From: Rhizobium jaguaris
Lineage (GTDB): Bacteria; Pseudomonadota; Alphaproteobacteria; Rhizobiales; Rhizobiaceae
NCBI RefSeq assembly: GCF_003627755.1
Contig: NZ_CP032696.1
Coordinates: forward strand, 486,564 to 550,563
DNA length: 64,000 nt
Reading direction: 5' to 3'
In this document: one piece after another, positions 1 to 64,000 of the stretch
Position numbering within the stretch: the stretch's first letter is position 1
How the letters are laid out: each line of letters opens with the position of its first letter
Position numbers and translations under genes: made by a program
The notes under the pieces: model-generated
Told to the model about the DNA's origin: nothing
Seen by the model: the letters and a program-made list of their open reading frames with translations, nothing else
Databases searched by the model: none

Positions 1-16
1 CCTCGGCATAACTGGC

Positions 17-3000
17 ATGACTTTTGAAGCTTTCTCGATTTCGACAGGACAGGAATTGCCAGCGGTGAGCAACTCACCGCCGCGACCTACGAGGAAACTT
101 ATGCTTAACGAAGGCCGGACTGCGAAGTCCGAATTTGTCGGAAGTCAGCTCATCGATTTAGTCGCAGCTATAGATGAAATTGCCGTGTCGTTCCCGGACA
201 GGATAGCGATTAAGCACGGTGGGGAAGAACTGACATATGGTGACCTGCGCGTGCAGTCGGATCGAATTGCGAGCACGCTCCGGGAGCGCTGCGCGCAGGT
301 CATTGGCTATTGCGGTGAACGAAACCTCCATTGGGCAACCACAGTCGTCGCAATTCTGAAAAGCGGCTCAACATATTTGCCGCTCGATCCATCCTTGCCG
401 GCCTCCCGCATTTCTTCGATGATCGAGCAGAGTGAATGCACCCTGGTCATCGGGCCGGAAAGACCTGACGCGCTTGGTCTGTTTCAGGAAAACGGCAACT
501 GCAGCCGAGAATTCTTAACGGTTCAGACAGCGCTACTCGGCGGCCGTGCCTCTGCTGCGATGCCAACTTCGGTTGAAAGCCGCCTCGCCTACATTCTTTT
601 TACGTCCGGCTCGACGGGCAAACCCAAGGGAGTAATGGTCAAGCGTGCAGGCTTAAACAATCATTTAACGGCCAAGATAGTTGCACTCGAGCTCAGCGAT
701 AAGGACTGTGTTGCACAAACTGCTTCACACGGCTTTGACATCTCACTGTGGCAGCTTTTGGCAGGGTTATGTGTCGGCAGTCGCGTCGCGATCATAGATG
801 ATGCGACCGTGAGATCTCCGTTGGCCCTTCTTGAGGCACTGCAGGCACATCGCGTAACAATTGTCCAATTCGTCCCATCGGTGCTCGCGGTATTCGTCGA
901 ATATCTGCAGACCCTCTCAGCCGACGAGCGGCTTCTTGGCGTCTTACGCATGGTGTCCACGGTCGGCGAGCCGCTGACGCCCGCATTGGCGCGCGGTTGG
1001 CTGACACTCTTTCCTCAAATACCAATTCTCAATCACTACGGCCCGACCGAATGTGCGGATGGAGTTACGCATCATTTGGTATCTCTCCCGCCCAGCACAG
1101 CCGACGCATATGTCCCCATCGGTAAGCCGATTGCCAACCTTAGGGTGTATGTCGCCAACGGGTTGCGTCTGTGCAAGACGGGGGAAGTTGGGGAAATTTG
1201 TGTTAGTGGAGCCGGTGTCGCTGATGGTTACGTCAACGATAAGGGGCGTACCATGGAAGCGTTTTCGGCAAATCCCTTCTCGGAGCACCCATCGTATCGG
1301 CAGCTCTACAAGACCGGCGATCTCGGACGCCTCAGGGCAGACGGCCTGCTGGAGTGCCTTGGTCGACGAGATCGTCAGATCAAGATCCGCGGGCACCGGA
1401 TCGAACTTGGAGAGATCGAGTCTCGGCTCTGCGCCCATCCTTTGGTAAATGCGGCCGCCGCTATTGCGCCGGTCCCAGAGAGCTTGAAGCTCACGGCTCG
1501 GGATATAAACAACAGCGACCGACAAACGGAACCACGACGAATCGTGGCCTATGTGTCGGCTTCTGCCGAACTTTCGGAGCGTGAGCTCAGGAGCTTTGTT
1601 GCCGAAGCGCTTCCTGCCTGCATGCTGCCGGAACGCATCATTCGCATCGACCGGATTCCTGTTACCCGAAACGGGAAAGTGGATCTCGCGTCCTTGCCTG
1701 ATCCGACGACCATTCGGCCGGAGCTGCCGAATCCCTTCGAGGAACCAAAGACGGAACTCGAAAGCACCCTACGGCGTATTTGGTCCAGCGTTCTTCGGAT
1801 CAAGGATATCGGCGTCAGCGACCAATTTATGGATCTCGGAGGCGACTCGCTCCGAGCGATGCTTATATTGGCTCAGGTTCAGAGGCAGCTCGGGACAAAG
1901 GTGGACTTCAGGATCGTCCTGAATGGGACCGTCAGGTCGCTTGCGGCATCGATATCGCGCCAATCCGGCACGACGCAGACGGTGCTACCAGCTTGCGGGA
2001 AGCTCAAACGATCACCCCTGACGCGAGTGCAAGAACACCTTTGGTTCCTCTGGCAGCTCGATCCGACCGCAAAAAACTACATGATTCAGGGCGGTGTGCG
2101 TATCCGAGGTGCCATCGATCTGATCGCATTCAATAAAGCCTGGAGCGACGTTGTTCAGACGCATGACGCGCTTCGCGCACGTTTCATCGACGAAGAGTGG
2201 CCGGTTCAGATTTTTGATGATCCGCCGAGCGCCGATCTGGAGTTGATAGACGCCACCCACCTAAGTGAACAGCAGGCCGAGGAACTTGTGTCGGAACTGC
2301 GACGGACGGAGCTCAACAACCCTTTTGATCTCAGCCAGGGCCATTTGTTTCGAGCGCGGATGATCCGTCTTGGCGCGGACGATCACCTCGTGCTGATAAC
2401 TGCGCACGAAATCATCATAGATGCATGGTCAATTTCGGTCCTGCTCAGAGATTTGCAAACGAGATACTCCCAAGCCGCCGCCTTCTCTCCGACGGATCGC
2501 CCATCACTGTCGACCTATGCGCTCTGGGAAAGTGCAAATGTCACGCCGGAGTCGTTGAAGGGCCAACGCCGCTATTGGCGTCGGCAAATAGGCGACAATC
2601 CTCCTGTACTTTCGATCGGGAACGATCGAGTGCGGCCGAAAGTGGGCTCCAACCGCGGGAACTCGCATGCGGTTCTTCTTGGCGGCGAGCTGTCTGACCA
2701 CGTGCGAGACTTTGCGCGCCGGCAAAGGTGCACGACTTCGGCTGTCCTGTTGGCATGTTTCAAGCTTCTATTGCGCATGTATAGCGGCCAAGACGACGTT
2801 GTCGTTGGCATGCCGCACGTCGTGCGTAGCCAACCAGGCACCGAGGAAATCGTGGGCTTTTTCCTCAACATGCTGCCAATCCGAACGAAGATCGACATCA
2901 ATCAGTCTTTTGCGGCTCACGTAGCTCACGTGCAGGACCTCATAAGCGATGCCATCGCGAACTCGGACTATCCATTCAGCTGGATGGTCAGAGATACCCG

Positions 3001-6000
3001 GTTCCTGCGCGAACATGGTCGATCGCCGATCTTCCAAGTCATGTTCAACATGTACTCCGAGCCTCCGGAGCCATCGGGCAAGCGCGATCTGGAACTGACA
3101 TTTCGCGAATACGACACGGGTTACGTTAAGTTCGACCTTACCCTTTATGCACAAGACGAAGGCGATGAAATTGCAATGCAACTGGCTTATGCGCAAGACA
3201 CATTCTCAAGCGATGTGATCGCTCGCATGGCCGATAATCTTCGCCATCTCATTGCTGCCTGTGTCGAGAGGTCTGCCGAGTCGATTGTCGCCCTGAGCGG
3301 CCCCAGCCCGTCGGAAATCGCCACCCTAAACTCGCTCAAGGGCGACGAGCAGTCATTCGAGAAGGAGCCTTCGCTTGTGGAGGCGTTCAATCAGGTAAGC
3401 GCTTCAAACAGCGATCGGGTGGCGTACTTCGGCGAGTTCGGAGCAATCACGTTTGGCCAACTGCACCACCGAATGGCTACAATCCAGTCGCTTCTGCGAA
3501 CTTGCGGGGTGGGAGCGGGTGACATCGTTGCCATGCTGGTCGACCGGTCGCCGGATGTAGCGGCAACAACCTTGGCAATCAGGAATTTGCAGGCAACGAT
3601 CGTGCCGATCTCGCCTGATTACCCAAGGGAACGGGTCGGCCACATCGTAAGACATAGCGGCGCGAGGCTCCTTATTCATGCGGGCACGGACGCGGAGGTG
3701 GATTTCGGCGTGCCGTGCGTTGATCTGGCTGTCCTCCAAGCTGCATCCGGCCCTGGCCGGGTCTGGCACCGAACTGTCGAGTTGCCCAATCAGGACGCAG
3801 CGAGCTTAATTTACACTTCATCCTCGACTGGGAAGGCGAAGGGCGTTCTCGTACCCGAATCTGCGATACTCAACCGGCTGAACTGGATGTGGCGATGCTT
3901 CCCTTTCGACGGCTTCGACGTGATGGTGGCACAGAAGTCAGCGACACTCATTGCCGCGCTATGGGAGTATTTTGGAGGGCTGCTGAAGGGAGTGCCCACG
4001 CTGATCCTGACGCAGGAGCAGGTGCTCGACCCCGACCTCTTGTTGAGGGCATTGGCACAGCATCGCGTCACGCGGTTGTTTGCCGCTCCGCCCATTCTGT
4101 CCGGTTTAATCGCTTCTCAAAAGCGACATCCGGAAACAACCAACTTGCGCCTGGTCACAAGCAGCGCCGAACTGATGCCGCCATCGCTTCCGATTCGCTG
4201 GCGAGAGTGCTTTCCAGATGTGCCGCTGTGGAATTTTTACGGCACGACCGAGTGCGCGTCCAATGCAGCAGTGTACCGAACATCAGACGCCGACGACGGC
4301 TCTTCAGCTGTGCCGGTCGGGCGCCCGATCGACAATGTAAAAGTCTACGTTCTTGACGCACACTTGAAGCAGGTTCCCGTCGGAGTCGCAGGTGAACTCT
4401 GCGTTGCCGGACGCTGCGTGAGCACCGGGTATTGGAAGGATCCAGAGCGAACAAAACACCGTTTCGTTTCAAATCCGTACGACGAAAGTCAATACAGCAT
4501 CCTTTATCGCAGCGGTGATATCGCCCGCGTCTCCGCCAAAGGCCTCCTGGAGATTTGCGGTCGAGCAGATAACCAAATTCAGCTTCGGGGTTTCCGAATT
4601 GAGCTGGAGGAACTTGAAGCCGCGCTCGTCGCTCATTCCGGCGTTGCGCAGGCCGCCGCATTTGTCCAGGGCGAGGACGATGATCGGCGACTGGTTGCCC
4701 TTGTGGTCCCAGCTCTCGACGGCCTGACCTCTGGAGCCATCGTGAACCACCTGCGGCAGACACTGCCCTCCTACATGATTCCGTCGGATGTTCGGATCGT
4801 GCACCGTATGCCGCTCACCGCGAGCGGGAAGATAGATCGGGCTCGTCTCTCTTCCGTCTCGTCCCGCAAGATGCGAAGGACCAAATCCGCTAAGCCGCGA
4901 ACGGAGAGGCAGCGACTCCTTGCCGATATCTGGCACGAGCTGTTGGGCGCCAAATCTGTCGGCATCGATGATAGCTTCTTTGATATCGGCGGAAATTCGC
5001 TCCTCAGCGTGCGGTGCGTTACACTGGCGCGTAAAGCGGGACTGAACTTGACCGTCAGCCAACTGCACCGGACACCAACAATCCGCGAGCTGGCAACGCA
5101 CCAGTCCGCGGCCACGACTTATGCCGAGCCCGTTTCCGATGAACCGCTGCCAATGACCCCTGCAGTCTCACATTGGAATAGTCGTGTCGGAATCGGCGAT
5201 CACTACAACATCGGCGATCTCTTCTTCATGCCCGCCGGCCTCTTGAATGTCTCCACTCTTGAACATGCGCTTGCGCATATCACCGGCCGGGAGGAAGGAC
5301 TGAGGCTCCGAATCGTGCAAACAGAGAACGGCCTCTCTCAGGCGATCGGATCGATACCCCGAGCCCTCGTAGAGGAAATAGACCTTGTCGGTGTAGACAC
5401 ATCGGAACAACGCGCGGTCATTGAGCGCTCCTGTGCGGAGCGTCAGCGCTCGTTTCGATTTGACGGTCGCACACCCCTTATCAGGGTCTCAGCTTTCCGG
5501 ACGTCGGAAAGCGGCGATTACTATTTGCTCGTTCTGCTGCATCACTTCGTAGCAGACGGGGTCGGATACAGATTGTTCCTGAGTGCACTGGACGCAGCTT
5601 ACAAGTCGTTTGCTGCCGGCCAAACCGGAGCGGTTACAGAGAACACGACCCTGACCCAATGGCTGAAGCGTTTGGACAAATACGCGAATGGCGAAGCCGA
5701 AACGGAGCTGGAGCACTGGGAAGGCATTCGATATGAGCGATTTGACATGGGTGTGAGCGACGCCGGGTCGTGTGCGGCGGGCTTTTCAACCGAAACGGCC
5801 AAACGCCTCCATCATGCAGGCTCGGAGGAGCATATCGATGAAGACTTCTGCACGCCACTCTGGAAAGACCAGGCGACATATCATCTAAGGATCAATGAGG
5901 AGACAACGGGGAAACTTCTCAAGGTTGCGGCGAGGTCTGCACATTGCGAGGATTTTGATCTCGTGCTGGCGGCTATTTCGGGGGCATTTGGCCGCGCTTT

Positions 6001-6559
6001 TGGAAATTATTCCCTCTGGATTGACAGCCTCACCTCGACGAGGGGACATCTATTCGAGGATATCGACCCGTCTCAAATCATTGGTTACGTCGGTGAACTG
6101 GTGCCACTTCCGTTATTCCTTACCGGAATGGAGTCTCGCCTGGACCGCGCCCGCTCCATATATCGGCAACGCAGCTCACTGCCGCGCCAAGGCATAGGTT
6201 TCCGTGCTCTGAAGTTCTTGAACCAGAACCCTGCTTTGCGCGAGCGGATCGATCGTCTGCCGTTACCCCGCATCGGGCTAAACTATCGAGCTAGGCTACA
6301 ACATCATTATCCCCGCCGTCTGCTATGCAAGGATCCAGATCCATTGTGGCTCGGCGAAGATATGGATCAGTCAGTTATGAACTACCTCTTCTGGTTTCGC
6401 ATCGGATACCAATCGGGTGAACTACGAATCGAAACGAGATATGATCCACGGCAAGTCGGCTTCGAAACGACCCGCGATCTCTGCACAATCTTCCGCGACG
6501 AACTCCTCCAGACTGTCGATGCATTAGGAGAGCCCGCACAACGAGCCAACTACGGATGA
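17..6559 (+). CDS. Two-module non-ribosomal peptide synthetase (A-T-C-A-T-E-like)
   Basis: A 2180-aa multidomain enzyme predicted to activate two building blocks, tether them to phosphopantetheine arms and join them. Domain order seen: adenylation 1 (about 50-570; motifs FTSGSTGKPKG, YGPTE, YKTGDL, NGKVD), carrier 1 (GGDS, Ser611), condensation (about 670-1090), adenylation 2 (about 1110-1620; TSSSTGKAKG, YGTTE, SGKID), carrier 2 (GGNS, Ser1661), then a condensation/epimerization-like domain (about 1710-2170) with HHFVADG at 1842-1848. There is no N-terminal condensation domain, so module 1 should be a loading module, and no thioesterase or reductase, so release is unexplained. The condensation motif reads HEIIIDA (797-803) instead of HHxxxDG, and adenylation 2 lacks the usual Asp235 equivalent. 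It is coupled to the MATE gene by an ATGA overlap. Only 16 bases precede the start, so an upstream partner enzyme may lie outside the window. Product unknown. Confidence 0.93.
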   Translation: MTFEAFSISTGQELPAVSNSPPRPTRKLMLNEGRTAKSEFVGSQLIDLVAAIDEIAVSFPDRIAIKHGGEELTYGDLRVQSDRIASTLRERCAQVIGYCGERNLHWATTVVAILKSGSTYLPLDPSLPASRISSMIEQSECTLVIGPERPDALGLFQENGNCSREFLTVQTALLGGRASAAMPTSVESRLAYILFTSGSTGKPKGVMVKRAGLNNHLTAKIVALELSDKDCVAQTASHGFDISLWQLLAGLCVGSRVAIIDDATVRSPLALLEALQAHRVTIVQFVPSVLAVFVEYLQTLSADERLLGVLRMVSTVGEPLTPALARGWLTLFPQIPILNHYGPTECADGVTHHLVSLPPSTADAYVPIGKPIANLRVYVANGLRLCKTGEVGEICVSGAGVADGYVNDKGRTMEAFSANPFSEHPSYRQLYKTGDLGRLRADGLLECLGRRDRQIKIRGHRIELGEIESRLCAHPLVNAAAAIAPVPESLKLTARDINNSDRQTEPRRIVAYVSASAELSERELRSFVAEALPACMLPERIIRIDRIPVTRNGKVDLASLPDPTTIRPELPNPFEEPKTELESTLRRIWSSVLRIKDIGVSDQFMDLGGDSLRAMLILAQVQRQLGTKVDFRIVLNGTVRSLAASISRQSGTTQTVLPACGKLKRSPLTRVQEHLWFLWQLDPTAKNYMIQGGVRIRGAIDLIAFNKAWSDVVQTHDALRARFIDEEWPVQIFDDPPSADLELIDATHLSEQQAEELVSELRRTELNNPFDLSQGHLFRARMIRLGADDHLVLITAHEIIIDAWSISVLLRDLQTRYSQAAAFSPTDRPSLSTYALWESANVTPESLKGQRRYWRRQIGDNPPVLSIGNDRVRPKVGSNRGNSHAVLLGGELSDHVRDFARRQRCTTSAVLLACFKLLLRMYSGQDDVVVGMPHVVRSQPGTEEIVGFFLNMLPIRTKIDINQSFAAHVAHVQDLISDAIANSDYPFSWMVRDTRFLREHGRSPIFQVMFNMYSEPPEPSGKRDLELTFREYDTGYVKFDLTLYAQDEGDEIAMQLAYAQDTFSSDVIARMADNLRHLIAACVERSAESIVALSGPSPSEIATLNSLKGDEQSFEKEPSLVEAFNQVSASNSDRVAYFGEFGAITFGQLHHRMATIQSLLRTCGVGAGDIVAMLVDRSPDVAATTLAIRNLQATIVPISPDYPRERVGHIVRHSGARLLIHAGTDAEVDFGVPCVDLAVLQAASGPGRVWHRTVELPNQDAASLIYTSSSTGKAKGVLVPESAILNRLNWMWRCFPFDGFDVMVAQKSATLIAALWEYFGGLLKGVPTLILTQEQVLDPDLLLRALAQHRVTRLFAAPPILSGLIASQKRHPETTNLRLVTSSAELMPPSLPIRWRECFPDVPLWNFYGTTECASNAAVYRTSDADDGSSAVPVGRPIDNVKVYVLDAHLKQVPVGVAGELCVAGRCVSTGYWKDPERTKHRFVSNPYDESQYSILYRSGDIARVSAKGLLEICGRADNQIQLRGFRIELEELEAALVAHSGVAQAAAFVQGEDDDRRLVALVVPALDGLTSGAIVNHLRQTLPSYMIPSDVRIVHRMPLTASGKIDRARLSSVSSRKMRRTKSAKPRTERQRLLADIWHELLGAKSVGIDDSFFDIGGNSLLSVRCVTLARKAGLNLTVSQLHRTPTIRELATHQSAATTYAEPVSDEPLPMTPAVSHWNSRVGIGDHYNIGDLFFMPAGLLNVSTLEHALAHITGREEGLRLRIVQTENGLSQAIGSIPRALVEEIDLVGVDTSEQRAVIERSCAERQRSFRFDGRTPLIRVSAFRTSESGDYYLLVLLHHFVADGVGYRLFLSALDAAYKSFAAGQTGAVTENTTLTQWLKRLDKYANGEAETELEHWEGIRYERFDMGVSDAGSCAAGFSTETAKRLHHAGSEEHIDEDFCTPLWKDQATYHLRINEETTGKLLKVAARSAHCEDFDLVLAAISGAFGRAFGNYSLWIDSLTSTRGHLFEDIDPSQIIGYVGELVPLPLFLTGMESRLDRARSIYRQRSSLPRQGIGFRALKFLNQNPALRERIDRLPLPRIGLNYRARLQHHYPRRLLCKDPDPLWLGEDMDQSVMNYLFWFRIGYQSGELRIETRYDPRQVGFETTRDLCTIFRDELLQTVDALGEPAQRANYG

Positions 6560-7962
6560 GCCCGCCGGAGCGATCGATGAAGAGCAAAGAAGAGCGCATG
6601 GCTTCGCCGGCGGAGCATACCAGTTTGTCGGACGGCAAGGTGTCCAGCCTCATCATGCGGCTTGCCATTCCCTCCATTATCGGTTTGTCGATCAATGCAC
6701 TTCAGCAGTTCGTGAATGCAATCTTTGTTGGAAGGCTCGGCGCGCAGGCTATCGCCGCCGTCAGCGTAGCTTTGCCCTTGGTCGTCCTGCTCACCGCAGT
6801 CGGGCAGGGGATCGGCGTCGGCACGGCATCGTTCGTGTCGCGCAATCTTGGCGCCGGCAATTCCTTGGAGGCGAATCGCGGCGCGAGCTTGGCGCTCGCT
6901 CTAGCGGCGCCGATCGGAGTGACACTTACCGGCGCTCTGCTTTTCGGTTTGCGCGACGTTCTTGCTTTGCTCGGTGCCAGTCCGACAATAATGCCAGCCG
7001 CACTCGACTACGCATCGACGCTCCTATTTGGTTACACTCTGATGTTGTTGAATATGGTCAACGGGTTTGTCGCGAGGGCTGAGGGCAATACACGCTTCAG
7101 CATGTGGACCATGATTACGGCTTTTGCGCTGAATGCCCTGCTCGATCCGATTCTGATTTTTTCCCTGCATCTCGGAATTCGTGGGGCGGCGCTCGCAACA
7201 TTTTTGGCGCAGCTCGCCGCCACTGGCCTCTACATTCTATATTTCGTGAAACAATTGGGAATTGTCCGTGTCCGCATCTCCTACATAACTTTGGGGGGTG
7301 GCCGCGTAAAACAGCTCGCCGCCATCGGCGCGCCTGCAACCATCACAGGTATTTTGTCTGCTCTTGCGTTCGTGCTCTTGAACAGGGCAGCTGCACAATT
7401 CGGCGACAATTCCGTTGCCGCTGTGGGCATAGCTGCACGATTGTTGACAATCGGGGCCCTCCCGATCATGGGCCTATGCATAGGCTCCCAGGCGGTTCTC
7501 GGTTTCAGCTGGGGAGCACAGGATTTCGCTCGAGTACAGAGGGCCGCGAAGTTCATGCTCTCCATAGCGGTTGCATTTTCAGTTACCTTTTCTGCTGTGG
7601 TCGTGATTTTTGCTCGGCCAATCGTCCGACTTTTCAGCAGCAGCGAGGACATGACTGAAATCGCTGTCTCGACCTGCATCATGTTCCATCTCTTTTTCGG
7701 GCTTTTTGGTGTTCAGCATGTAGCGATAACGATGCTTCAGTCCTTCGGGAAAGCACGTCTGAGTGCGGTCGTTTCCTTCGCGAGGCAAGGATATCTGTTC
7801 GTACCAGCCATACTGCTATTGCCCGCAATTTGGGGCTTCAAAGGACTGTTAATCAGCCAGGCAACTGCTGAACTCGCGGCCGGGCTGCTCGCGGTGTTTG
7901 TCATAGTCAGGCAGTTCGGCGATCTCAAAGGAATGCTCGTTTCCCGGCAAGCGGTTGGTTAA
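6556..7962 (+). CDS. MATE-family efflux transporter
   Basis: A 468-aa inner-membrane protein of the multidrug and toxic compound extrusion family. The sequence shows about twelve hydrophobic segments in two related halves, with MATE-like features such as the N-terminal stretch around LAIPSIIGLSINALQQFVNA and a long run of Gly/Ala-rich helices. Such proteins export small molecules using a Na+ or H+ gradient. Its ATG overlaps the stop codon of the peptide synthetase (ATGA), so the two are probably translated together and the transporter most simply exports the peptide product or protects the producer from it. In-frame ATGs at 6577 and 6598 are possible alternative starts. Substrate is inferred from context only. 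Confidence 0.9.
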   Translation: MSPPERSMKSKEERMASPAEHTSLSDGKVSSLIMRLAIPSIIGLSINALQQFVNAIFVGRLGAQAIAAVSVALPLVVLLTAVGQGIGVGTASFVSRNLGAGNSLEANRGASLALALAAPIGVTLTGALLFGLRDVLALLGASPTIMPAALDYASTLLFGYTLMLLNMVNGFVARAEGNTRFSMWTMITAFALNALLDPILIFSLHLGIRGAALATFLAQLAATGLYILYFVKQLGIVRVRISYITLGGGRVKQLAAIGAPATITGILSALAFVLLNRAAAQFGDNSVAAVGIAARLLTIGALPIMGLCIGSQAVLGFSWGAQDFARVQRAAKFMLSIAVAFSVTFSAVVVIFARPIVRLFSSSEDMTEIAVSTCIMFHLFFGLFGVQHVAITMLQSFGKARLSAVVSFARQGYLFVPAILLLPAIWGFKGLLISQATAELAAGLLAVFVIVRQFGDLKGMLVSRQAVG

Positions 7963-8153
7963 GGCTGAGAGTTGATGCGAACGTGGCAATGATTACGGAT
8001 CCGCTTGGGATTGACCAGCCAATCCAAAAACGAGTGTCATGCTTACCCATGGCAATTTGATTTTAACGCCGAGGGCGAGATGCGCCAATCCGCCAGCGCG
8101 ATTTTGGGCGAGTTCCCGAACAAGCAGGACGTGCTCGAATGAGAGGAAATCTC

Positions 8154-8864
8154 ATGCTAGAAAAGCTGCTCCCGCCGAATGTTGCTGTGCAAACTTCTCG
8201 AGCAAGTGACGGCCCCGAAATCCAAGTGATGGCCGAAGAAGAGAGTGCAATTGCCACAGCGGTCAAAGGCAGAAGGCGTGAATTTTCGATCGGGCGGGCA
8301 TGTGCCAGGGCGGCATTGTGCAAACTTGGCTTTCCGTCTTGCCCGGTCCCAAGCGGGCCTAACAGGGAACCGCTTTGGCCGTCTGGAATCGTTGGCAGTA
8401 TAACTCATTGCGTCGGATTCTATGCAGCGGCGGTGGCCATGAAGAAGGACTTCATTGCGCTTGGAATCGATGCCGAAGTCGATGCAGAGCTGCCCACAGG
8501 AGTGTTGTCGCTCATTTCGAGCGACGAGGAGCGACATTGGATCGCGAATGCATCCGGGCATGTCAATTGGGGACGGCTGCTCTTCAGCGCTAAGGAGAGC
8601 ATCTTCAAGGCGTGGTTTCCGCTTACACGTGAATGGCTGGACTTCGAGGATGCCGTGGTCACCATCATTCCGGACGACGGCTCATTCGTCGCTCAGCTTC
8701 CACACACGTGCGTGCCGGCAAAGGATTGTCCACGGGAACTCCGCGGCCGCTTCATGATTTCAAATGGCCTAATACTAACCGCAGTATTGCTTGACGGGCC
8801 GCAACCATTGGATGAATCTTTTGCGGTTGAATGGGTCGCAGCAGACGGCGTCGAGCCTGGATAA
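8154..8864 (+). CDS. 4'-phosphopantetheinyl transferase (EntD/Sfp type)
   Basis: This enzyme transfers the phosphopantetheine arm of CoA to the Ser of carrier domains, converting apo synthetases to the active form. The protein of about 236 aa has the family's GIDAE motif (Mg-binding Asp about residue 106) and a W-x-x-L-x-F-S-AKES-x-x-K motif (KES about 147-149); the N-terminal half resembles EntD-type enzymes. An ATG at 8139 is in frame, but GAGAGG at 8141-8146 sits 7 bases before the ATG at 8154, which I therefore prefer. It lies about 190 bp after the MATE gene on the same strand and would prime the two carrier domains of the synthetase, making the cluster self-sufficient. Confidence 0.9.
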   Translation: MLEKLLPPNVAVQTSRASDGPEIQVMAEEESAIATAVKGRRREFSIGRACARAALCKLGFPSCPVPSGPNREPLWPSGIVGSITHCVGFYAAAVAMKKDFIALGIDAEVDAELPTGVLSLISSDEERHWIANASGHVNWGRLLFSAKESIFKAWFPLTREWLDFEDAVVTIIPDDGSFVAQLPHTCVPAKDCPRELRGRFMISNGLILTAVLLDGPQPLDESFAVEWVAADGVEPG

Positions 8865-9367
8865 TAAGGCGTTGCGGGGTTTGCTCCATGGCACAGCGAA
8901 GTTTCAACACGCACACACAAGACCAACTTTCTTCGGACCGGTTCGACAGAGAATCTCGGCTTTGACTGTTTTAGTGTCGGCCGATGCGATGCTTTAAAAT
9001 GTGTCGAGGAGTATGGCGAGCGCATGAGAATAAGCCGCTGCTTTGATGGCGCAACGTAACCGCCCGATTGTGACCGTGGGGAATATGTCTTGACACGCTC
9101 GACGACCTTTTCGTCGAGGACGAAGCAATCGAGGAACTCTTGCCATGTTTCCGCAGACCTACGCGCGTCGCTAAGCATCTGCCTGAGTTCGTCAACGCCA
9201 TCGTCTGTCAAAGCTGACGTACTCTCGTCGTCTCCAGTCACGACGCTGATGATATTGCCATAGGTCAGGTTGTCATCATTGCTGATGATCTCCCGGAGAA
9301 GGTCGACATCCTCATTGAGGATTTCGGCGACATAGTCGATGGTGAAGACGAAGCGGACCGTTGCCAT
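8693..9367 (-). CDS. IS66 accessory (passenger) small protein, reading out of the element
   Basis: A small acidic protein starting MATVRFVFTIDY, its ATG overlapping the TGA of tnpC. Similar short genes of unknown function are common downstream of tnpC in rhizobial IS66 elements. The credible part is the roughly 104 codons inside the element (9055-9367). No stop codon occurs before the terminal repeat, so the frame runs through it and on to 8693, antisense to the 3' part of the PPTase gene; that tail is probably meaningless. Function not known. Confidence 0.55.
   Translation of the reverse strand: MATVRFVFTIDYVAEILNEDVDLLREIISNDDNLTYGNIISVVTGDDESTSALTDDGVDELRQMLSDARRSAETWQEFLDCFVLDEKVVERVKTYSPRSQSGGYVAPSKQRLILMRSPYSSTHFKASHRPTLKQSKPRFSVEPVRRKLVLCVRVETSLCHGANPATPYYPGSTPSAATHSTAKDSSNGCGPSSNTAVSIRPFEIMKRPRSSRGQSFAGTHVCGS
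8865..9054. other. Gap between PPTase gene and IS66 element
   Basis: No gene seen. The stretch ends in the 8-bp sequence GGCGCAAC that is duplicated on the far side of the insertion sequence. Confidence 0.6.
9047..9054. repeat. IS66 target-site duplication, left copy
   Basis: GGCGCAAC directly abuts the left terminal repeat; an exact second copy is at 11879-11886. Confidence 0.92.
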
Positions 9368-10992
9368 CAGGCGGCCTCGGCGCAGATGACTGCCACCGTC
9401 GGCACCCAGTTCCATGGGAGCAGTTCGGCGAGGCGATTGATCTTGTGATCCTGAATGCGGTCGAGCACGTCAGCCAGATAGGCCTGAGGATCAAGGCCAT
9501 TCATCTTGGCGGTCTCGATAATTGTCATGGCCCGCGCCAGGGTTTCTGCTCCAGTGTCAGCGCCCGCGAAGAGCCAGTTTCGTCTTCCAACGCCGATCGG
9601 ACGCAACGCCCGTTCTGCGGCATTGTTATCGATTGCGACACGGCCGTCTTCCAGGAACAGGCAGAATGAGGACCACCTGCTCAGGCCATACCTGAAAGCG
9701 CCAGCCAGATCGCTCTTGCCGGGGATACGGGTCAGTTGCGCTTCGGCCCAGACGCGCAAGGCTTCGACCTTTGCCTTGCTGTGCTTCTGGCGCGCGGCGA
9801 GACGGATATCGGCAGACTTGCCTGCAACCTCGCGCTCGATGTCGTAAAGCGCGCCGATACGGTCGAGCGCCTCGCGGGCGATCTCGGATTTGTTCGAGGT
9901 CCAGATATCATGGAAGTCGCGCCGCCAATGCGCCCAACATGAAGCTTCCTGGAAGCGGCGTGTCCCGTCCGGTCCGGCCTCATACAACTTCGCGTAGCCT
10001 TTGTAGCCGTCGGCCTGAAGGATGCCGCTCGCCTGCTTGAGGTGACGGTGAACGTGCTCTTCCTTCCAGTCGGGAGCAAAATAATAGACCGCACCGGGCG
10101 GAGCTATGCCCGCCCATGGGCGTTGGTCCCGGACATAGGTCCAGAGCCGGCCCTTCTTCACCCCTTTCCCCAGCCCCTTGTCGCGCAGAGAACGATCCAG
10201 AACCCGGATCGGCGTGTCGTCGGCGTGGAGAAGGTCGCTGCTCATGATCGCCGCCTCGATCAACTCGATCAGCGGCAGGAGCACCCGCATGGCGCGGCCG
10301 CACCAATCGACCAGCGTGCTGTCGGGGATATCAACGCCCATGCGGGCGAAGATTTCGTTCAGGCGATAGAGCGGCAGGTGGTCGTCAAACTTCGAGACCA
10401 GGATGTAGGCGAGCAGTCCAGCGCCCGCCATGCTGCCCGGTATCGGACGGCTGGGCGCGGGCAACTGCACCATCTTCTCGCAGCAGCGGCAGGACTTCTT
10501 CAGCCGAGCAATCTCGATGACCTTCATCTGTGCGGCGATCATGTCGAGGATTTCGCTGACGTCTTCACCGACAAGCCGCAGTTCGCCACCGCAATCGGGG
10601 CAGTGCGTGCCAGGATCGAGTTCCCTGCGCTCGCGAGCGGCCTTGTCCGACACGCGCGGACGGCGGCGCATGGTCTTTTCCGGCATGCTTGCCTCAGACT
10701 CCGCACGCACGGTTTCCTCGACGTCGGCGAGCGGCTCGCTGCTGCTTTCCGAGGCGGCAATCATCAGGTCCTCCAGCGCCAGTTCCAACTGCTGGATTTC
10801 CCGCTCGATTTTTTCCGACGATTTGCCGAAGCCATGTTTCTTCAGCCTGGCGATGCGCAGCCGCAGCGATTGGATCAACTGGTCATGCGCCTGCAGGGTC
10901 GCCGACATCTTCGCGTTTTTCGCCTCAAGCGCAGCGATCATTGCCTTCAGGAAGGCCGGATCATCGGGAAGATTTTGGCTCGCGCTCGACAT
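9367..10992 (-). CDS. tnpC: IS66 transposase TnpC (DDE recombinase)
   Basis: The catalytic transposase of the IS. After an N-terminal coiled-coil region (about residues 10-60) there is a Cys-rich zinc-binding segment (CPDCGG ... CRCC) and the DDE core, where LLHADDTP and LQADGYKGY carry the two Asp and IDNNAAERALRP carries the Glu. Length of about 541 aa is normal for the family. The frame extends to a GTG at 11007, but the ATG at 10992 (MSSASQNLPDD) is the likelier start. No frameshift seen. Confidence 0.93.
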   Translation of the reverse strand: MSSASQNLPDDPAFLKAMIAALEAKNAKMSATLQAHDQLIQSLRLRIARLKKHGFGKSSEKIEREIQQLELALEDLMIAASESSSEPLADVEETVRAESEASMPEKTMRRRPRVSDKAARERRELDPGTHCPDCGGELRLVGEDVSEILDMIAAQMKVIEIARLKKSCRCCEKMVQLPAPSRPIPGSMAGAGLLAYILVSKFDDHLPLYRLNEIFARMGVDIPDSTLVDWCGRAMRVLLPLIELIEAAIMSSDLLHADDTPIRVLDRSLRDKGLGKGVKKGRLWTYVRDQRPWAGIAPPGAVYYFAPDWKEEHVHRHLKQASGILQADGYKGYAKLYEAGPDGTRRFQEASCWAHWRRDFHDIWTSNKSEIAREALDRIGALYDIEREVAGKSADIRLAARQKHSKAKVEALRVWAEAQLTRIPGKSDLAGAFRYGLSRWSSFCLFLEDGRVAIDNNAAERALRPIGVGRRNWLFAGADTGAETLARAMTIIETAKMNGLDPQAYLADVLDRIQDHKINRLAELLPWNWVPTVAVICAEAA

Positions 10993-11054
10993 GAACCTGA
11001 CTACCACAGGTCAGAGCCAACATCCATAAAAACACGCAGATTCAGTGGGATAAT

Positions 11055-11402
11055 TCAACTAACGCGGGCCGGAGGAGAGCCCCAGTCCGGCCGCCGCCAA
11101 TCAATCCCTTCCCAGAGCATCGCCAGTTGAGCAGACGTCAACCGGGCTGCCCCATCTACTGCCGACGGCCATGGAAACCGCCCTTTCTGCAGGATTTTAT
11201 AATAAAGGCAGAACCCCTGACCGTCAAAATACAAAAGCTTCAAACGGTCGCCCCGCCTCCCGCGAAACGCGAAGACCGCACCTCCCGTCGGCTTCTGGCG
11301 CAGCACATCCTGGGCAAGAGCAGCCAGCCCCTCGATCCCCTTGCGCATGTCCGTGACACCGCAGGCAAGGTAAACCCGAACACCTGTCCCAGGCCCGATC
11401 AT
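11055..11402 (-). CDS. tnpB: IS66 accessory protein TnpB
   Basis: A protein of about 115 aa of the IS66 Orf2 family, recognisable from VTDMRKGIEGLAAL, FRGRRGDRLKLLYFDGQG and LTSAQLAMLWEGIDW. It is required with TnpA for IS66 transposition but has no known enzymatic activity. The start ATG overlaps the stop of tnpA (ATGA), implying coupled translation. Full family length. Confidence 0.92.
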   Translation of the reverse strand: MIGPGTGVRVYLACGVTDMRKGIEGLAALAQDVLRQKPTGGAVFAFRGRRGDRLKLLYFDGQGFCLYYKILQKGRFPWPSAVDGAARLTSAQLAMLWEGIDWRRPDWGSPPARVS

Positions 11403-11779
11403 ACCGCCTCGATTGCCCGGATCAGGCGCTTCAGAGCAACCACGTCAACATCGCCGCTGAAGCGAAGGTTTCGTCCGCAGCGCAATTGCAACTCCATCAT
11501 CGCAGGCAAAACCTGCATGCCATCGACAGTCCGAGCCTCTTCGTTGTCTCCAGGGGGCGGCATGTCCAGCGGCAGAAACACTGGGGTCGGAGGTGGCAAC
11601 AGCAGGCCCTTCTTCCGCAACTCACGCCGCCAGGTATAAATCTGCTGCCGCGTGACCGAATACCGGCGCGCTACCTCAGTCACCGACGCGCCATCGAACC
11701 CCACCGACAGCACGATCTCCAGTTTGCTCTCATCACTCCAACGTCGGCGACGTTCATCGCCGAGAATTTCCACGCGCAT
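11399..11779 (-). CDS. tnpA: IS66 helix-turn-helix protein TnpA
   Basis: A 126-aa DNA-binding protein of the IS66 Orf1 family. The N-terminal third holds a helix-turn-helix (SDESKLEIVLSVGFDGASV, then VARRYSVTRQQIYTWRRELR), which probably recognises the IS ends. First gene of the transposition operon; the leader up to the terminal repeat at 11878 is about 100 bp. Confidence 0.92.
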   Translation of the reverse strand: MRVEILGDERRRRWSDESKLEIVLSVGFDGASVTEVARRYSVTRQQIYTWRRELRKKGLLLPPPTPVFLPLDMPPPGDNEEARTVDGMQVLPAMMELQLRCGRNLRFSGDVDVVALKRLIRAIEAV

Positions 11780-11878
11780 CGCAGGCCTCGCCTAAAACAC
11801 GTCGCTAACGACGTCGTTATAGACGGGTCATAAATAAGCGCGGCTATTTCCAACAGGCGGCCACAATCGGGCGGTTAC

Positions 11879-11886
11879 GGCGCAAC
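11879..11886. repeat. IS66 target-site duplication, right copy
   Basis: GGCGCAAC directly abuts the right terminal repeat and is identical to 9047-9054. Confidence 0.92.
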
Positions 11887-12204
11887 CCGCCACCCGGCGG
11901 CGGGTCTTCTGCTTCCAGCACGCGAGCCCCGAAACTGCAAGGCGCGAATGCGGGGCATTGCGTGCTCCCCCTCGCCTGCATTGAAAAGACCTTCCAGAAC
12001 AACTCGGCGCTCCGTATGCGTGCATTTGAGGAGATCTGCGTGCTTGATCAATTGAGCGGTGGTAGGGTCGAGTAAGGTATAGGGCGCAGCTCTCTTTCCG
12101 ATCGAGCTAGCTTACTTTGGAATTGGTGCGGACGCAGTAAGGTAAGGCGTTTCTCATTCAACTATCTCAACTTTGATCGGCGACCGGGCCTTAACCCAAG
12201 CCAA
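11887..12204. other. Gap between IS66 and aldo/keto reductase gene
   Basis: No gene supported. A 65-codon minus-strand frame crossing the IS end shows nothing recognisable. The CCGCCACCCGGCGGCGGG stretch near 11888-11905 is a GC-rich inverted repeat of unknown role. Confidence 0.5.
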
Positions 12205-13230
12205 CTATGAAGTGCGGATGCGATTGTCGTTGCCCTGGGCGCGCTCCAGCCCGTAGACATCGCCCTTAAGCTCCGTCGCTTGCGCCAGCACTCCGGCGAT
12301 GAGGTCCAGCTCCTCGGCAGTCAGGACGAGGTCGGAGACGGCGAGGTTCGAGGCCAGATGCGAGCGGTTGTGCGCGCCGATGATGACCGCCGCAACACCC
12401 GGCCGGCCGAGCATCGCAGCGCTGGCGACCGTGGCGATGTCGGTCCCCTGCCGATCAGCGATCTGGCGCAGCGTCGCCAAGAGCGCCTGAAACAGGTCCC
12501 AGCCGCCGATATCGTCGATAACCCGCTTGTATTTGACCAGCGAACGGTTCTCCAGCTGCCCCGACGGCTCCGGCGCTCCAAGCCACCTGTCGCCGAGGAA
12601 GCCGCCGGCGACGGTGCCATAGCACAGGAGCGAGACGCCGTTCTCTACCGCCGCCTCAGCCATGCGCAGTGCGGGGCGACGGTCAAGCAGCGAGTACTGC
12701 ACCTGCATGGAGGTGAGCGCCACTCCGGCCTTGACGATCTCCAACATATGGTCGGTGTCGAAATTGGTGCCGCCGATCTTATCAACCTTACCGGTGCGGC
12801 GAAGATCGTCCAGCCACAACGCCGCGTCCAGCCAACCTGGCACCCGGTATTCCCACCAGTGAAGCTGAACGAGATCGAGCCGCTCCTGGTTGAGACGCCT
12901 CAACGACTGGTCGATCATGCTCGCTATATAGGACTTGCTGATGCGCGGCAGACTGTCGAAGTCGGGCACAAACTTGGTGTGCACTTTGATCCGGGCCAGC
13001 GCCTGTTCCCCGCGCAAATCCCCGTAGCGTGTCCTGAAGCGGCCGATCAGTTCTTCGACGCCGGCATAAATGTCGGCACAATCGAAGGTGGTGATGCCCG
13101 CGTCCGCGAAGGCCACCATGTCGGCGACCGGGTCGTCACTGCGGACGGTGCGATGGCCGCTCGCCAATTGCCATCCACCATGGATCACACGCGAGATCTC
13201 GTAATTTGGAGCAAGCTGGAGTCTCTGCAT
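12205..13230 (-). CDS. Aldo/keto reductase
   Basis: A cytoplasmic NAD(P)H-dependent oxidoreductase of the aldo/keto reductase superfamily, about 341 aa. The TIM-barrel tetrad is visible: Asp and Tyr in FDCADIYAGVEELIG, Lys in VHTKFVPDF and His in LVQLHWWEY. The C-terminal half has the cofactor-binding pattern AAVIIGAHNRSHLASNL. The frame extends upstream to 13284, but the ATG at 13230 (MQRLQLAPNYEIS) starts at the family's usual position and has AAGG upstream. It follows the flavin monooxygenase gene on the same strand, so the two are probably one operon. Substrate unknown. Confidence 0.88.
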   Translation of the reverse strand: MQRLQLAPNYEISRVIHGGWQLASGHRTVRSDDPVADMVAFADAGITTFDCADIYAGVEELIGRFRTRYGDLRGEQALARIKVHTKFVPDFDSLPRISKSYIASMIDQSLRRLNQERLDLVQLHWWEYRVPGWLDAALWLDDLRRTGKVDKIGGTNFDTDHMLEIVKAGVALTSMQVQYSLLDRRPALRMAEAAVENGVSLLCYGTVAGGFLGDRWLGAPEPSGQLENRSLVKYKRVIDDIGGWDLFQALLATLRQIADRQGTDIATVASAAMLGRPGVAAVIIGAHNRSHLASNLAVSDLVLTAEELDLIAGVLAQATELKGDVYGLERAQGNDNRIRTS

Positions 13231-13293
13231 TTTTAACCTTATAACAGTCACCATGGAGCGGCTGGACCAGCGCGGGCCGCTCAAATCCCAGAA

Positions 13294-14757
13294 TTAGACA
13301 TTTAGAACAGACGCCAGCGGGTCTGCAGTTTCGTGGTTTGAACGCGCTGATCGTGACGACGTCGTGGCCGCTGCATCTGCATGACCACGGGGCCTTCCCG
13401 CCGTTGCCTTACCCGCGCACATGGCCGCCTGTCCGCTCTCGGTGTTCGTGCCGACCCGCTGCAACAGCGATCGGCCCGCCTCCGCATAGTGCCGCTGCTG
13501 GACCATCGCGTGTTGCGCCGCTGCCTGCAGGTCGCGCAACCGCCGCTGCAGAGGCGAACTCTCATAAACCGCGGCACCGCCCGCGAGCGTAAAGCAGGCT
13601 TGCGCGGCGCAAGCACAGATAGTGGCAGTCCAGATTCCCGTCTGTATGCCCTGCGCATAGAGAGCTTGGCCGTTCAACGTGTCCGCCACAGCGTGCCGCC
13701 AGTGGCTGTCGGCCTGAACCTGCATGGCCGCCCGCGCCGCCCGCACATCTGCCTCGATTCTACCCAGTTCGCCCTGGGCCATCTCGGACTCGCGCATCGG
13801 CGCCGGGGCTTGAAGCTGCTGTCGGCCGTTATGGACAAGCTCGGCAAGATCCCACAACGCGCCCTCGGCGATGCCCACGCAGACAGCCCCAAGAAGCACC
13901 GACTGAAGATGCCGCCACGATTGATACAACGGCCCCGGTTCGCACGTTGCCCCCTCTGGAAAATCGAAAAAATTGGCCTCCGGCGCCAACGCATTTTCAA
14001 GGACTATGTGGTGACTGCCGGTACCTCTGAGGCCGGAGGCATGCCAAGTATCTTCGATCTGCCAGGCCGATGCCGGCAATGCGACACACCGGACAAGGGG
14101 CCGCCCGGCATCCCCTGCGGGCCCACAAAGAGCCTTGCCGCCTTCCGACATGACACAAAGGCCCATCATCCAGTCGGCGTCTTGGCAGCCGCTGGCGAAC
14201 GGCCAACGCCCGTTCACACGCCATCCGCCTGGTACTCTCTCGGCCGTGCCCGCCGGCGAGTAGACGCCAGATATAATGACGTCCGACTTGTCACGATACA
14301 TCAGATCGTAGGTCTGTCTCGGCAATCGAGGACTCACAATGGCCGAGGCGCTGCCGATCATCGCGGTCCACCCGACTGAGCCGTCGAGTCGAGCCAAAGC
14401 GCTGATCACTTCCATTCCCGAGAGTAAATCCAGCTCAAACCCGCCACGGCTGCGTGGCGCGAACATGCGGTATACTCCGATCGACCGTAACTTCTCGATA
14501 AGATCTGACGGCATGCGGCGTTCGGCTTCGATCTCGGCTGCACTGGCCAGCACCGCGGGAGCTAGATCGTGAATTGCATCGAGCATCCGCCCCACAGCGG
14601 ATGTTCCCGATTCCGTGTCGCGAGAGCGGCATTGGCCGCTTGCGCCCGCCATGTGAGCCGTACCATTTGTCCGGCGGATAGCATCAATCTGATCCGTCAA
14701 TTTCTGCATTGCCATCGCTATTTTTAGGAATTGTGGTGCCGCTTGCCTGTAATACAT
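13294..14757 (-). CDS. Flavin-dependent monooxygenase of the acyl-CoA dehydrogenase superfamily
   Basis: The protein is up to 487 aa with an acyl-CoA dehydrogenase-like fold. It resembles the two-component flavin monooxygenase branch (DszC or ActVA-Orf5 type) more than true fatty acyl-CoA dehydrogenases. Visible segments: an N-terminal helical domain (RMPSDLIEKLRSIGVYRMFAPRSRGG), the middle beta domain (WRVNGRWPFASGCQDADW, WHASGLRGTGSHHIVLENA) and a long C-terminal helical domain. Such enzymes use reduced flavin from a partner reductase; no flavin reductase is in this window. The start is uncertain: ATG 14757 or ATG 14715, neither with a strong ribosome site. First gene of the operon with the aldo/keto reductase. 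Substrate unknown. Confidence 0.82.
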   Translation of the reverse strand: MYYRQAAPQFLKIAMAMQKLTDQIDAIRRTNGTAHMAGASGQCRSRDTESGTSAVGRMLDAIHDLAPAVLASAAEIEAERRMPSDLIEKLRSIGVYRMFAPRSRGGFELDLLSGMEVISALARLDGSVGWTAMIGSASAIVSPRLPRQTYDLMYRDKSDVIISGVYSPAGTAERVPGGWRVNGRWPFASGCQDADWMMGLCVMSEGGKALCGPAGDAGRPLVRCVALPASAWQIEDTWHASGLRGTGSHHIVLENALAPEANFFDFPEGATCEPGPLYQSWRHLQSVLLGAVCVGIAEGALWDLAELVHNGRQQLQAPAPMRESEMAQGELGRIEADVRAARAAMQVQADSHWRHAVADTLNGQALYAQGIQTGIWTATICACAAQACFTLAGGAAVYESSPLQRRLRDLQAAAQHAMVQQRHYAEAGRSLLQRVGTNTESGQAAMCAGKATAGRPRGHADAAATTSSRSARSNHETADPLASVLNV

Positions 14758-15368
14758 GCAGTGCGACGGTGGTGGGTTTGCGGCTTTGGCGCGTTACATG
14801 GCTCCATCCCGCGCTTCGCGTGCCGTTCCTTCCTTGGCAGCCTTCAGATCGGCGGCGGTCGATATGCGGCTGGGCTTTTGCAAAGCAGTGTGAATGTTCA
14901 CTTTTGTCCTAATCCCTTTTGCCGTGACCTGTGATCACGTCCGATGTGTGTCTGCGGACCTCCGATGCTGGCTTGCCGAAATGCAAATCAAGTCCGCCAT
15001 AGCTGCTAGAGCATTGAAGGAGAGTTCCGTGCGAAAGGCCGGTGAGCTGATCATGTAATTTTCCTCGTCTTGCGTGCCAGCGTGGCCGGCGATCCGACGC
15101 AAGTGCCATGCCAATCGAAAAGTCATTGGCAAACAACATGATCACTCCGCGACGCATTGTTTGATCCCCGACATTGTCTCACAGCTGACAACGTTCGATC
15201 GACACCCGAGCGGTCACGGTGGGCCATCATCTCATCCTTCGGCACACAACGGCCCAGAGGCTCGTCCCATGCTGATTTGGAAACGACGTTCAAATCTGAG
15301 GCGAATCTATTATTGCAGATGATTGCCAAACTATTCGCTCGGCGTCCGAGATCGCTAGGAGATTGCCA
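14758..15368. other. Divergent intergenic region
   Basis: About 600 bp between the leftward oxidoreductase operon and the rightward methyltransferase gene. No convincing gene. A 65-codon minus-strand frame (14935-15132) starts with MPMTFRLAWH but has no clear ribosome site or relatives I recognise. Promoters for both operons should lie here, but I cannot place them with confidence. Confidence 0.45.
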
Positions 15369-16238
15369 TTGAGTTCCTCAAGTCGTTTTGCTGAATACGC
15401 TCTGGGACATTCAGAATTGGAGATGCGCAGGCTGATCCTGCAGGCCGCGGCACTGCGGCCGATGACAGAGCGATTGCTTCGCGCAGCCGGGCTAGCTCCG
15501 GGCATGCGGGTGCTCGATCTCGGCTGCGGCCCCGGCGATGTGTCCCTTCTGGCGGCAGAGCTGGTCGGCCGGTCCGGAGCGGTACTAGGCGTGGATCGCA
15601 GCGAGGAAGCGCTCGTCACGGCGCGGGCACGGGCAAAGGAAATGGGTCTGGCGCAGATCCGCTTCCTGCATGCGGCGGCCGACGAGGCCGTCGACACCGT
15701 TATGGCCGACAAACGGTTCGACGCCGTCATCGGCCGCTTCGTCCTATGCTATCTGCCGGATCCGATCGACACGCTTCGCCGGGCGGTCGCGCGATTGGCA
15801 CCGGGCGGCATTCTGGCGTTCCATGAGGTGGATTTCCTCGATGAGTTCCGCTCCCGTCCTTTGGTGCCGCTGTGGCAGCAGGCGGGACAGTGGCTGCTAG
15901 AAAGCTTCCGGCCGACGATAGCGCATCCGGACATCGCCGGTCGGCTGGTTGAGGCTTTCGAGACGGCCGGGCTGCCGATGTCGGGGCTGTTCTGCGAATG
16001 TCCAGTCGGCGGCGGCACAGCCTCGCCGCTTTATGCTTGGCTGGCGGAACGCGTGCGTAGCGTGCTGCCGCTGCTGCTTCAATCCGGTGCGGCCACTTGT
16101 GAGGAGGTGGGCATCGACTCGCTGGAGGTGCGGCTACAGCAGGCGGTCGTGGCCATGAGCAGCCAGGTCGCTGCCCCTGCCCAGGTCTGTGCTTGGGCAC
16201 GTAAGTCCTGCGGTGAGGACTCGCGACTGGCCCGATGA
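15369..16238 (+). CDS. Class I SAM-dependent methyltransferase
   Basis: About 289 aa with the Rossmann-fold methyltransferase signature: motif I VLDLGCGPGDVS near residue 50, the acidic motif II in AVLGVDRSEEAL, then FDAVIGRFVLCYLPDP and LAPGGILAFHEVDF. It transfers a methyl group from S-adenosylmethionine to an unidentified small molecule. No ATG start exists near the 5' end. TTG at 15369 is preferred because AGGAG at 15357-15361 lies 7 bases upstream; TTG 15363 is too close to that site. It is divergent from the monooxygenase/reductase operon, so they may share a regulator or pathway, but this is inference. Confidence 0.86.
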   Translation: MSSSSRFAEYALGHSELEMRRLILQAAALRPMTERLLRAAGLAPGMRVLDLGCGPGDVSLLAAELVGRSGAVLGVDRSEEALVTARARAKEMGLAQIRFLHAAADEAVDTVMADKRFDAVIGRFVLCYLPDPIDTLRRAVARLAPGGILAFHEVDFLDEFRSRPLVPLWQQAGQWLLESFRPTIAHPDIAGRLVEAFETAGLPMSGLFCECPVGGGTASPLYAWLAERVRSVLPLLLQSGAATCEEVGIDSLEVRLQQAVVAMSSQVAAPAQVCAWARKSCGEDSRLAR

Positions 16239-17189
16239 TGCGGTCGGCCATCGGCCGACGTATCAAATTTTGCGTCCACCTTGATGATTTTGGCTTCCGG
16301 ATTTTTTCCGCTCTCCTCCATATTCAGTAGATCGCACATGCCTTTGGCACGTTCGTTGCAAATGTTCGGTGAGCGGCACACCAAGTTTGCGCATCTGTGG
16401 ACATTGCCTCCCAGAGATCCCACCCTCGCCTTAAAACGGACTTCAATTAATTCAAAATCTGCATTGCTTTTAAAAAATTCGAACTATATCGTTTCCACAG
16501 GCGATTTGTCCCTATTGTCGCCTAAGCGGCCGCACCTGCGGCCAGTGGGCCGCCTGATCACCCCTCTAGGCGGCCCAAACTTTGATTACTTTTGAATTCG
16601 CGCTGCCATCAACTTTGCGGCAATTGACGCGTGAGTCCCGACCGGTACCTGCGATCAATCACGTCGCGGTCACCAATCGTCGGAAAGTCACTATCAGATT
16701 TCGCAATACCTGAAGCTTACCCAGCTACATCTGCAAGGCCGAACCATGAGACTATCTGTCGATATGGCTATTCTCAGGAGGTCGGGATTTGTAGCTGGCG
16801 CATCATTTGCCAGAACGAAGGCGGCAGCGGGGCGGTCCATTCGTCATCAAGCAAGGGCAGTGCATTGGGGCACAACGGCTCGCCTGAGTGTCCAGTTCTC
16901 GGCGTCTTCCCGACATGTGTCAATTTTAGCGATGTGACGACAGAGCTTTGTTTGGCAGTTTCTTTGCCGTTCTTTGCTAAGCTGTTGAAAGTAAACCAAG
17001 ATGTTTCACCCAAACGTTATCACCCAAATGGCATGAATATTGATGCCGTTCATTGAGAGACGGCGCGAGCTGTTTCCTCGCGCAGAGCCGAGCAATGTCT
17101 CAATGGGGCTAAACGACTGGAGACAGACGCGCTGGTCACGAAGCTGGCTGTGGCGGATCGTAATCGTGCGGAAAATCCTTGTCATAGCG
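16239..17189. other. Long gap with no supported gene
   Basis: Nearly 1 kb without a convincing gene. A 141-codon + frame (16631-17056) and a 79-codon minus frame (16774-17013) occupy the same DNA; neither has recognisable features or a clear ribosome site. The stretch 16499-16576 contains three consecutive perfect inverted repeats (listed separately). Confidence 0.5.
16499..16576. repeat. Three tandem stem-loops
   Basis: Three perfect inverted repeats follow one another: AGGCGA/TCGCCT (16499-16504 and 16518-16523), GGCCGCA/TGCGGCC with a 2-base loop (16528-16543), and GGGCCGCC/GGCGGCCC (16547-16554 and 16569-16576). The last is followed by a moderately T-rich tract, so it may act as a terminator, but it lies about 300 bp beyond the methyltransferase. 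Confidence 0.6.
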
Positions 17190-17614
17190 CTAGAGCCCGT
17201 TTGAGATCGTCATGCTCGAAAGGGCTGGCCATGCGGTTGATCCGGCCGCACGAGCCCCAACCGCCTTGGCCATATCGGGCCAGATCGCCGTCACCGTCGC
17301 CACATCTTTGATAACGGTGCGGGTCTGCGCCAGCGTGAGCGCAAGGAACTCCGAAGCGGCCACTAGCAGGTCGACCGAGCAGGCGAGGTCTAGAGACGAG
17401 CCGGGCGCGAAAATGAGCTGAAGGTCCTCATCTGTCACTTCATCTCTTAGAATGCGCTCGGTGATTTGAAGCAGCCGTCCACGTTCAATAAGGGCCGGCA
17501 ATCCCGGCGCGGATAGGCGCCTGGAAAACGTCCTGGTCCACCGAAATCGAAGCGCGCTAGGCCAATCGGCCGCGAGCGACCGTTGAGGTCGATGTGTACT
17601 TCGAAGTCAACCAT
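17190..17614 (-). pseudogene. Remnant of a HipA-like toxin kinase gene
   Basis: Pieces of a HipA-family serine/threonine kinase remain in order. The N-terminus starts at 17614 (MVDFEVHIDLNG then RPIGLAR). A middle piece in another frame reads FQAPIRAGIPALIERGRLLQITERI and continues to LQLIFAPGSSL, followed by a C-terminal piece (LALTLAQTRTVIKDVATVTA ... KAVGARAA). The catalytic kinase core between FAPGSSL and the C-terminal helices is missing, about 150 residues are gone near the N-terminus, and a further frameshift precedes the end, where NRMASPFEHDDLKRAL is readable in another frame. The family assignment rests on my memory of HipA-like proteins. It cannot encode an active kinase. Confidence 0.75.
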
Positions 17615-17914
17615 TGCAGATGATCCAGTTGGCCGCTTGGGGTGGGCATGCTTGGGCAATTGCGCGCTGGCGAGGGCCTGACCGATGCTGTCATTGCTGA
17701 TGTCGGCGACGTGGCTCAGTCCGTCGAGTAGGCCAAGCGCCTGCAAAACGCTTGCGTAGATGCCAATGCTGACATTGGTGTCACCAGCTTCGACCCTTTG
17801 CAGCGTCGAACGCGACGTGAACGCGCGCTCAGCCACGACTGCCATCGGTAGCCGTCGGCGTCGGCGGGCATCGTGAATGTCCGCTCCGAGTTTACGCAGC
17901 GCTCGTCCTCGCAC
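17447..17914 (-). CDS. HipB-like XRE-family antitoxin/repressor, 3' end fused to hipA remnant
   Basis: The first 100 or so codons encode a helix-turn-helix regulator (LGADIHDARRRRRLPMAVVAERAFTSRSTLQRVEAGDTN), the organisation of HipB-like antitoxins that repress their own operon and neutralise HipA. Start is GTG at 17914. The frame runs without a stop into the first residues of the hipA remnant (MVDFEVHIDL, from 17614) and ends in frameshifted sequence at 17447, so the product would be a HipB with an aberrant tail. The DNA-binding part looks intact and may still act as a repressor. Confidence 0.72.
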   Translation of the reverse strand: MRGRALRKLGADIHDARRRRRLPMAVVAERAFTSRSTLQRVEAGDTNVSIGIYASVLQALGLLDGLSHVADISNDSIGQALASAQLPKHAHPKRPTGSSAMVDFEVHIDLNGRSRPIGLARFDFGGPGRFPGAYPRRDCRPLLNVDGCFKSPSAF

Positions 17915-18387
17915 CGCAGCGGGAGGGTTATGGGGAGTGGGAATTTGAGACCTTCGTACTACAGATTGCCAGCATATGTAGCGCGAAACTTACATAACCT
18001 CTATAGGTTGCATGATAGTTATGTCTGAAAAGGGAGCCGTTCCTCTAAAAAGGAGAGATGTAACTCAGCCCGCTTTCTCCACCGGGTGCCGATGGCGGCC
18101 AATGCTCGAGCGCACGCCTCACCACGGTTCGGGTATCGCAGCCGGCAGATCGAAACCCTGTCGATGCAACCGAGCGTCGTTGTGTGAAACTTCCGTCGAA
18201 GCAGCCCAATCCCGCTCTTTGTCGATGGCGTCCTGGCCAGGTTCCGGATCTTCCACGATCAACCCACAAGGGGTCCGCTAGTCAAGCTGCGGCCGCTTCC
18301 GCTTCGCATCGCGGTGATCGCGCCCGCCACCGGGCCTTTTGAGGAGCCATCGAGCGGGAATTGGTCCGCTTGCAAGGAGCCTCACCC
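17915..18387. other. Intergenic region between hipB remnant and the + strand plasmid block
   Basis: Apart from the palindromes near 18 kb, no gene is supported. The last 130 bp are GC-rich leader DNA before the small gene at 18388; short frames here on both strands look like shadows. Confidence 0.45.
17993..18023. promoter_or_regulatory. Candidate HipB operator (nested palindromes)
   Basis: Two nested inverted repeats lie about 80-110 bp upstream of the HipB-like gene: AACCT/AGGTT with a 4-base spacer (17996-18009), and CATAAC (17993-17998) with GTTATG (18018-18023). Autorepressor sites of XRE antitoxins are usually such palindromes in the promoter. Confidence 0.45.
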
Positions 18388-18558
18388 ATGTCGCACGACC
18401 TCTCACTCGCCCAGTCCTACGCTTTCCAGCTCTCCCGCGACCTGATGGTCCCGGTCACGCTCTTCACCGTCGACGGCGAATACGGCGTCCTGCCGTCCGA
18501 CGAAATCGACGACGACGACGATCTTGAGATCGTTCACGAGTACACGCCTTGGCATTGA
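18388..18558 (+). CDS. Small acidic plasmid protein (56 aa)
   Basis: Starts MSHDLSLAQSYAFQLSRDL and ends in a very acidic stretch (SDEIDDDDDLEIVHEY). AAGGAG lies about 10 bases before the ATG. Similar short proteins occur on rhizobial plasmids next to DUF3991/toprim genes, but no function is known. First gene of the long + strand block. Confidence 0.6.
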   Translation: MSHDLSLAQSYAFQLSRDLMVPVTLFTVDGEYGVLPSDEIDDDDDLEIVHEYTPWH

Positions 18559-18749
18559 GCCGGCGCCATGGCCTTCGGCGTGCCGCTTGCGAGCGGCAGG
18601 CCGCAAGGGAGGCTTCGCCGCGGCCGACCTTGCATGATTCACCAAATTGCCAGCCGCGCCCTTGCCGCCTTTGCTCTTCGCGGCCGCTGAAGCGGCGGAC
18701 GAATAAAGCTGACGAATTGGAGGCGATCGCTCTCGCGATCGGAAGGAAA

Positions 18750-19802
18750 ATGGATAGAGGAGAAATAGAGGCGCTGCGCGAAAAGGTAAGCTGCGCCGCG
18801 GTGCTGGAGCAGACCGGGTTTGCCATAGACGTCAAGGAGAGCACCCGGCGAGCGGTGAAGTTTCGCCGCCGCGGAGAGATCATCATAGTGACGCATGAAG
18901 GGCGTGGATGGTTCGATCCGCTCAGCGACGCGAAAGGCGATGTCTTCGCCCTGGTCGAGCACCTCGACCGTGTCAGCTTTCCGGCATGTGTCGAGAAGGT
19001 CGCGAACCTCGTGGGGTTCGAAATTTCCGCGCCCGAGTGGCAGCCTCGCATTGCGGACGGCCAGTCCGAACTTTCCATTTCGGACCGTTGGCAGGCTCGG
19101 CGCTGCCCCTGGCCGGGCTCGTCGACCTGGCGCTACTTGCATGACGAGCGTTGCCTCCCGACGGCGATTATCCGCGCCGCGATCAAACGCAACCTTCTTC
19201 GCGAAGGTCCGCAAGGCAGCATGTGGGCCGCCCATTGGAACCAGGCAGGCGTTGTGACGGGCTGGGAGGCGCGCGGTCCGCAATACCGCGGGTTTGCCTC
19301 CGGAGGAAAGAAGGTCCTGTTCCGCCTCGGTTCGGATGCGCCGGTGCGCCTGGCCGTCACCGAAGCCGCAATCGACGCCATGAGCCTTGCGGCAATCGAG
19401 GGCCTGCGGGACGGCACGCTCTATCTCAGCACCGGCGGCGGCTGGTCGCCGACCACGGCCGCGGCACTTGGCGCGCTTGCGTCAGGTCCGAACATCCAGC
19501 TTGTCGCTGCCACCGACGCCAACCCTCAAGGCGATACGTTTGCCGAACGGTTGCGCGGGCTTGCCGACGAGGTCGGATGCGACTGGGTGCGACTTCGCCC
19601 GCCCGAAGAGGACTGGAATGAAGCTCTGAAGCTGCGCGCGAAGCGAGGTACTGAGAAAAGGAAAAGGGAGGATGGAGGGAAAGAGGGTGAGGCGTGCCGC
19701 ATGCGCACCGCCCGCGTCAAGGGAGGCTTCGCCCGGCTGAAGCCGGCCCTGGACCCGGGCGGTCGCGATGCCGGCGGCAGGCAAGGGGTCATGAAGGACT
19801 GA
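18750..19802 (+). CDS. DUF3991 and toprim-domain protein (primase-like)
   Basis: About 350 aa. The N-terminal half carries a CHC2/DUF3991-like region (LREKVSCAAVLEQTGFAID ... GRGWFDPLSDAKGDVFALVEHLD), as in proteins that handle primed DNA. The C-terminal half is a toprim domain, with the conserved Glu in RLAVTEAAIDAMSLAA and the D-x-N/D cluster in VAATDANPQGD. The family is typical of conjugative plasmids, and a role in priming or processing incoming single-stranded DNA is plausible but unproven. The open frame extends upstream to 18549; ATG 18750 is preferred because GGAAGG immediately precedes it and the upstream codons look non-coding. The last 60 residues are low-complexity and basic. Confidence 0.78.
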   Translation: MDRGEIEALREKVSCAAVLEQTGFAIDVKESTRRAVKFRRRGEIIIVTHEGRGWFDPLSDAKGDVFALVEHLDRVSFPACVEKVANLVGFEISAPEWQPRIADGQSELSISDRWQARRCPWPGSSTWRYLHDERCLPTAIIRAAIKRNLLREGPQGSMWAAHWNQAGVVTGWEARGPQYRGFASGGKKVLFRLGSDAPVRLAVTEAAIDAMSLAAIEGLRDGTLYLSTGGGWSPTTAAALGALASGPNIQLVAATDANPQGDTFAERLRGLADEVGCDWVRLRPPEEDWNEALKLRAKRGTEKRKREDGGKEGEACRMRTARVKGGFARLKPALDPGGRDAGGRQGVMKD

Positions 19803-19863
19803 AGAAGATGGAAGGGTCGAGAGGACCGTGCCGCGCTTCGTCCGCCCGCGCAAGGAGGCGCAG

Positions 19864-20463
19864 ATGACCTCTTCAATCCGCAAAGTGTTTCAAGGCGTCG
19901 CAACTCGCCCACAGATGTTTCGCATGTTCGACCGCCATGTCCAGCGGCCGAACCGCTGGGACGGTGACGCAACGCCGCTTTACGCCGGCGAATGGTTCGA
20001 AATCGCCGAAGCCGAGCACGACTACATGTTCGAGATCCTGCCGCCGCTCTGGATCCGCGGCTCGATGTTCGCGATGCGTGAATTCCTGACCAGCTCCGTG
20101 ACATCCGTGTTCTTCGCGCTCCGCATCGATGACGCGATCCGGTATTTTCATGCCTATTGCGACCTTTCAGACAAGACGTCCGTCGAGACCATGCGTGTCG
20201 CAATCATCGACCGGGAAAGTTGCCACATCCGCGCCATGACACGCGATGAGCGCCTCGAGCACATCTGGAGCACGACGGCCGACGACTATCGCGGCTATGC
20301 CGGTGCGCGTTGGCCGGCAGCGGCGCGTGGAAAACGGACGGTGCTGCTCTATGGCCGCAAAGAGGGCAGCTTCCTGAAGCTGCTCGAAGATCTCACCAAC
20401 GATGAGATCGCCGCCAAGCTGCCGGTGCAGTTGCGCCATCTCCCCTCACCGATCGCGGCATAG
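19864..20463 (+). CDS. DUF1419 domain protein
   Basis: 199 aa, beginning MTSSIRKVFQGVATRPQMFRMFDRH and containing GEWFEIAEAEHDYMFEILPPLW and RGSMFAMREFLTSSVTSVFFAL, which I recognise as the DUF1419 family found on rhizobial and agrobacterial plasmids. AAGGAGG at 19851-19857 sets the ATG at 19864. No membrane segment or catalytic motif is visible and the function is unknown. It lies between the toprim protein and the methylase-helicase, all on one strand. Confidence 0.8.
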   Translation: MTSSIRKVFQGVATRPQMFRMFDRHVQRPNRWDGDATPLYAGEWFEIAEAEHDYMFEILPPLWIRGSMFAMREFLTSSVTSVFFALRIDDAIRYFHAYCDLSDKTSVETMRVAIIDRESCHIRAMTRDERLEHIWSTTADDYRGYAGARWPAAARGKRTVLLYGRKEGSFLKLLEDLTNDEIAAKLPVQLRHLPSPIAA

Positions 20464-20466
20464 AAG

Positions 20467-20760
20467 GTGTTGCCATGCTCACTACCCGATCGCATCCGTG
20501 CGCGAGGCAATCGCCGGCGGATCGACTTCCTCGATGCCGAACAATCTAAGGCGATGATGGTGGCAAGCCCAGCCGCCACGCGTCGTCGCATCGTCTTCGC
20601 CTCAGTCGCCGTGCAGATGGTCAGGGTGGAGCGCGATGAGCGCTTTGCCGACCTTATACCGGCGGCCATGGACGCCGTCCCCTTCCATTCACTGCGAACA
20701 GCCTGCTGTCTTCCGCGACAGGAGGACGACGCTCGCGCTATCACAAGGAGCTTTCAATGA
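20467..20760 (+). CDS. Possible small ORF coupled to the methylase-helicase
   Basis: A 97-codon frame from a GTG; its TGA overlaps the ATG of the next gene (ATGA), which is the only argument for coding. No recognisable domain and no good ribosome site. It may be a degraded gene or a leader. Confidence 0.25.
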   Translation: MLPCSLPDRIRARGNRRRIDFLDAEQSKAMMVASPAATRRRIVFASVAVQMVRVERDERFADLIPAAMDAVPFHSLRTACCLPRQEDDARAITRSFQ

Positions 20761-23700
20761 GCAACGATCCCTTAACCCTCGACATCTTCGCCGGCCGCGC
20801 GCTGTCGTCTGGCATTGGCATCGGCGTCACCGCCTTTGGCGGTTTTGCCGCCAATGACGACGATCCGGATCCGACGACGCCTGCCCCTTCCCCCGCGCGT
20901 GCCCTCCCGCCTGCCATGCAGAAGGCGCAACGAAAGCAGGAAGCGCACGCCAACTTCTACCTCGACGACGGCGATCGCGGTTTGGCCGCCACCTGGAAGG
21001 AACGGGGGCGTTTAAGCATCGCGGCCATTCTCACAGCCGCTGAGATCGAGAGACAGGATCGGCCGGCAACGCGCGACGCGCAGGTTAGGCTGATACGCTT
21101 TACCGGTTTCGGCAGCTCTGAGCTCGCCAACGGCATGTTCCGCCGGCCGGGCGAAGCGGCCTTCCGCCACGGTTGGGAGGATCTCGCCCGTTCCCTGGAG
21201 GATTCGGTCACGGAAAGCGACTATGTCTCGCTTGCGCGCTGCACCCAATATGCTCACTTCACTCCCGAATTTATCGTCCGGGCGATCTGGACCGGCCTGC
21301 AGCGACTCGGCTGGCGCGGCGGCCGGGTGCTGGAACCCGCGATCGGGACAGGCCTGTTTCCGGCGCTGATGCCTGTCGGGTATCGTGACATCAGCTATGT
21401 CACCGGCCTCGAGCTCGATCCGGTCACGGCACGCATCGTACGGCTGCTGCAGCCACACGCACGCATCATCAACGCCGATTTCTCGCGCACGCAACTCTCG
21501 GCAATTTACGATCTTGCCATCGGCAATCCGCCCTTCTCCGATCGGACGGTCCGCTCCGACCGGCAATACCGTTCGCTCGGTCTGAGGCTACACGACTATT
21601 TCATTGCGCGCTCGATTGATCTCCTGAAGCCCGGCGGACTGGCGGCCTTCGTCACCAGCGCTGGAACGATGGATAAGGCCGACCGCACATGCCGCGATCA
21701 TATTGGAAAAGCCGCCGACCTGGTCGGCGCCATCCGGCTGCCTGAAGGCAGTTTTCGGCAAGACGCCGGCACCGACGTCGTCGTCGACATCCTGTTCTTC
21801 CGCAAGCGAAAGGCCGGCGAACCGGCAGGGGATCCGAGCTGGCTCGATGTCGAGGAGGTCCGCGGTGCGACCGAAGAGGAAGGTGTCATCCGCGTGAACC
21901 GGTGGTTCGCGCAGCATCCGGACTGCGTGCTCGGAGAGCACGCGCTGGCCTCCGGAGCCTTTGGCGAAACCTATACCTGCCTGCCTCGTGCCGGCGAAAG
22001 CGTGGATGTGGCCCTGAATGCCGCCGTTCAGCGTCTTCCCGAAGCTATCTATGACGGCGAGCCGACCGAAATTGACGTCGCTGTCGAAGACGAACTGGGC
22101 GACATCGTTGACTTGAGGCCCAACAGTACGCGTGTCCGTGAAGGCAGCTTCTTCATCGACAACAAGCAGGGCCTGATGCAGATGATCGACGGCTCTCCCG
22201 TGGCGGTTCGTGTCAGCCAAGGCCGCAGCGCCGACGGCGTGCCGGAAAAGCATGTCCGCATCATCAAGAAGCTGATCCCCGTCCGGGACGCGGTGCGCGA
22301 GGTCCTGAAAGGCCAGGAACTCGACCGGCCGTGGCGCGACGCCCAAGTGCGGCTGCGCATCGCCTGGTCAAGCTTCGTTCGTGACTTCGGGCCGATCAAC
22401 CATACGAGGGTTTCGATCAGCGAGGATGAAGAGACGGGTGAAGTCCGCGAAACGCACCGCCGCCCGAACCTTGCACCCTTCCTGGACGACCCCGATTGCT
22501 GGCTGGTCGCCTCCATCGAGGACTATGATCTCGAAACCGATACCGCCAGACCGGGCCCGATCTTTTCCGAGCGTGTCATCGCTCCGCCTGCCCCGCCTGT
22601 CATCACCTCCGCGGCCGATGCGCTCGCCGTCGTGCTGAACGATCGTGGTCATGTCGACCTCGGCCATATCGCCGAGCTTCTCCATTGCGACACAGATGCA
22701 GTTCTCGATGCGCTCGGCGACGCAATCTTTCGCGATCCCGCCGACGGCTCATGGCAAACCTCCGATGCCTATCTTTCGGGGGCCGTGCGAACGAAACTTG
22801 CTGCCGCCGCGGCTGCGGCCGAGCTCGATCCCGCCTATCGTCGGAATGTCCGCGCGCTCCAAGAGGTGCAGCCCGCCGATCTCCGCCCGTCCGATATCAC
22901 CGCTCGACTTGGCGCTCCCTGGATTCCGGCGGCCGACATCGTCGCTTTCATTTGCGAGACCATGGGTGCGGAGATCAGGATCCACCACATGCCGGAACTG
23001 GGCTCTTGGACCGTCGAGGCGCGGCAGCTCGGATGGACGGCGGCCGGGACATCCGAATGGGGAACAGATCGCCGGCACGCCGGCGAGTTGCTCGCCGATG
23101 CGCTGAACAGCCGGGTGCCGCAGATTTTCGATGTGTTCAAGGATGGAGACGGCGAGAGGCGGGTGTTGAACGTCGTCGATACCGAAGCGGCACGCGACAA
23201 GCTGCAAAAGATCAAGACGGCCTTCCAGGACTGGGTCTGGACCGATCCTGATCGTACCGACCGGCTGGCGCGGGTCTACAACGATCGCTTCAACAATATT
23301 GCGCCCAGGCGTTTCGACGGCTCACACCTAGTCCTGCCCGGCGCCTCTGGCGCCTTTGTTCTTTATGGGCACCAGAAACGCGGTATCTGCCGCATCATCT
23401 CGTCCGGCTCAACCTATCTCGCGCATGCCGTCGGCGCCGGCAAGACGATGACGATGGCGGCCGCCATCATGGAACAGCGCCGGCTCGGACTGATCTCCAA
23501 GGCGATGCTGGTGGTGCCCGGCCATTGCCTGGCCCAGGCTGCGCGCGAGTTTCTGGCGCTCTATCCGAACGCCCGCATTCTCGTCGCCGACGAGACGAAT
23601 TTTTCGAAGGACAAGCGGGCTCGCTTCCTTTCCCGCGCCGCTACCGCAACCTGGGATGCGATCATCATCACGCACTCGGCCTTCCGGTTCATCGCCGTGC

Positions 23701-25847
23701 CATCGAGTTTCGAGCAACAGATGATCCAGGATGAGCTCGAGCTCTACGAGGAACTGCTGACCAAGGTCGACAGCGAGGATCGAGTCTCGCGCAAGCGGCT
23801 CGAACGGCTGAAGGAGGGCCTCAAGGAACGGTTGGAGGCGTTGTCGACCCGCAAGGACGATCTGCTGACAATCTCGGAGATCGGCATCGACCAGATCATC
23901 GTCGATGAGGCACAGGAATTCCGCAAGCTTTCCTTCGCCACCAACATGTCTACGCTGAAAGGTATCGACCCGAACGGTTCGCAGCGTGCCTGGGACCTCT
24001 ACGTCAAGTCCCGCTTCATCGAGACGAAGAACCCCGGCCGGTCTCTGGTTCTGGCTTCGGGGACGCCAATCACCAATACGCTTGGCGAAATGTTCTCGGT
24101 CCAACGTCTGCTCGGTCACGCGGCGCTGACCGAACGCGGGCTGCATGAATTCGACGCCTGGGCCTCTACCTTCGGTGACACGACCACGGAACTGGAGATC
24201 CAGCCGTCGGGCAAATACAAGCCCGTCAGCCGTTTTGCGAGCTTCGTGAACGTGCCGGAGTTGATTGCGATGTTCCGGTCGTTCGCCGACGTGGTGATGC
24301 CCGAGGATCTCCGCGAATACGTCAAGGTGCCTGATATCTCGACCGGCCGCCGGCAGATTCTAACAGCCAAGCCGACGCAGGCCTTCAAGAACTATCAGAC
24401 GATCCTCGATGCCCGGATCAAGGCGATCGAGATGCGTGAGGGGCCGGCGCAGCCCGGCGACGACATCCTGCTTTCGGTCATCACCGACGGTCGCCACGCC
24501 GCCATCGATCTCCGTCTTGTCGATGCGGACAATGACAACGAGCCGGACAACAAGCTCAACCTGCTGGTCCAGAACGCTTTCCGCATTTGGCAGGAGACGT
24601 CGCAAAGCACGTTTGTGCGACCCGACGGCAAGTCCTTCGAACTGCCGGGCGCCGCGCAGATGATCTTCTCCGATCTCGGCACCATCAACGTTGAGAAGAG
24701 CCGCGGCTTTTCGGCCTACCGCTGGATCAGGGACGAGCTTGTGCGCATGGGCGTTCCGGCATCCGAAATCGCCTTCATGCAGGATTACAAGAAGACCGAG
24801 GCCAAGCAGCGGCTGTTTGCCGACGTCCGCGCCGGCAAGGTCCGCTTCCTGATCGGCTCGTCGGACACGATGGGCACCGGCGTCAATGCTCAGCTTCGCC
24901 TCAAGGCGCTGCATCATCTCGACGTCCCGTGGCTGCCCTCGCAAATCGAGCAGCGTGAGGGCCGGATCGTGCGCCAGGGCAACCAGCATGACGAAGTCGA
25001 TATTTTCGCATACGCCACGCAAGGGTCGCTCGACGCCTCGATGTGGCAGAACAACGAGCGCAAGGCCCGCTTCATTGCCGCAGCACTTTCCGGCGATACG
25101 TCGATCCGCCGGCTTGAAGATCTGGGCGAAGGGGCTGCAAACCAGTTCGCCATGGCCAAGGCGATTGCGAGCGGCGACGAACGGCTGATGCAAAAGGCAG
25201 GGCTTGAGGCAGACATCGCCCGTCTCGAACGGCTGCGGGCCGCTCACGAGGACGATCAATATGCTGTGCGCCGCCAGATCCGCGACGCCGAACGCGAGAT
25301 CGAGACGTCGACCCGCCGCGTCTTAGAGATCGGCACGGACCTTAAGCGCCTCGTGCCGACCGCTGGCGAAGCCTTCGCCATGACGGTTGTGGGCAAGCCC
25401 TACGACGAGCGCAAGCTTGCCGGTCGCGCGCTGATGAAGGAAATCCTCACGCTCGTTCAGTTGCAGCAGGAGGGCGAGGTTCAGATCGCGGCCATCGGGG
25501 GCTTCGATCTGATCTATTCGGGCGAGCGGTTCGGCAGGAACGACGGATATCGCTATACGACCCTCTTGCAGCGTACCAATGCGGCCCAGGAGATTGATCT
25601 GGCGGTGACCGTCACGCCGCTCGGCGCGGTCTCGCGGCTCGAACATGCACTCGACGGGTTCGACGAGGAACAGGCACGTTATCGCCGGCGGCTGCACGAC
25701 GCCGAACGGCGCCTTGCCTCCTATCGCACGCGCGAGGGCGGCATGTTCGCATTTGGAGATGAGCTTGCCGACAAGCGCCGGCAGCTTCGTGATGTCGACG
25801 AGGCATTGGCGACCGCGGCCATGACGGGACCCGCCGTGGCCGCATGA
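20757..25847 (+). CDS. Giant DNA methylase-helicase fusion (possible antirestriction protein)
   Basis: A 1696-aa protein combining an N6-adenine methyltransferase domain with a superfamily 2 helicase. The methylase catalytic motif NPPF is at 257-260, with upstream SAM-binding sequence GGRVLEPAIGTGLF. The helicase has Walker A VGAGKT (892-897), a DEAQ box (1050-1053), LVLASGTPITNT, and a C-terminal domain with SSDTMGTGVNAQ and QIEQREGRIVRQGNQ. Phage P1 DarB has the same combination and protects incoming DNA from restriction; an equivalent role for this plasmid protein is my inference. AAGGAG is 6 bases before the ATG, and a strong terminator follows at 26042-26072. Residues 1-80 are low in conserved features. 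Confidence 0.88.
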   Translation: MSNDPLTLDIFAGRALSSGIGIGVTAFGGFAANDDDPDPTTPAPSPARALPPAMQKAQRKQEAHANFYLDDGDRGLAATWKERGRLSIAAILTAAEIERQDRPATRDAQVRLIRFTGFGSSELANGMFRRPGEAAFRHGWEDLARSLEDSVTESDYVSLARCTQYAHFTPEFIVRAIWTGLQRLGWRGGRVLEPAIGTGLFPALMPVGYRDISYVTGLELDPVTARIVRLLQPHARIINADFSRTQLSAIYDLAIGNPPFSDRTVRSDRQYRSLGLRLHDYFIARSIDLLKPGGLAAFVTSAGTMDKADRTCRDHIGKAADLVGAIRLPEGSFRQDAGTDVVVDILFFRKRKAGEPAGDPSWLDVEEVRGATEEEGVIRVNRWFAQHPDCVLGEHALASGAFGETYTCLPRAGESVDVALNAAVQRLPEAIYDGEPTEIDVAVEDELGDIVDLRPNSTRVREGSFFIDNKQGLMQMIDGSPVAVRVSQGRSADGVPEKHVRIIKKLIPVRDAVREVLKGQELDRPWRDAQVRLRIAWSSFVRDFGPINHTRVSISEDEETGEVRETHRRPNLAPFLDDPDCWLVASIEDYDLETDTARPGPIFSERVIAPPAPPVITSAADALAVVLNDRGHVDLGHIAELLHCDTDAVLDALGDAIFRDPADGSWQTSDAYLSGAVRTKLAAAAAAAELDPAYRRNVRALQEVQPADLRPSDITARLGAPWIPAADIVAFICETMGAEIRIHHMPELGSWTVEARQLGWTAAGTSEWGTDRRHAGELLADALNSRVPQIFDVFKDGDGERRVLNVVDTEAARDKLQKIKTAFQDWVWTDPDRTDRLARVYNDRFNNIAPRRFDGSHLVLPGASGAFVLYGHQKRGICRIISSGSTYLAHAVGAGKTMTMAAAIMEQRRLGLISKAMLVVPGHCLAQAAREFLALYPNARILVADETNFSKDKRARFLSRAATATWDAIIITHSAFRFIAVPSSFEQQMIQDELELYEELLTKVDSEDRVSRKRLERLKEGLKERLEALSTRKDDLLTISEIGIDQIIVDEAQEFRKLSFATNMSTLKGIDPNGSQRAWDLYVKSRFIETKNPGRSLVLASGTPITNTLGEMFSVQRLLGHAALTERGLHEFDAWASTFGDTTTELEIQPSGKYKPVSRFASFVNVPELIAMFRSFADVVMPEDLREYVKVPDISTGRRQILTAKPTQAFKNYQTILDARIKAIEMREGPAQPGDDILLSVITDGRHAAIDLRLVDADNDNEPDNKLNLLVQNAFRIWQETSQSTFVRPDGKSFELPGAAQMIFSDLGTINVEKSRGFSAYRWIRDELVRMGVPASEIAFMQDYKKTEAKQRLFADVRAGKVRFLIGSSDTMGTGVNAQLRLKALHHLDVPWLPSQIEQREGRIVRQGNQHDEVDIFAYATQGSLDASMWQNNERKARFIAAALSGDTSIRRLEDLGEGAANQFAMAKAIASGDERLMQKAGLEADIARLERLRAAHEDDQYAVRRQIRDAEREIETSTRRVLEIGTDLKRLVPTAGEAFAMTVVGKPYDERKLAGRALMKEILTLVQLQQEGEVQIAAIGGFDLIYSGERFGRNDGYRYTTLLQRTNAAQEIDLAVTVTPLGAVSRLEHALDGFDEEQARYRRRLHDAERRLASYRTREGGMFAFGDELADKRRQLRDVDEALATAAMTGPAVAA

Positions 25848-26041
25848 TGCTAAGCCAAGCTCAGTTCGCGGCAGGGTTTTGGAAGCAGCGCAGCATGCGC
25901 ATAGCTGCATTGCACAATAAATGTCTTCCGCCTGATCAAAAAACGTCCATACTGCACACAGCTGATGCACATGGCGGCCTCTCCTCCCGGTGCCGCCGCA
26001 ACAGCTGTTCCCCTCTGGAGGTTTATTGACCTTCACACTTC

Positions 26042-26072
26042 ATGGGCCGCGGTTTCCGCTGGCCCATTTTTT
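26042..26072 (+). terminator. Rho-independent terminator after the methylase-helicase gene
   Basis: A stem ATGGGCC-GCGG / CCGC-T-GGCCCAT with a 3-base loop and one bulge, followed by a run of T (26067-26072). It closes the 20757-25847 transcription unit. Confidence 0.85.
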
Positions 26073-26093
26073 GTTCCGATCGCTCACCCTGTT

Positions 26094-26850
26094 TCAACGC
26101 AGGCTCAGGCGTCGGGACGCCAGAAGGCCAGCATCCGCTTTGTCTCGCCCGTTGTCCGCCGCCGCTGCCACTTCGGATCGCGAGACAGATTGAAACGGGT
26201 CCCTGTCTTCCCGCTCGGCTTCTTCCAGATAAGCCCACCAGCGATAATGGTTGTAGGTCTGCACCGCATTGATCGCATAGTGCCTCGCGATTTCCTTGTG
26301 ACCGCGGATCACCAGGAAGTTCTCATCGTTGTCGCGGCTCGCGGACTTCGAAAAATTGTGCGATCCGGTGACCACGATGGGATCGTCGCTGAACGGGTCG
26401 ATCACCAGCACCTTGGAATGCGTGATGGCGTGGCCGATGCTGTTTCTGAATTCATTCGCGGTTCCTTCGACCGCCCACCGGCCGACGGACATGTCCACCC
26501 CGGTTGCCTGGGCGGTATCGAGAAAGAACTGCTCGGGAACCTGCTTCAGCAATTTGAAGTCTTCGAGCCCATTGCTCGTCAGCTGGGTCGCCACCACACG
26601 CACACAGAGATTCTTCTCGCTCTGCATGCGAAGGAGCGTGCGCACCGGTTCATTGCCCGGCTGGGACATGACGAAGAAAACGCCTTGGCGCGCGCCCTTC
26701 ACGAGCTCGATTAGACAGAAATTTCGGCTCACCTTCATCGCGCTTGCACTGGATTGCGAAGGCCAGGCATCCGACGATGTCTTTCTGATGCAACCACACC
26801 AAGTGAACATCGTCCGCATTGGAAAATACCTTCAACGCGATTTCAGACAT
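26094..26850 (-). pseudogene. Broken phospholipase D-family nuclease gene
   Basis: The 5' end (26850, with GGAGGG upstream) reads MSEIALKVFSNADDVHLVW, after which the frame breaks near 26710-26740. The rest continues in another frame from about ELVKGARQGVFFVMSQPGNEPVRTLLRMQ to the end. One HKD-type motif is present in HSKVLVID with GSHNFS downstream. Full-length relatives, as I recall them, have several hundred residues between these two pieces, including the first HKD motif, so this copy has an internal deletion as well as a frameshift. It faces the surrounding block. Not expected to be functional. Confidence 0.7.
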
Positions 26851-27247
26851 TCCAGCCCTCCTGTTCGACCCTCTAGCGGATCGCCAGCACCATCGTCACG
26901 TCAATGTATAAGCAAGGGATAGTTGTAGCCGTGTGACAGTGCATTACTTCGAGGCGGATTTGAAGAAAGAATATTCATCGGGGAAAGAAGAAGCGGAGAA
27001 GAAGAGGAAAACCCCTGTCGCAGAGCGTTCAGCCGGGCGCCGCTGAAGCTCAACCGCCCCCTCGCGATCGCGGCCACTTGTTCTACGCAGGGCTTGGAGC
27101 CCCGCTCGTCCGTCGCGGCAGCGATGCTCGGCCGCAGTTGCACCCACCAGCCCGCTCGGCGCTGCGGGTGGTGTCTTCGGAAAGAATGAAGACGCGAGAA
27201 GGGCAGGCAAAGGGCCGTGTCCAGAATCCCCCGAAAAGGAGCATCCC
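26851..27247. other. GC-rich leader of the ParB-domain gene
   Basis: No gene supported. The last 300 bp are GC-rich, full of short inverted repeats, and end in CCCCCGAAAAGGAG directly before the downstream start. Frames on the minus strand here are shadows. Confidence 0.5.
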
Positions 27248-29020
27248 ATGCAACTGATGAAAGTCGATCCGCGTGCGCTGAAGGACAACCCCGACAATAC
27301 GCGCCAGTCGAAGTCGACGCCGCAGGCCGACGCCCTGCTTTTGGCGACGATCAGGGCCGTCGGCGTGATCCAGCCGCCGGTCATTTTCCCGGAAGCCGGG
27401 GGCAATGGCTACATCATCGAAGCGGGTCACCGGCGTACCCGCATGGCGGTCGCCGCCGGTCTCGAGGAAATCGACGTGATTGTCGTGGAGGCAGCCAACG
27501 ATAACGGCGCCATGCGCTCGATGGTCGAAAACATCGCGCGCGAGCCGCTCAATCCAGTCGATCAATGGAGAGGCATCGAGCGCTTGGTCGCGCTCGCCTG
27601 GACCGAGGAGGCGATCGCCGTGGCGCTCGCGCTTCCCGTCCGCCAGATCCGCAAGCTCCGCCTGCTCGCAAATGTGCTTCCCTCCATGCTCGACCAGATG
27701 GCGAAGGGCGACATGCCCAACGAGCAGCAGCTGCGAACGATCGCGGCTGCCTCACTGGAGGAGCAGAAAGAGGTCTGGAAAGCCCACAAGCCGAAGAAGG
27801 GAGATACGGCAGCCTGGTGGCAGATCGCCAACGGGCTCTCGAAAACCCGCATGTATGCCCGCGATGCAAGCTTCGGCGACGATCTCCGCCTGGCTTACGG
27901 TATCGAGTGGGCCGAGGACCTGTTCGGCCCGGCCGATGAGGACAATCGCTACACCACCAATGTCGAGGCATTCCTCGGCGCTCAGCAGGAATGGATGACG
28001 AGCAACCTTCCGAAGAAGGGCGCGATCGTCGAGGTCAATAATTGGGGCCAGCCCGACCTGCCCAAGAAGGCCGAACGCATCTACGGCAAGCCGGCCAAGG
28101 GCGATTGCACCGCGATGTATCTCGATCGCGACGGGAAGGTGCAGAGCGTCCACTACCGGATGCCGGAAGGCAGGAAACCCGATGGCCGATCCGGTCCGGC
28201 AGGAGACGGAGCGACTGAAGTTGACGATGAGCCCGCCGTTGGCACGACCAGGCCCGACGTCACGCAGAAGGGCCAGGACATGGTCGGTGATTTCCGTACC
28301 GATGCGCTGCACGAGGCGCTGGCTAGGACGCCGATCGAGGACGACATGTTGATGGCGCTCCTGGTCATGGCCTTCGCCGGCACCAATGTTCGGGTCGATT
28401 CCGGGGCCAACGACACCGTGTTCGGCCCGAAGCGTTTCCAGCGTCATGTCGCGCGCCTCTTTTCCGCAGACGGAAGGCTCTCGCTCGAGATGGACAACCT
28501 GCGTATCGCCGCCCGCTCCGTGCTCATTGACGTGCTCTCGTGCCGGCGCGGCATGTCGAACAGCGGCGCCGTCTCTCGCATTGCCGGCGAGGCAATCGGC
28601 GCGGACGGTTTCCTGCCGAACATGGGAACGGAGGATTTCCTCCTGTGCCTGTCGCGTCAGGCGCTGGAGGCGGCCGCCAAGTCGGTCAATATCCTACCGC
28701 GGGCTCGCGTCCGCGAAACCCGCGCAGCGCTTGTCGACCATTTCGCATCGGCCGGCGCGAGCTTCGTCCTTCCGGCGGCGCTGTTCCAGCCCGATCCGAA
28801 AGAAATAGCCGATCTCATGAAACATGCCGATGACGTCGAGGAAGAGAATGGCCCGGGCGAAGAAGCAGCCGGCGATATCGGTGACGATATCCAGCCAGAC
28901 AATAGCGGCGGCGCTGGCGGTTCTGATCTTCCGGATCTGGATGGCGCAAATTGCGGCGCCGGCTCAGCAGATAAAGCCTCCGACGAGGACGAAGCCGCCT
29001 ACGGGATTGCGGCGGAATAG
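27248..29020 (+). CDS. ParB N-terminal domain protein (plasmid ParB-like nuclease/partition family)
   Basis: 590 aa. Residues 1-100 form a ParB/Sulfiredoxin-type domain: KVDPRALKDNPDNTRQSKS, then AVGVIQPPVIFPE and the box IEAGHRRTRMAVAAGL. NIAREPLNPVDQWRGIERL matches the ParB helix-turn-helix lead-in. The C-terminal 250 residues have no recognised domain and end in a long acidic tail. Proteins of this type on rhizobial plasmids are distinct from RepB; they have been described as ParB-like nucleases or regulators, but the role is not settled. AAGGAG sits 8 bases before the ATG. It stands alone, with its own leader and a terminator-like hairpin after the stop. Confidence 0.82.
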   Translation: MQLMKVDPRALKDNPDNTRQSKSTPQADALLLATIRAVGVIQPPVIFPEAGGNGYIIEAGHRRTRMAVAAGLEEIDVIVVEAANDNGAMRSMVENIAREPLNPVDQWRGIERLVALAWTEEAIAVALALPVRQIRKLRLLANVLPSMLDQMAKGDMPNEQQLRTIAAASLEEQKEVWKAHKPKKGDTAAWWQIANGLSKTRMYARDASFGDDLRLAYGIEWAEDLFGPADEDNRYTTNVEAFLGAQQEWMTSNLPKKGAIVEVNNWGQPDLPKKAERIYGKPAKGDCTAMYLDRDGKVQSVHYRMPEGRKPDGRSGPAGDGATEVDDEPAVGTTRPDVTQKGQDMVGDFRTDALHEALARTPIEDDMLMALLVMAFAGTNVRVDSGANDTVFGPKRFQRHVARLFSADGRLSLEMDNLRIAARSVLIDVLSCRRGMSNSGAVSRIAGEAIGADGFLPNMGTEDFLLCLSRQALEAAAKSVNILPRARVRETRAALVDHFASAGASFVLPAALFQPDPKEIADLMKHADDVEEENGPGEEAAGDIGDDIQPDNSGGAGGSDLPDLDGANCGAGSADKASDEDEAAYGIAAE

Positions 29021-29049
29021 CCGCCCCGTCTCACTGGCCCGATGTTCCA

Positions 29050-29068
29050 CCGCCGGACCTCCCGGCGG
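29050..29068 (+). terminator. Possible terminator after the ParB-domain gene
   Basis: Perfect stem CCGCCGG/CCGGCGG with a 5-base loop, followed by CGGTTTCATTT. The T tract is weak, so it may instead be part of the leader of the next gene. Confidence 0.4.
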
Positions 29069-29110
29069 CGGTTTCATTTCCACCACCCGAAACAATGCAA
29101 GGAGGATGCG

Positions 29111-29587
29111 ATGTCCGCGTCTCTGATTTATGACCTCGCCCCGATCGGCTCCATCGTCGCCTGGTCGGATGGTACCCCGCGACCGCCCGAGCGGTTCAGG
29201 AAGAAGCTTGCTGCATGGAAGACCCGCAACAGCCATGGCCGCTTGATCCGCAAGGAAGGTGAGCGCAACGTCGGCACTACCAGCATTTTGCCGTATTTCA
29301 CGCTTCACGAGGGTGATCTCGGGGCAAACGGCGTCATCGCCATCCGTATCCACCGGACCTTTTCGCTTGATAGCGGTCTGACGTTTAAAGTCGTCGGGCG
29401 TCCCGCGCTTGGATCTGTTCGCGTCTTCGATCGCCCCGGCGCCAATGCAGAGCTGGTTCATCTGGCGGACAATCGGCAGGCGGCCGCGGAATGGCTCAGC
29501 CGGCATGGATATCCGCATGCCGTTCTTTCGGAGGTGACTGCCGACGAGGTCGCCGCGGATGAGATCGAAGGGAGAACTGCAGCATGA
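29111..29587 (+). CDS. Conserved plasmid protein of unknown function (158 aa)
   Basis: Starts MSASLIYDLAPIGSIVAWSDGTPRPPERFRKKL. AAGGAGG (29098-29104) fixes the ATG at 29111. No motif, signal peptide or membrane segment recognised. The stop overlaps the start of the DUF7007 gene (ATGA), so the pair is cotranslated and probably functions together. I know similar proteins only as hypothetical genes on rhizobial plasmids. Confidence 0.72.
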   Translation: MSASLIYDLAPIGSIVAWSDGTPRPPERFRKKLAAWKTRNSHGRLIRKEGERNVGTTSILPYFTLHEGDLGANGVIAIRIHRTFSLDSGLTFKVVGRPALGSVRVFDRPGANAELVHLADNRQAAAEWLSRHGYPHAVLSEVTADEVAADEIEGRTAA

Positions 29588-30468
29588 CTATGCTCCCTTC
29601 GCAATCCTCCGAGGTCTCAACCCCTGACGCCTCGGGGGTGGAGTTTGGCAGAAGCGCCGACGGCGTGCACGTCGCGCGGGTCGGCGATCTCGTCTTCGCC
29701 ATGGTTCCGGGCGGTGACGGCCGGTACTTTCTCGCCAGCGCCTGGCGCCTGTCGCGGCCGCTTGCCGCCCTGAAACGCGAGGACTTCTATTCGCATCATG
29801 GCGCTGTCGAGGACGAAACGGCATTTCGGGAGCGAATGATCGAACAGGCTGAACATTGCCGCGAGCTGGGTCTACTTTCCCGTTCGACCGCCCGGATGAC
29901 CTGCAGCACGCCCTGGGGGCCATCGCAAGGTGCCACCGTCTACGCCGACGGAATTGTTTCCCATACGACGGCAGGACATGGCGGCTTCAAGCTTTCTGAC
30001 CCCCGCAATTCCAAGGTCCATCCGATGCTCAGGGCAGACGGCGGCTGGTACGAGGAAGATGCCGCATGGGCGATCGTCGCGCTGACCTTTCCGGACCTGT
30101 TCACGACCTATGAGCGCAAGTGCGCCGACAAGACGATCCGCGACAGCTGGCCGGATGCCTGGGAACGGATCTTCGGTCGCCCGCTCGCACCCGGCGAGTC
30201 GTACGAAAAGGACGCCCAAGCCTTCGCTCGGGAGCATGCTACCGACTGGATTGTCATATCGGCGCTGCGCTCGGACCATCACCCCGGGATGACTGAGGTG
30301 ATCGCCACGGTCGGCGGCAAGCGCGGCGAGCGAGTGGAAGCGCGTCGCTTCCTGGTGCCGAGCGGCGAGTATGCGGTCGGCCGGTTCGGCTTCGTCATCG
30401 ATGAGGCGAAGCATGCCACCTATGACGGTCCCTCCAGCTTCGCCGGTTGGCGTGGGAGGGCGTCGTAA
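29584..30468 (+). CDS. DUF7007 domain protein
   Basis: 294 aa with a central DUF7007-like region: STPWGPSQGATVYADGIVSHTTAGHGGFKLSD, followed by HPMLRADGGWYEEDAAWAIVALTFPDLF. Function unknown. Some plasmid homologues carry it beside ParB-domain and ArdC genes, which fits the neighbourhood here. Translation is coupled to the upstream 158-aa protein through an ATGA overlap. No terminator is visible after the stop. Confidence 0.75.
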   Translation: MTMLPSQSSEVSTPDASGVEFGRSADGVHVARVGDLVFAMVPGGDGRYFLASAWRLSRPLAALKREDFYSHHGAVEDETAFRERMIEQAEHCRELGLLSRSTARMTCSTPWGPSQGATVYADGIVSHTTAGHGGFKLSDPRNSKVHPMLRADGGWYEEDAAWAIVALTFPDLFTTYERKCADKTIRDSWPDAWERIFGRPLAPGESYEKDAQAFAREHATDWIVISALRSDHHPGMTEVIATVGGKRGERVEARRFLVPSGEYAVGRFGFVIDEAKHATYDGPSSFAGWRGRAS

Positions 30469-30808
30469 TGGTTCAATTTTGAGCAACAGGCCGGCCAGCT
30501 GCCAGAATGGAAGCGGTGCGGCGGAATACGCAGCGTCAGCTCGATCTCATCGATCGGCAAATCAGGCGACGCATGATAGCGCTCATTCCGCAGCTTCGCC
30601 GGCGCCAGCCTTTCTATCGCCGCGGCAAGCCATCGGAATCAGGCGCTTTCTAGAACGCTACGGCGCGAACCTGGCAGCTCTGAGGGTCGAGTGACAGCCG
30701 GAGGTCGCTGCGCTTACCAGGAAACTTGCCCGGCAGGAGGCGGCAATCGCGGCATTTGGAGTGTGAGCGGGATCCGATGGCAAAGTCGTCGCTACAGCCC
30801 GGAGGGCG
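30469..30808. other. Gap after the DUF7007 gene
   Basis: No supported gene; several short frames on both strands lack ribosome sites. It leads into the frameshifted small gene starting at 30809. Confidence 0.4.
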
Positions 30809-31229
30809 TTGCCATGCACCATCGGAGACCTGGAGCGGAGGGCCGGTATCGGCGCGTCGCCGTCCGAGCGAACCGCGTTGTGGCAGCAGTTCCATCGCCT
30901 CGACGGCGAAGCCTGCCTCAATGCCGGGGTTGCGGAACTCAGGCGTCTGATCGCTCAAAAAGAGGGTCGGTCGGATACCCGGCCAAAGACGCATGCGGCC
31001 CGTCGTCCGCGCCACCCGTTGCCTCCTCTGACAGCCGAACAGCAAGCGGCACTCCAGGCCTACCCGCAGGCATGGCCGGCGCTGGAAAGCGATCCTCAAC
31101 AACGCCTGGATGGGCGGGCCGCCGCAAGATGACGCCGGTCTGTGGCGCGGGCTTCGCAATTCGCAGGGTCCGACCTGGTTGCAATCTTACCGTTTGCCGA
31201 GGCCGGCCAAGCGATTGGCCGAGCGTTGA
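30809..31229 (+). pseudogene. Small plasmid gene broken by a frameshift
   Basis: A TTG start with GGAGG just upstream opens a frame reading PCTIGDLERRAGIGASPSER and on to PPLTAEQQAALQAY. Near 31060-31068 the sense moves to another frame that reads HGRRWKAILNNAWMGG, then LRNSQGPTWLQSYRLPRPAK, ending at TGA 31227-31229. The second part matches the C-terminus I recall for a family of short rhizobial plasmid proteins, so a small deletion has split one gene of about 139 codons. Function unknown. Confidence 0.6.
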
Positions 31230-31581
31230 TGTCAACGAGCCGGATGGTCGGAGATGAGCCGGAGCGCCTGTCGTTTCGTTCGAGGAACTTCACGATTTCC
31301 CCATGCCGGATCGCCCTTCGGTTTGCTGCGGTCTGAACCGGCCGCCGTGCCTTCAAGGCCGCTGTCGCGCCGCGGGGCGGCCGGACCCCGCCGCCCATCA
31401 CGGAGCAGGCTCGCGTGCTCTTTCGGGGGCAGATTGCCCTCTTCGCACGCAAACCGGCTCCGTTTGTCCAGGCAGGGCCGGACCCTGAAGCGCACGTCTT
31501 CCGCCGGTTCGGGGTGACCGCACCGAAGGGCAAGCCGGCATGGGCCGGAGCCGCTTCGGAGGACCTCGAAAGGAAACGACC
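31230..31581. other. GC-rich leader region
   Basis: About 350 bp without a supported gene, rich in GC inverted repeats, ending in CCTCGAAAGGAAACG directly before the gene at 31582. Minus-strand frames here are shadows. Confidence 0.45.
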
Positions 31582-32169
31582 ATGGCCAAGCCCGCACCCT
31601 CCTCTCGCCAACCCGCGCGCGTCGCGCAACCGCGCAAGGGCGCCACCATCGAGATGGTCCGGCTGACCTGCCCGGACGCGAGCCAGGCGCTCAAGATCGC
31701 CGAGAGTTTCGGCACCGCCATCATCGACAGCGACGGCATTCGCGACCTGCACGAACGCCTTGTCATAGAGGCAGCAGATGCGCTCGGCGACGGGCTGAGC
31801 GACAAGGCCATGCAGATCCACCTGCAGCGCATCGTCGGTGCCTTCGTCGGCTCGGCCCACGGCGCCGGCCAGTTCTATAGCCGCGCTGTCACAGAGGCGC
31901 GCGATGCCACGGCCAAGGCCGCCAACGATGCCCGCGACGAGGACATCGACGGACCCGTCGGCTATGACAGCGCCGCCCAGCGCAAGCGGGAATTCGCGGC
32001 CGACATGGGCATACAGGCCCATTCTCTCAGAATGGCAGCCGAAGGCGCCGTCGCCGCCTATGCGCAGGTAATTGGCGAGACCTGGAAGCCGTTCGATCGA
32101 CCGGTCGAACAGCCGGGCGCTTCGCTGAGCCGCAAGGCGGCGCAAGCGCAGATTTCCGCCTTCGACTAG
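31582..32169 (+). CDS. Conserved plasmid protein of unknown function (195 aa)
   Basis: Starts MAKPAPSSRQPARVAQPRKG with a basic N-terminus, followed by a mostly helical body (EMVRLTCPDASQALKIAESFG, LSDKAMQIHLQRIVGAFVG). The ATG at 31582 is chosen because AAAGGA precedes it; the frame extends upstream to 31540 without support. No enzyme motif seen. Similar proteins are widespread and uncharacterised on rhizobial plasmids. A strong terminator follows. Confidence 0.7.
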   Translation: MAKPAPSSRQPARVAQPRKGATIEMVRLTCPDASQALKIAESFGTAIIDSDGIRDLHERLVIEAADALGDGLSDKAMQIHLQRIVGAFVGSAHGAGQFYSRAVTEARDATAKAANDARDEDIDGPVGYDSAAQRKREFAADMGIQAHSLRMAAEGAVAAYAQVIGETWKPFDRPVEQPGASLSRKAAQAQISAFD

Positions 32170-32178
32170 ACGCCTCCG

Positions 32179-32200
32179 GCGGGGCTCTAGCCCCGCTTTT
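32179..32200 (+). terminator. Rho-independent terminator
   Basis: GCGGGGCT/AGCCCCGC stem (32179-32196) followed by TTTT, 10 bases after the stop of the 195-aa gene. A second GGCCGG/CCGGCC hairpin with a short T tract lies at 32217-32246. Confidence 0.82.
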
Positions 32201-32409
32201 ACGGCAACGCGAGATCGGCCGGTTCCATCACGGAGCCGGCCTGTTTTCATGTCGGTGACGCGGCCAAGCAAAAAGAAACGAAATAGCATGATGGCGCGCC
32301 CTGCGGCTCCCGTTCGTCGGTTCTGCAGGAGCCGCAGGCTGACTTGCTCCTGCTTTCGTCCCTCCGCAACGGGTCGCGACGGGCGCGGCCTCGAAACGGA
32401 GGCTTGGAT

Positions 32410-32663
32410 ATGAGCAACACAGAAAAACAGCGAGTCGATCTCTATAGCCGCATACCGACAAAATCGCCGAGGATTTGGCGAAAGGCGTGCGGCCCTGGAT
32501 GAAGCCATGGAACGCGGCGAATGCGGCGGGCCGCATTACCCGGCCACGACGTTACAGCGGGCAGCCCTATTCCGGCGTCAACGTGCTGCTTCTGTGGTCG
32601 GAGGGTGTAGCGCGGGGATATACGACTCACAGTGTCCTGCCGATGTCGATGCAACAGGACTGA
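32410..32663 (+). pseudogene. Truncated ardC-like gene fragment
   Basis: The first codons read MSNTEKQRVDLYSRI; a frameshift around 32455 moves the sense to a frame reading KIAEDLAKGVRPWMKPWNAA and then YSGVNVLLLWSEGVARGY, the N-terminal DNA-binding domain of ArdC antirestriction proteins. After about 80 residues the similarity ends abruptly near 32620, just before a 19-bp inverted repeat. The metalloprotease half is absent. The leader before the ATG shares GGGCGCGGCC and CGAAAC with the DUF736 leader. Confidence 0.78.
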
Positions 32664-32667
32664 CGGA

Positions 32668-32730
32668 GGCGTTATCCAGGCCGGCCGCAGCGCTCCCACA
32701 TAGCTGGCGGAGGCCGGCCTGGATAACGCC
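32668..32730. repeat. Perfect 19-bp inverted repeat next to recombinase remnant
   Basis: GGCGTTATCCAGGCCGGCC (32668-32686) is repeated exactly in inverted orientation at 32712-32730, with a 25-base spacer. There is no T tract, so it is not an ordinary terminator. It sits between the broken ardC fragment and the recombinase fragment, where a recombination or transposition end would be expected. Confidence 0.9.
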
Positions 32731-32750
32731 GGGCAAGTTGAACCCCTTCG

Positions 32751-33563
32751 TTGAAGCTGGCTCCCCGGATGGGGGTCCGGGGGAAGGTTGAACAACTTGT
32801 GGACAATGTAATCGCATCTTCAAGCATCACCATTCAGGAGCGCAGATCAGCAGAGGGCCTTGATGCCCATGTCCCAATAATCCTACGGGACGGGACGTTA
32901 TACGATGATCCTGAACTGGACCGCTTTTTCCGCGACCTCCCTGTCAACGGCGTTCGCTCCCTCCATTCTCTTCGTGGCTATGGCTACGACGTTCTTGTTT
33001 GGACTCGTTTTCTTTCGGAAGCCTGCGCAAAGACGATATGGCAAGCCGACCGGCATGATGTCCTTACCTATCACCGCATCCGGCGCCGCGCCGACGCCGG
33101 ACAACGTATCTCCGCTGCTACCGGGAATCGCGCCGTCGCCTGCCTCGATCGGCTATATCGCTGGGGTGTGCAGGAAGGACTGATTGCGGAAGCACCCTTC
33201 ACGCATCGCTCGGTCTGGAGGCAACGGTACGCTGGGCGGCGGGCGCAGATTGCGACACGGAACGATGCCTATGAACCTGCTGCGCGTCGAGCGGACGTCA
33301 GTTTCGTAACGCTCAACGACTATCGGCGGTTTCGGGATATCGGCCTTGGAGGACTGCTTCCTGACGGCCGCGCGCGCCCCGGCGCCCGAGATCGCAACGG
33401 CATTCGCAATGCGCTGTTCTCCAATCTCCTGGTGACGACGGGTCTTCGGCTAGAAGAAGCGTCACCTCTCTTCACCCCCGATCTCGTTTTCGCCGATCAG
33501 CGCCCGGGCTGTCAGGTCTGGCTGGATTTGCCGGATGCGATCGCCGCTGCTGGAACTTCGTGA
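32751..33563 (+). pseudogene. Tyrosine recombinase, 5' fragment
   Basis: About 260 codons of a phage-type integrase: an N-terminal core-binding domain (VRSLHSLRGYGYDVLVWTRFL ... ATGNRAVACLDRLYRWGV) and the start of the catalytic domain with the first catalytic Arg in TTGLRLEEAS. The sequence leaves the family after WLDLPDA near 33540 and stops soon after, so the H-x-x-R and Tyr box is missing. The frame starts with TTG 32751; the true start is unclear (ATG 32769 possible). Related genes on rhizobial replicons often occur as groups of three adjacent recombinases. Confidence 0.78.
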
Positions 33564-33957
33564 CGGCATGAGCACGTTCCTGGAACGCCTGTCATTTCCC
33601 TCGGCATCGGCTCGTGATCTCACGACCCTTTGGCCGGTATTGGCCGCCATGCTCGCGAGCCTCGCGCTGACATTGCATGTCGGCGTGCTCGCCGATTGCC
33701 CCTTCGATCCCGGCACGGCCGTCTGTTTGAAGCAGGCGACCAGTGGCGACAACAAGATGCCGCTGACATAGCTTTGCCAGCCGACGCTCTGCCCGAATGC
33801 CTGCATCACCGCCAGGGATCGGCTTGCTTGGGCTCGATCTGCCGAGGAGGCGGAGCTCATGCTGAAGGAGAAGCGACTATCGGAGCTACAGCGCGTGGCG
33901 TTGCGCGAGGATCTGGTGCGGATCGAAGGGGTGCTCAGCAAAATACCATCTTGAGGC
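33560..33957 (+). pseudogene. Second recombinase, 3' fragment with internal stop
   Basis: In a different frame from the preceding fragment, this stretch reads LTLHVGVLADCPFDPGTAVC, then a TAG at 33769-33771, then LCQPTLCPNACITARDRLAW and KRLSELQRVALREDLVRIEG to a stop near 33955. The Cys-rich end is what I recall for the long recombinase of rhizobial recombinase trios. A deletion seems to have joined the front of one recombinase to the back of another, and a nonsense mutation followed. Confidence 0.6.
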
Positions 33958-34064
33958 AATGATGATTGGATTATCGTTTGGCCATAGGGAATATTTGACG
34001 CAAATCTCGTCTCGACGGCTTTGCCCGTGGACCTGATAGTGCAAGCATTGGATCGAGAGACATA

Positions 34065-34793
34065 TTGGGCACCATAGTCACAGCAATTTTGATCGCGTTG
34101 GTTTCGACGATCTATGCCACGGCCGGTCAAGCTGGCGGAACTGCCTTTCTCGCCATCATGGCGTTCATGGGAGTCCAGCCCGCCGAGCTCAGGCCCACGG
34201 CTCTCGCGCTGAATGTCATTGCAGCCGGCTACGCGACCTGGCGCGCCTACAATCACGGCACGGTCGACTGGCGGCTGTTTCGGTGGATCGCCATTGCATC
34301 CCTTCCAGGAGCGTTCGCAGGAGGATTGCTGGTTCTGGAAGACAGCTTGTATTTCACCGTGGTTGGGGTCGTGTTGATCATGGCGGCTGTGTCGATGGTT
34401 TCCAGGAAGGCCGCAATCACTGGAACCCAAATTCAAGTAAGGCCAGTTCCGGCCGCGGCTGTCGGAGTGGCAACCGGCTTCTTATCTGGCCTGACAGGGG
34501 TCGGAGGCGGCGTTTTCCTCGCCCCCATTCTCATTGCACTTGCATGGACGTCTCCCAAAGGTGCGGCAAGCCTTTCTCCCCCGTTCATCCTCGTGAACTC
34601 GATCATCGGCTTGGTTGCGGTGCTTTTGGCCCGCCAAAGACTGACGCCATTGGTCGGTCTTTTTGCAGTTCTAGCACTCATTGGCGCGGTCGCAGGGACG
34701 TGGATCGGCCTAAGGTTCATGTCGGAACGCGCAACCAAATGGGTGCTAGCATCTATCTTGCTATTCGTCGGCATCCGATTGCTGCTGCGATGA
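34065..34793 (+). CDS. TauE/SafE-family sulfite exporter-like permease
   Basis: 242 aa, almost entirely hydrophobic, with about eight membrane segments and the two glycine-rich repeats of the family (TAGQAGGTAFLAIMAFMGV and SGLTGVGGGVFLAP). Family members export sulfite, sulfoacetate or related anions; the substrate here is unknown. Start is TTG at 34065, with GAGAG at 34055-34059; no ATG or GTG start fits. It is isolated between the recombinase remnants and ardC and looks like cargo acquired independently. Confidence 0.85.
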   Translation: MGTIVTAILIALVSTIYATAGQAGGTAFLAIMAFMGVQPAELRPTALALNVIAAGYATWRAYNHGTVDWRLFRWIAIASLPGAFAGGLLVLEDSLYFTVVGVVLIMAAVSMVSRKAAITGTQIQVRPVPAAAVGVATGFLSGLTGVGGGVFLAPILIALAWTSPKGAASLSPPFILVNSIIGLVAVLLARQRLTPLVGLFAVLALIGAVAGTWIGLRFMSERATKWVLASILLFVGIRLLLR

Positions 34794-35052
34794 TCCTGAG
34801 GGATTGCTCCGGCTCTCAACCCTCCTCGATATATCTAATCCTCTAAGCCGGCTGATGGGGCTGAGGCGCAGGGCTTTGCCTTGCCGCCCGCAGCCGGCCC
34901 GGCGTGGTCGGAGCGCGCGATGCCCGGCGCACCCGCGCAACGGCTGATCGCCGTCCTCCGCTTACGCTTCGGCTCTGCGAGTGCGCGACTGCACCTGAGG
35001 TATCGCAATCCGCTGCTCCGACGCCGGGACAGGCCCCGGCGGAGAAGGAGCA

Positions 35053-36087
35053 ATGACTATGACAAGACAAAAAATCAGAAACAGCCGCCCGAGCGGGCGC
35101 CTGGAGAGGAAGAGGAGGGCCGGAGTCGGGCGGTCGGTTGAAGGGGCGACAGAGGCTCGCGCCGCCGGCCGCGGAGATTCCCCAATGTCCAGGTCTCCCA
35201 CTTCGGCCAAGCGTGCCGATGTCTATTCGCGCGTCACGGCCGAGATCATTGCCGCGATCGAGCAAGGTGCCGGCGAATGGCGTGCACCTTGGTTCCACAA
35301 CGGCACGGGCGTCGCGCGTCCGACCAACGTTTCATCCGGCAAGCGATACCGCGGCATCAATACGCTGGCCCTCTGGACCGCAGGCTTCGCAGCCGGATAT
35401 GGCGATGGCCTCTGGGGCACCTACAAGCAATGGCAGGATGTCGGCGCGCAGGTGCGTGAAGGGGAACGATCCACCACAGTCGTTTTGTGGAGGGAGATTC
35501 AGTTTTCCCGGCAGGCCGACAATGAAGACGATGATGACGAGTATCGGCGGATGTTCGCCCGCGCATTTTCCGTCTTCAACATCGCGCAGGTTGACGGCTA
35601 CGAGCGGCCGGATACGACCGTGCTGTCCGAGGCTGAGCGTCTCGCCCATGCGGAAGCGTTCATCGCGAACTTGGACGTCAAGTCTGAGTTCGGCGGGTCG
35701 GAAGCCTATTACCGCCCGTCGGCCGACACCGTGTTCATGCCGCCGTTCACTTCATTCCGCGACGCCGCGTCATTCTACGGTGTCTGGCTGCACGAGACCG
35801 GCCATGCCAGTGGTGCAAAGCACAGGCTCGACCGCGATCTTTCCGGGCGCTTCGGATCAGCGGCCTATGCCGCCGAAGAATGCTGCGTGGAAATTCTCAG
35901 CGGGCTCGTCCTGGCTGATCTCGGCATCGCTCACCGTCCACGGCCCGATCATGCTGCCTATGTCGCCTCGTGGCTCAAAGTCCTGAAGGACGATCCCAGG
36001 GCCATCTTCACCGCAGCGAGCAAGGCGCAGCAGGCGGCCGACTGGATGCACGCCCAGCAGCCCCAGACAGAGGAGATGGCGGCATGA
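35053..36087 (+). CDS. ardC: ArdC-type antirestriction protein with zinc-protease domain
   Basis: Up to 344 aa. The N-terminal domain, which binds single-stranded DNA in ArdC, is seen in KRADVYSRVTAEIIAAIEQGAGEWRAPW and GKRYRGINTLALW. The C-terminal zincin-like domain carries HETGHASG (the HExxH zinc site) and FGSAAYAAEECCVEILSGLV. ArdC of plasmid pSA protects incoming single-stranded DNA from host restriction. AAGGAG (35044-35049) precedes ATGs at 35053 and 35059; 35059 has the better spacing. The first 45 residues are basic and variable, and ATG 35185 would give the core protein alone. The stop overlaps the start of the next gene. Confidence 0.88.
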   Translation: MTMTRQKIRNSRPSGRLERKRRAGVGRSVEGATEARAAGRGDSPMSRSPTSAKRADVYSRVTAEIIAAIEQGAGEWRAPWFHNGTGVARPTNVSSGKRYRGINTLALWTAGFAAGYGDGLWGTYKQWQDVGAQVREGERSTTVVLWREIQFSRQADNEDDDDEYRRMFARAFSVFNIAQVDGYERPDTTVLSEAERLAHAEAFIANLDVKSEFGGSEAYYRPSADTVFMPPFTSFRDAASFYGVWLHETGHASGAKHRLDRDLSGRFGSAAYAAEECCVEILSGLVLADLGIAHRPRPDHAAYVASWLKVLKDDPRAIFTAASKAQQAADWMHAQQPQTEEMAA

Positions 36088-36359
36088 TCAGCACCGTCTT
36101 CACTGCGGAAAAATTTCAGGTTGGGGCTGGACTGTCAGGATATATTGCCGAACTGGGCAGTTGCTTCCTTTGCGCCGATCTCGGCATTGCTCCCGAGCTC
36201 AAACCCTGCCCTGATCACGCCTCTTACCTTAGCTCCTGGCTCAAGGTCCTGGCCAACGACAGAAGGGCGATATTCCGGGCAGCGGCACATGCGCAGCGGG
36301 CTGTAACTTTCCTGCATTCCCTGCAGCCCGAAAACGCTGGCGAGCCGCTAGCTGCGTGA
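36084..36359 (+). CDS. ArdC C-terminal-domain paralogue (91 aa)
   Basis: Start overlaps the ardC stop (ATGA). From residue 20 the sequence (LGSCFLCADLGIAPELKPCPDHASYLSSWLKVL, then RAIFRAAAHAQRAV) parallels the last 80 residues of the upstream ArdC. It lacks the HExxH site, so it is a duplicated tail domain rather than a protease. It may be a partner of ArdC or a relic of a second ardC copy. Confidence 0.65.
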   Translation: MISTVFTAEKFQVGAGLSGYIAELGSCFLCADLGIAPELKPCPDHASYLSSWLKVLANDRRAIFRAAAHAQRAVTFLHSLQPENAGEPLAA

Positions 36360-36365
36360 GGCTCT

Positions 36366-36542
36366 TCAGGGTCGGTCGCTGGTCTCGCCAGCGCCCGGCA
36401 ACTTTTCCTGCTTCATCGCAGTGAGCGCGTCAGGCTCAGCCGCGAGGTCCAGTTTGCCCTAGATCGAGGTTTTCCGGTCGATCGGCTTGAGCTTCCGGGG
36501 CGGCTTGATCTCGACGAAAAAGGGCTTTGTCTGCTGAGGCAT
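36366..36542 (-). pseudogene. Small plasmid gene with in-frame amber codon
   Basis: GGAGG precedes ATG 36542. The frame reads MPQQTKPFFVEIKPPRKLKP and DRKTSI, then TAG (36459-36461), then continues in the same frame as GKLDLAAEPDALTAMKQEK to TGA at 36366-36368. Proteins of this type, as I recall them, have Trp (TGG) at the position of the TAG, so one base change has split a 58-codon gene. One of the few minus-strand genes in this block. Confidence 0.6.
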
Positions 36543-36947
36543 AGATCCTCCAGGCGACGAATCGCAAGGCGCGAGGACAGGGCGAAGAATGGGCAACGCA
36601 ACGCCCCGTGGTAAGCTGTCTACGGCGTTCTTTGGTTCGACATGCGGGCATGGCAAACGGACCAAATGTCGCGGGGTTCGGGCAGGCAGTCGGGGATGAG
36701 CCGCCATTGCCATATTCCTCGGACCTCTGCGGCAAGCCACGTCCTTCGCGGGCTCGATGTGGCATGTCTGATCGAAGAACGGCTTCGCCTCGATCGTCTT
36801 CCCGCAACGGCCTTCCAAAACTTTCTTCCCCTGAGCGCTATGCGCTCATTCCTCGCGGAACAACAAAGTTTCTCCTGGCCGCCCTCCACCTCGTTCCGGC
36901 CCTCCGGGTGCGGACAGATCGTCCCCGATCCTTGTGACAGCCATCGA

Positions 36948-36966
36948 GGCCGCGATGGGCGCGGCC
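36948..36966. repeat. Leader hairpin of DUF736 gene
   Basis: Perfect GGCCGCG/CGCGGCC inverted repeat with a 5-base loop, ending 24 bases before the DUF736 start. Another perfect hairpin (GAGCGC/GCGCTC, 36833-36847) lies further upstream. Confidence 0.7.
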
Positions 36967-36990
36967 CGAAACAGCGAAAGGAATACGACA

Positions 36991-37302
36991 ATGGCAACCA
37001 TCGGCACCTTTACCACTTCCGAATCCGGCTTCAACGGCTCGATCCGCACCCTCGCCCTCAACGTCAAGGCCCGCATCGCCCGGATCGAGAACCCCTCCGA
37101 CAAGGGCCCGCACTTCCGCATCTACGCAGGCAATGTCGAGCTCGGCGCCGCCTGGCAGAAGCGCTCCGAGCAGACGGATCGCGACTACCTCTCGGTCAAG
37201 CTCGACGACCCGAGCTTCCCCGCCCCGATCTACGCAACGCTCACCGAGGTCGACGGCGAGGAAGGCTACCAGCTGATCTGGTCCCGCCCCAACCGCGACT
37301 GA
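36991..37302 (+). CDS. DUF736 domain protein
   Basis: 103 aa, starting [21 protein letters not shown] and containing [21 protein letters not shown], the DUF736 signature. Small proteins of this family are frequent on plasmids and integrative elements of alphaproteobacteria and have no established function. AAAGGA lies about 10 bases upstream. Upstream DNA (36543-36947) holds no supported gene, only GC-rich leader with hairpins. A strong terminator follows, so it is a single-gene unit. Confidence 0.88.
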
Positions 37303-37351
37303 GACCCGGACAGGCCCCGCCCCTGCGGCGGGGCCAACCGTCGACAGAGAC

Positions 37352-37389
37352 AAGCCGACGACAGGCATCGAGCCTGCCGTCGGCTTTTT
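37352..37389 (+). terminator. Rho-independent terminator after DUF736 gene
   Basis: Long stem AAGCCGACGACAGGC / GCCTGCCGTCGGCTT (one mismatch) with loop ATCGA, ending in TTTTT at 37385-37389. Another perfect stem GGCCCCGCC/GGCGGGGCC (37313-37335) lies between it and the stop codon. Confidence 0.88.
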
Positions 37390-37741
37390 CGGTGGAATAC
37401 GGAACCGGAATATTGTTTGCGCAAATGCCGCTATAGGGCCGGTAGGATATCCGGCCTCAACGATGCGCGGTTCCTCCAATTTTGAGATAATCCGGGATCA
37501 AACGCGGTCGCGTCACCTGGTCGGGGACGCGGGTTCTCTTCTTTCTGCCGTTCTATTCTACGGCTGCTCAGCCAACGTCAAGGACGACCAGTACCCCCAA
37601 TTTTGGTCACCCTTCGTTGCACTACGTCCGGCAAAAATCGGCTCCCCCGATCGCCGGCTCCGCCGGTCGCGTCCCGCGATCCCTGACCCGGACTTCGGGT
37701 GCACGTGGTCCCATTGACGTCATCAAAAGGAGACGATCAAC
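37390..37741. other. Gap with leader of the 57-aa gene
   Basis: About 350 bp without a supported gene. The last 100 bp are GC-rich with short inverted repeats and end in AAAAGGAGACGATCAAC before the start at 37742. Confidence 0.45.
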
Positions 37742-37915
37742 ATGACCACTATCGATCAGATCAACGAGCTGCGTGCTGAGCTTCGCAGCTGCCTCTTCGC
37801 CCCGGAAGAACGCGCCGCGGCCGAAGCCGAACTGGCTGTCCTTGTTGCACAGGCTCGGGCCGAGGAAGAGCAGTTTGAACGTGACATCAAAACATTTCTA
37901 GCCGACCTCGAGTGA
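37742..37915 (+). CDS. Small helical protein (57 aa)
   Basis: MTTIDQINELRAELRSCLFA, then continuing as an almost wholly charged, helical, probably coiled-coil protein. AGGAG lies about 11 bases before the ATG. Function unknown; similar small proteins occur near DUF736 genes on rhizobial plasmids. Confidence 0.6.
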   Translation: MTTIDQINELRAELRSCLFAPEERAAAEAELAVLVAQARAEEEQFERDIKTFLADLE

Positions 37916-38058
37916 GGTCAGTATCTGAGGGAGGGACATTACCTCCCTCTATGAGGCTTCGGTGGATATCCACGGTTACCCGGCAGGACGTCTATCTTCG
38001 CCTGCGGTTTCGAGTGATCCTCTTGATGTCGGGATTCGAGAATCAGCCAGGGCTCCGA

Positions 38059-38238
38059 TGGAGAGGCACCACATCAAGCTCACGGGGGAGGAAGCCGGGC
38101 TCCTGTCGAAGATCGATCTGCGCTCGCATCATCAGAACCATGACGAAGGGCGCGCGGCATAAGCCCGGCTACCGCGTCACCGAGGTCAAGTCCGGTCAAT
38201 TCTCCGCCTTCGATTGCGGCGCCAATCCTGAAGCCTGA
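38059..38238 (+). other. Possible very small ORFs
   Basis: Two overlapping short frames look protein-like: 38059-38163 (MERHHIKLTGEEAGLLSKID...) and 38140-38238 (MTKGARHKPGYRVTEVKSGQ...). Neither has a clear ribosome site. They may be the two halves of one frameshifted small gene. Confidence 0.25.
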
Positions 38239-38519
38239 TCTGAGATCTTCATTTGAGGCGGCTCTTTTGGGTTGTTCCACGCGTGGGTTGTTCCACGCGC
38301 CGGTTCGCCCGCTCGACTGGCCTCCGGCTGTCAGGGATTTCACCCTCGACCCCTCCGGCTTGGCACTCGATATGGTCGCGTTTCCTTCAGGGGCCGCGGT
38401 TCTCTCTATTACCAACTTACCCCAGCGGCGGACGGCGCTTCCCCAATTTTCCACTCCTGCCCTGCTCCGAAAAATCGGAGAAGCTCGCGATCAAAATGCC
38501 CTCTTGGTCGAGTCCTTTC

Positions 38520-38777
38520 TTAAGTCGGCGTCGAAGGACGCGGCCGATAACCGCGTTTTCGCTTCTGACGGAGCAGATCGAGAAACAGCCGGACCGCTTC
38601 GTTCTCCCGGCCGAAATGATGCACCATCATCTGTCCCTTCGAGCCGATCCGACCCCACCTGCGCAACAGGCAGATGTCTCCGAACAGGTTCGGTTCGATG
38701 GACATCGCATAATAGCGCGCCATGTTTCTCGTGGCGTCCAAGCGTTCGACATACAGGTTATAGGGTTGCGATATCAT
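38520..38777 (-). CDS. WGR-domain protein
   Basis: About 85 aa consisting almost only of a WGR domain (YNLYVERLDATRNMARYYAM, then LLRRWGRIGSKGQ), a nucleic-acid-binding fold known from PARP and some plasmid proteins. Stand-alone WGR proteins are common on rhizobial plasmids; the function is unknown. The frame opens at GTG 38819, but ATG 38777 starts closer to the domain. It reads against the main block, toward 38.5 kb. Confidence 0.8.
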   Translation of the reverse strand: MISQPYNLYVERLDATRNMARYYAMSIEPNLFGDICLLRRWGRIGSKGQMMVHHFGRENEAVRLFLDLLRQKRKRGYRPRPSTPT

Positions 38778-38997
38778 GAGATCAGGATCGCTGATCTCGG
38801 TACCCACGTCCAACGACACTTATGAATCGGTCGGCAGGGATCGATTCATATCGGTGATGATATGCGAGACATCGGGCATGGAGGGGATGCCTTCGGCACA
38901 TGCTTGCCCGCTGCGCTCACGAAGCCCATACGACTGCCGCCCATCCCGGTTAACATGATCCTCGCGGCGGGATCCTTTGCTCAAACAGGCGGTGCGC

Positions 38998-39180
38998 TCA
39001 TTCCCTATTCGTGGCGCCGTCCGGCTTGAACTCGGCTTCGAGCTTGTCGTTTCGCAGGCGCAGCTGGCGAACGCGCTCTCTTATCAAATCCTCGTAGGCA
39101 TTAATCACGTCAATGCACTGGAATAGGAGGACTGCAATGCATGCGATCACCAGAGCGCCAAAGAGCAAAACAAATTCCAT
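38998..39180 (-). CDS. Small single-pass membrane protein downstream of traG
   Basis: 60 aa: MEFVLLFGALVIACIAVLLF forms one membrane helix, followed by a charged, probably coiled-coil cytoplasmic tail (DLIRERVRQLRLRNDKLEAE). GAGG lies 8 bases before the ATG. It begins 84 bp after the traG stop on the same strand and may be the last gene of the traCDG unit. I do not recognise a family. Confidence 0.55.
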   Translation of the reverse strand: MEFVLLFGALVIACIAVLLFQCIDVINAYEDLIRERVRQLRLRNDKLEAEFKPDGATNRE

Positions 39181-39263
39181 TTCGGTTACCTCGTGTATCT
39201 CTATCCATTGTCTTTCGAAGTAATTTCCCATCAGATTAAGGCGGGTGGCAGCCGATGCTACGA

Positions 39264-41183
39264 TCACAAGGTTATCGACTTCCGCCCCCACTGAAACGAC
39301 TTCCCATTGATGCAGTCCTTCATGTCGCGGCGGCGAAACCAAATCGCACGTCCACACCGGAGTGCGGGGTTTCCTGCTGTGAATACGATTTGCTCGTCCG
39401 CGCGCATGCGCAACACTTCATGCGGCTGGATCAGCGGGCGTGCGGCAAGTTGTTTCGATCGCGTTCGCGACGATCCCCTGGATTGGAAACTGCGACTGAC
39501 CTGATCTATCTCGACCGTCGTCATGCCGGAGCGGCGGGAGATGTAATCGGCGGTCTCAGGATCATTGATCGCGGCAAAGGATATCCAGCTTGCGCTTTCG
39601 AACCATTTGCTTGTCGCGTCCCGTCCACCATAAGTCTCGCGCATCTGTCCGATCGACTGGTAGATCATGGTGAGCGTGATCCCATACTTGCGGCCGGCGT
39701 CACGCGCGGTCTCGAGGATACGCATGTAGCCGAGGCGCGCCACCTCATCGAGAAGGAAGAGCGTCCTGCCCTGTATCTCGCCGTTCAGGTTGCACATCGC
39801 GTTCAGAAACGACCCGATGATGACACGCGCCAGACCTGAATGCATCTCCAGCGTCTTGAGGTCGATGTTGATGAAGACGTCCGTCTTTCCGCCGGCGAGA
39901 TCGCCCGTCGTGAAGGTCGTTCCCGAGACTAGGGCGGCGTAGTTCGGGTAGGACAGCCAATGCGTTTCCTTCACAGCATTAGCGTAGACGCCGGAGAAAG
40001 TTTCCGGCGTCATGTTGACGAAGGCCGCCACATTTTCCTTGACGAAATCCGACTCCGAATTGTCGTAGATCGATTGCAAACGTTCACGCAACTTGGGCTC
40101 CGGCTCTGAGAGATTCTTGCGCACCTGACGGAGGGTCTGGTCGTTTTCTATCGTGTGGCCGGAGAGGCAAACGTCGGCGATGAGCGCCGTCAGCAATTGC
40201 AAGGCCGAGGCACGGAAGAAGTCGTCGCGGAGACCGCGCGCGCCACTGTCGCTCACAACCCACGATGCAACGGACGCGATGTCCTCCTCTTTCGTTCCGC
40301 CGAAACGGCCGATCCAGTCGAGAGCGTTGAAGCCGATCTCCGAGTGTTTCGGATCGAGGATGAAGACGTCGCGGTTGCCGCCTCGGTGTTTCGACGCCAT
40401 CGGCGCCACCTCGTTCGACGGATCGAGGATGATGAGTGCGCCGCCCCATTTAAGCGCTGTCGGGATCGTGACCGACGTCGTCTTGAAGCCGCCGGAGCCG
40501 GCAAAGACTATGCCGTGCGACGAGCCGAATGAGCCGTCGAAGCAAAGGAGCGGCGAGGTGCCGCCTGCGCCCCACGTCTCGGCGCGGTCGGCTCGAAACG
40601 ATTGTGCGGCGACGCTGTCCGTGTCGACGCGGTAGCGTTCGCCGATGACGATGCCGCCGTCCTCGGGAAACAGCTGTTCGGCTTGCGACAGTTTCATCCA
40701 ATCGGCCTCGCCGTGCAGAGCGCGCTTGCCATAGATGCGTTTCGGCTCGGCCTTGGCGAAGGCGGCGTTGCCGGCGATCACCACCCGCATGCCGAACAAC
40801 GCCGACATCAGCACGACTGCCGCCCCGATTGCTGTCGCGGGATCGAGGTAATTGAAGAGGAACCTGCCGGCCGGAACCTGTTCCCGAAACGCAGAGAGCC
40901 TCATTGCCTCGCGTAGGACCGCAACGAGGACCGTCGCTATCGCTCCGGCGACGACGCCCCATCCTGCTGTCCTGATCCGCACGGATCCGGCGCTCGCAAA
41001 CAGGAGGACGATGCCTTCGAAGGACGCGACGATATAGGGCAAAGCGATGCCAACGCGGCCTAGTATCTGCCGTGCGGTATCCGTCTTGCCGAAAGCGGAA
41101 AGCCATTTTTCGATCCCGGTCATGCCGATCGCCGTGGAGATCATCAATGCGCAGGGTACAACGAACAACAGGATTCTAGTCAT
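39264..41183 (-). CDS. traG: Conjugative coupling protein TraG (VirD4 family)
   Basis: The type IV coupling ATPase, about 639 aa, which links the relaxosome at oriT to the mating channel and pumps DNA. The N-terminal 170 residues contain several membrane helices; the Walker A motif is in [21 protein letters not shown] and the Walker B region in [14 protein letters not shown]. The frame begins at 41210, but ATG 41183 ([14 protein letters not shown]) matches Ti-plasmid TraG and overlaps the end of traD by 8 bases. Third gene of the leftward traC-traD-traG operon. Intact. Confidence 0.94.
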
Positions 41184-41391
41184 CAATCTCTCCGAACGCC
41201 TCAGCACCAATTATGGTGAGCCGTGAGCGCTCTTGCTCGTCTCCCTTCAGCCGCCCGGCGGCATCGATGAGGAGCCCGAGCAGCAGAGCCCGCTTCTCGT
41301 AGCGCAGCCCCGCCTTCACGATCAGGCCGCCGAGCTCGATCTTTTCGCGGGTGTCCTTCTTGCGGGCGTCGGAAATGGTGATTCTTCGCAT
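41176..41391 (-). CDS. traD: Conjugal transfer protein TraD (Ti type)
   Basis: 71 aa, [20 protein letters not shown], followed by [20 protein letters not shown]. This matches the small TraD of Ti plasmids, a relaxosome accessory protein unrelated to F-plasmid TraD. It sits 4 bases after traC and overlaps the start of traG, so the three are one tightly packed operon. Confidence 0.9.
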
Positions 41392-41395
41392 CCGC

Positions 41396-41692
41396 TCAAG
41401 CCTCGCCAGTGCCGCTCTGAGCCGCGCCAGACGGGTTTTGCGCGGGGGGCGTGCTGCTCTCGCCGGCGCCAGGCGCTCTTTTCGCTCCGGTCGAACCCGT
41501 CTTTCCTCCGCGAAAGCGTTTCGCCAGATCCTCGAACGCTGCCTGCAGTTCCCCTTCCTCGATTACGATCTCGCCGAGTCCGGCCTTGAGCGCGATCCGG
41601 CCGATGCGCTCGGCCTCGCGGGTCTCAGCGAGCTTGAGCTGCTCCTGGAGCTTGGCGATTTCGCCACGAATTTTCGAGGATGGTTTCTTCAC
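41396..41692 (-). CDS. traC: Conjugal transfer protein TraC (Ti type, relaxosome accessory)
   Basis: 98 aa: [20 protein letters not shown], then [19 protein letters not shown], and a Gly/Pro-rich tail. It resembles Ti-plasmid TraC, which assists the TraA relaxase at oriT. The frame extends upstream to 41848, but GTG 41692 aligns with the family start (VKKPSSK). First gene of the leftward operon and adjacent to oriT. Confidence 0.87.
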
Positions 41693-41751
41693 GTCCTGAC
41701 GTCTCCCTGGGTGCGAAAGCTTGTCTTTCGGACTCCATCTTCCGGATGTCG

Positions 41752-41764
41752 GTGCGAAACGCAC
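41752..41764. promoter_or_regulatory. Candidate TraR operator between traC and traA
   Basis: Palindrome GTGCG-AAA-CGCAC about 60 bp upstream of traC. Ti plasmids carry an 18-bp tra box with GTGCA half-sites in the same place. The motif GTGCGAAAC recurs upstream of traI (60171). Confidence 0.45.
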
Positions 41765-41838
41765 TACTGTGAATCCTACAATCGCCAAGGGCGATGCTTT
41801 CGTGGATGATCCCGGCCGCTCGACAAGAGCGGCATCCG

Positions 41839-41870
41839 AAGGGCGCAATTATACGTCGCTGTCGCGACGT
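41839..41870 (-). other. oriT: Origin of conjugative transfer (oriT)
   Basis: On the minus strand the order is a 7-bp inverted repeat (ACGTCGC/GCGACGT, 41853-41859 and 41864-41870), then TAATTGCGCCCTT (41839-41851). This closely matches the RSF1010/Ti-type oriT core TAAGTGCG^CCCT with its hairpin on the 5' side. The predicted nick is between G and CCC, about 41843/41844. Location between traC and traA is the standard one for Ti plasmids. The strand assignment predicts transfer starting leftward. Confidence 0.85.
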
Positions 41871-41946
41871 TCTTCTGACGAGCGCCGGGGGGTCGATCTT
41901 GCTGCCGAACACATTGATTTGCTCTCAATAGAGAAAGAACTCCGCC

Positions 41947-44900
41947 GTGGCCGTCCCTCATTTCTCCGTCAGCATCGTCGCCCGCGGCTCCGGCCGCAGC
42001 GCCGTCCTGTCGGCGGCCTATCGGCATTGCGCGAAGATGGAGTACGAGCGAGAGGCGAGGACAATCGACTACACCCGTAAGGAGGGCTTGCTGCACGAAG
42101 AGTTCGTTATCCCCGCCGATGCGCCGCAGTGGCTACGGGAAATGGTGGCCGATCGCTCGGTCTCTGGCGCATCCGAAGCCTTCTGGAACAGCGTCGAAGT
42201 TTTCGAGAAGCGTGTCGATGCCCAGCTTGCCAAGGATATGACCATTGCGTTGCCGATGGAACTCTCAACCGAGCAGAACATCGAACTGGTGCGGGATTTC
42301 GTCGAGCGGCACATCACCTCGGCAGGTATGGTGGCGGACTGGGTCTATCACGACGCGCCGGGCAACCCGCATGTGCATCTGATGACCACGCTTCGGCCAC
42401 TTGCCGAAGATGGTTTCGGCGCCAAGAAGGTCGCGCTGACAGGGCCGGACGGCAAGCCGATCCGTAATGACGCAGGCAAGATTGTGTACGAACTTTGGGC
42501 GGGCAGCCTCGACGACTTCAACGCCTTTCGCGACGGCTGGTTCGCCTGCCAGAACAGGCATCTGGCGCTCGCCGGCCTCGATATCCGTGTCGACGGCCGG
42601 TCCTTCGAGAAACAGGGGATTGGGCTCACCCCGACCATTCACCTTGGCGTCGGCGCCAAGGCGATTGAACGGAAGTCGGTGGAGACAGACTGGGACATTT
42701 CACTGGAACGGCTGGAACTGCAGGACGAGCGCAGAGCCGAAAACGCCCGCCGCATCCAGCGCCGTCCGGAGCTGGTGCTCGACCTGATTACGAGGGAGAA
42801 GAGCGTCTTCGACGAACGCGACGTCGCCAAAATCCTGCATCGCTATATTGATGATGCCGGCCTTTTCCAAGGCTTGATGGCAAGGATCCTCCAGAGCCCG
42901 GATACACTCCGCCTCGAGCGCGAGCGGATCGAATTTTCAAGCGGCGCCCGAGTGCCCGCCAAGTTCACGACGCGGGACCTCATCCGGCTCGAAGCGGAGA
43001 TGGCCAACCGGGCAATCTGGCTGTCTCAACGATCCTCCCACGGCGTAGCGGGCCCGGTACGCCAAGCGACGTTTGCCCGTCACTTGCACCTCTCCGACGA
43101 GCAAAAGACGGCTATCGCATACGCTACCGGCGGCGCGCGCATTGCTGCGGTGATCGGCCGCGCCGGCGCCGGCAAGACGACGACAATGAAGGCCGCGCGG
43201 GAGGCTTGGGAGACCGCAGGGTACCGCGTCGTCGGCGGAGCGCTTGCCGGCAAGGCCGCCGAGGGCCTGGAAAAGGAAGCCGGCATTCTCTCCCGCACGC
43301 TGTCATCCTGGGAGCTGCGGTGGAACCAAGGCCGCAATCAGCTCGACGACAAGACGGTGTTCGTCCTCGACGAAGCGGGCATGGTGTCATCGCGGCAGAT
43401 GGCGCTCTTCGTTGAAGCTGCGACCAAGGCCGGCGCCAAACTCGTGCTTGTAGGAGACCCGGAACAGCTCCAGCCGATCGAAGCGGGTGCAGCGTTTCGG
43501 GCCATTGCCGATCGCGTTGGCTATACCGAACTCGAGACCATCTATCGCCAGCGCGAACAGTGGATGCGCGACGCCTCGCTCGATCTCGCCCGCGGCAATA
43601 TAGGCAAAGCCGTCGAAGCCTATCGCGCGCCGGGCCACGTCAATGGAGCCGACTTCAAGGCCGATGCGGTGCAGGCGCTGATTGCCGATTGGAATCGCGA
43701 TTACGATCCAGCCAAGACATCGCTGATCCTCGCCCATCTGCGTCGCGACGTCCGCATGCTCAATGAGATGGCACGGTCAAAGCTCGTCGAACGTGGCCTC
43801 GTCGCCGAGGGTTTTGTGTTTCGGACCGAGGATGGGCACCGGAAATTCGCGGCTGGCGATCAGGTAGTGTTCCTCAGGAACGAGGGTTCGCTCCGCGTCA
43901 AGAACGGCATGTTGGCGAAGGTCGTGGACGCCGCCCCCGGGCGTATCGTTGCGGAAGTCGGCGAAGGCGAACACCGCCGCCAGGTCACGGTCGAGCAACG
44001 CTTCTACGCCAATGTCGATCACGGCTATGCCACCACGATCCACAAGAGCCAGGGCGCCACCGTCGACCGGGTGAAGGTGCTGGCGTCCTTGTCGCTCGAC
44101 CGTCATCTCACCTACGTTGCCATGACCCGTCATCGCGACGACCTTGGCCTCTATTACGGCCGTCGATCCTTCGCGAAGGCAGGCGGCTTGATCCCGATCC
44201 TGTCGCGGAGACAAGCCAAGGAAACGACGCTCGATTATGCGAGCGGCCGCTTCTATGGCCAAGCCCTTCGTTTCGCCGAGGCCCGTGGCCTTAACCTCGT
44301 CAACGTCGCGCGCACGGTCGTTCGTGACCATCTCGAATGGACCGTCCGCCAGAAGTCGAAGCTCGCCGAGCTTGGCGCACGTCTGGCGGCGCTCGCCGGC
44401 AAGCTAGGTCTCTCCGCCGCTGCCGTCAGGACCTCTCAATCGCACACCATCAAGGAGTCGAAACCCATGGTATCGGGCATTACCACGTTCCCAAGATCGC
44501 TGGAACAGGCTGTCGAAGACCGGCTTGCCGCCGACCCCGGCTTGAAGAAGCAATGGGAGGAAGTGTCGAACCGGTTCCACATCGTCTACGCTCAGCCGGA
44601 AGCGGCGTTCAAGGCCGCCAAAGTCGATACGATGCTGAAAGACGAAGCCGCGGCGAAATCGACCATAGCCAGGATCGGCTCCGAGCCGGAAGGCTTCGGT
44701 GCGCTGAAAGGCAAAACCGGGATCCTGGCGAGCCGCGCCGACAAGCAGAACCGAGAAAGGGCCGTCACCAATGCGCCTGCGCTGGCGCGCAACCTGGAAC
44801 GCTATCTGCGCCAGCGGACGGAAGCCGAATGCAAATATGAAGTCGAGGAGCGCGCCCTCCGCCTGAAGGTCTCCCTCGACATCCCAGCGCTGACGCCGGT

Positions 44901-45258
44901 AGCAAAGCAGACACTCGAACGCGTCCGTGACGCCATCGATCGCAACGATCTTCCCGCAGGCCTCGAATACGCGCTCGCGGACAAGATGGTGAAAGCCGAA
45001 CTCGAAGGGTTTGCAAGAGCCGTATCGGAACGTTTTGGCGAACGAACCTTCCTGTCCCTTACTGCGAAGTCCCCCAATGGACAGACATTCAATGCCGTCA
45101 CCACGGGGATGACGGCGGGACAGAAGGCGGAAGTGGGATCGGCGTGGAGTTCGATGCGGACAGTGCAGCGACTTTCTGCGCATGAGCGCGCGGCTGAGTC
45201 GCTGACGCAGACCGAAACCCTCCGCCAATCAAAGAGCCAGGGGCTCTCTCTCAAATGA
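41947..45258 (+). CDS. traA: Relaxase-helicase TraA
   Basis: 1103 aa. The N-terminal 240 residues are a MobA/MobL-type relaxase that nicks oriT and stays bound to the 5' end; the metal-binding His motif is NPHVHL (140-145). The central part is a RecD/TraI-like helicase with Walker [10 protein letters not shown] (K410) and Walker [10 protein letters not shown]. The C-terminal 250 residues resemble the Ti TraA tail. Start is GTG at 41947 ([19 protein letters not shown]), the usual position just after oriT. First gene of the traAFBH operon; its stop overlaps the traF start (ATGA). Length is normal. Confidence 0.94.
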
Positions 45259-45821
45259 TAAACCGAAGTGAAGTGAGCCTGCCGTCTCCCGTTCATAAAC
45301 GGCTGCCGGTCCTGAGCATAGCGATTATCTCGATGGTCGCGACCGTGCTCGTGATGGCTGTCTTTTATTACGGTTATCGCATCAACCTCACACCGAGCGA
45401 GCCCCTCGGGCTTTGGCGTATTGTATCTCTCGACCGTCCAGCATCCGTTGGGGATCTCGTCTTCATTTGCCCTCCGCAAACTGCGTCAATGCGGGAGGCG
45501 CGCGCGCGTGGGTATCTCCGCGTGGGATCCTGCCCGGGCGATGTCGCGCCGCTCATCAAGACGATCATCGCCACAGCCGGGCAGCGTGTCGAAATCGGTG
45601 CGCACGTGACGATCGACGGGCGCCCGATCCCATTTTCCGATCTAGCTGAGCGCGACGGCGAGGGTCGACCGATAACAGCATTTCCGGGCGGCGTCGTGCC
45701 GGCGGGAAGCGTCTTTCTCTATTCAGCGTTCAGGAGCTCTTATGACTCCCGCTATTTCGGACCCCTAGCAGCTTCCGGCATCATCGGCCTGGCGCAAGAG
45801 GTGCTCACCTATGCGCCTTGA
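45255..45821 (+). CDS. traF: TraF signal-peptidase-like protein
   Basis: 188 aa of the S26 peptidase family. An N-terminal membrane helix ([22 protein letters not shown]) is followed by the catalytic Ser region [11 protein letters not shown] and the later conserved block around [15 protein letters not shown]. In Ti and RP4 systems TraF matures and cyclises the TrbC pilin in the periplasm. Coupled to traA by ATGA and overlapping traB by 11 bases. Confidence 0.92.
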
Positions 45822-46974
45822 GCACCTTCAGTCCGCCCTATCGATTGCCGCTTCAATCATCGTCGGAATGGTGGGATGGAGTGGCCATGTTCTGCTTCTT
45901 CCAGTCGCTCTTGCGTTTCCGATCCTTTGGATGCTTGCGCGTACGCGATTGATTGCCGCGTTTGTCGCGGCTGGCTATTTCCTGGCTGCTTCTTGGGGAT
46001 TACCCCAAGGTGTCGCGACCTTCTACTTCTCCGATCTCCGGCCGGGCCTGTTGCTCTGGCTATGCGCATCGCTGAGCTTTGTCGGCGTCCACACGATACT
46101 CTGGACGAGACGCAGCTGTACGCGACCGTTTCGCTATCTCGCGGCAGCCGTACTTATGACCATTCCACCATTCGGCATCACCGGTTGGGCCCATCCGATC
46201 ACAGCCACGGGTGTGCTGTTTCCAGGATGGGGATGGTGGGGATTGGTCGCCGCGACAGCCGGCCTCATGGGCCTCGTAACCCGTGCCTGGCCGGCTGTCA
46301 TAATCGCCCTTGCAGGCTTTTGGCTTTGGTCCGCCGCAATCTGGACCGAGCCGACGCTACCGGAAGCGTGGCAGGGCGTCGACCTCGAATTGGGCGCTTC
46401 GCTCGGCCGCGACATCAGTCTGCAGCGCCACCGTGATCTGATTGCCACGGTGAAGGGTCGAGTATCTGGTGGCAGCCGCTGGATCGTGCTGCCCGAAAGC
46501 GCGCTCGGCTCTTGGACGCCGACGGCGGAGCGGCTGTGGATAAAAGCTCTGCAGGGAACGGACATATCCGTTATCGCCGGCGCCGCAGTTGTCGATTCAG
46601 GCGGATACGACAATGTTATGATCGCCATCTCCGGCGGTGGTGCACAACTCTTCTATCGAGAGCGCATGCCGGTCCCAGGTTCGATGTGGCAACCCTGGCG
46701 CCCCATGCTCGCTCAGAGCGGCGGCGCGCGCGCGCATTTCTTCGCAAATCCGATCGTGACCATTGCGGACCATCGGGTAGCGCCACTGATCTGCTATGAG
46801 CAACTGATCATCTGGCCCGTCATCCAATCCATGCTGTACGATCCGGATGTCATCGTCGCCGCTGGCAATGGGTGGTGGACCAAAGGGACCCCTATTGTCG
46901 CCATCCAGCGCGCCAGCACGGAAGCCTGGGCCCGCCTATTCGACAAACCCCTCGTCTTTTCCTTCAACACCTGA
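45811..46974 (+). CDS. traB: TraB, membrane protein with carbon-nitrogen hydrolase domain
   Basis: 387 aa. The first 190 residues are membrane segments and the C-terminal half is a nitrilase-like domain ([38 protein letters not shown]), the arrangement of Ti-plasmid TraB and of apolipoprotein N-acyltransferases. TraB increases transfer efficiency in Agrobacterium; the chemistry is not known. Starts inside the end of traF. Confidence 0.9.
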
Positions 46975-46990
46975 CTTACAAGGAGAGGTC

Positions 46991-47599
46991 ATGCTTGACG
47001 CTGCCCTGATCAAACAATGCGCCGACCCCTCATTGAGGCCGGCGATCGTCGAGCAGTTCGTGACTGCCGCAGGGTCGTCCGATCCCCTTGCCGTCACCGT
47101 CATATCAGATGGCCGGTTGATTCTCATTCCGAAGCCTACGTCGGCCGACGAAGCCCTAGCGATCGTTCGGCAGTATGTTGGCCAAGCTGTGGTTCGTGTC
47201 GGTCTGACACAATTTCCGGCCGGTGTCGACGTGAAGGAGGCGGCCGATCTGAAGCCGGACTTGGTCGATGCCTGCGAGAACCTCCGCAAGGGTACGACGA
47301 TGTTCGCCAAGGTGCTGCACATCGTCGCAAAATGGTACGGCAATCCGAAGAGCGACGACGTCTTCCGCCAGATTTTCGAGGATGCGCTTTATGCCTGGAA
47401 GACCGGGGAATTCGAAGGAGTGAGTGTGTTTCAAGCGCAGGATCCAGGAGCATCTATCGAATTGCCTCAGCAACACGAAGCGCATTCAGTCGATGAAGAC
47501 CCGGCCGCAGTGAGCACGCCCGAGAAGCAGACGCAGGCGAACGAGGATATTGGCCAAGTGGGTATTCGCATCGATCTTTCGAGGATCGGAGGCAAATAA
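46991..47599 (+). CDS. traH: Conjugal transfer protein TraH (Ti type)
   Basis: 202 aa, MLDAALIKQCADPSLRPAIV, with FRQIFEDALYAWKTGEFEG in the middle and a polar tail. It resembles TraH of Ti plasmids, whose role is poorly defined. AAGGAGAGG lies just before the ATG at 46991, 16 bases after traB. Last gene of the traAFBH operon. Confidence 0.87.
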   Translation: MLDAALIKQCADPSLRPAIVEQFVTAAGSSDPLAVTVISDGRLILIPKPTSADEALAIVRQYVGQAVVRVGLTQFPAGVDVKEAADLKPDLVDACENLRKGTTMFAKVLHIVAKWYGNPKSDDVFRQIFEDALYAWKTGEFEGVSVFQAQDPGASIELPQQHEAHSVDEDPAAVSTPEKQTQANEDIGQVGIRIDLSRIGGK

Positions 47600-47706
47600 G
47601 CGCTCGAGTTTCTCACTCCGATCGATACAACGCGTGGAACATCGTTGGATTGCATGGTCATCCTCCAGGGTCAGAAAGTTGAAGGGGTGCTTCCAAAGCG
47701 CTAACG

Positions 47707-48190
47707 CTACAGCGCGGAAAAGGGTACGGCGTACAAACGTCCCCCGAATGGGATCACCTTTTGATGGTCGCACAATACAAGGCCTGAAACAAATTTCTCT
47801 CGATATGCTTCTGCCAAGATTCGCAATCCAGAGAAGTCGGAGTTCGAGACGGACGCTGCCGCTTCCTACTTCGATGCCGACAATCCGTCCTCTTCTATCT
47901 TCGATGACGATATCGACTTCATTCTGCTGCTTGCCGCCGAAAATGCGAGAATTCGAAGCGCTCGTCCCCGTCACTCGCGAATTTAAGAACCTCGGCAAGA
48001 CGAAAGTCTCCAGCACGGTCCAAATTGCCGCCTTCTGCCGCAGGCGGTCGAGAGAGACGTCCCGACAGACGCGAGAAGACCAGAATGGGATGTGGTGCCG
48101 GTCCTAGAGACTGCGGCTCTTGGGTTTGATTCAACTGAAATTCGGGCTGCCGGCGATCAAAAACACCTTCGATTCGCGAACGACCCGATT
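47707..48190 (-). pseudogene. 3' remnant of an AAA ATPase with DUF4143 domain
   Basis: Three frames are needed to read it: VLETFVL (near 48010), then EVLKFASDGDERFEFSHFR, then KQQNEVDIVIEDRRGRIVGIEV, then FSGLRILAEAYREKFVSGLV, ending VIPFGGRLYAVPFSAL before TAG at 47707-47709. This is the C-terminal DUF4143 region of ATPases often tied to toxin-antitoxin or defence functions. The ATPase domain is missing and at least three frameshifts are present. It lies between traH and the traM/traR genes. Confidence 0.75.
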
Positions 48191-48309
48191 GTGATACGGC
48201 GGACAAGAGCCAATTCCCTGAGGCTGCTTGGGTAGTCGTGGTTGACGATGCGCTGAGAATGCGTCCTTGTTCGCCTTATTTTTCCGGTTCCCAGCTCAGT
48301 ATTCGTCAG

Positions 48310-48546
48310 CTAGCAAAGCGGTTTAATTTTCGTCTCAGGCCGCCGTTTTAGCAATTCTGACGCCTCAACATCTAAAACTGTCGCCAGGCGATCGACAACA
48401 TCGATGCTTGCATTATAGACACTGCGCTCCAGAGAACTGATATAAGTACGATCGATACCTGCCCGAAACGCAAGCTCTTCTTGCGACAGGCCTTTGGCTT
48501 GACGCGCAGCTTTCAGATTTCGTGCAAACACCTCTCGAATCTCCAT
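48310..48546 (-). CDS. XRE-family transcriptional regulator
   Basis: 78 aa, essentially one helix-turn-helix: NLKAARQAKGLSQEELAFRA, then GIDRTYISSLERSVYNASID, a Cro/C1-type repressor. It probably regulates itself and possibly the neighbouring traM/traR genes, which is inference from position. A perfect GATTCTA/TAGAATC palindrome lies 70 bp upstream of its start. Small regulators of this kind also act as restriction-modification controllers, but no restriction genes are nearby. Confidence 0.85.
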   Translation of the reverse strand: MEIREVFARNLKAARQAKGLSQEELAFRAGIDRTYISSLERSVYNASIDVVDRLATVLDVEASELLKRRPETKIKPLC

Positions 48547-48614
48547 GGCGGAGAGAGCAGCGGCTTGCAGAGTATTTCACCACGGAGTATTCTCGACAAT
48601 GTAATCCGGATATG

Positions 48615-48632
48615 GATTCTACATATAGAATC
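48615..48632. promoter_or_regulatory. Candidate operator of the XRE regulator
   Basis: Perfect inverted repeat GATTCTA-CATA-TAGAATC in the region between the regulator (leftward) and traM (rightward), the placement expected for autorepression. Confidence 0.5.
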
Positions 48633-48795
48633 AGCGGGATGCCGTGTTTGCTGGTGCCTTCTTCGTGTGAGCAACGAAGTGTCGACGATTTTAGGTCCCA
48701 TCTTGCTGAGCTATGGGATCTATTTTGCAAAGCGTATACGATGCCGAAAGGTCTCGGTCCTCGGCGGGTCGTGAATGAGGTCAGAGGAGAAGTGG

Positions 48796-49110
48796 ATGGA
48801 CAACGAGGTCTCATTCGAGACTGGTGGCGAAAGAGCGTCTCGTTATAGAGCGATGCGAGAATCCGATTTGAAGGCGTTAGCAGTTTCTGCGATCCGCGAA
48901 CACCGCCGACTTCTAGCCGCCGATGAAGCTGTCTACGAAGAGTGGACCCTTGCAGCCGCCAACGCCTCAATTTCCAGCGATGTGCTCAAAAGCCTGCAGG
49001 ATGAGTATGTCGAACGTCAAAAGAAGTCAGAAGCGCAGCAGGAAGAACTCTCGGAAATCATCGATGCGCTTGGCTATGTTCCTGATGTGCCCTCAGAGGA
49101 CGACGAATGA
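48796..49110 (+). CDS. traM: TraR antiactivator TraM
   Basis: 104 aa, helical: ESDLKALAVSAIREHRRLLAADEAVYEEW, ending EEQQEELSEII-like sequence and IDALGYVPDVPSEDDE. It resembles TraM of Ti plasmids, which binds TraR and blocks DNA binding until signal accumulates. AGAGGAGA at 48783-48790 supports ATG 48796 rather than 48775. Convergent with traR; the two stops are only 3 bases apart, as in other plasmids with traR-traM pairs. Confidence 0.85.
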   Translation: MDNEVSFETGGERASRYRAMRESDLKALAVSAIREHRRLLAADEAVYEEWTLAAANASISSDVLKSLQDEYVERQKKSEAQQEELSEIIDALGYVPDVPSEDDE

Positions 49111-49113
49111 TGG

Positions 49114-49818
49114 TTAGACCAAACCGCGGTCCTTCGCGATTGCCACGAGTTGCGGGATCGTCGCGGCATTCAGCTTCTTGCGTGCGCTATCGAAATAGTG
49201 CTGCACTGTTCTTGGGGTAATTCCCATTAAAACAGCAATCTCCCACGCTTTCTTGCCCTTTGCCGCCCACGTAAGACACATGGCCTCCCTTGGTGAAAGG
49301 AGCCGGCTAGGTGCGACGATCGTCGACGCAGCTATGATCTTCAGGCGATAGTGAATTGCCAAGACCGCCTGCAGCGGGCTTAGTTGCTTCTGACATTTTG
49401 AAATATCAGATTTGTTCCCCGAGGAAGCAAATGTCAGCATAATGGTTGAGCCGAAACTGCCCTGAACGGGAACTGTCACACCACTGCGAATACCATGTTC
49501 TACCGCTTCATCCCGAAAACGCTTGAACTCAGAGGTTCCACGAGACGGCCAGTCATCGATCGTCCAGGAAAACATCTCCATCCGGCGTTTGGCTTCCGTA
49601 ACTACCGGATCAACCCGAGAATATTGGTTGCGTAGGTAAATTTTCTGCCATTTCTCGGGATAAGAACTGAGTACGCGGGCTTCGAGGCCTTCCGTTTGCA
49701 GGTACGCAAAGAATTCAAATCCACACGAATGAACGAAACCTTTGAGCCCGCGTTTTATCATCCGTTCATCATATGAGGCTTCAACCATGTCGATGAGAGC
49801 GCTTAAGGCTGGATCCAC
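49114..49818 (-). CDS. traR: Quorum-sensing activator TraR (LuxR family)
   Basis: 234 aa from GTG 49818, exactly the length of Ti TraR, with AAGGAG 8 bases upstream. Counting from this GTG places Tyr53, Trp57, Asp70 and Trp85 at the signal-binding positions of TraR, which strongly supports the start over the ATG at 49899. The N-terminal domain binds acyl-homoserine lactone and the C-terminal helix-turn-helix (SPREAMCLTWAAKGKKAWEI, then GITPRTVQHYFDSARKKL) binds tra boxes. It follows trbI on the same strand with a 150-bp gap. A GCAGATCTG sequence at 49872-49881, upstream of the start, resembles the core of a tra box. Confidence 0.93.
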   Translation of the reverse strand: MDPALSALIDMVEASYDERMIKRGLKGFVHSCGFEFFAYLQTEGLEARVLSSYPEKWQKIYLRNQYSRVDPVVTEAKRRMEMFSWTIDDWPSRGTSEFKRFRDEAVEHGIRSGVTVPVQGSFGSTIMLTFASSGNKSDISKCQKQLSPLQAVLAIHYRLKIIAASTIVAPSRLLSPREAMCLTWAAKGKKAWEIAVLMGITPRTVQHYFDSARKKLNAATIPQLVAIAKDRGLV

Positions 49819-49975
49819 AGACCTGTCTCCTTTCTTTTGAAGTGAAGGCCCCCGCTCCTTCGAGCGGTGATACAGATCTGCGGCCGTCAGCGCAAACATC
49901 TATTCACCTCTCTCGTGCATTCAAAACCTTCTGACTAAAAGATTATGTTAAATGAGAGATTTTTCCGATGCCGTC

Positions 49976-51277
49976 TCAGCGACTGCGGTACGCGGAGGAG
50001 AAGACGATATCCTGATCGACCAAGACATTGAACTTGTATCCCGGCCCGATCCGGATTGTCGGCTGAACATTCAGGTTCTTCGAGATCGTTTGCTCCGCGA
50101 CGCGACCGAAGCTTTCCGCGAAATTTCGTCTAGCGGTATCGGACGCGGTGTCCTGGGTGGCAAGCGTCGTGCTTTCAGGCATCGATATGTCGATGCCGGT
50201 TCCGATTAGCGCTACGAGCGCTGCCGAACTCCACGTGCGCCAGAGATGCCGATCGACCTTACCCTTGAAACCCCCAAAGCCTTCGGCATCTATTCCAGCC
50301 ATGCCGCCGATCTGCAGAGTCGAGCCATTCGGAAAAATCAGGTCGGTCCAGACGATGAGAACCCTTTCCTGGCCGAAAGAAACCTTGGAATCATAGCGGC
50401 CGAACAACTTGGCCCCCTGCGGGATCAGGAGCCGGTAGCCGGTGGCGCTATCATAGACATTCTGGCTGACCTGCGCGGTGATCCGGCCCGGAAGGTCTGA
50501 GTTGAGGCCTGTGATCAACGTGGCTGGAATGACCGAGCCGCGCTTCAGCTCATACTGCGACATTTGGGGCACGACCTTGTTCGGCAAATAGCCGAGATCC
50601 TTGAAATCCTGATTGAAGAAGTCCTCCTTCGAACTCTGTGCATTAGGGTCGACGTTCTGACCAATGAGCCCGGATTTCATTGCGGCTGAGTAGAGCTCCG
50701 AGGGATTATTAGCTGTTGTCGTTATGTTCTGTCGGCTTGCGTCTGTGGAATTATTCGCGGTCTTCTCGACATCGGAAATGTTTACCTTCAGCGGGGAGTC
50801 CAGCGCGGTTGTCCGCGCCAGCACGCGGGCCATTCGCTGGCGCTGGGCTTCGCGAATATATTGTTCATCCTGCTCTCGCTTCAGGCGGGCTTTCCATTCC
50901 TCTTCCGATTCGAGATTGGAACGCCGCTCCTCTGTCGCCGCAGATAGGTGGTCGACAACCGGGGACTGCTTCTCGATCTTTTGCTCGACGGTTGGCGTTG
51001 GCTGGAAAGCCTCGCGCTCGTCCGGCTCGCCAATGATGCCATCGGTGATGCCGCGCTTAAGCTGATCGCCGAAGTTCGTCGCCGGTGTATTCAAGGTGCT
51101 GTCGATATCGTTGCTCCAGTTGAAGGGAAGTCCTCGCCACGATAGGCCGCTTACAACCACGCCGAGGAACAGCGCGATGAGGACGATGGCAGTGATAATT
51201 GGCAGCCGATTGAGGCGGCGCATGCCTTTCTGATCGTCGGCTTGCTTTGACGCGCCCAGTTGGAGCGATTGGACCAT
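49976..51277 (-). CDS. trbI: Mating-channel protein TrbI (VirB10 family)
   Basis: 433 aa. One N-terminal membrane helix (LPIITAIVLIALFLGVVVSGL), a polar periplasmic linker, and the conserved VirB10 C-terminal domain (KRGSVIPATLITGLNSDLPG, GARVLIPQGAKLFGRYDSK-like block, GMAGIDAEGFGG). VirB10 proteins span inner and outer membranes and gate the channel. Last trb gene of the operon; 12 bases after trbH. Confidence 0.93.
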   Translation of the reverse strand: MVQSLQLGASKQADDQKGMRRLNRLPIITAIVLIALFLGVVVSGLSWRGLPFNWSNDIDSTLNTPATNFGDQLKRGITDGIIGEPDEREAFQPTPTVEQKIEKQSPVVDHLSAATEERRSNLESEEEWKARLKREQDEQYIREAQRQRMARVLARTTALDSPLKVNISDVEKTANNSTDASRQNITTTANNPSELYSAAMKSGLIGQNVDPNAQSSKEDFFNQDFKDLGYLPNKVVPQMSQYELKRGSVIPATLITGLNSDLPGRITAQVSQNVYDSATGYRLLIPQGAKLFGRYDSKVSFGQERVLIVWTDLIFPNGSTLQIGGMAGIDAEGFGGFKGKVDRHLWRTWSSAALVALIGTGIDISMPESTTLATQDTASDTARRNFAESFGRVAEQTISKNLNVQPTIRIGPGYKFNVLVDQDIVFSSAYRSR

Positions 51278-51289
51278 ACTCCCCTCCCC

Positions 51290-51727
51290 TCAATTACGCT
51301 GCATGATGGAAAGCGGGCTTGCCGGCGTCACGCCGGCTGCCGTTGCTGTGTATGCACGACCAAGGGCGATGGACGGCGTTGACAGCCGCGCGAGCACCTG
51401 ACCGCCAGCGCTATGGATTGAGTAAGCGAGCTCGACCGGGTTCACGTCCTTTCCAACTTTGCCGTCGGTGAGGACGGTGTAGCCAACGTCCTTTAGTGCT
51501 GCCTGGAGGGCCATCGCAAAATCCGACGTATCTTTTTCCATCTTGATTGTCGTCGAGTTTGCGCGGCCGATCTGCTCGGCGAGCCGGCTTGCCATATCGC
51601 TGGCGATGGCACTTGCGGCAGGCCCGGAGACCGGTGCGGCGTTTGAGTTGGGGGCCAACCTATCCTCGGCCGTTTGGCATCCTGTGAGAAAGGCGACGGC
51701 TATGAAAACGACGAGACGCTTCCACAT
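51290..51727 (-). CDS. trbH: TrbH lipoprotein
   Basis: 145 aa with a lipoprotein signal MWKRLVVFIAVAFLTGCQ (lipobox LTGC, about Cys17). It resembles TrbH of Ti plasmids, the VirB7-like small lipoprotein that stabilises the outer-membrane part of the channel. It begins 3 bases after trbG. Confidence 0.9.
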   Translation of the reverse strand: MWKRLVVFIAVAFLTGCQTAEDRLAPNSNAAPVSGPAASAIASDMASRLAEQIGRANSTTIKMEKDTSDFAMALQAALKDVGYTVLTDGKVGKDVNPVELAYSIHSAGGQVLARLSTPSIALGRAYTATAAGVTPASPLSIMQRN

Positions 51728-51730
51728 CGT

Positions 51731-52549
51731 TCAGCCTCCCCGCCGAATGGTGATCTTCTGCTGGCTCCAGCCGACGCCGGAGACGAGGATTGCCTTGTCG
51801 ACTGCATAGTCGACGATCATCATGTCGTTCTTCATCCGGTAATTGACTACGCGGTTCTGGCCGCCGCTGATAACGAACAGCACCGGTGCATCCTGGCTGG
51901 AAATCGACTTCGAGAACTGAATGTAGGTTTTCACGCCATCCGAATAGACCCGTTTCGGCTTCCAGGGTGCGCTCCCGCTCACCGAGTAAGAGAAGTTCAG
52001 CTTGTCGGCCGCCGTGCCCGGGATGCCGCCGGTCTCAACCTGTGAATTGACATCGGCGAGCTTGGTCGAGACATCCTCAGGGTATTCGAAGCCGACGCGT
52101 GCCATGTATTGGCTCGGGTGAGACTTGAGCTGGATGTGATAGGTGCGCCGCGACGTCGTGACCACCATCGAGGTGACGAGACCTGCTTCCGATGGCTTGA
52201 CGATCAGATGGATCGCTTGACCGCCGATGGCGCCGGAGGTCGCGGGCTCCACCTTCCAGCGGACAGTGTCGCCAACGAGAACATCGCGGACGATCTCGCC
52301 GCCCTGGAGTTCGATATCACAGACCTGCAAGGGCGAGCAGACGACGGATGGCTGGGTTTCGCCGAAGAGAAAGGTGACCTTGCCATCGGGGCCGGCCGTC
52401 ACCAGTCCGGGCGCGCCGCGCCATTTCCTGGAAATGTTCGTGGCCTTCACCTCATTCGTCGTCATGTTCTGCGTCTGCGCCTGCGCGCCGCTTGCAAAGA
52501 TGAGTCCCGCCAGGCAGCCGGCGGCTGCGATTGATCCTATTCTGCGCAT
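51731..52549 (-). CDS. trbG: TrbG (VirB9 family) outer-membrane core protein
   Basis: 272 aa with a signal peptide ([20 protein letters not shown]) and the VirB9 pattern ([41 protein letters not shown]). It forms the outer-membrane ring with TrbH and TrbI. Spacing to neighbours is 3 and 17 bases. Confidence 0.93.
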
Positions 52550-52566
52550 CGAGAAATCTCCTGCCC

Positions 52567-53229
52567 TTAAAGCTGTGCCGTCCAGTCGAAATCCCGGACA
52601 TAAAGACCGATAGGATTGAGACGAATAGTCGCCTCGTCCTGCGGCGCGGTGAGCGTCACCGTTGCGATTCCGCGAAATCGGCGCGTGCCCATCTCCTTAC
52701 CTTTCCGGTCCCGCTCGTATTCGGTCCAGTCGATCTGATAAGTCTGGTTTGAAAGCGCCACGATGTTGTTGACCTCGATGGCGACCGTGGACGACTTGGC
52801 CTTCTCGAACGGCGAATTGGTTCGGAACCAGTCGTTGATCTTCTGGGTCGAGGGATCGGATGTTCTTAGAAGCGCATAAGTTCGATCGATGTATTGCTTC
52901 TGCACCAATGCATCAGGCGTAATGCTGCGGAAGCTGGTTACGAAGTTGCCGAGAGTGGCCCGCACCACCCGCACATCCGCATATTCGATCTGCTCGGGAA
53001 ACCCTGATGTGACCGACGTGCCGAGCTTGTCGACCTGGACGATATAGGGCACCAGTTTCACCTGAGTGCTCAAATAGATCGAGTACCCGAAGCCGATCAC
53101 CGCCATGGTTAAACCGAGGATGCCGACGATGCGCCATGCGGCGGCGGCCTGCACATAGGAGCCGTACCGCTCGCTCCATTCCTGGCGCGCGGCAAGATAC
53201 GGGTTTTCGGGGGCGCGGTTCGCTGCCAT
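52567..53229 (-). CDS. trbF: TrbF (VirB8 family) inner-membrane protein
   Basis: 220 aa: a short cytoplasmic N-terminus, one membrane helix ([21 protein letters not shown]) and a periplasmic VirB8 domain with [20 protein letters not shown] and [16 protein letters not shown]. VirB8 proteins nucleate assembly of the mating channel. Intact. Confidence 0.93.
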
Positions 53230-53253
53230 CGATCGATCACTTTCTGATTGCTG

Positions 53254-54432
53254 TTAGTCTTTGCGTTCGGGAGGTGGTATTGGCCCGCTGTGACCGTTGC
53301 GACCCTGGTCCAGCTTGGCGTTGGCGAGGCCGAGGATCGATCCGGCATAGGCTCCGGGAGAACCGATCGCCTTTTCCTTGGCCGCAGCGCCTGCGGCGTT
53401 CCCAGCAGACCACATGCCTGCGCCAAGACCTCGAAGCATCGCACCTGAAACGGATGCCCCTGCGGCACGTGAGCTTTGAGCGGCCGCGAATCCCGCGCTG
53501 GCAGCACCAGCCGCAAGAAAACCCGCACCTGTGGCAAAGGATGCGGCCTGACTACCGTGTTTGATCGCCTCCATCCCACCCGAGACGGACGCACCCTGCA
53601 CGACGCCCTGGATGATGTTCGGAACGTAGATCGCGATGATGAAGACGACGACGGCAATGCCGGCGATCGCGAGCGCGGTCTGGAACTGGTCGCCAATATC
53701 AGGTTCGTTCGCCAGTCCGATCAGCACCTCGGACCCGATACGCGAGATCATGACAAGCGCCATGAGCTTCATTCCGACCGAAAAGGCATAGATCAGATAT
53801 CGGAGTGCGAAGTCCTTAGTATAGGACGAACCACCTAGACCGAGCATGATCATGCCAGCAAGCAGGCCGATATACATCTCGACCATCACGGAAACGAAAA
53901 TCGCCGCAACGAGTGAGAACGAGATAACGACAACGACCATGGCAAAAGCGGCCGAGATCGCCAGAGCATTGTCCTCGAAAAGACCGAACTGTATCTTTTC
54001 CGACATCTTCGTAGCGACAGCAAGGCCGGCATTGAAGACGTCCGCTGGGGAAGCCGTGCCGCCTCCGGCGCCGATCTGAAACAGGCTGTCGACCACCGCC
54101 TTCGCGAAGGTCGGCCCTTGTGCCAAAACGAAGGCGAAAAAACCGACGAACATTATTCGCCTGACAAGCTCGGCAAACCAGCTGTCGAGCGACGCGGCTT
54201 GCAGCGCGAGCCAGACGGCCGCGATGCCAATCTCGATCGTCGCGAGGATCCAGAATAGGGATTTCGCGGCGTCCATGACAGTGGTTTCCCACCCCTTTGC
54301 GGCCGTGGTAATCTGGCTCTGTAATGAGGTCAGCACTGAACCTTCTTGGGCGAGCGCTGGCTGAGCTGCCAGCATGCAGAAGGTGGCAAGGAGCATCGCG
54401 GTCCAGAGCCGCCAAAACGATATCGCTATCAT
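53254..54432 (-). CDS. trbL: TrbL (VirB6 family) polytopic membrane protein
   Basis: 392 aa with an N-terminal signal-like segment, about six membrane helices and a long Gly/Ala-rich C-terminus (GAGFLAAGAASAGFAAAQSS) typical of TrbL. VirB6 proteins form part of the inner-membrane channel. It starts 4 bases after the trbJ stop, the place where trbK lies in Ti plasmids, so trbK is absent. Confidence 0.92.
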   Translation of the reverse strand: MIAISFWRLWTAMLLATFCMLAAQPALAQEGSVLTSLQSQITTAAKGWETTVMDAAKSLFWILATIEIGIAAVWLALQAASLDSWFAELVRRIMFVGFFAFVLAQGPTFAKAVVDSLFQIGAGGGTASPADVFNAGLAVATKMSEKIQFGLFEDNALAISAAFAMVVVVISFSLVAAIFVSVMVEMYIGLLAGMIMLGLGGSSYTKDFALRYLIYAFSVGMKLMALVMISRIGSEVLIGLANEPDIGDQFQTALAIAGIAVVVFIIAIYVPNIIQGVVQGASVSGGMEAIKHGSQAASFATGAGFLAAGAASAGFAAAQSSRAAGASVSGAMLRGLGAGMWSAGNAAGAAAKEKAIGSPGAYAGSILGLANAKLDQGRNGHSGPIPPPERKD

Positions 54433-54436
54433 TTGC

Positions 54437-55239
54437 TCACCATTCGACCTTCATCTTTTCGCCGCCGGAGGTGGGAGGTGCGGTCCCACTGAAGAATTTT
54501 TCGCGCCGCGCCTGGGCAAGATCCTTGTCGGTTTGCTCGGTCTGAAGCCAGGTTCCCATCATTGTCATCTGTTGGGAGACAAGGCCGCGAAGCTTCTGCA
54601 TCTGCGCGACCTGTTGCGCAGCGATCTCGTGACCCACCTGCAGGGCCTTCATCTGCCCGTCGGCGGTCTCGGACATCGACCGCAACGAGGACATCGTGCC
54701 TTCCTCGCTATCGTATTGCTCGGCCGTCAGGCTCGCCGCCTTCAGCGTGCTGGCGATCGTGTCCCGGTTGGTGTCCGACCAGGACTGATAGGTAGTCGAA
54801 AACGAAGCATTGTCTGGCAGGTTGGTCTTGAGGCCTGAGTAGCTCTGAAAACGCTGCTGCAGCACATCATCAGCATTGCCCATTGAAAACGAAATGCTCC
54901 GCCCCTGTTCGACGATGCTGCGCAATTGATTGAGGTCGCCTTCGACCTGCCCCAGAGATGCGACGGCAGAGTAGCGGTGTTCTGAAGCAGGTTTTGATAG
55001 ATGTTGAGTTGCGTCTCGATCTGTTGTGCGAGCTGGTTGACCTGGGTGAGCTGGTTCTGAATTTGCTCGCCGGACTTTCCGACCAACGCAACCAACTCGC
55101 CATTATTGAGGACTTGCGTCCACTCGGTCGCGGCACCCGTGGCGGTTCCGGCTTCCGCGGGAATGACGGCGCCGACCGCCAATGCGAGCGCCGCCAAACC
55201 AGCGAGCAATCTATTCGAAGTTGAGTAGCGACGCGGCAT
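54437..55239 (-). pseudogene. trbJ: trbJ (VirB5 family) with a single-base frameshift
   Basis: The first half (MPRRYSTSNRLLAGLAALAL, a signal peptide, then QLAQQIETQLNIYQNLLQNT) runs to HLWG, where the frame is lost. The second half resumes in another frame as QVEGDLNQLRSIVEQGRSIS and continues to EKMKVEW at 54437. The change sits in the run of four C on the + strand (54950-54953); one more base there would restore a protein of about 267 aa, the normal TrbJ length. VirB5-type proteins are minor pilus components needed for mating. The cause may be a real mutation or a sequencing error in a homopolymer. Confidence 0.85.
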
Positions 55240-57667
55240 CGTGAACTCCTCTCATTTGAAGCCAGTGAATCGGCCAGTCCCGGCCATGTTCGGAACTGAG
55301 CGTGCGGATGCGCTTGAGGTCGTGCTTGCCAGAGGCACCGATGAAACTGAGTGCTACAGGCCCGGGCGCCATGTCGAACAGCCGCCGGCCTTCAGGGGTG
55401 ACGACGTAATATTCGCGCTTGGGGATCGCGTTCGAGACGATCTCGATCTGCCGCTGATTGAAGCCGATCCGTTCATAGAATTCCCGCGTCCCAGGCTCCC
55501 GAGCTGCGCCATTTGGTAGACAAATCTTCGTCGGACAGGATTCCTTGAGCACATCGATGATTCCGGACCGCTCGGCATCCGAAATGGATTGCGTGGCGAG
55601 CACGACGGCGCAGTTTGCCTTGCGAAGCACTTTCAGCCATTCTCGGATCTTGCTGCGGAACACCGGATGACCCAACATCAACCACGCCTCATCTAGCACG
55701 ATCAGGCTCGGCGAGCCGTCGAGACGTTTCTCGATCCGCCGGAACAGATAGGTGAGCACCGGGACGAGATTGCGCTCGCCCATATTCATGAGCTGCTCGA
55801 TCTCGAACGTCTGGAAGGCGCCGAGCGAGAGACCATCCTCCTCGGCATCGAGAAGCTGGCCCATAGGTCCGTCGACCGTGTACTGATAAAGCGCGTCCTT
55901 GATCTCGCGCATCTGCACGCCGCTGACGAAGTCTGAGAGCGATCGGCCGCGCGCGCTCGCCATCAAGCTGATTTGGCGCGAGATGGCGTTGCGATGATCG
56001 GGAGTGATGGTGACGCTCTGCAGGGCGACTAGCATCTCGATCCATTCGACGGCCCATGCACGATCAGCATCGCCAGAGAGATCCGCCAGTGGGCAAAAGG
56101 CCAGTGCGCGCCCCTCTTCTTGAACGTCGCCACCAATCTCATAGTGATCGCCGCCGGTGGCGAGCGTAAGAGGCAGAAGAGAGTTTCCCTTGTCGAAGGC
56201 AAAGATCTGGGCTTGGTCATAGCGGCGGAACTGCGCGGCGATGAGTGCCAGAAGCGTCGACTTCCCCGAACCGGTCGGTCCGAAGATCAGCGTGTGACCG
56301 ACGTCGTCGACATGGAGGTTGAGCCGGAACGGCGTCGACCCGCTCGCCACCTGCATCAGGGGCGGCGAGTTCGGCGGGTAGAATGGGCACGGCGCCACCG
56401 GGTTGCCCGACCATACGGAATTGAGAGGGACCAAGTCCGCAAGATTGCTGGTATTGATCAACGGTTCCCGAATGTTGCAGTACCAGTTGCCCGGTAGGCT
56501 CCCGAGATAGGCGTCGGTGGCGTTGAGGGTTTCGATCCGAGCTCCGAACCCTTCCGCCTGGATCAGCCGGCGGATTGCCTCTGCCTTTTCCTGCAGTGCC
56601 TCCCGATCGCGATCAAACAGGACGATAACGGGGGTGTAGTAGCCGTAGGCAACGAGCTGCGAGGAGGCTTGTGCGATGGCATCTTCAGTCTCGGCCACCA
56701 TGGTCATGGCGTCCTGATCGACCGAACCTCTCTGTGTCTGGAACAACTGATCGAAGAACGGCCGCACTTTTTGCTGCCACTTCTTGCGGGTGCGTTCGAG
56801 CTTCTGCCGCGCCTCTTCCGCGTCGAGAAAAATGAACCGGGACGACCAGCGATAGGTGAGCGGCATCAGGTCGAGGCTGTTGAGGATCCCCGGGCAGCTC
56901 TCTGCCGGCAGCCCATCGATCGCTATGACGCCGAGGAAGCGGCTTTCAACCTTCGGCGTCAACCCGTGCTCCAGCTCAGCCGTGGCTATCCAGTCAAGAT
57001 ACATCGGAGCCTCCGGCAGCCGGATCGGATGGTTCTCGCCGGTGATGCAGAAGCGAACGAATTGCAGCAGTTCGTCATAACGCGCGACACGCTCTCCTCC
57101 CCTCTCGACAGTCTCCCGCGTTCCCATGCGACGGATCGAAAGCGTGTTGGCAAGATACTGCTCGATCTCGCGGACAGCGTTCTTGAAGATGAACAGCACC
57201 GTGTCCGCATAGGTCTTCTTGCGGCTCTCCTCGTCCGAATAGATGTATTTGCTGAGCGCCGTCTTTTTGGATTCGAGCGGGCGGTAGGTGAGAACGAGCG
57301 CGTGCTTGCTCTCGAAATGTCCGTGTTCGCGCGCGAAATGCGCCCGCCGCTCCACATCGATTGCGCGCGTGACGGCATCAGGGAAGTGGCAACGTTCATC
57401 CGACGGATAGTCGAATGTCGGAATGCGAACGGCTTCGACCTGGATCATCCAGCCGGACCCGAGCCGCGATAGGACGGTATTGATCTGCCGCGACAGTTCG
57501 TTGCGCTCGAAGTCCGTCGCACTTTCGCAGTCCGGCCCGGCAAAATACCAGCCGGCCATCAGGCTTCCGTCTTTCAACAGAAGAACACCATTGTCGATGA
57601 GGCCGGCATAGGGGACGAGATCCGCAAAGGACGGGCCGGTGGTCCTGAAGTGTTTGAGAGCGACCAT
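55211..57667 (-). CDS. trbE: TrbE (VirB4 family) ATPase
   Basis: 818 aa, the largest energising ATPase of the mating channel. Walker A is in LIFGPTGSGKSTLLAL (about residues 460-475), Walker B in SLIVLDEAWLMLGHP, and the C-terminal region has IVSNAIPKREYYVVTPEGRR. The last codons overlap the start of trbJ by 29 bases and it begins 10 bases after trbD. Full length. Confidence 0.95.
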   Translation of the reverse strand: MVALKHFRTTGPSFADLVPYAGLIDNGVLLLKDGSLMAGWYFAGPDCESATDFERNELSRQINTVLSRLGSGWMIQVEAVRIPTFDYPSDERCHFPDAVTRAIDVERRAHFAREHGHFESKHALVLTYRPLESKKTALSKYIYSDEESRKKTYADTVLFIFKNAVREIEQYLANTLSIRRMGTRETVERGGERVARYDELLQFVRFCITGENHPIRLPEAPMYLDWIATAELEHGLTPKVESRFLGVIAIDGLPAESCPGILNSLDLMPLTYRWSSRFIFLDAEEARQKLERTRKKWQQKVRPFFDQLFQTQRGSVDQDAMTMVAETEDAIAQASSQLVAYGYYTPVIVLFDRDREALQEKAEAIRRLIQAEGFGARIETLNATDAYLGSLPGNWYCNIREPLINTSNLADLVPLNSVWSGNPVAPCPFYPPNSPPLMQVASGSTPFRLNLHVDDVGHTLIFGPTGSGKSTLLALIAAQFRRYDQAQIFAFDKGNSLLPLTLATGGDHYEIGGDVQEEGRALAFCPLADLSGDADRAWAVEWIEMLVALQSVTITPDHRNAISRQISLMASARGRSLSDFVSGVQMREIKDALYQYTVDGPMGQLLDAEEDGLSLGAFQTFEIEQLMNMGERNLVPVLTYLFRRIEKRLDGSPSLIVLDEAWLMLGHPVFRSKIREWLKVLRKANCAVVLATQSISDAERSGIIDVLKESCPTKICLPNGAAREPGTREFYERIGFNQRQIEIVSNAIPKREYYVVTPEGRRLFDMAPGPVALSFIGASGKHDLKRIRTLSSEHGRDWPIHWLQMRGVHDAASLLNFE

Positions 57668-57676
57668 GCCTTCCCC

Positions 57677-57976
57677 TCAATACCGGCGCCACGGCGAGGA
57701 GGTCGCCTTGTAGTAATGCTGATAGGAGATATGGCGAGCATAGACCTGCCGCATCAGCGGGTCCGCCTTTGCCATTATTCGCAAAAGACCGACGACGACG
57801 ATCCAGACGGCAACGCCGAAGACGACGGAATAGACCGTCAGCACCACGAAAATGAGGATGACCGCGGCAAGCCCCGTGAGCAGGACCAGTTCCCGGTCCG
57901 CGCCCATCAGAAGGTTGGGGCGCGACAGCGCGCGGTGGATGCGGTTGCGCTGCAGACCGGAGGCGGACTCAGCCAT
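57677..57976 (-). CDS. trbD: TrbD (VirB3 family)
   Basis: 99 aa with two adjacent membrane helices ([20 protein letters not shown] and [15 protein letters not shown]) and the tail [20 protein letters not shown] typical of VirB3/TrbD. Its start overlaps the end of trbC by 8 bases. Confidence 0.93.
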
Positions 57977-58352
57977 TGGTCCCTCCTGCTTCTTTCATGC
58001 CGTTCGAGGCGATCTGCACGCTCGTCAGCCCGATTGAAGCTCCAGTCGCACCGAACAGACCTACAATGGTCGTGGCACCGAGCAGAACGCCGGCGACGAG
58101 AACGACGTACACAAGTCGCCGCGCGAAGTCGTTCAACTCCCCACCAAATATGAGCATGCCGCCGGCTATGGCGACAGCCGCAAGTGCGATGTATCCTGCG
58201 ACGGGTCCGGTGATCGACTGCTCAATCTGCTGCAGTGGTCCTTCCCAGGGCAGTCCGCCACCGCCGGAACTGGCGACTGCTGGATCAAGCGAAGCGAGAA
58301 CGATGGTTGTGGCAGCGAGTGCGACCCTGACGACCGACGCCTTACGCGACAT
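57969..58352 (-). CDS. trbC: TrbC pilin (VirB2 family)
   Basis: 127 aa: a signal peptide, then [20 protein letters not shown] and two membrane helices. VirB2-like pilins polymerise to form the mating pilus, and TrbC is trimmed and cyclised by TraF. The frame opens at 58493, but ATG 58352 has AGGAGG 6 bases upstream and gives the normal size. It overlaps the end of trbB by 11 bases. Confidence 0.92.
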
Positions 58353-59319
58353 GACGGGCCTCCTCTTCTTCATCAAGTTGGTCTGAACCAATCTCGTATT
58401 GGCCCCCCGTGTATCGCTCGATTTGGATGACGTCTCGAACCCGCCGTCCGCGCGGTGTCCGTTCAATGGAAACGATGAGGTCGACCGCCTCACCGATAAC
58501 CTCGTGCATCGGCTGCTGGCTTGCTTCCGCGGTCAGTTGTTCAAGGCGGCGGAGCGCCGACATGGCGGTGTTCGAGTGAATTGTCGCCACGCCTCCAGGA
58601 TGACCGGTGTTCCATGCCTTGAGCAGAGTCAGTGCGGCGCCGTCGCGGACTTCGCCGACCACAATCCTGTCGGGGCGCAGTCGCATCGTGCTCTTCAAGA
58701 GCCGAGCCATATCAACGGTATCGCTAGTATGCAGAAGAACGGCGTTCTCGGCGGAACAGTGAAGTTCCGTTGTGTCCTCGAGGATAACGAGGCGATCCTC
58801 CGGGGCGAATTTGACAATCTCATCGATCAATGCGTTCGCAAGCGTGGTCTTACCAGAACCGGCGCCCCCGGAAACGATGATGTTTAGCCTTTTGGAAATC
58901 GCGCTACGGATCATCGAGGCTTGAAATCTCGTCAGCGCGCCTGAGCGCACATACTCTTCGAGCGGAATTAGGCGCGGCGCACGACGGCGAATCGTAAAGG
59001 CTGGCTTGGCGACTGCGGGAGGTAAAAGGCCTTCGAAACGGTGGCCACCTATCGGGAGTTCACCGGAGATGATGGGTTGCTTCGTGTCCACCTGGGATTG
59101 AAGCAAATGCGCCACAGTTCCGATCACCGTTTCCGCCGCGGGGGGCGACATTTCGCCGGCCGCCGCAACGCCGTGAGTGAGGCGTTCAATAAAGAGCTTT
59201 CCGTCAGGATTGAGCATTATTTCGATCACATCTACGTCTTCCAGAGCAGAGCAGAGCTCATGGCCGAGCGCGTCTTGAAGTTTGCGGACAAGCCGGGGGT
59301 AAGAGCGGAGCTGGTTCAC
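58342..59319 (-). CDS. trbB: TrbB (VirB11 family) secretion ATPase
   Basis: 325 aa. Walker A is [15 protein letters not shown] (about 150-160), followed by [12 protein letters not shown] (Asp box), [18 protein letters not shown] (Walker B) and [11 protein letters not shown] (His box). The hexameric ATPase drives assembly and substrate passage. Starts 4 bases inside the end of traI. Confidence 0.95.
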
Positions 59320-59954
59320 GGATCTCTCCTTTTCCGCTGCCTGTCTGAGGAAGTGAATTCAGAACGGTAATTGGATGGGCGAAGCCTAAGGAATGTCTCG
59401 GCGCTCACCGGCAACGTGCCTGCGACGGCAACTGTCTTGCCAATCTTCTTGGGCTCGCCCAAGCGCAACAGCTGCCATCCAACGCGTGCAAGGATCCGCT
59501 CGAATCGAAGATCGGTCACCGTGACGAGCTCCGTGTACCCATTTGCCATGCACCATTCGATGATGCCCGCGAACATGGTCAAAGTGGCCTCATGGAGCGA
59601 GCCCCCTCCCCGAAGATCGACCAGGGTCGTGTCCACGCAAAAGCGGGAGCTCTCGATCATACATGGATGGGCGTTTAGTTGTCCGTGCGCCAGCAACGAG
59701 GAAAAGACATGCGTCACCATCGTCGGACCCATGGCTGGCAGGAGCCTGGCGCATCCTGCCACACGAGCACTGTCCGAGACGGCGATGATGTAAGTCGGCT
59801 GGAGAGCGTCAAAGGCGTCGGCTTCCCGTCCGTCAAGAACACCAACCTCCCAACCCAATCGATTTGAAAACACCTGAGCACGAAGTCGATGATGTGCTTC
59901 GAGAAGCTGCTGTTCGGAAAGCTCCTGCCTTGTCGATATCGCAACAACCTGCAT
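59316..59954 (-). CDS. traI: Acyl-homoserine-lactone synthase TraI
   Basis: 212 aa of the LuxI family, making the diffusible signal sensed by TraR. Conserved residues are visible: the Arg, Phe and Trp in RLRAQVFSNRLGW, the Asp pair in READAFD, Arg in AGCARLLPAMGP and the Glu/Arg in MIESSRFCVD. First gene of the trb operon, as on Ti plasmids, and divergent from repABC. A 13-bp inverted repeat overlaps its start codon. Confidence 0.95.
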   Translation of the reverse strand: MQVVAISTRQELSEQQLLEAHHRLRAQVFSNRLGWEVGVLDGREADAFDALQPTYIIAVSDSARVAGCARLLPAMGPTMVTHVFSSLLAHGQLNAHPCMIESSRFCVDTTLVDLRGGGSLHEATLTMFAGIIEWCMANGYTELVTVTDLRFERILARVGWQLLRLGEPKKIGKTVAVAGTLPVSAETFLRLRPSNYRSEFTSSDRQRKRRDP

Positions 59955-60329
59955 GCTGATCTCCGTCGTTGAATCTCTGCACGGAGATCAGCACGGATTA
60001 GAATCGCTGGGCAGTTGTAGGATTCTACAAGGTATTTCGATGAGTCGCGCGGTTTTGCACAAAGAACAATCGGTCTGATTGCGAATGTTATCCCATTCGA
60101 TTGTAGGATTAACGGGGGAACAAACAAGCACCGGACCTGTTGCCCGGAGACAGTAAGCATTTGGATTCACGTGCGAAACACTGATTTCGGCCCAAGTCAC
60201 AGGCCAACGGTGTCCCACGCATTAACCGTTTATTAGCCCTATTTTCCTTGCCGGCCCGCGAGAATCGGACATAATAACGGTTCAGCGGCATTATCGGGCC
60301 GAAAACCGTTATCTGAAAGATTTCTGACA
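59955..60329. promoter_or_regulatory. Divergent traI-repA control region
   Basis: 375 bp without a gene, rich in inverted repeats. They are TGCTGATCTCCGT/ACGGAGATCAGCA (59954-59966 and 59981-59993), TTGTAG-GATT-CTACAA (60015-60030, with TTGTAGGATT repeated near 60100), GTGCGAAACAC at 60171, and ATAACGGTT/AACCGTTAT (60274-60282 and 60304-60312), just upstream of repA. In Ti plasmids TraR controls both directions from this interval; RepA autoregulates repABC here. Confidence 0.65.
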
Positions 60330-61550
60330 ATGAACGCTAATTCGATGGCTTCGCTTAAGATGCCGATGCACTTTGAAGATCAAATCCTCGAACAGGGCGA
60401 TTTGATTTCCAAAAAGCTGCATCTCCTTAGCGTACAACGATTTCCGCCAAACGCGAAAAAGACGTTACGAAGCTTCTCGCTGGCAGAGGTTGCGACCTAT
60501 GTCGGCGTCTCGCAAAGCACGCTAAAAAAGCTGCATCTCGAGGGAAAGGGCCCCTCCCCTCAAACATCGTCCTCGGGTCGCCGCTCTTATACCGCCGAAC
60601 AGATGCTGGAACTTCGTCAATATCTCGATACGCACGGTCGGTCCGACAACCGCATGTATGTTCCCCATCGGCGCGGTGGTGAAAAGCTGCAAGTTCTTGC
60701 CGTAGTCAACTTCAAGGGGGGCTCGGGGAAAACCACGACCGCTGCTCATTTGGCGCAATACCTCGCCTTGAGGGGGCATCGCGTCCTCGCCGTAGACCTG
60801 GACCCTCAAGCATCCCTTTCGTCTCTGCACGGTTTCCAACCGGAGCTCGATCAGGTCGCCTCGATCTATGACGCGATTCGCTATGACGGTGAGAAGAAAT
60901 CACTCCGGGATATCATCCAAACCACTAACTTCCCTGGCTTGGACATTGTTCCTGCAAACCTGGATTTGCAGGAGTACGAGTATGACACGCCGCTCGCGAT
61001 GTCTGATAAGTCTTCCAATCAAGGCAAGACATTTTTCACTCGCATATCGCGCGCTTTGGCCGAGGTCGACGACCGGTATGATGTCGTCGTCATCGACTGC
61101 CCACCGCAGCTCGGATATCTTACGTTGACTGCACTGACCGCTGCAACAAGTGTTCTGATAACGATCCATCCGCAGATGCTCGATGTGATGTCGATGGGCC
61201 AGTTTCTTTTGATGCTTGGTGGAATTCTTAAGCCGATTCGCGCGGCTGGTGCGGAAGTGAACCTCTCCTGGTACAGATATTTGATTACGCGCTACGAGCC
61301 GACCGACGTTCCGCAAGCCCAGATGGTCGGCTTTATGTCCACGATGTTCCACGAGTTCATACTGAAGAACCAAATGGTGAAGTCGACGGCGGTTTCGGAT
61401 GCGGGGATTACCAAGCAAACTTTATATGAGGTTGATCGCGCCTCGATGAATAGAGGCACTTATGATCGCGCAATGGAATCCTTGGACGCAGTGAATGCCG
61501 AGATTGCCAGCCTCGTTCACGAGTCATGGGGGCGCCGATTTGTCGGCTGA
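60330..61550 (+). CDS. repA: Plasmid partitioning protein RepA (ParA family)
   Basis: 406 aa. An N-terminal helix-turn-helix (SLAEVATYVGVSQSTLKKLH) for operator binding precedes the ParA ATPase with the deviant Walker A VVNFKGGSGKTTTAAHLA and VVIDCPPQLG. RepA moves plasmid copies apart with RepB and represses repABC. First gene of the operon; 59 bp before repB. Confidence 0.96.
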   Translation: MNANSMASLKMPMHFEDQILEQGDLISKKLHLLSVQRFPPNAKKTLRSFSLAEVATYVGVSQSTLKKLHLEGKGPSPQTSSSGRRSYTAEQMLELRQYLDTHGRSDNRMYVPHRRGGEKLQVLAVVNFKGGSGKTTTAAHLAQYLALRGHRVLAVDLDPQASLSSLHGFQPELDQVASIYDAIRYDGEKKSLRDIIQTTNFPGLDIVPANLDLQEYEYDTPLAMSDKSSNQGKTFFTRISRALAEVDDRYDVVVIDCPPQLGYLTLTALTAATSVLITIHPQMLDVMSMGQFLLMLGGILKPIRAAGAEVNLSWYRYLITRYEPTDVPQAQMVGFMSTMFHEFILKNQMVKSTAVSDAGITKQTLYEVDRASMNRGTYDRAMESLDAVNAEIASLVHESWGRRFVG

Positions 61551-61609
61551 CAAAAACGCAGGTTTTATGCAAAAAAACAAACGGCTAACGGCTGTTCGGA
61601 GCAAATGAG

Positions 61610-62584
61610 ATGGCACGGAAAAATCTGCTCGAGGGACTTGCTGACCTGCCTGAAGATGGCGGCATGACATCCGCATACCCAATGCGGGGCGCGGGCAAGT
61701 CGCTCGTGCGTTCGCTGGACGACTTGGCAAAACAAGCTGATAAATTCCTCGAAGGCGAGGCAATCGTCGAACTCGATCCAGCACAAATTGAAGGCTCTTT
61801 TGTAAAGGACCGAATTTCAGACGACGACGGGGAGTATCGAGATCTGCTAGAAGCGATCCGAGTGCGTGGTCAGGACACCCCTATTCTCGTGCGGCCTCAT
61901 GCGAAGGTCGATGGCCTCTATCAGGTCGTGTTCGGCCACAGACGAGTAAGAGCAGCAAGAGAACTCGGCAGAAAGGTCCGGGCTGTCGTCAAGGCAATTG
62001 ACGATCGTGCGCATGTCATTGCCCAAGGGCAAGAAAATTCCGCGCGTGCGAATCTCTCTTTTATCGAACGGGCATTGTTCGCCAAGCGCCTCGATGATCT
62101 TGGTTATGGCCGAGAGGTGGCTTCCTTAGCATTGTCGGCGAATGCAGCCTCGATCTCGAAGATGATGACGGTCGCGGAGCGTATCTCAGCTGACGTCATA
62201 GAAAAAATTGGTGCAGCTCCTGGTGTGGGCCGAGAGCGTTGGGTCGAGCTTTCGCTTTTGGTCGGGAAATTCGCCAACGTCGGCAAGGTGTCCGAAGTTT
62301 TAAGCACGGATGGCTTTGACGCTTTAACGTCCGATGAGCGCTTTTCCTCTCTGTACAAGGCCCTCAACAGATCAGCTCGGCCTGTGAAGAAGGCGGAGAC
62401 TTCGACTCACAAGGCGAAGTGGCAACCCCATGACAAGGCCGTGCAGGCTGAAATCAAGAATACGGGCAAAGCTTTTTCGCTCTCAATGAAAGCGAAGAAT
62501 GCTGGCCGTTTCGGAGAATATCTTTCCCGCAATTTGGATGCGCTCTATGAGCAATTCCTAGAGGAGGGAAGCAAAGGAGACTGA
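61610..62584 (+). CDS. repB: Plasmid partitioning protein RepB (ParB family)
   Basis: 324 aa: starts MARKNLLEGLADLPEDGGMT. The ParB domain includes RGQDTPILVRPHAKVDG and YQVVFGHRRVRAARELG, followed by a helix-turn-helix region (DLGYGREVASLALSANAASI). RepB binds the centromere-like parS sites and stimulates the RepA ATPase. I did not find a site matching the parS palindrome well enough to list. Confidence 0.95.
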   Translation: MARKNLLEGLADLPEDGGMTSAYPMRGAGKSLVRSLDDLAKQADKFLEGEAIVELDPAQIEGSFVKDRISDDDGEYRDLLEAIRVRGQDTPILVRPHAKVDGLYQVVFGHRRVRAARELGRKVRAVVKAIDDRAHVIAQGQENSARANLSFIERALFAKRLDDLGYGREVASLALSANAASISKMMTVAERISADVIEKIGAAPGVGRERWVELSLLVGKFANVGKVSEVLSTDGFDALTSDERFSSLYKALNRSARPVKKAETSTHKAKWQPHDKAVQAEIKNTGKAFSLSMKAKNAGRFGEYLSRNLDALYEQFLEEGSKGD

Positions 62585-62589
62585 AGCCG

Positions 62590-62665
62590 CAAAAGAAAAA
62601 GGCCCCCAAACGACCAAGTCGTGGAAGCCCTTCTCGTATTCCCTAAGCAAGATCGAGAGTCGCAT
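62590..62665 (-). ncRNA. Antisense ctRNA of the repABC operon
   Basis: The repB-repC interval of repABC plasmids encodes a small antisense RNA that limits repC expression and sets incompatibility. Here the minus strand shows TTGACA (62679-62684) as a -35 box and a GC-rich hairpin (stem AAGGGCTTCC with GGGGGCCTTT, using G-T pairs) at about 62605-62635, followed by a T-rich run toward 62590, a rho-independent terminator. The -10 box is not obvious and the 5' end is estimated. Confidence 0.78.
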
Positions 62666-62743
62666 TTCCACGAATCGCTGTCAAGAGTCGTAGCCGTCGA
62701 TTTGGCGGGCGGATTTCTTTTGCCTCAATGAAGGTGACAGAAA

Positions 62744-64000
62744 ATGCAGACTGGGAATGTGACGACGCCTTTTGGGCGGCGGCCGATGAGTCTTGCCTTG
62801 ATAAAAAAGCAGATGGAATCGGCCGAAATCAAACCGGGTAAATCCGTCGACAAGTGGCAGATCTATCGCGACATCTGTGATGCAAGATCGCTGCTCGGTC
62901 TTCGGGACCGAGCGCTTTCCGTGCTGAACGCGCTTCTTTCATTCTACCCAGAGACATGCCTGTCCGAGGGAAACAATCTCGTGGTTTTCCCGTCGAACGC
63001 ACAGCTCGCGACCCGGGCAAATGGGATTGCCGGGACGACCCTTCGCGAAAATTTGGCGTTGCTGGTGAATGCGGGGATGATCCGTAGAAGAGATAGCCCG
63101 AACGGCAAGAGGTACGCCCGAAAAGATCGCGGCGGCGGCGTAAAAGAAGCCTTTGGGTTCAGTCTAGCACCGCTCCTGGCCCGATCAGAAGAACTGGCTC
63201 GTTTGGCCCAGCAAGCCGCGGCGGAGCGCAAACAATTGAAGATCATGAAAGAAAAGATCTCTCTTTGCCGGCGTGATATTCGTAAAATCCTCGGCGCGGC
63301 CATCGAAGAGCATGCCTCTGGCGATTGGGGCAAGATCGAAGCCCATTTTGTGGGCTTGATTTCCCAAGTCCAGAAAGCGCGGACCTTGCAAGCCTTGAAT
63401 AACATCTTCGGAGAAATGTCGATGCTTCTGGAGGGACTCCTCAACACTCTGGAAAATCAGCTAATTTCCAAAAAATCCGACACCAATGATGACGAATACC
63501 GTCACCACATACAGAATTCAGAAACCGACTCTAACATTGAATCTGAACCTCGCTCGAAAAAAGAGCAGGGTGAAAAATCGAGCCCAACCATTTCACAGCG
63601 GAACGACCGGATAAAAGCTTTCCCGCTAGGACTGGTGTTGAGGGCGTGCCCGGATGTCGCGATGTATGCACCATCCGGGATCATCGGAAATTGGCGCGAT
63701 TTGATGTCTGCGGTTGTCACCGTTCGATCGATGCTCGGTGTCAGCCCGTCGGCTTACCAGGATGCCTGCCATGTCATGGGCTCCGAAATGGCGGCCGCGG
63801 CGATGGCTTGCATCCTCCAGCGCGGGGGGCGTATCAACTCGGCTGGCGGGTATTTGCGTGATCTCACGCGACGGGCCGAAAAGGGTGACTTCTCGCTGGG
63901 GCCGATGCTGATGGCACTGATGCGCGCCAACGCGCCTCTGGGCAACAGGCAGGTAAGAGGAGAGCGTGGTGACGTTGCAGGATCCGAATATGCCGCCTGA
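62744..64000 (+). CDS. repC: Replication initiator RepC
   Basis: 418 aa ending exactly at the window edge with TGA. MQTGNVTTPFGRRPMSLALI and FPSNAQLATRANGIAGTTLREN are typical of rhizobial RepC, with the winged-helix DNA-binding region in the first third. RepC binds the origin, which in this family lies inside repC itself. GAAGG lies about 9 bases before the ATG. Translation is subject to control by the ctRNA. Confidence 0.95.
   Translation: MQTGNVTTPFGRRPMSLALIKKQMESAEIKPGKSVDKWQIYRDICDARSLLGLRDRALSVLNALLSFYPETCLSEGNNLVVFPSNAQLATRANGIAGTTLRENLALLVNAGMIRRRDSPNGKRYARKDRGGGVKEAFGFSLAPLLARSEELARLAQQAAAERKQLKIMKEKISLCRRDIRKILGAAIEEHASGDWGKIEAHFVGLISQVQKARTLQALNNIFGEMSMLLEGLLNTLENQLISKKSDTNDDEYRHHIQNSETDSNIESEPRSKKEQGEKSSPTISQRNDRIKAFPLGLVLRACPDVAMYAPSGIIGNWRDLMSAVVTVRSMLGVSPSAYQDACHVMGSEMAAAAMACILQRGGRINSAGGYLRDLTRRAEKGDFSLGPMLMALMRANAPLGNRQVRGERGDVAGSEYAA
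63450..63600. other. Likely replication origin (oriV) inside repC
   Basis: This part of repC is clearly richer in A+T than its surroundings (runs such as CAAAAAATCC and GAAAAAAGAGC) and encodes a low-complexity polar linker. In characterised repABC plasmids the origin is an AT-rich stretch within repC, so this is the best candidate. Exact limits are a guess. Confidence 0.5.

Follow-up and report, generated by a model that had tools for sequence, protein, structure and literature searches.

The 18-39 kb block to the left of the origin of transfer (oriT) of a Rhizobium jaguaris plasmid is, in our reading, its leading region, and several units in it are preceded by a putative single-stranded promoter that would act on the incoming strand as Frpo does in the F plasmid. 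We give this reading a probability of about 60%. The window analysed was a 64,000-nt stretch (GCF_003627755.1, NZ_CP032696.1, positions 486,564 to 550,563, forward strand), and the evidence consists of the oriT layout, the strand of the genes, a hairpin and a core with their position and orientation, and base-pair covariation. The candidate element is an imperfect hairpin of roughly 150-310 nt on the minus (T-) strand. Upon entry into the recipient the T-strand would fold, a polymerase would start on the folded strand, and the adjoining gene would be copied in the direction of oriT ahead of second-strand synthesis; the element is expected to be silent when the plasmid is double-stranded. The hairpins would probably let the first-entering genes be read while the plasmid is still single-stranded.

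The origin and direction of transfer

An RSF1010-type nick core with at most one mismatch was found once in the window, between traC and traA. Read 5' to 3' on the minus strand, which we take by analogy with RSF1010 to be nicked between 41844 and 41843, this oriT is 5'-ACGTCGC-GACA-GCGACGT-A-TAATTGCG^CCCT-3'. When two mismatches were allowed, the core pattern had three matches in the window against 3.4 expected and was thus not rarer than chance, so the identification is based on position and the adjoining hairpin. The nick core was present on the minus strand at most 300 bp upstream of traA in 81 of 83 traA loci (the window counted in), and all 81 carried a 7-bp arm pair (at most two mismatches) directly 5' of it, which agrees with the original observation of a hairpin on that side and strand. 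The gene order traCDG / oriT / traAFBH and the core TAATTGCGCCCT with its adjoining hairpin are those of the Ti-type tra region with an RSF1010-like oriT, and the oriT itself shows no difference here. With the hairpin so placed, transfer would, on the RSF1010 analogy, proceed leftward into the 18-39 kb block. This layout, together with the relaxase gene on the opposite side, suggests that the block is the leading region. The genes traG, traD and traC would enter first, and the incoming strand is unusable as their template.

Table 1. Features of the window in order of position
Feature	Position	Strand	Remark
Hairpin over the start of the 54-aa ORF	18171..18397	-	weaker; score 15.5; in the window alone not significant
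54-aa ORF	18388-18552	+	opens the toprim unit
54-aa ORF, DUF3991/toprim, DUF1419, N6-methylase/SNF2-type helicase	18388..25847	+	
Methylase-helicase	20757-25847	+	
ParB (NCBIfam plasmid partitioning protein)	27248-29020	+	
ParB, 158-aa protein, DUF7007	27248..30468	+	
Long imperfect hairpin upstream of the 195-aa gene	31270..31580	-	ends 2 nt before the start codon
195-aa conserved protein	31582..32169	+	without Pfam family
Second element core	34910..34994	-	26.6 bits; precedes the inserted, divergent ArdC
ArdC (ArdcN + MPTase-PolyVal)	35053..36087	+	
58-aa ORF match	36375-36542	-	strand exception in the block
Long imperfect hairpin upstream of DUF736	36695..37002	-	score 19.0; stem base spans RBS and start codon
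Element core in the DUF736 hairpin	36838..36921	-	model R1, 80.8 bits
DUF736	36991..37302	+	
57-aa ORF	37742..37915	+	
WGR gene	38523-38777	-	strand exception in the block
traG, traD, traC	39264..41692	-	enter first if transfer is leftward
oriT	41840..41870	-	hairpin 41870..41853, then nick core 41851..41840
traA, MOBQ (MobA/MobL) relaxase	41947..45258	+	lagging side

Strand and content of the block

The conserved genes of the block lie on the + strand, and therefore the incoming minus strand is their template. This had been noted for the major genes and was confirmed, with the WGR gene and the 58-aa ORF as exceptions. When tblastn matches covering at least half of the query were counted, DUF736 (75/75), ArdC (37/37) and the 195-aa protein (25/25) were all on the + strand, and WGR (66/66) and a thermonuclease (47/47) were all on the - strand. 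Eight annotated plasmids have the core genes in the same order and on the same strand, with insertions on either strand. In the proposed comparison of gene orientation relative to oriT across Ti-type plasmids, the inferred leading position and the template orientation were both conserved. With so little variation in order and strand among relatives, the shared strand says little by itself.

The block had also been named an antirestriction block. The inferred leading position stands, but the label goes too far, as ArdC is the only established antirestriction family in it. ArdC lies near oriT and is read from the T-strand, as in an anti-defence island, and it is the one such gene. The first ardC of the window lies in two pieces (32410-32627 and 36093-36356); the intact copy is divergent and sits within an inserted stretch. 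The abstract of PMC7213743 describes the ArdC of R388 as required in recipients, not in donors.

Long hairpins upstream of several units

An MFE z-scan of the window placed neither the 31270-31580 nor the 36695-37002 hairpin among its top 40 windows, and it gave way to stem-alignment scoring and a comparison between loci. The first stem scoring (gap 2.0) did not separate the signal from shuffles and was recalibrated before the locus scans. The hairpin upstream of the 195-aa gene scored 23.0, and it was the sole hairpin of the window to exceed the highest value from 384 kb of shuffled sequence (22.5). The DUF736 hairpin scored 19.0 and the one at the 54-aa ORF 15.5; five sites elsewhere in 380 kb of this genome had higher scores over shorter spans. 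The hairpins of the DUF736 and 195-aa types span about 300 nt, the size of Frpo1/2 of the F plasmid. For the hairpin over the 54-aa ORF, four of six orthologues were above the 95th percentile of shuffles. The 57-aa ORF of the window had no adjoining hairpin above shuffles and no R1 core, and an exact-repeat search of the block returned scattered coding similarity only.

With thresholds of a span of at least 150 and a score of at least 19, the leading sides of 81 loci, which are related by descent so that counts across them are not independent, held 61 hairpins against 3 in shuffled sequence; the lagging sides held 2 against 1. Among upstream regions, 95% of those of the 195-aa gene (n=21) and 92% of those of DUF736 (n=63) scored above the 95th percentile of shuffles, compared to 1-8% for traA, traB, traC, traD and traG and 3% for WGR. 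Few of the toprim (1/8), helicase (0/6), ParB (2/9) and 158-aa (1/9) genes had a hairpin of their own above this percentile, and these genes would therefore need an upstream unit or a normal promoter. The predicted likeness to the leading region of F is accordingly supported for the genes preceded by long hairpins or the core, and is not supported as worded for these four. The resemblance of hairpins and core to the single-stranded promoters of F in size, place and strand is an addition to what was predicted.

A conserved core in the hairpins

In the DUF736, ArdC and 57-aa types, the apical part of the hairpin contains a core with two small stems and the T-strand consensus GCACCn-gaa-nGGCCGnAAC-GNA-GTGGAGG. 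It is found in front of ArdC, DUF736 and, in relatives, a 57-aa gene (hyp57b), at a fixed spacing of about -93 to -110 to the start codons of these unrelated genes. A search for hyp57b in the window did not find it; the 57-aa ORF of the window was considered and rejected as a different gene. A regular expression of the core gave 97 matches on the + strand of the leading side, 0 on the - strand and 4 on the lagging side. All 126 matches of model R1 in 82 Ti-type loci were on the T-strand of the leading side, where R1 was built from 47 sequences, 46 of them drawn from the same 82 loci. The pRet42a-type plasmid is among the carriers of these elements. One R1 match inside traG (40238-40320, 21.8 bits) was taken as chance. 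Rfam gave no match to the elements between 17.5 and 42.5 kb of the window; the only match was the sRNA ar15, elsewhere.

A survey of 18 further genomes yielded 55 elements, of which 21 had no relaxase gene in range. All 34 with a relaxase gene within 45 kb (16 RlxS, 11 MOBQ and 7 other PF03432) pointed toward it, and the relaxase gene was on the strand of the adjoining gene. The elements of this survey (n=52) were above the 95th percentile in 73% of cases against 11% of 208 random places. Elsewhere, three opposite-sense elements were seen on MOBQ contigs (L170, L179 and L187); 33 of 36 fit.

Folding and the strand that folds

The third pair of the small stem occurred as CG (14), GC (14) and UA (13), with a covariation score of.400 against.122 when shuffled. 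In the long DUF736 stem 10 pairs were changed on both sides, and the score of.168 (.112 shuffled) was reached in 0 of 500 shuffles. Covariation in the long 195-aa stem was weak, with 2 such pairs, as in shuffles, and a score of.075 against.055. G.T wobbles on the T-strand exceeded the expectation from composition for DUF736 (94:31), ArdC (24:11) and non-Ti elements (92:42), and the Frpos of F showed an excess in the same direction (20:8); the 195-aa type was strand-neutral (41:38). After correction by shuffling, the fold z was lower on the T-strand for non-Ti elements (14/17), the 57-aa type (15/16) and the 54-aa type (11/15), but the T-strand was no better for DUF736 (6/17) or ArdC (9/18). 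Uncorrected stability (DUF736 60/62, 195-aa 18/20) was set aside because it partly reflected G+T composition, and only the corrected test was used; coding-region controls showed equal or larger strand differences. The wobble and stability tests favor T-strand folding in several, not all, gene sets.

Discussion

In the DUF736 and 195-aa types the base of the stem covers the RBS and start region, which may in addition affect translation: a read-through mRNA with both arms would be translated poorly, and one begun inside the downstream arm would not suffer this. The same placement, and the strand-neutral wobble of the 195-aa type, would fit structured mRNA leaders, in which a hairpin in the transcript hides the RBS and governs translation independently of conjugation. 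We consider this unlikely: where wobbles are conserved they read G.T on the template strand, which would turn into A.C in mRNA (at one DUF736 pair, 29 of 31 sequences have GT), the core elements are confined to a single strand of the leading side, and Rfam matched none of the elements between 17.5 and 42.5 kb of the window. Slightly less likely again are primer sites for single-strand initiation of second-strand synthesis in place of gene promoters. T-strand hairpins suit either role, and Frpo is itself called promoter and primer site in the title of a work cited by PMC9849209, but a fixed core spacing to the start codons of unrelated genes would be unexpected for a primer.

One conserved core before several unrelated genes could also be a double-stranded DNA site at which a plasmid-encoded regulator controls a regulon of the leading region. 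The compensating changes that preserve pairing while the sequence varies, and the strand-specific wobble in several sets, make this decidedly improbable. The near-constant order and strand in relatives would be expected from an inherited operon-like segment without function, its orientation common by descent; covariation in the stems and an orientation toward the relaxase that RlxS, MOBQ and other PF03432 elements share leave this with hardly any likelihood.

Early expression from the incoming strand has so far rested on F-type and IncI1 enterobacterial plasmids. If the elements work as single-stranded promoters, the same strategy, with a sequence signature of its own, would be used by symbiosis and Ti-type plasmids and by ICE-like elements of Rhizobiaceae and other Alphaproteobacteria. 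With the signature, leading regions could be recognized and candidate anti-defence genes collected, among them those for the DUF736, 195-aa, 57-aa and 54-aa proteins without known function, and the question of which genes are transcribed from the plasmid in single-stranded form would become testable in rhizobial matings. A bolder proposal, which we regard as possible but doubtful, is that the alphaproteobacterial conjugative elements share a kind of single-stranded promoter not described before. It would consist of a T-strand hairpin containing a conserved two-stem core, be used across MOBQ, RlxS and other PF03432 systems, be recognized otherwise than through the -35/-10 of Frpo, and also serve as a translational lock that restricts synthesis of its gene products to strand entry. 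In open-licence PMC full text we found no earlier description of such elements in rhizobia. According to PMC11541004, leading-region anti-defence islands likewise combine an antirestriction gene close to oriT with genes whose template is the T-strand and Frpo-like candidates upstream, and the search by Samuel et al. 2024 used known Frpo/ssi sequences and a -35/-10 consensus; the terms 'rhizob', 'agrobacter', 'mobq' and 'ArdC' are absent from its main text.

The elements are like Frpo1/Frpo2 of F and ssi of ColIb-P9 in lying in the leading region upstream of T-strand-templated genes, the three opposite-sense elements excepted, and like the approximately 317-nt Frpo they are long imperfect T-strand hairpins. 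They differ in their conserved apical core, hosts and relaxases, and the stem ends at -2 to +11 relative to the start codon, compared to -46 in Frpo. No sequence homology to the Frpos of F, the only ones compared, was detected. A sigma-70 box scan found no canonical -35/-10 in the elements and no enrichment, but it is uninformative because the Frpos of F fail it as well. A pattern derived post hoc from the core (GCCGnAACGnnGTGRAG) had zero mismatches on the T-strand of F (L225) at 10296 and 15685; its weight-matrix score of 12.5 did not reach the 95th percentile of maxima from shuffled sequence (14.7), and we therefore treat the resemblance as a lead only. As a positive control, the same stem measure gave Frpo2 and Frpo1 spans of 317 and 318 and scores of 20.5 and 28.

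Block genes and direction of transfer

The window forms the final 64 kb of the 550,563-bp contig C3, which carries tra, trb and a repABC-like region, and the host Rhizobium is near strains with 98–100% identical TraA. The same oriT core occupied the same place in 81 of 83 traA loci, with the arm pair in 81/81 of those. In RSF1010, the strand with hairpin, core and nick is the cut strand and its 3′ side is first in. Applied to the window oriT, this layout predicts that the plasmid enters leftward, through traC, traD and traG and then the 18–39 kb block. The traA of the window was on the lagging side, which enters last, in keeping with the relaxase-position rule used by Samuel et al. (PMC11541004), by which the relaxase is on the lagging side. 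The Rhizobiales sRNA Atu_Ti1 was found on the minus strand downstream of traA, near 14.3 kb, in 4/4 searched loci (L046, L056, L078 and L110).

The 54-aa ORF, DUF3991/toprim, DUF1419, methylase-helicase, ParB, 158-aa, DUF7007, 195-aa, ArdC, DUF736 and 57-aa ORF genes were all on the + strand. Relatives had the same genes on the same strand, and their WGR and thermonuclease genes were constantly on the other. Since the loci share kinship, gene orientation alone is weak evidence. The original prediction of a leading region with the transferred strand (T-strand, here minus) as template was right in outline, as to layout and strand, and a candidate mechanism is now added. The term antirestriction block holds for ArdC, the sole known antirestriction family there. 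According to the R388 data drawn on here (PMC7213743), recipients need ArdC and donors do not, which fits early expression.

Coordinates of oriT, element matches and neighboring features (L-numbers, compared DNA regions)
Feature	Region	Position	Strand	Remark
oriT	window	41840-41870	minus	between traC and traA; 7-bp hairpin, then TAATTGCG^CCCT
First ardC, in two parts	window	32410-36356		N-terminal 32410-32627, C-terminal 36093-36356
Integrase-like sequence (Phage_int_SAM_1)	window	32751-33563		between ardC parts
Divergent intact ArdC	window	35053-36087		between ardC parts; own element core 34910-34994
sRNA ar15 (alphaproteobacterial)	window	25960-26071		117.2 bits; leading region, between helicase and ParB genes
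116-aa and 135-aa genes of relatives	window	30501-31214		each matched in two pieces, which suggests frameshifts
Inserted phospholipase D-like genes, two Sinorhizobium plasmids	L231; L232	9970-11673; 9894-11597	opposite to leading block
Second DUF736 gene with own element core	pEmeITTGR7a (L229)	1821-1906		past toprim end of block
Background R1 match	L123	8168-8251 (C3:408168-408251)		27.2 bits; same plasmid, ~114 kb from oriT
Opposite-sense R1 elements	L170; L179; L187	3782; 1751; 17526		on MOBQ contigs
Element on C4, other plasmid of same genome	L203	9928-10011		strong hairpin (35.5); near DUF932 and ParB genes
Third long hairpin of F	L225	8481-8719		score 30.5; ends 37 nt 5′ of F antirestriction gene
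GCCGCAACGACGTGAAG in both F Frpos	L225	10296-10312; 15685-15701	T-strand	resembles rhizobial core

Long hairpins upstream of certain genes

Self-matches on the opposite strand revealed imperfect inverted repeats, ~300 nt in length, in the regions directly upstream of DUF736 and the 195-aa gene. In the window by itself, the 195-aa hairpin alone exceeded all window shuffles, and other places in the same genome outscored the window hairpins, but with shorter spans. Short strong palindromes of ~90–260 nt in L126, L129, L130 and L118, all from this genome, also scored above leading-region hairpins.

The weight of the hairpin evidence is in the cross-locus comparison. Upstream regions exceeded the 95th percentile of shuffles for 195-aa (95%, n=21), DUF736 (92%, n=63), hyp57b, the 57-aa gene of relatives (71%, n=31), hyp54, a 54-aa gene (44%, n=41), and ArdC (33%, n=24), and just 1–8% of control regions upstream of traA, traB, traC, traD and traG did so. 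A gene-independent scan gave 61 hairpins on the leading side, which enters first, vs 3 in shuffles, and 2 vs 1 on the lagging side. In a deeper set of up to nine plasmids, with the plasmids scored per gene as denominators, hairpins passed for 195-aa (9/9), DUF736 (9/9), hyp57b (4/4), the 54-aa opening ORF (4/6), DUF1419 (5/9), ArdC (5/9) and the 54/57-aa ORFs (4/8); few or none passed for toprim (1/8), helicase (0/6), ParB (2/9), 158-aa (1/9) and 163-aa (0/4). This pattern across the block genes indicates that the hairpins tag certain units, not all genes.

A conserved core on the T-strand

A core motif was located 93–110 nt 5′ of the start of ArdC (19/24), DUF736 (42/63), hyp57b (23/31) and the divergent ArdC (3/3). 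An alignment of 47 core sequences resolved into a pair of small stems. In the first of these, the third base pair was CG in 14, GC in 14 and UA in 13 sequences, and 94.3% of cells were paired vs 79.1% in shuffles. RNAalifold unaided recovered both stems, with one second-stem pair as C-G in 31 and T-A in 13.

The covariance model of the core, R1, gave 126 matches in the 82 Ti-type loci that had supplied 46 of its 47 training sequences; every one (126/126) lay on the leading side in T-strand orientation, with positions rechecked in 18 loci. In the window, R1 scored 80.8 bits at the DUF736 copy and 26.6 bits at that of the divergent ArdC, with weaker matches that included one within traG. The background, 380 kb from other parts of this genome and 22 kb of F, gave two matches at E<=1, one of them on the same plasmid.

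Which strand folds

Wobble tells the strands apart and pairing alone does not. After dereplication of the sequences and against a composition null, G.T pairs of the T-strand outnumbered those of the coding strand for DUF736 (94:31, p 1.7e-4), ArdC (24:11, p.006) and non-Ti elements (92:42, p.0017), with 17:6 for hyp57b (p.095) and 20:8 for F (p.18). In the same test the 195-aa type had no bias (41:38), and the traA, traB, traC and traG controls were neutral. The composition-corrected fold z was lower on the T-strand for non-Ti elements (14/17), hyp57b (15/16), hyp54 (11/15), 195-aa (7/9, p.055) and F (3/3), and did not favor it for DUF736 (6/17) or ArdC (9/18). Thus, the tests concur for non-Ti elements and hyp57b and diverge for DUF736, ArdC and 195-aa. 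With structures predicted from the same alignments, long-stem covariation was weak for 195-aa, and for DUF736 it was clear, at 10 pairs and 49 cells (.168 vs.112).

Elements in other genomes

R1 matched 51 of 101 Rhizobiaceae genomes and 17 of 240 genomes of the class, the genome of the window being counted in both. Among 40 regions retrieved around matches, those showing Ti-type tra genes had 33/36 elements in leading-side position and T-strand sense; the other three were of opposite sense. Relaxases were located in 18 of the 51 genomes, a set outside which the genomes of these three fall. Within the 18, a relaxase was <=45 kb away for 34 of 55 elements, with two contigs taken as circular, and 34/34 read toward a relaxase that shared their strand (16 RlxS, 11 MOBQ, 7 other PF03432). 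Hairpins passed at 73% of 52 elements (78% of 18 non-Ti, 71% of 34 Ti-like) vs 11% of 208 random places. The element on C4 is 44 kb ahead of a PF03432 relaxase, if that contig is circular.

Comparison with the single-stranded promoters of F

As a positive control, the same hairpin score was applied to F, giving a span of 317 and a score of 20.5 for Frpo2 and a span of 318 and a score of 28 for Frpo1. In the F work drawn on here (PMC9849209), recipients express genes early from Frpo1/2. The rhizobial elements resemble these promoters in size, place and strand, but not in sequence. They probably work like Frpos, and the T-strand hairpins would be a candidate mechanism for early reading of leading-region genes from the incoming strand; the elements may have promoter activity, act early in the zygote and lock translation. 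We did not class them as Frpos because sequence homology to the F Frpos was looked for and not found. A box scan, which misses the boxes of F too, found no -35/-10 at the rhizobial elements. The weight-matrix score of the F Frpo resemblance to the rhizobial core was not above shuffles. The same hairpin score also marked a third long hairpin on F.
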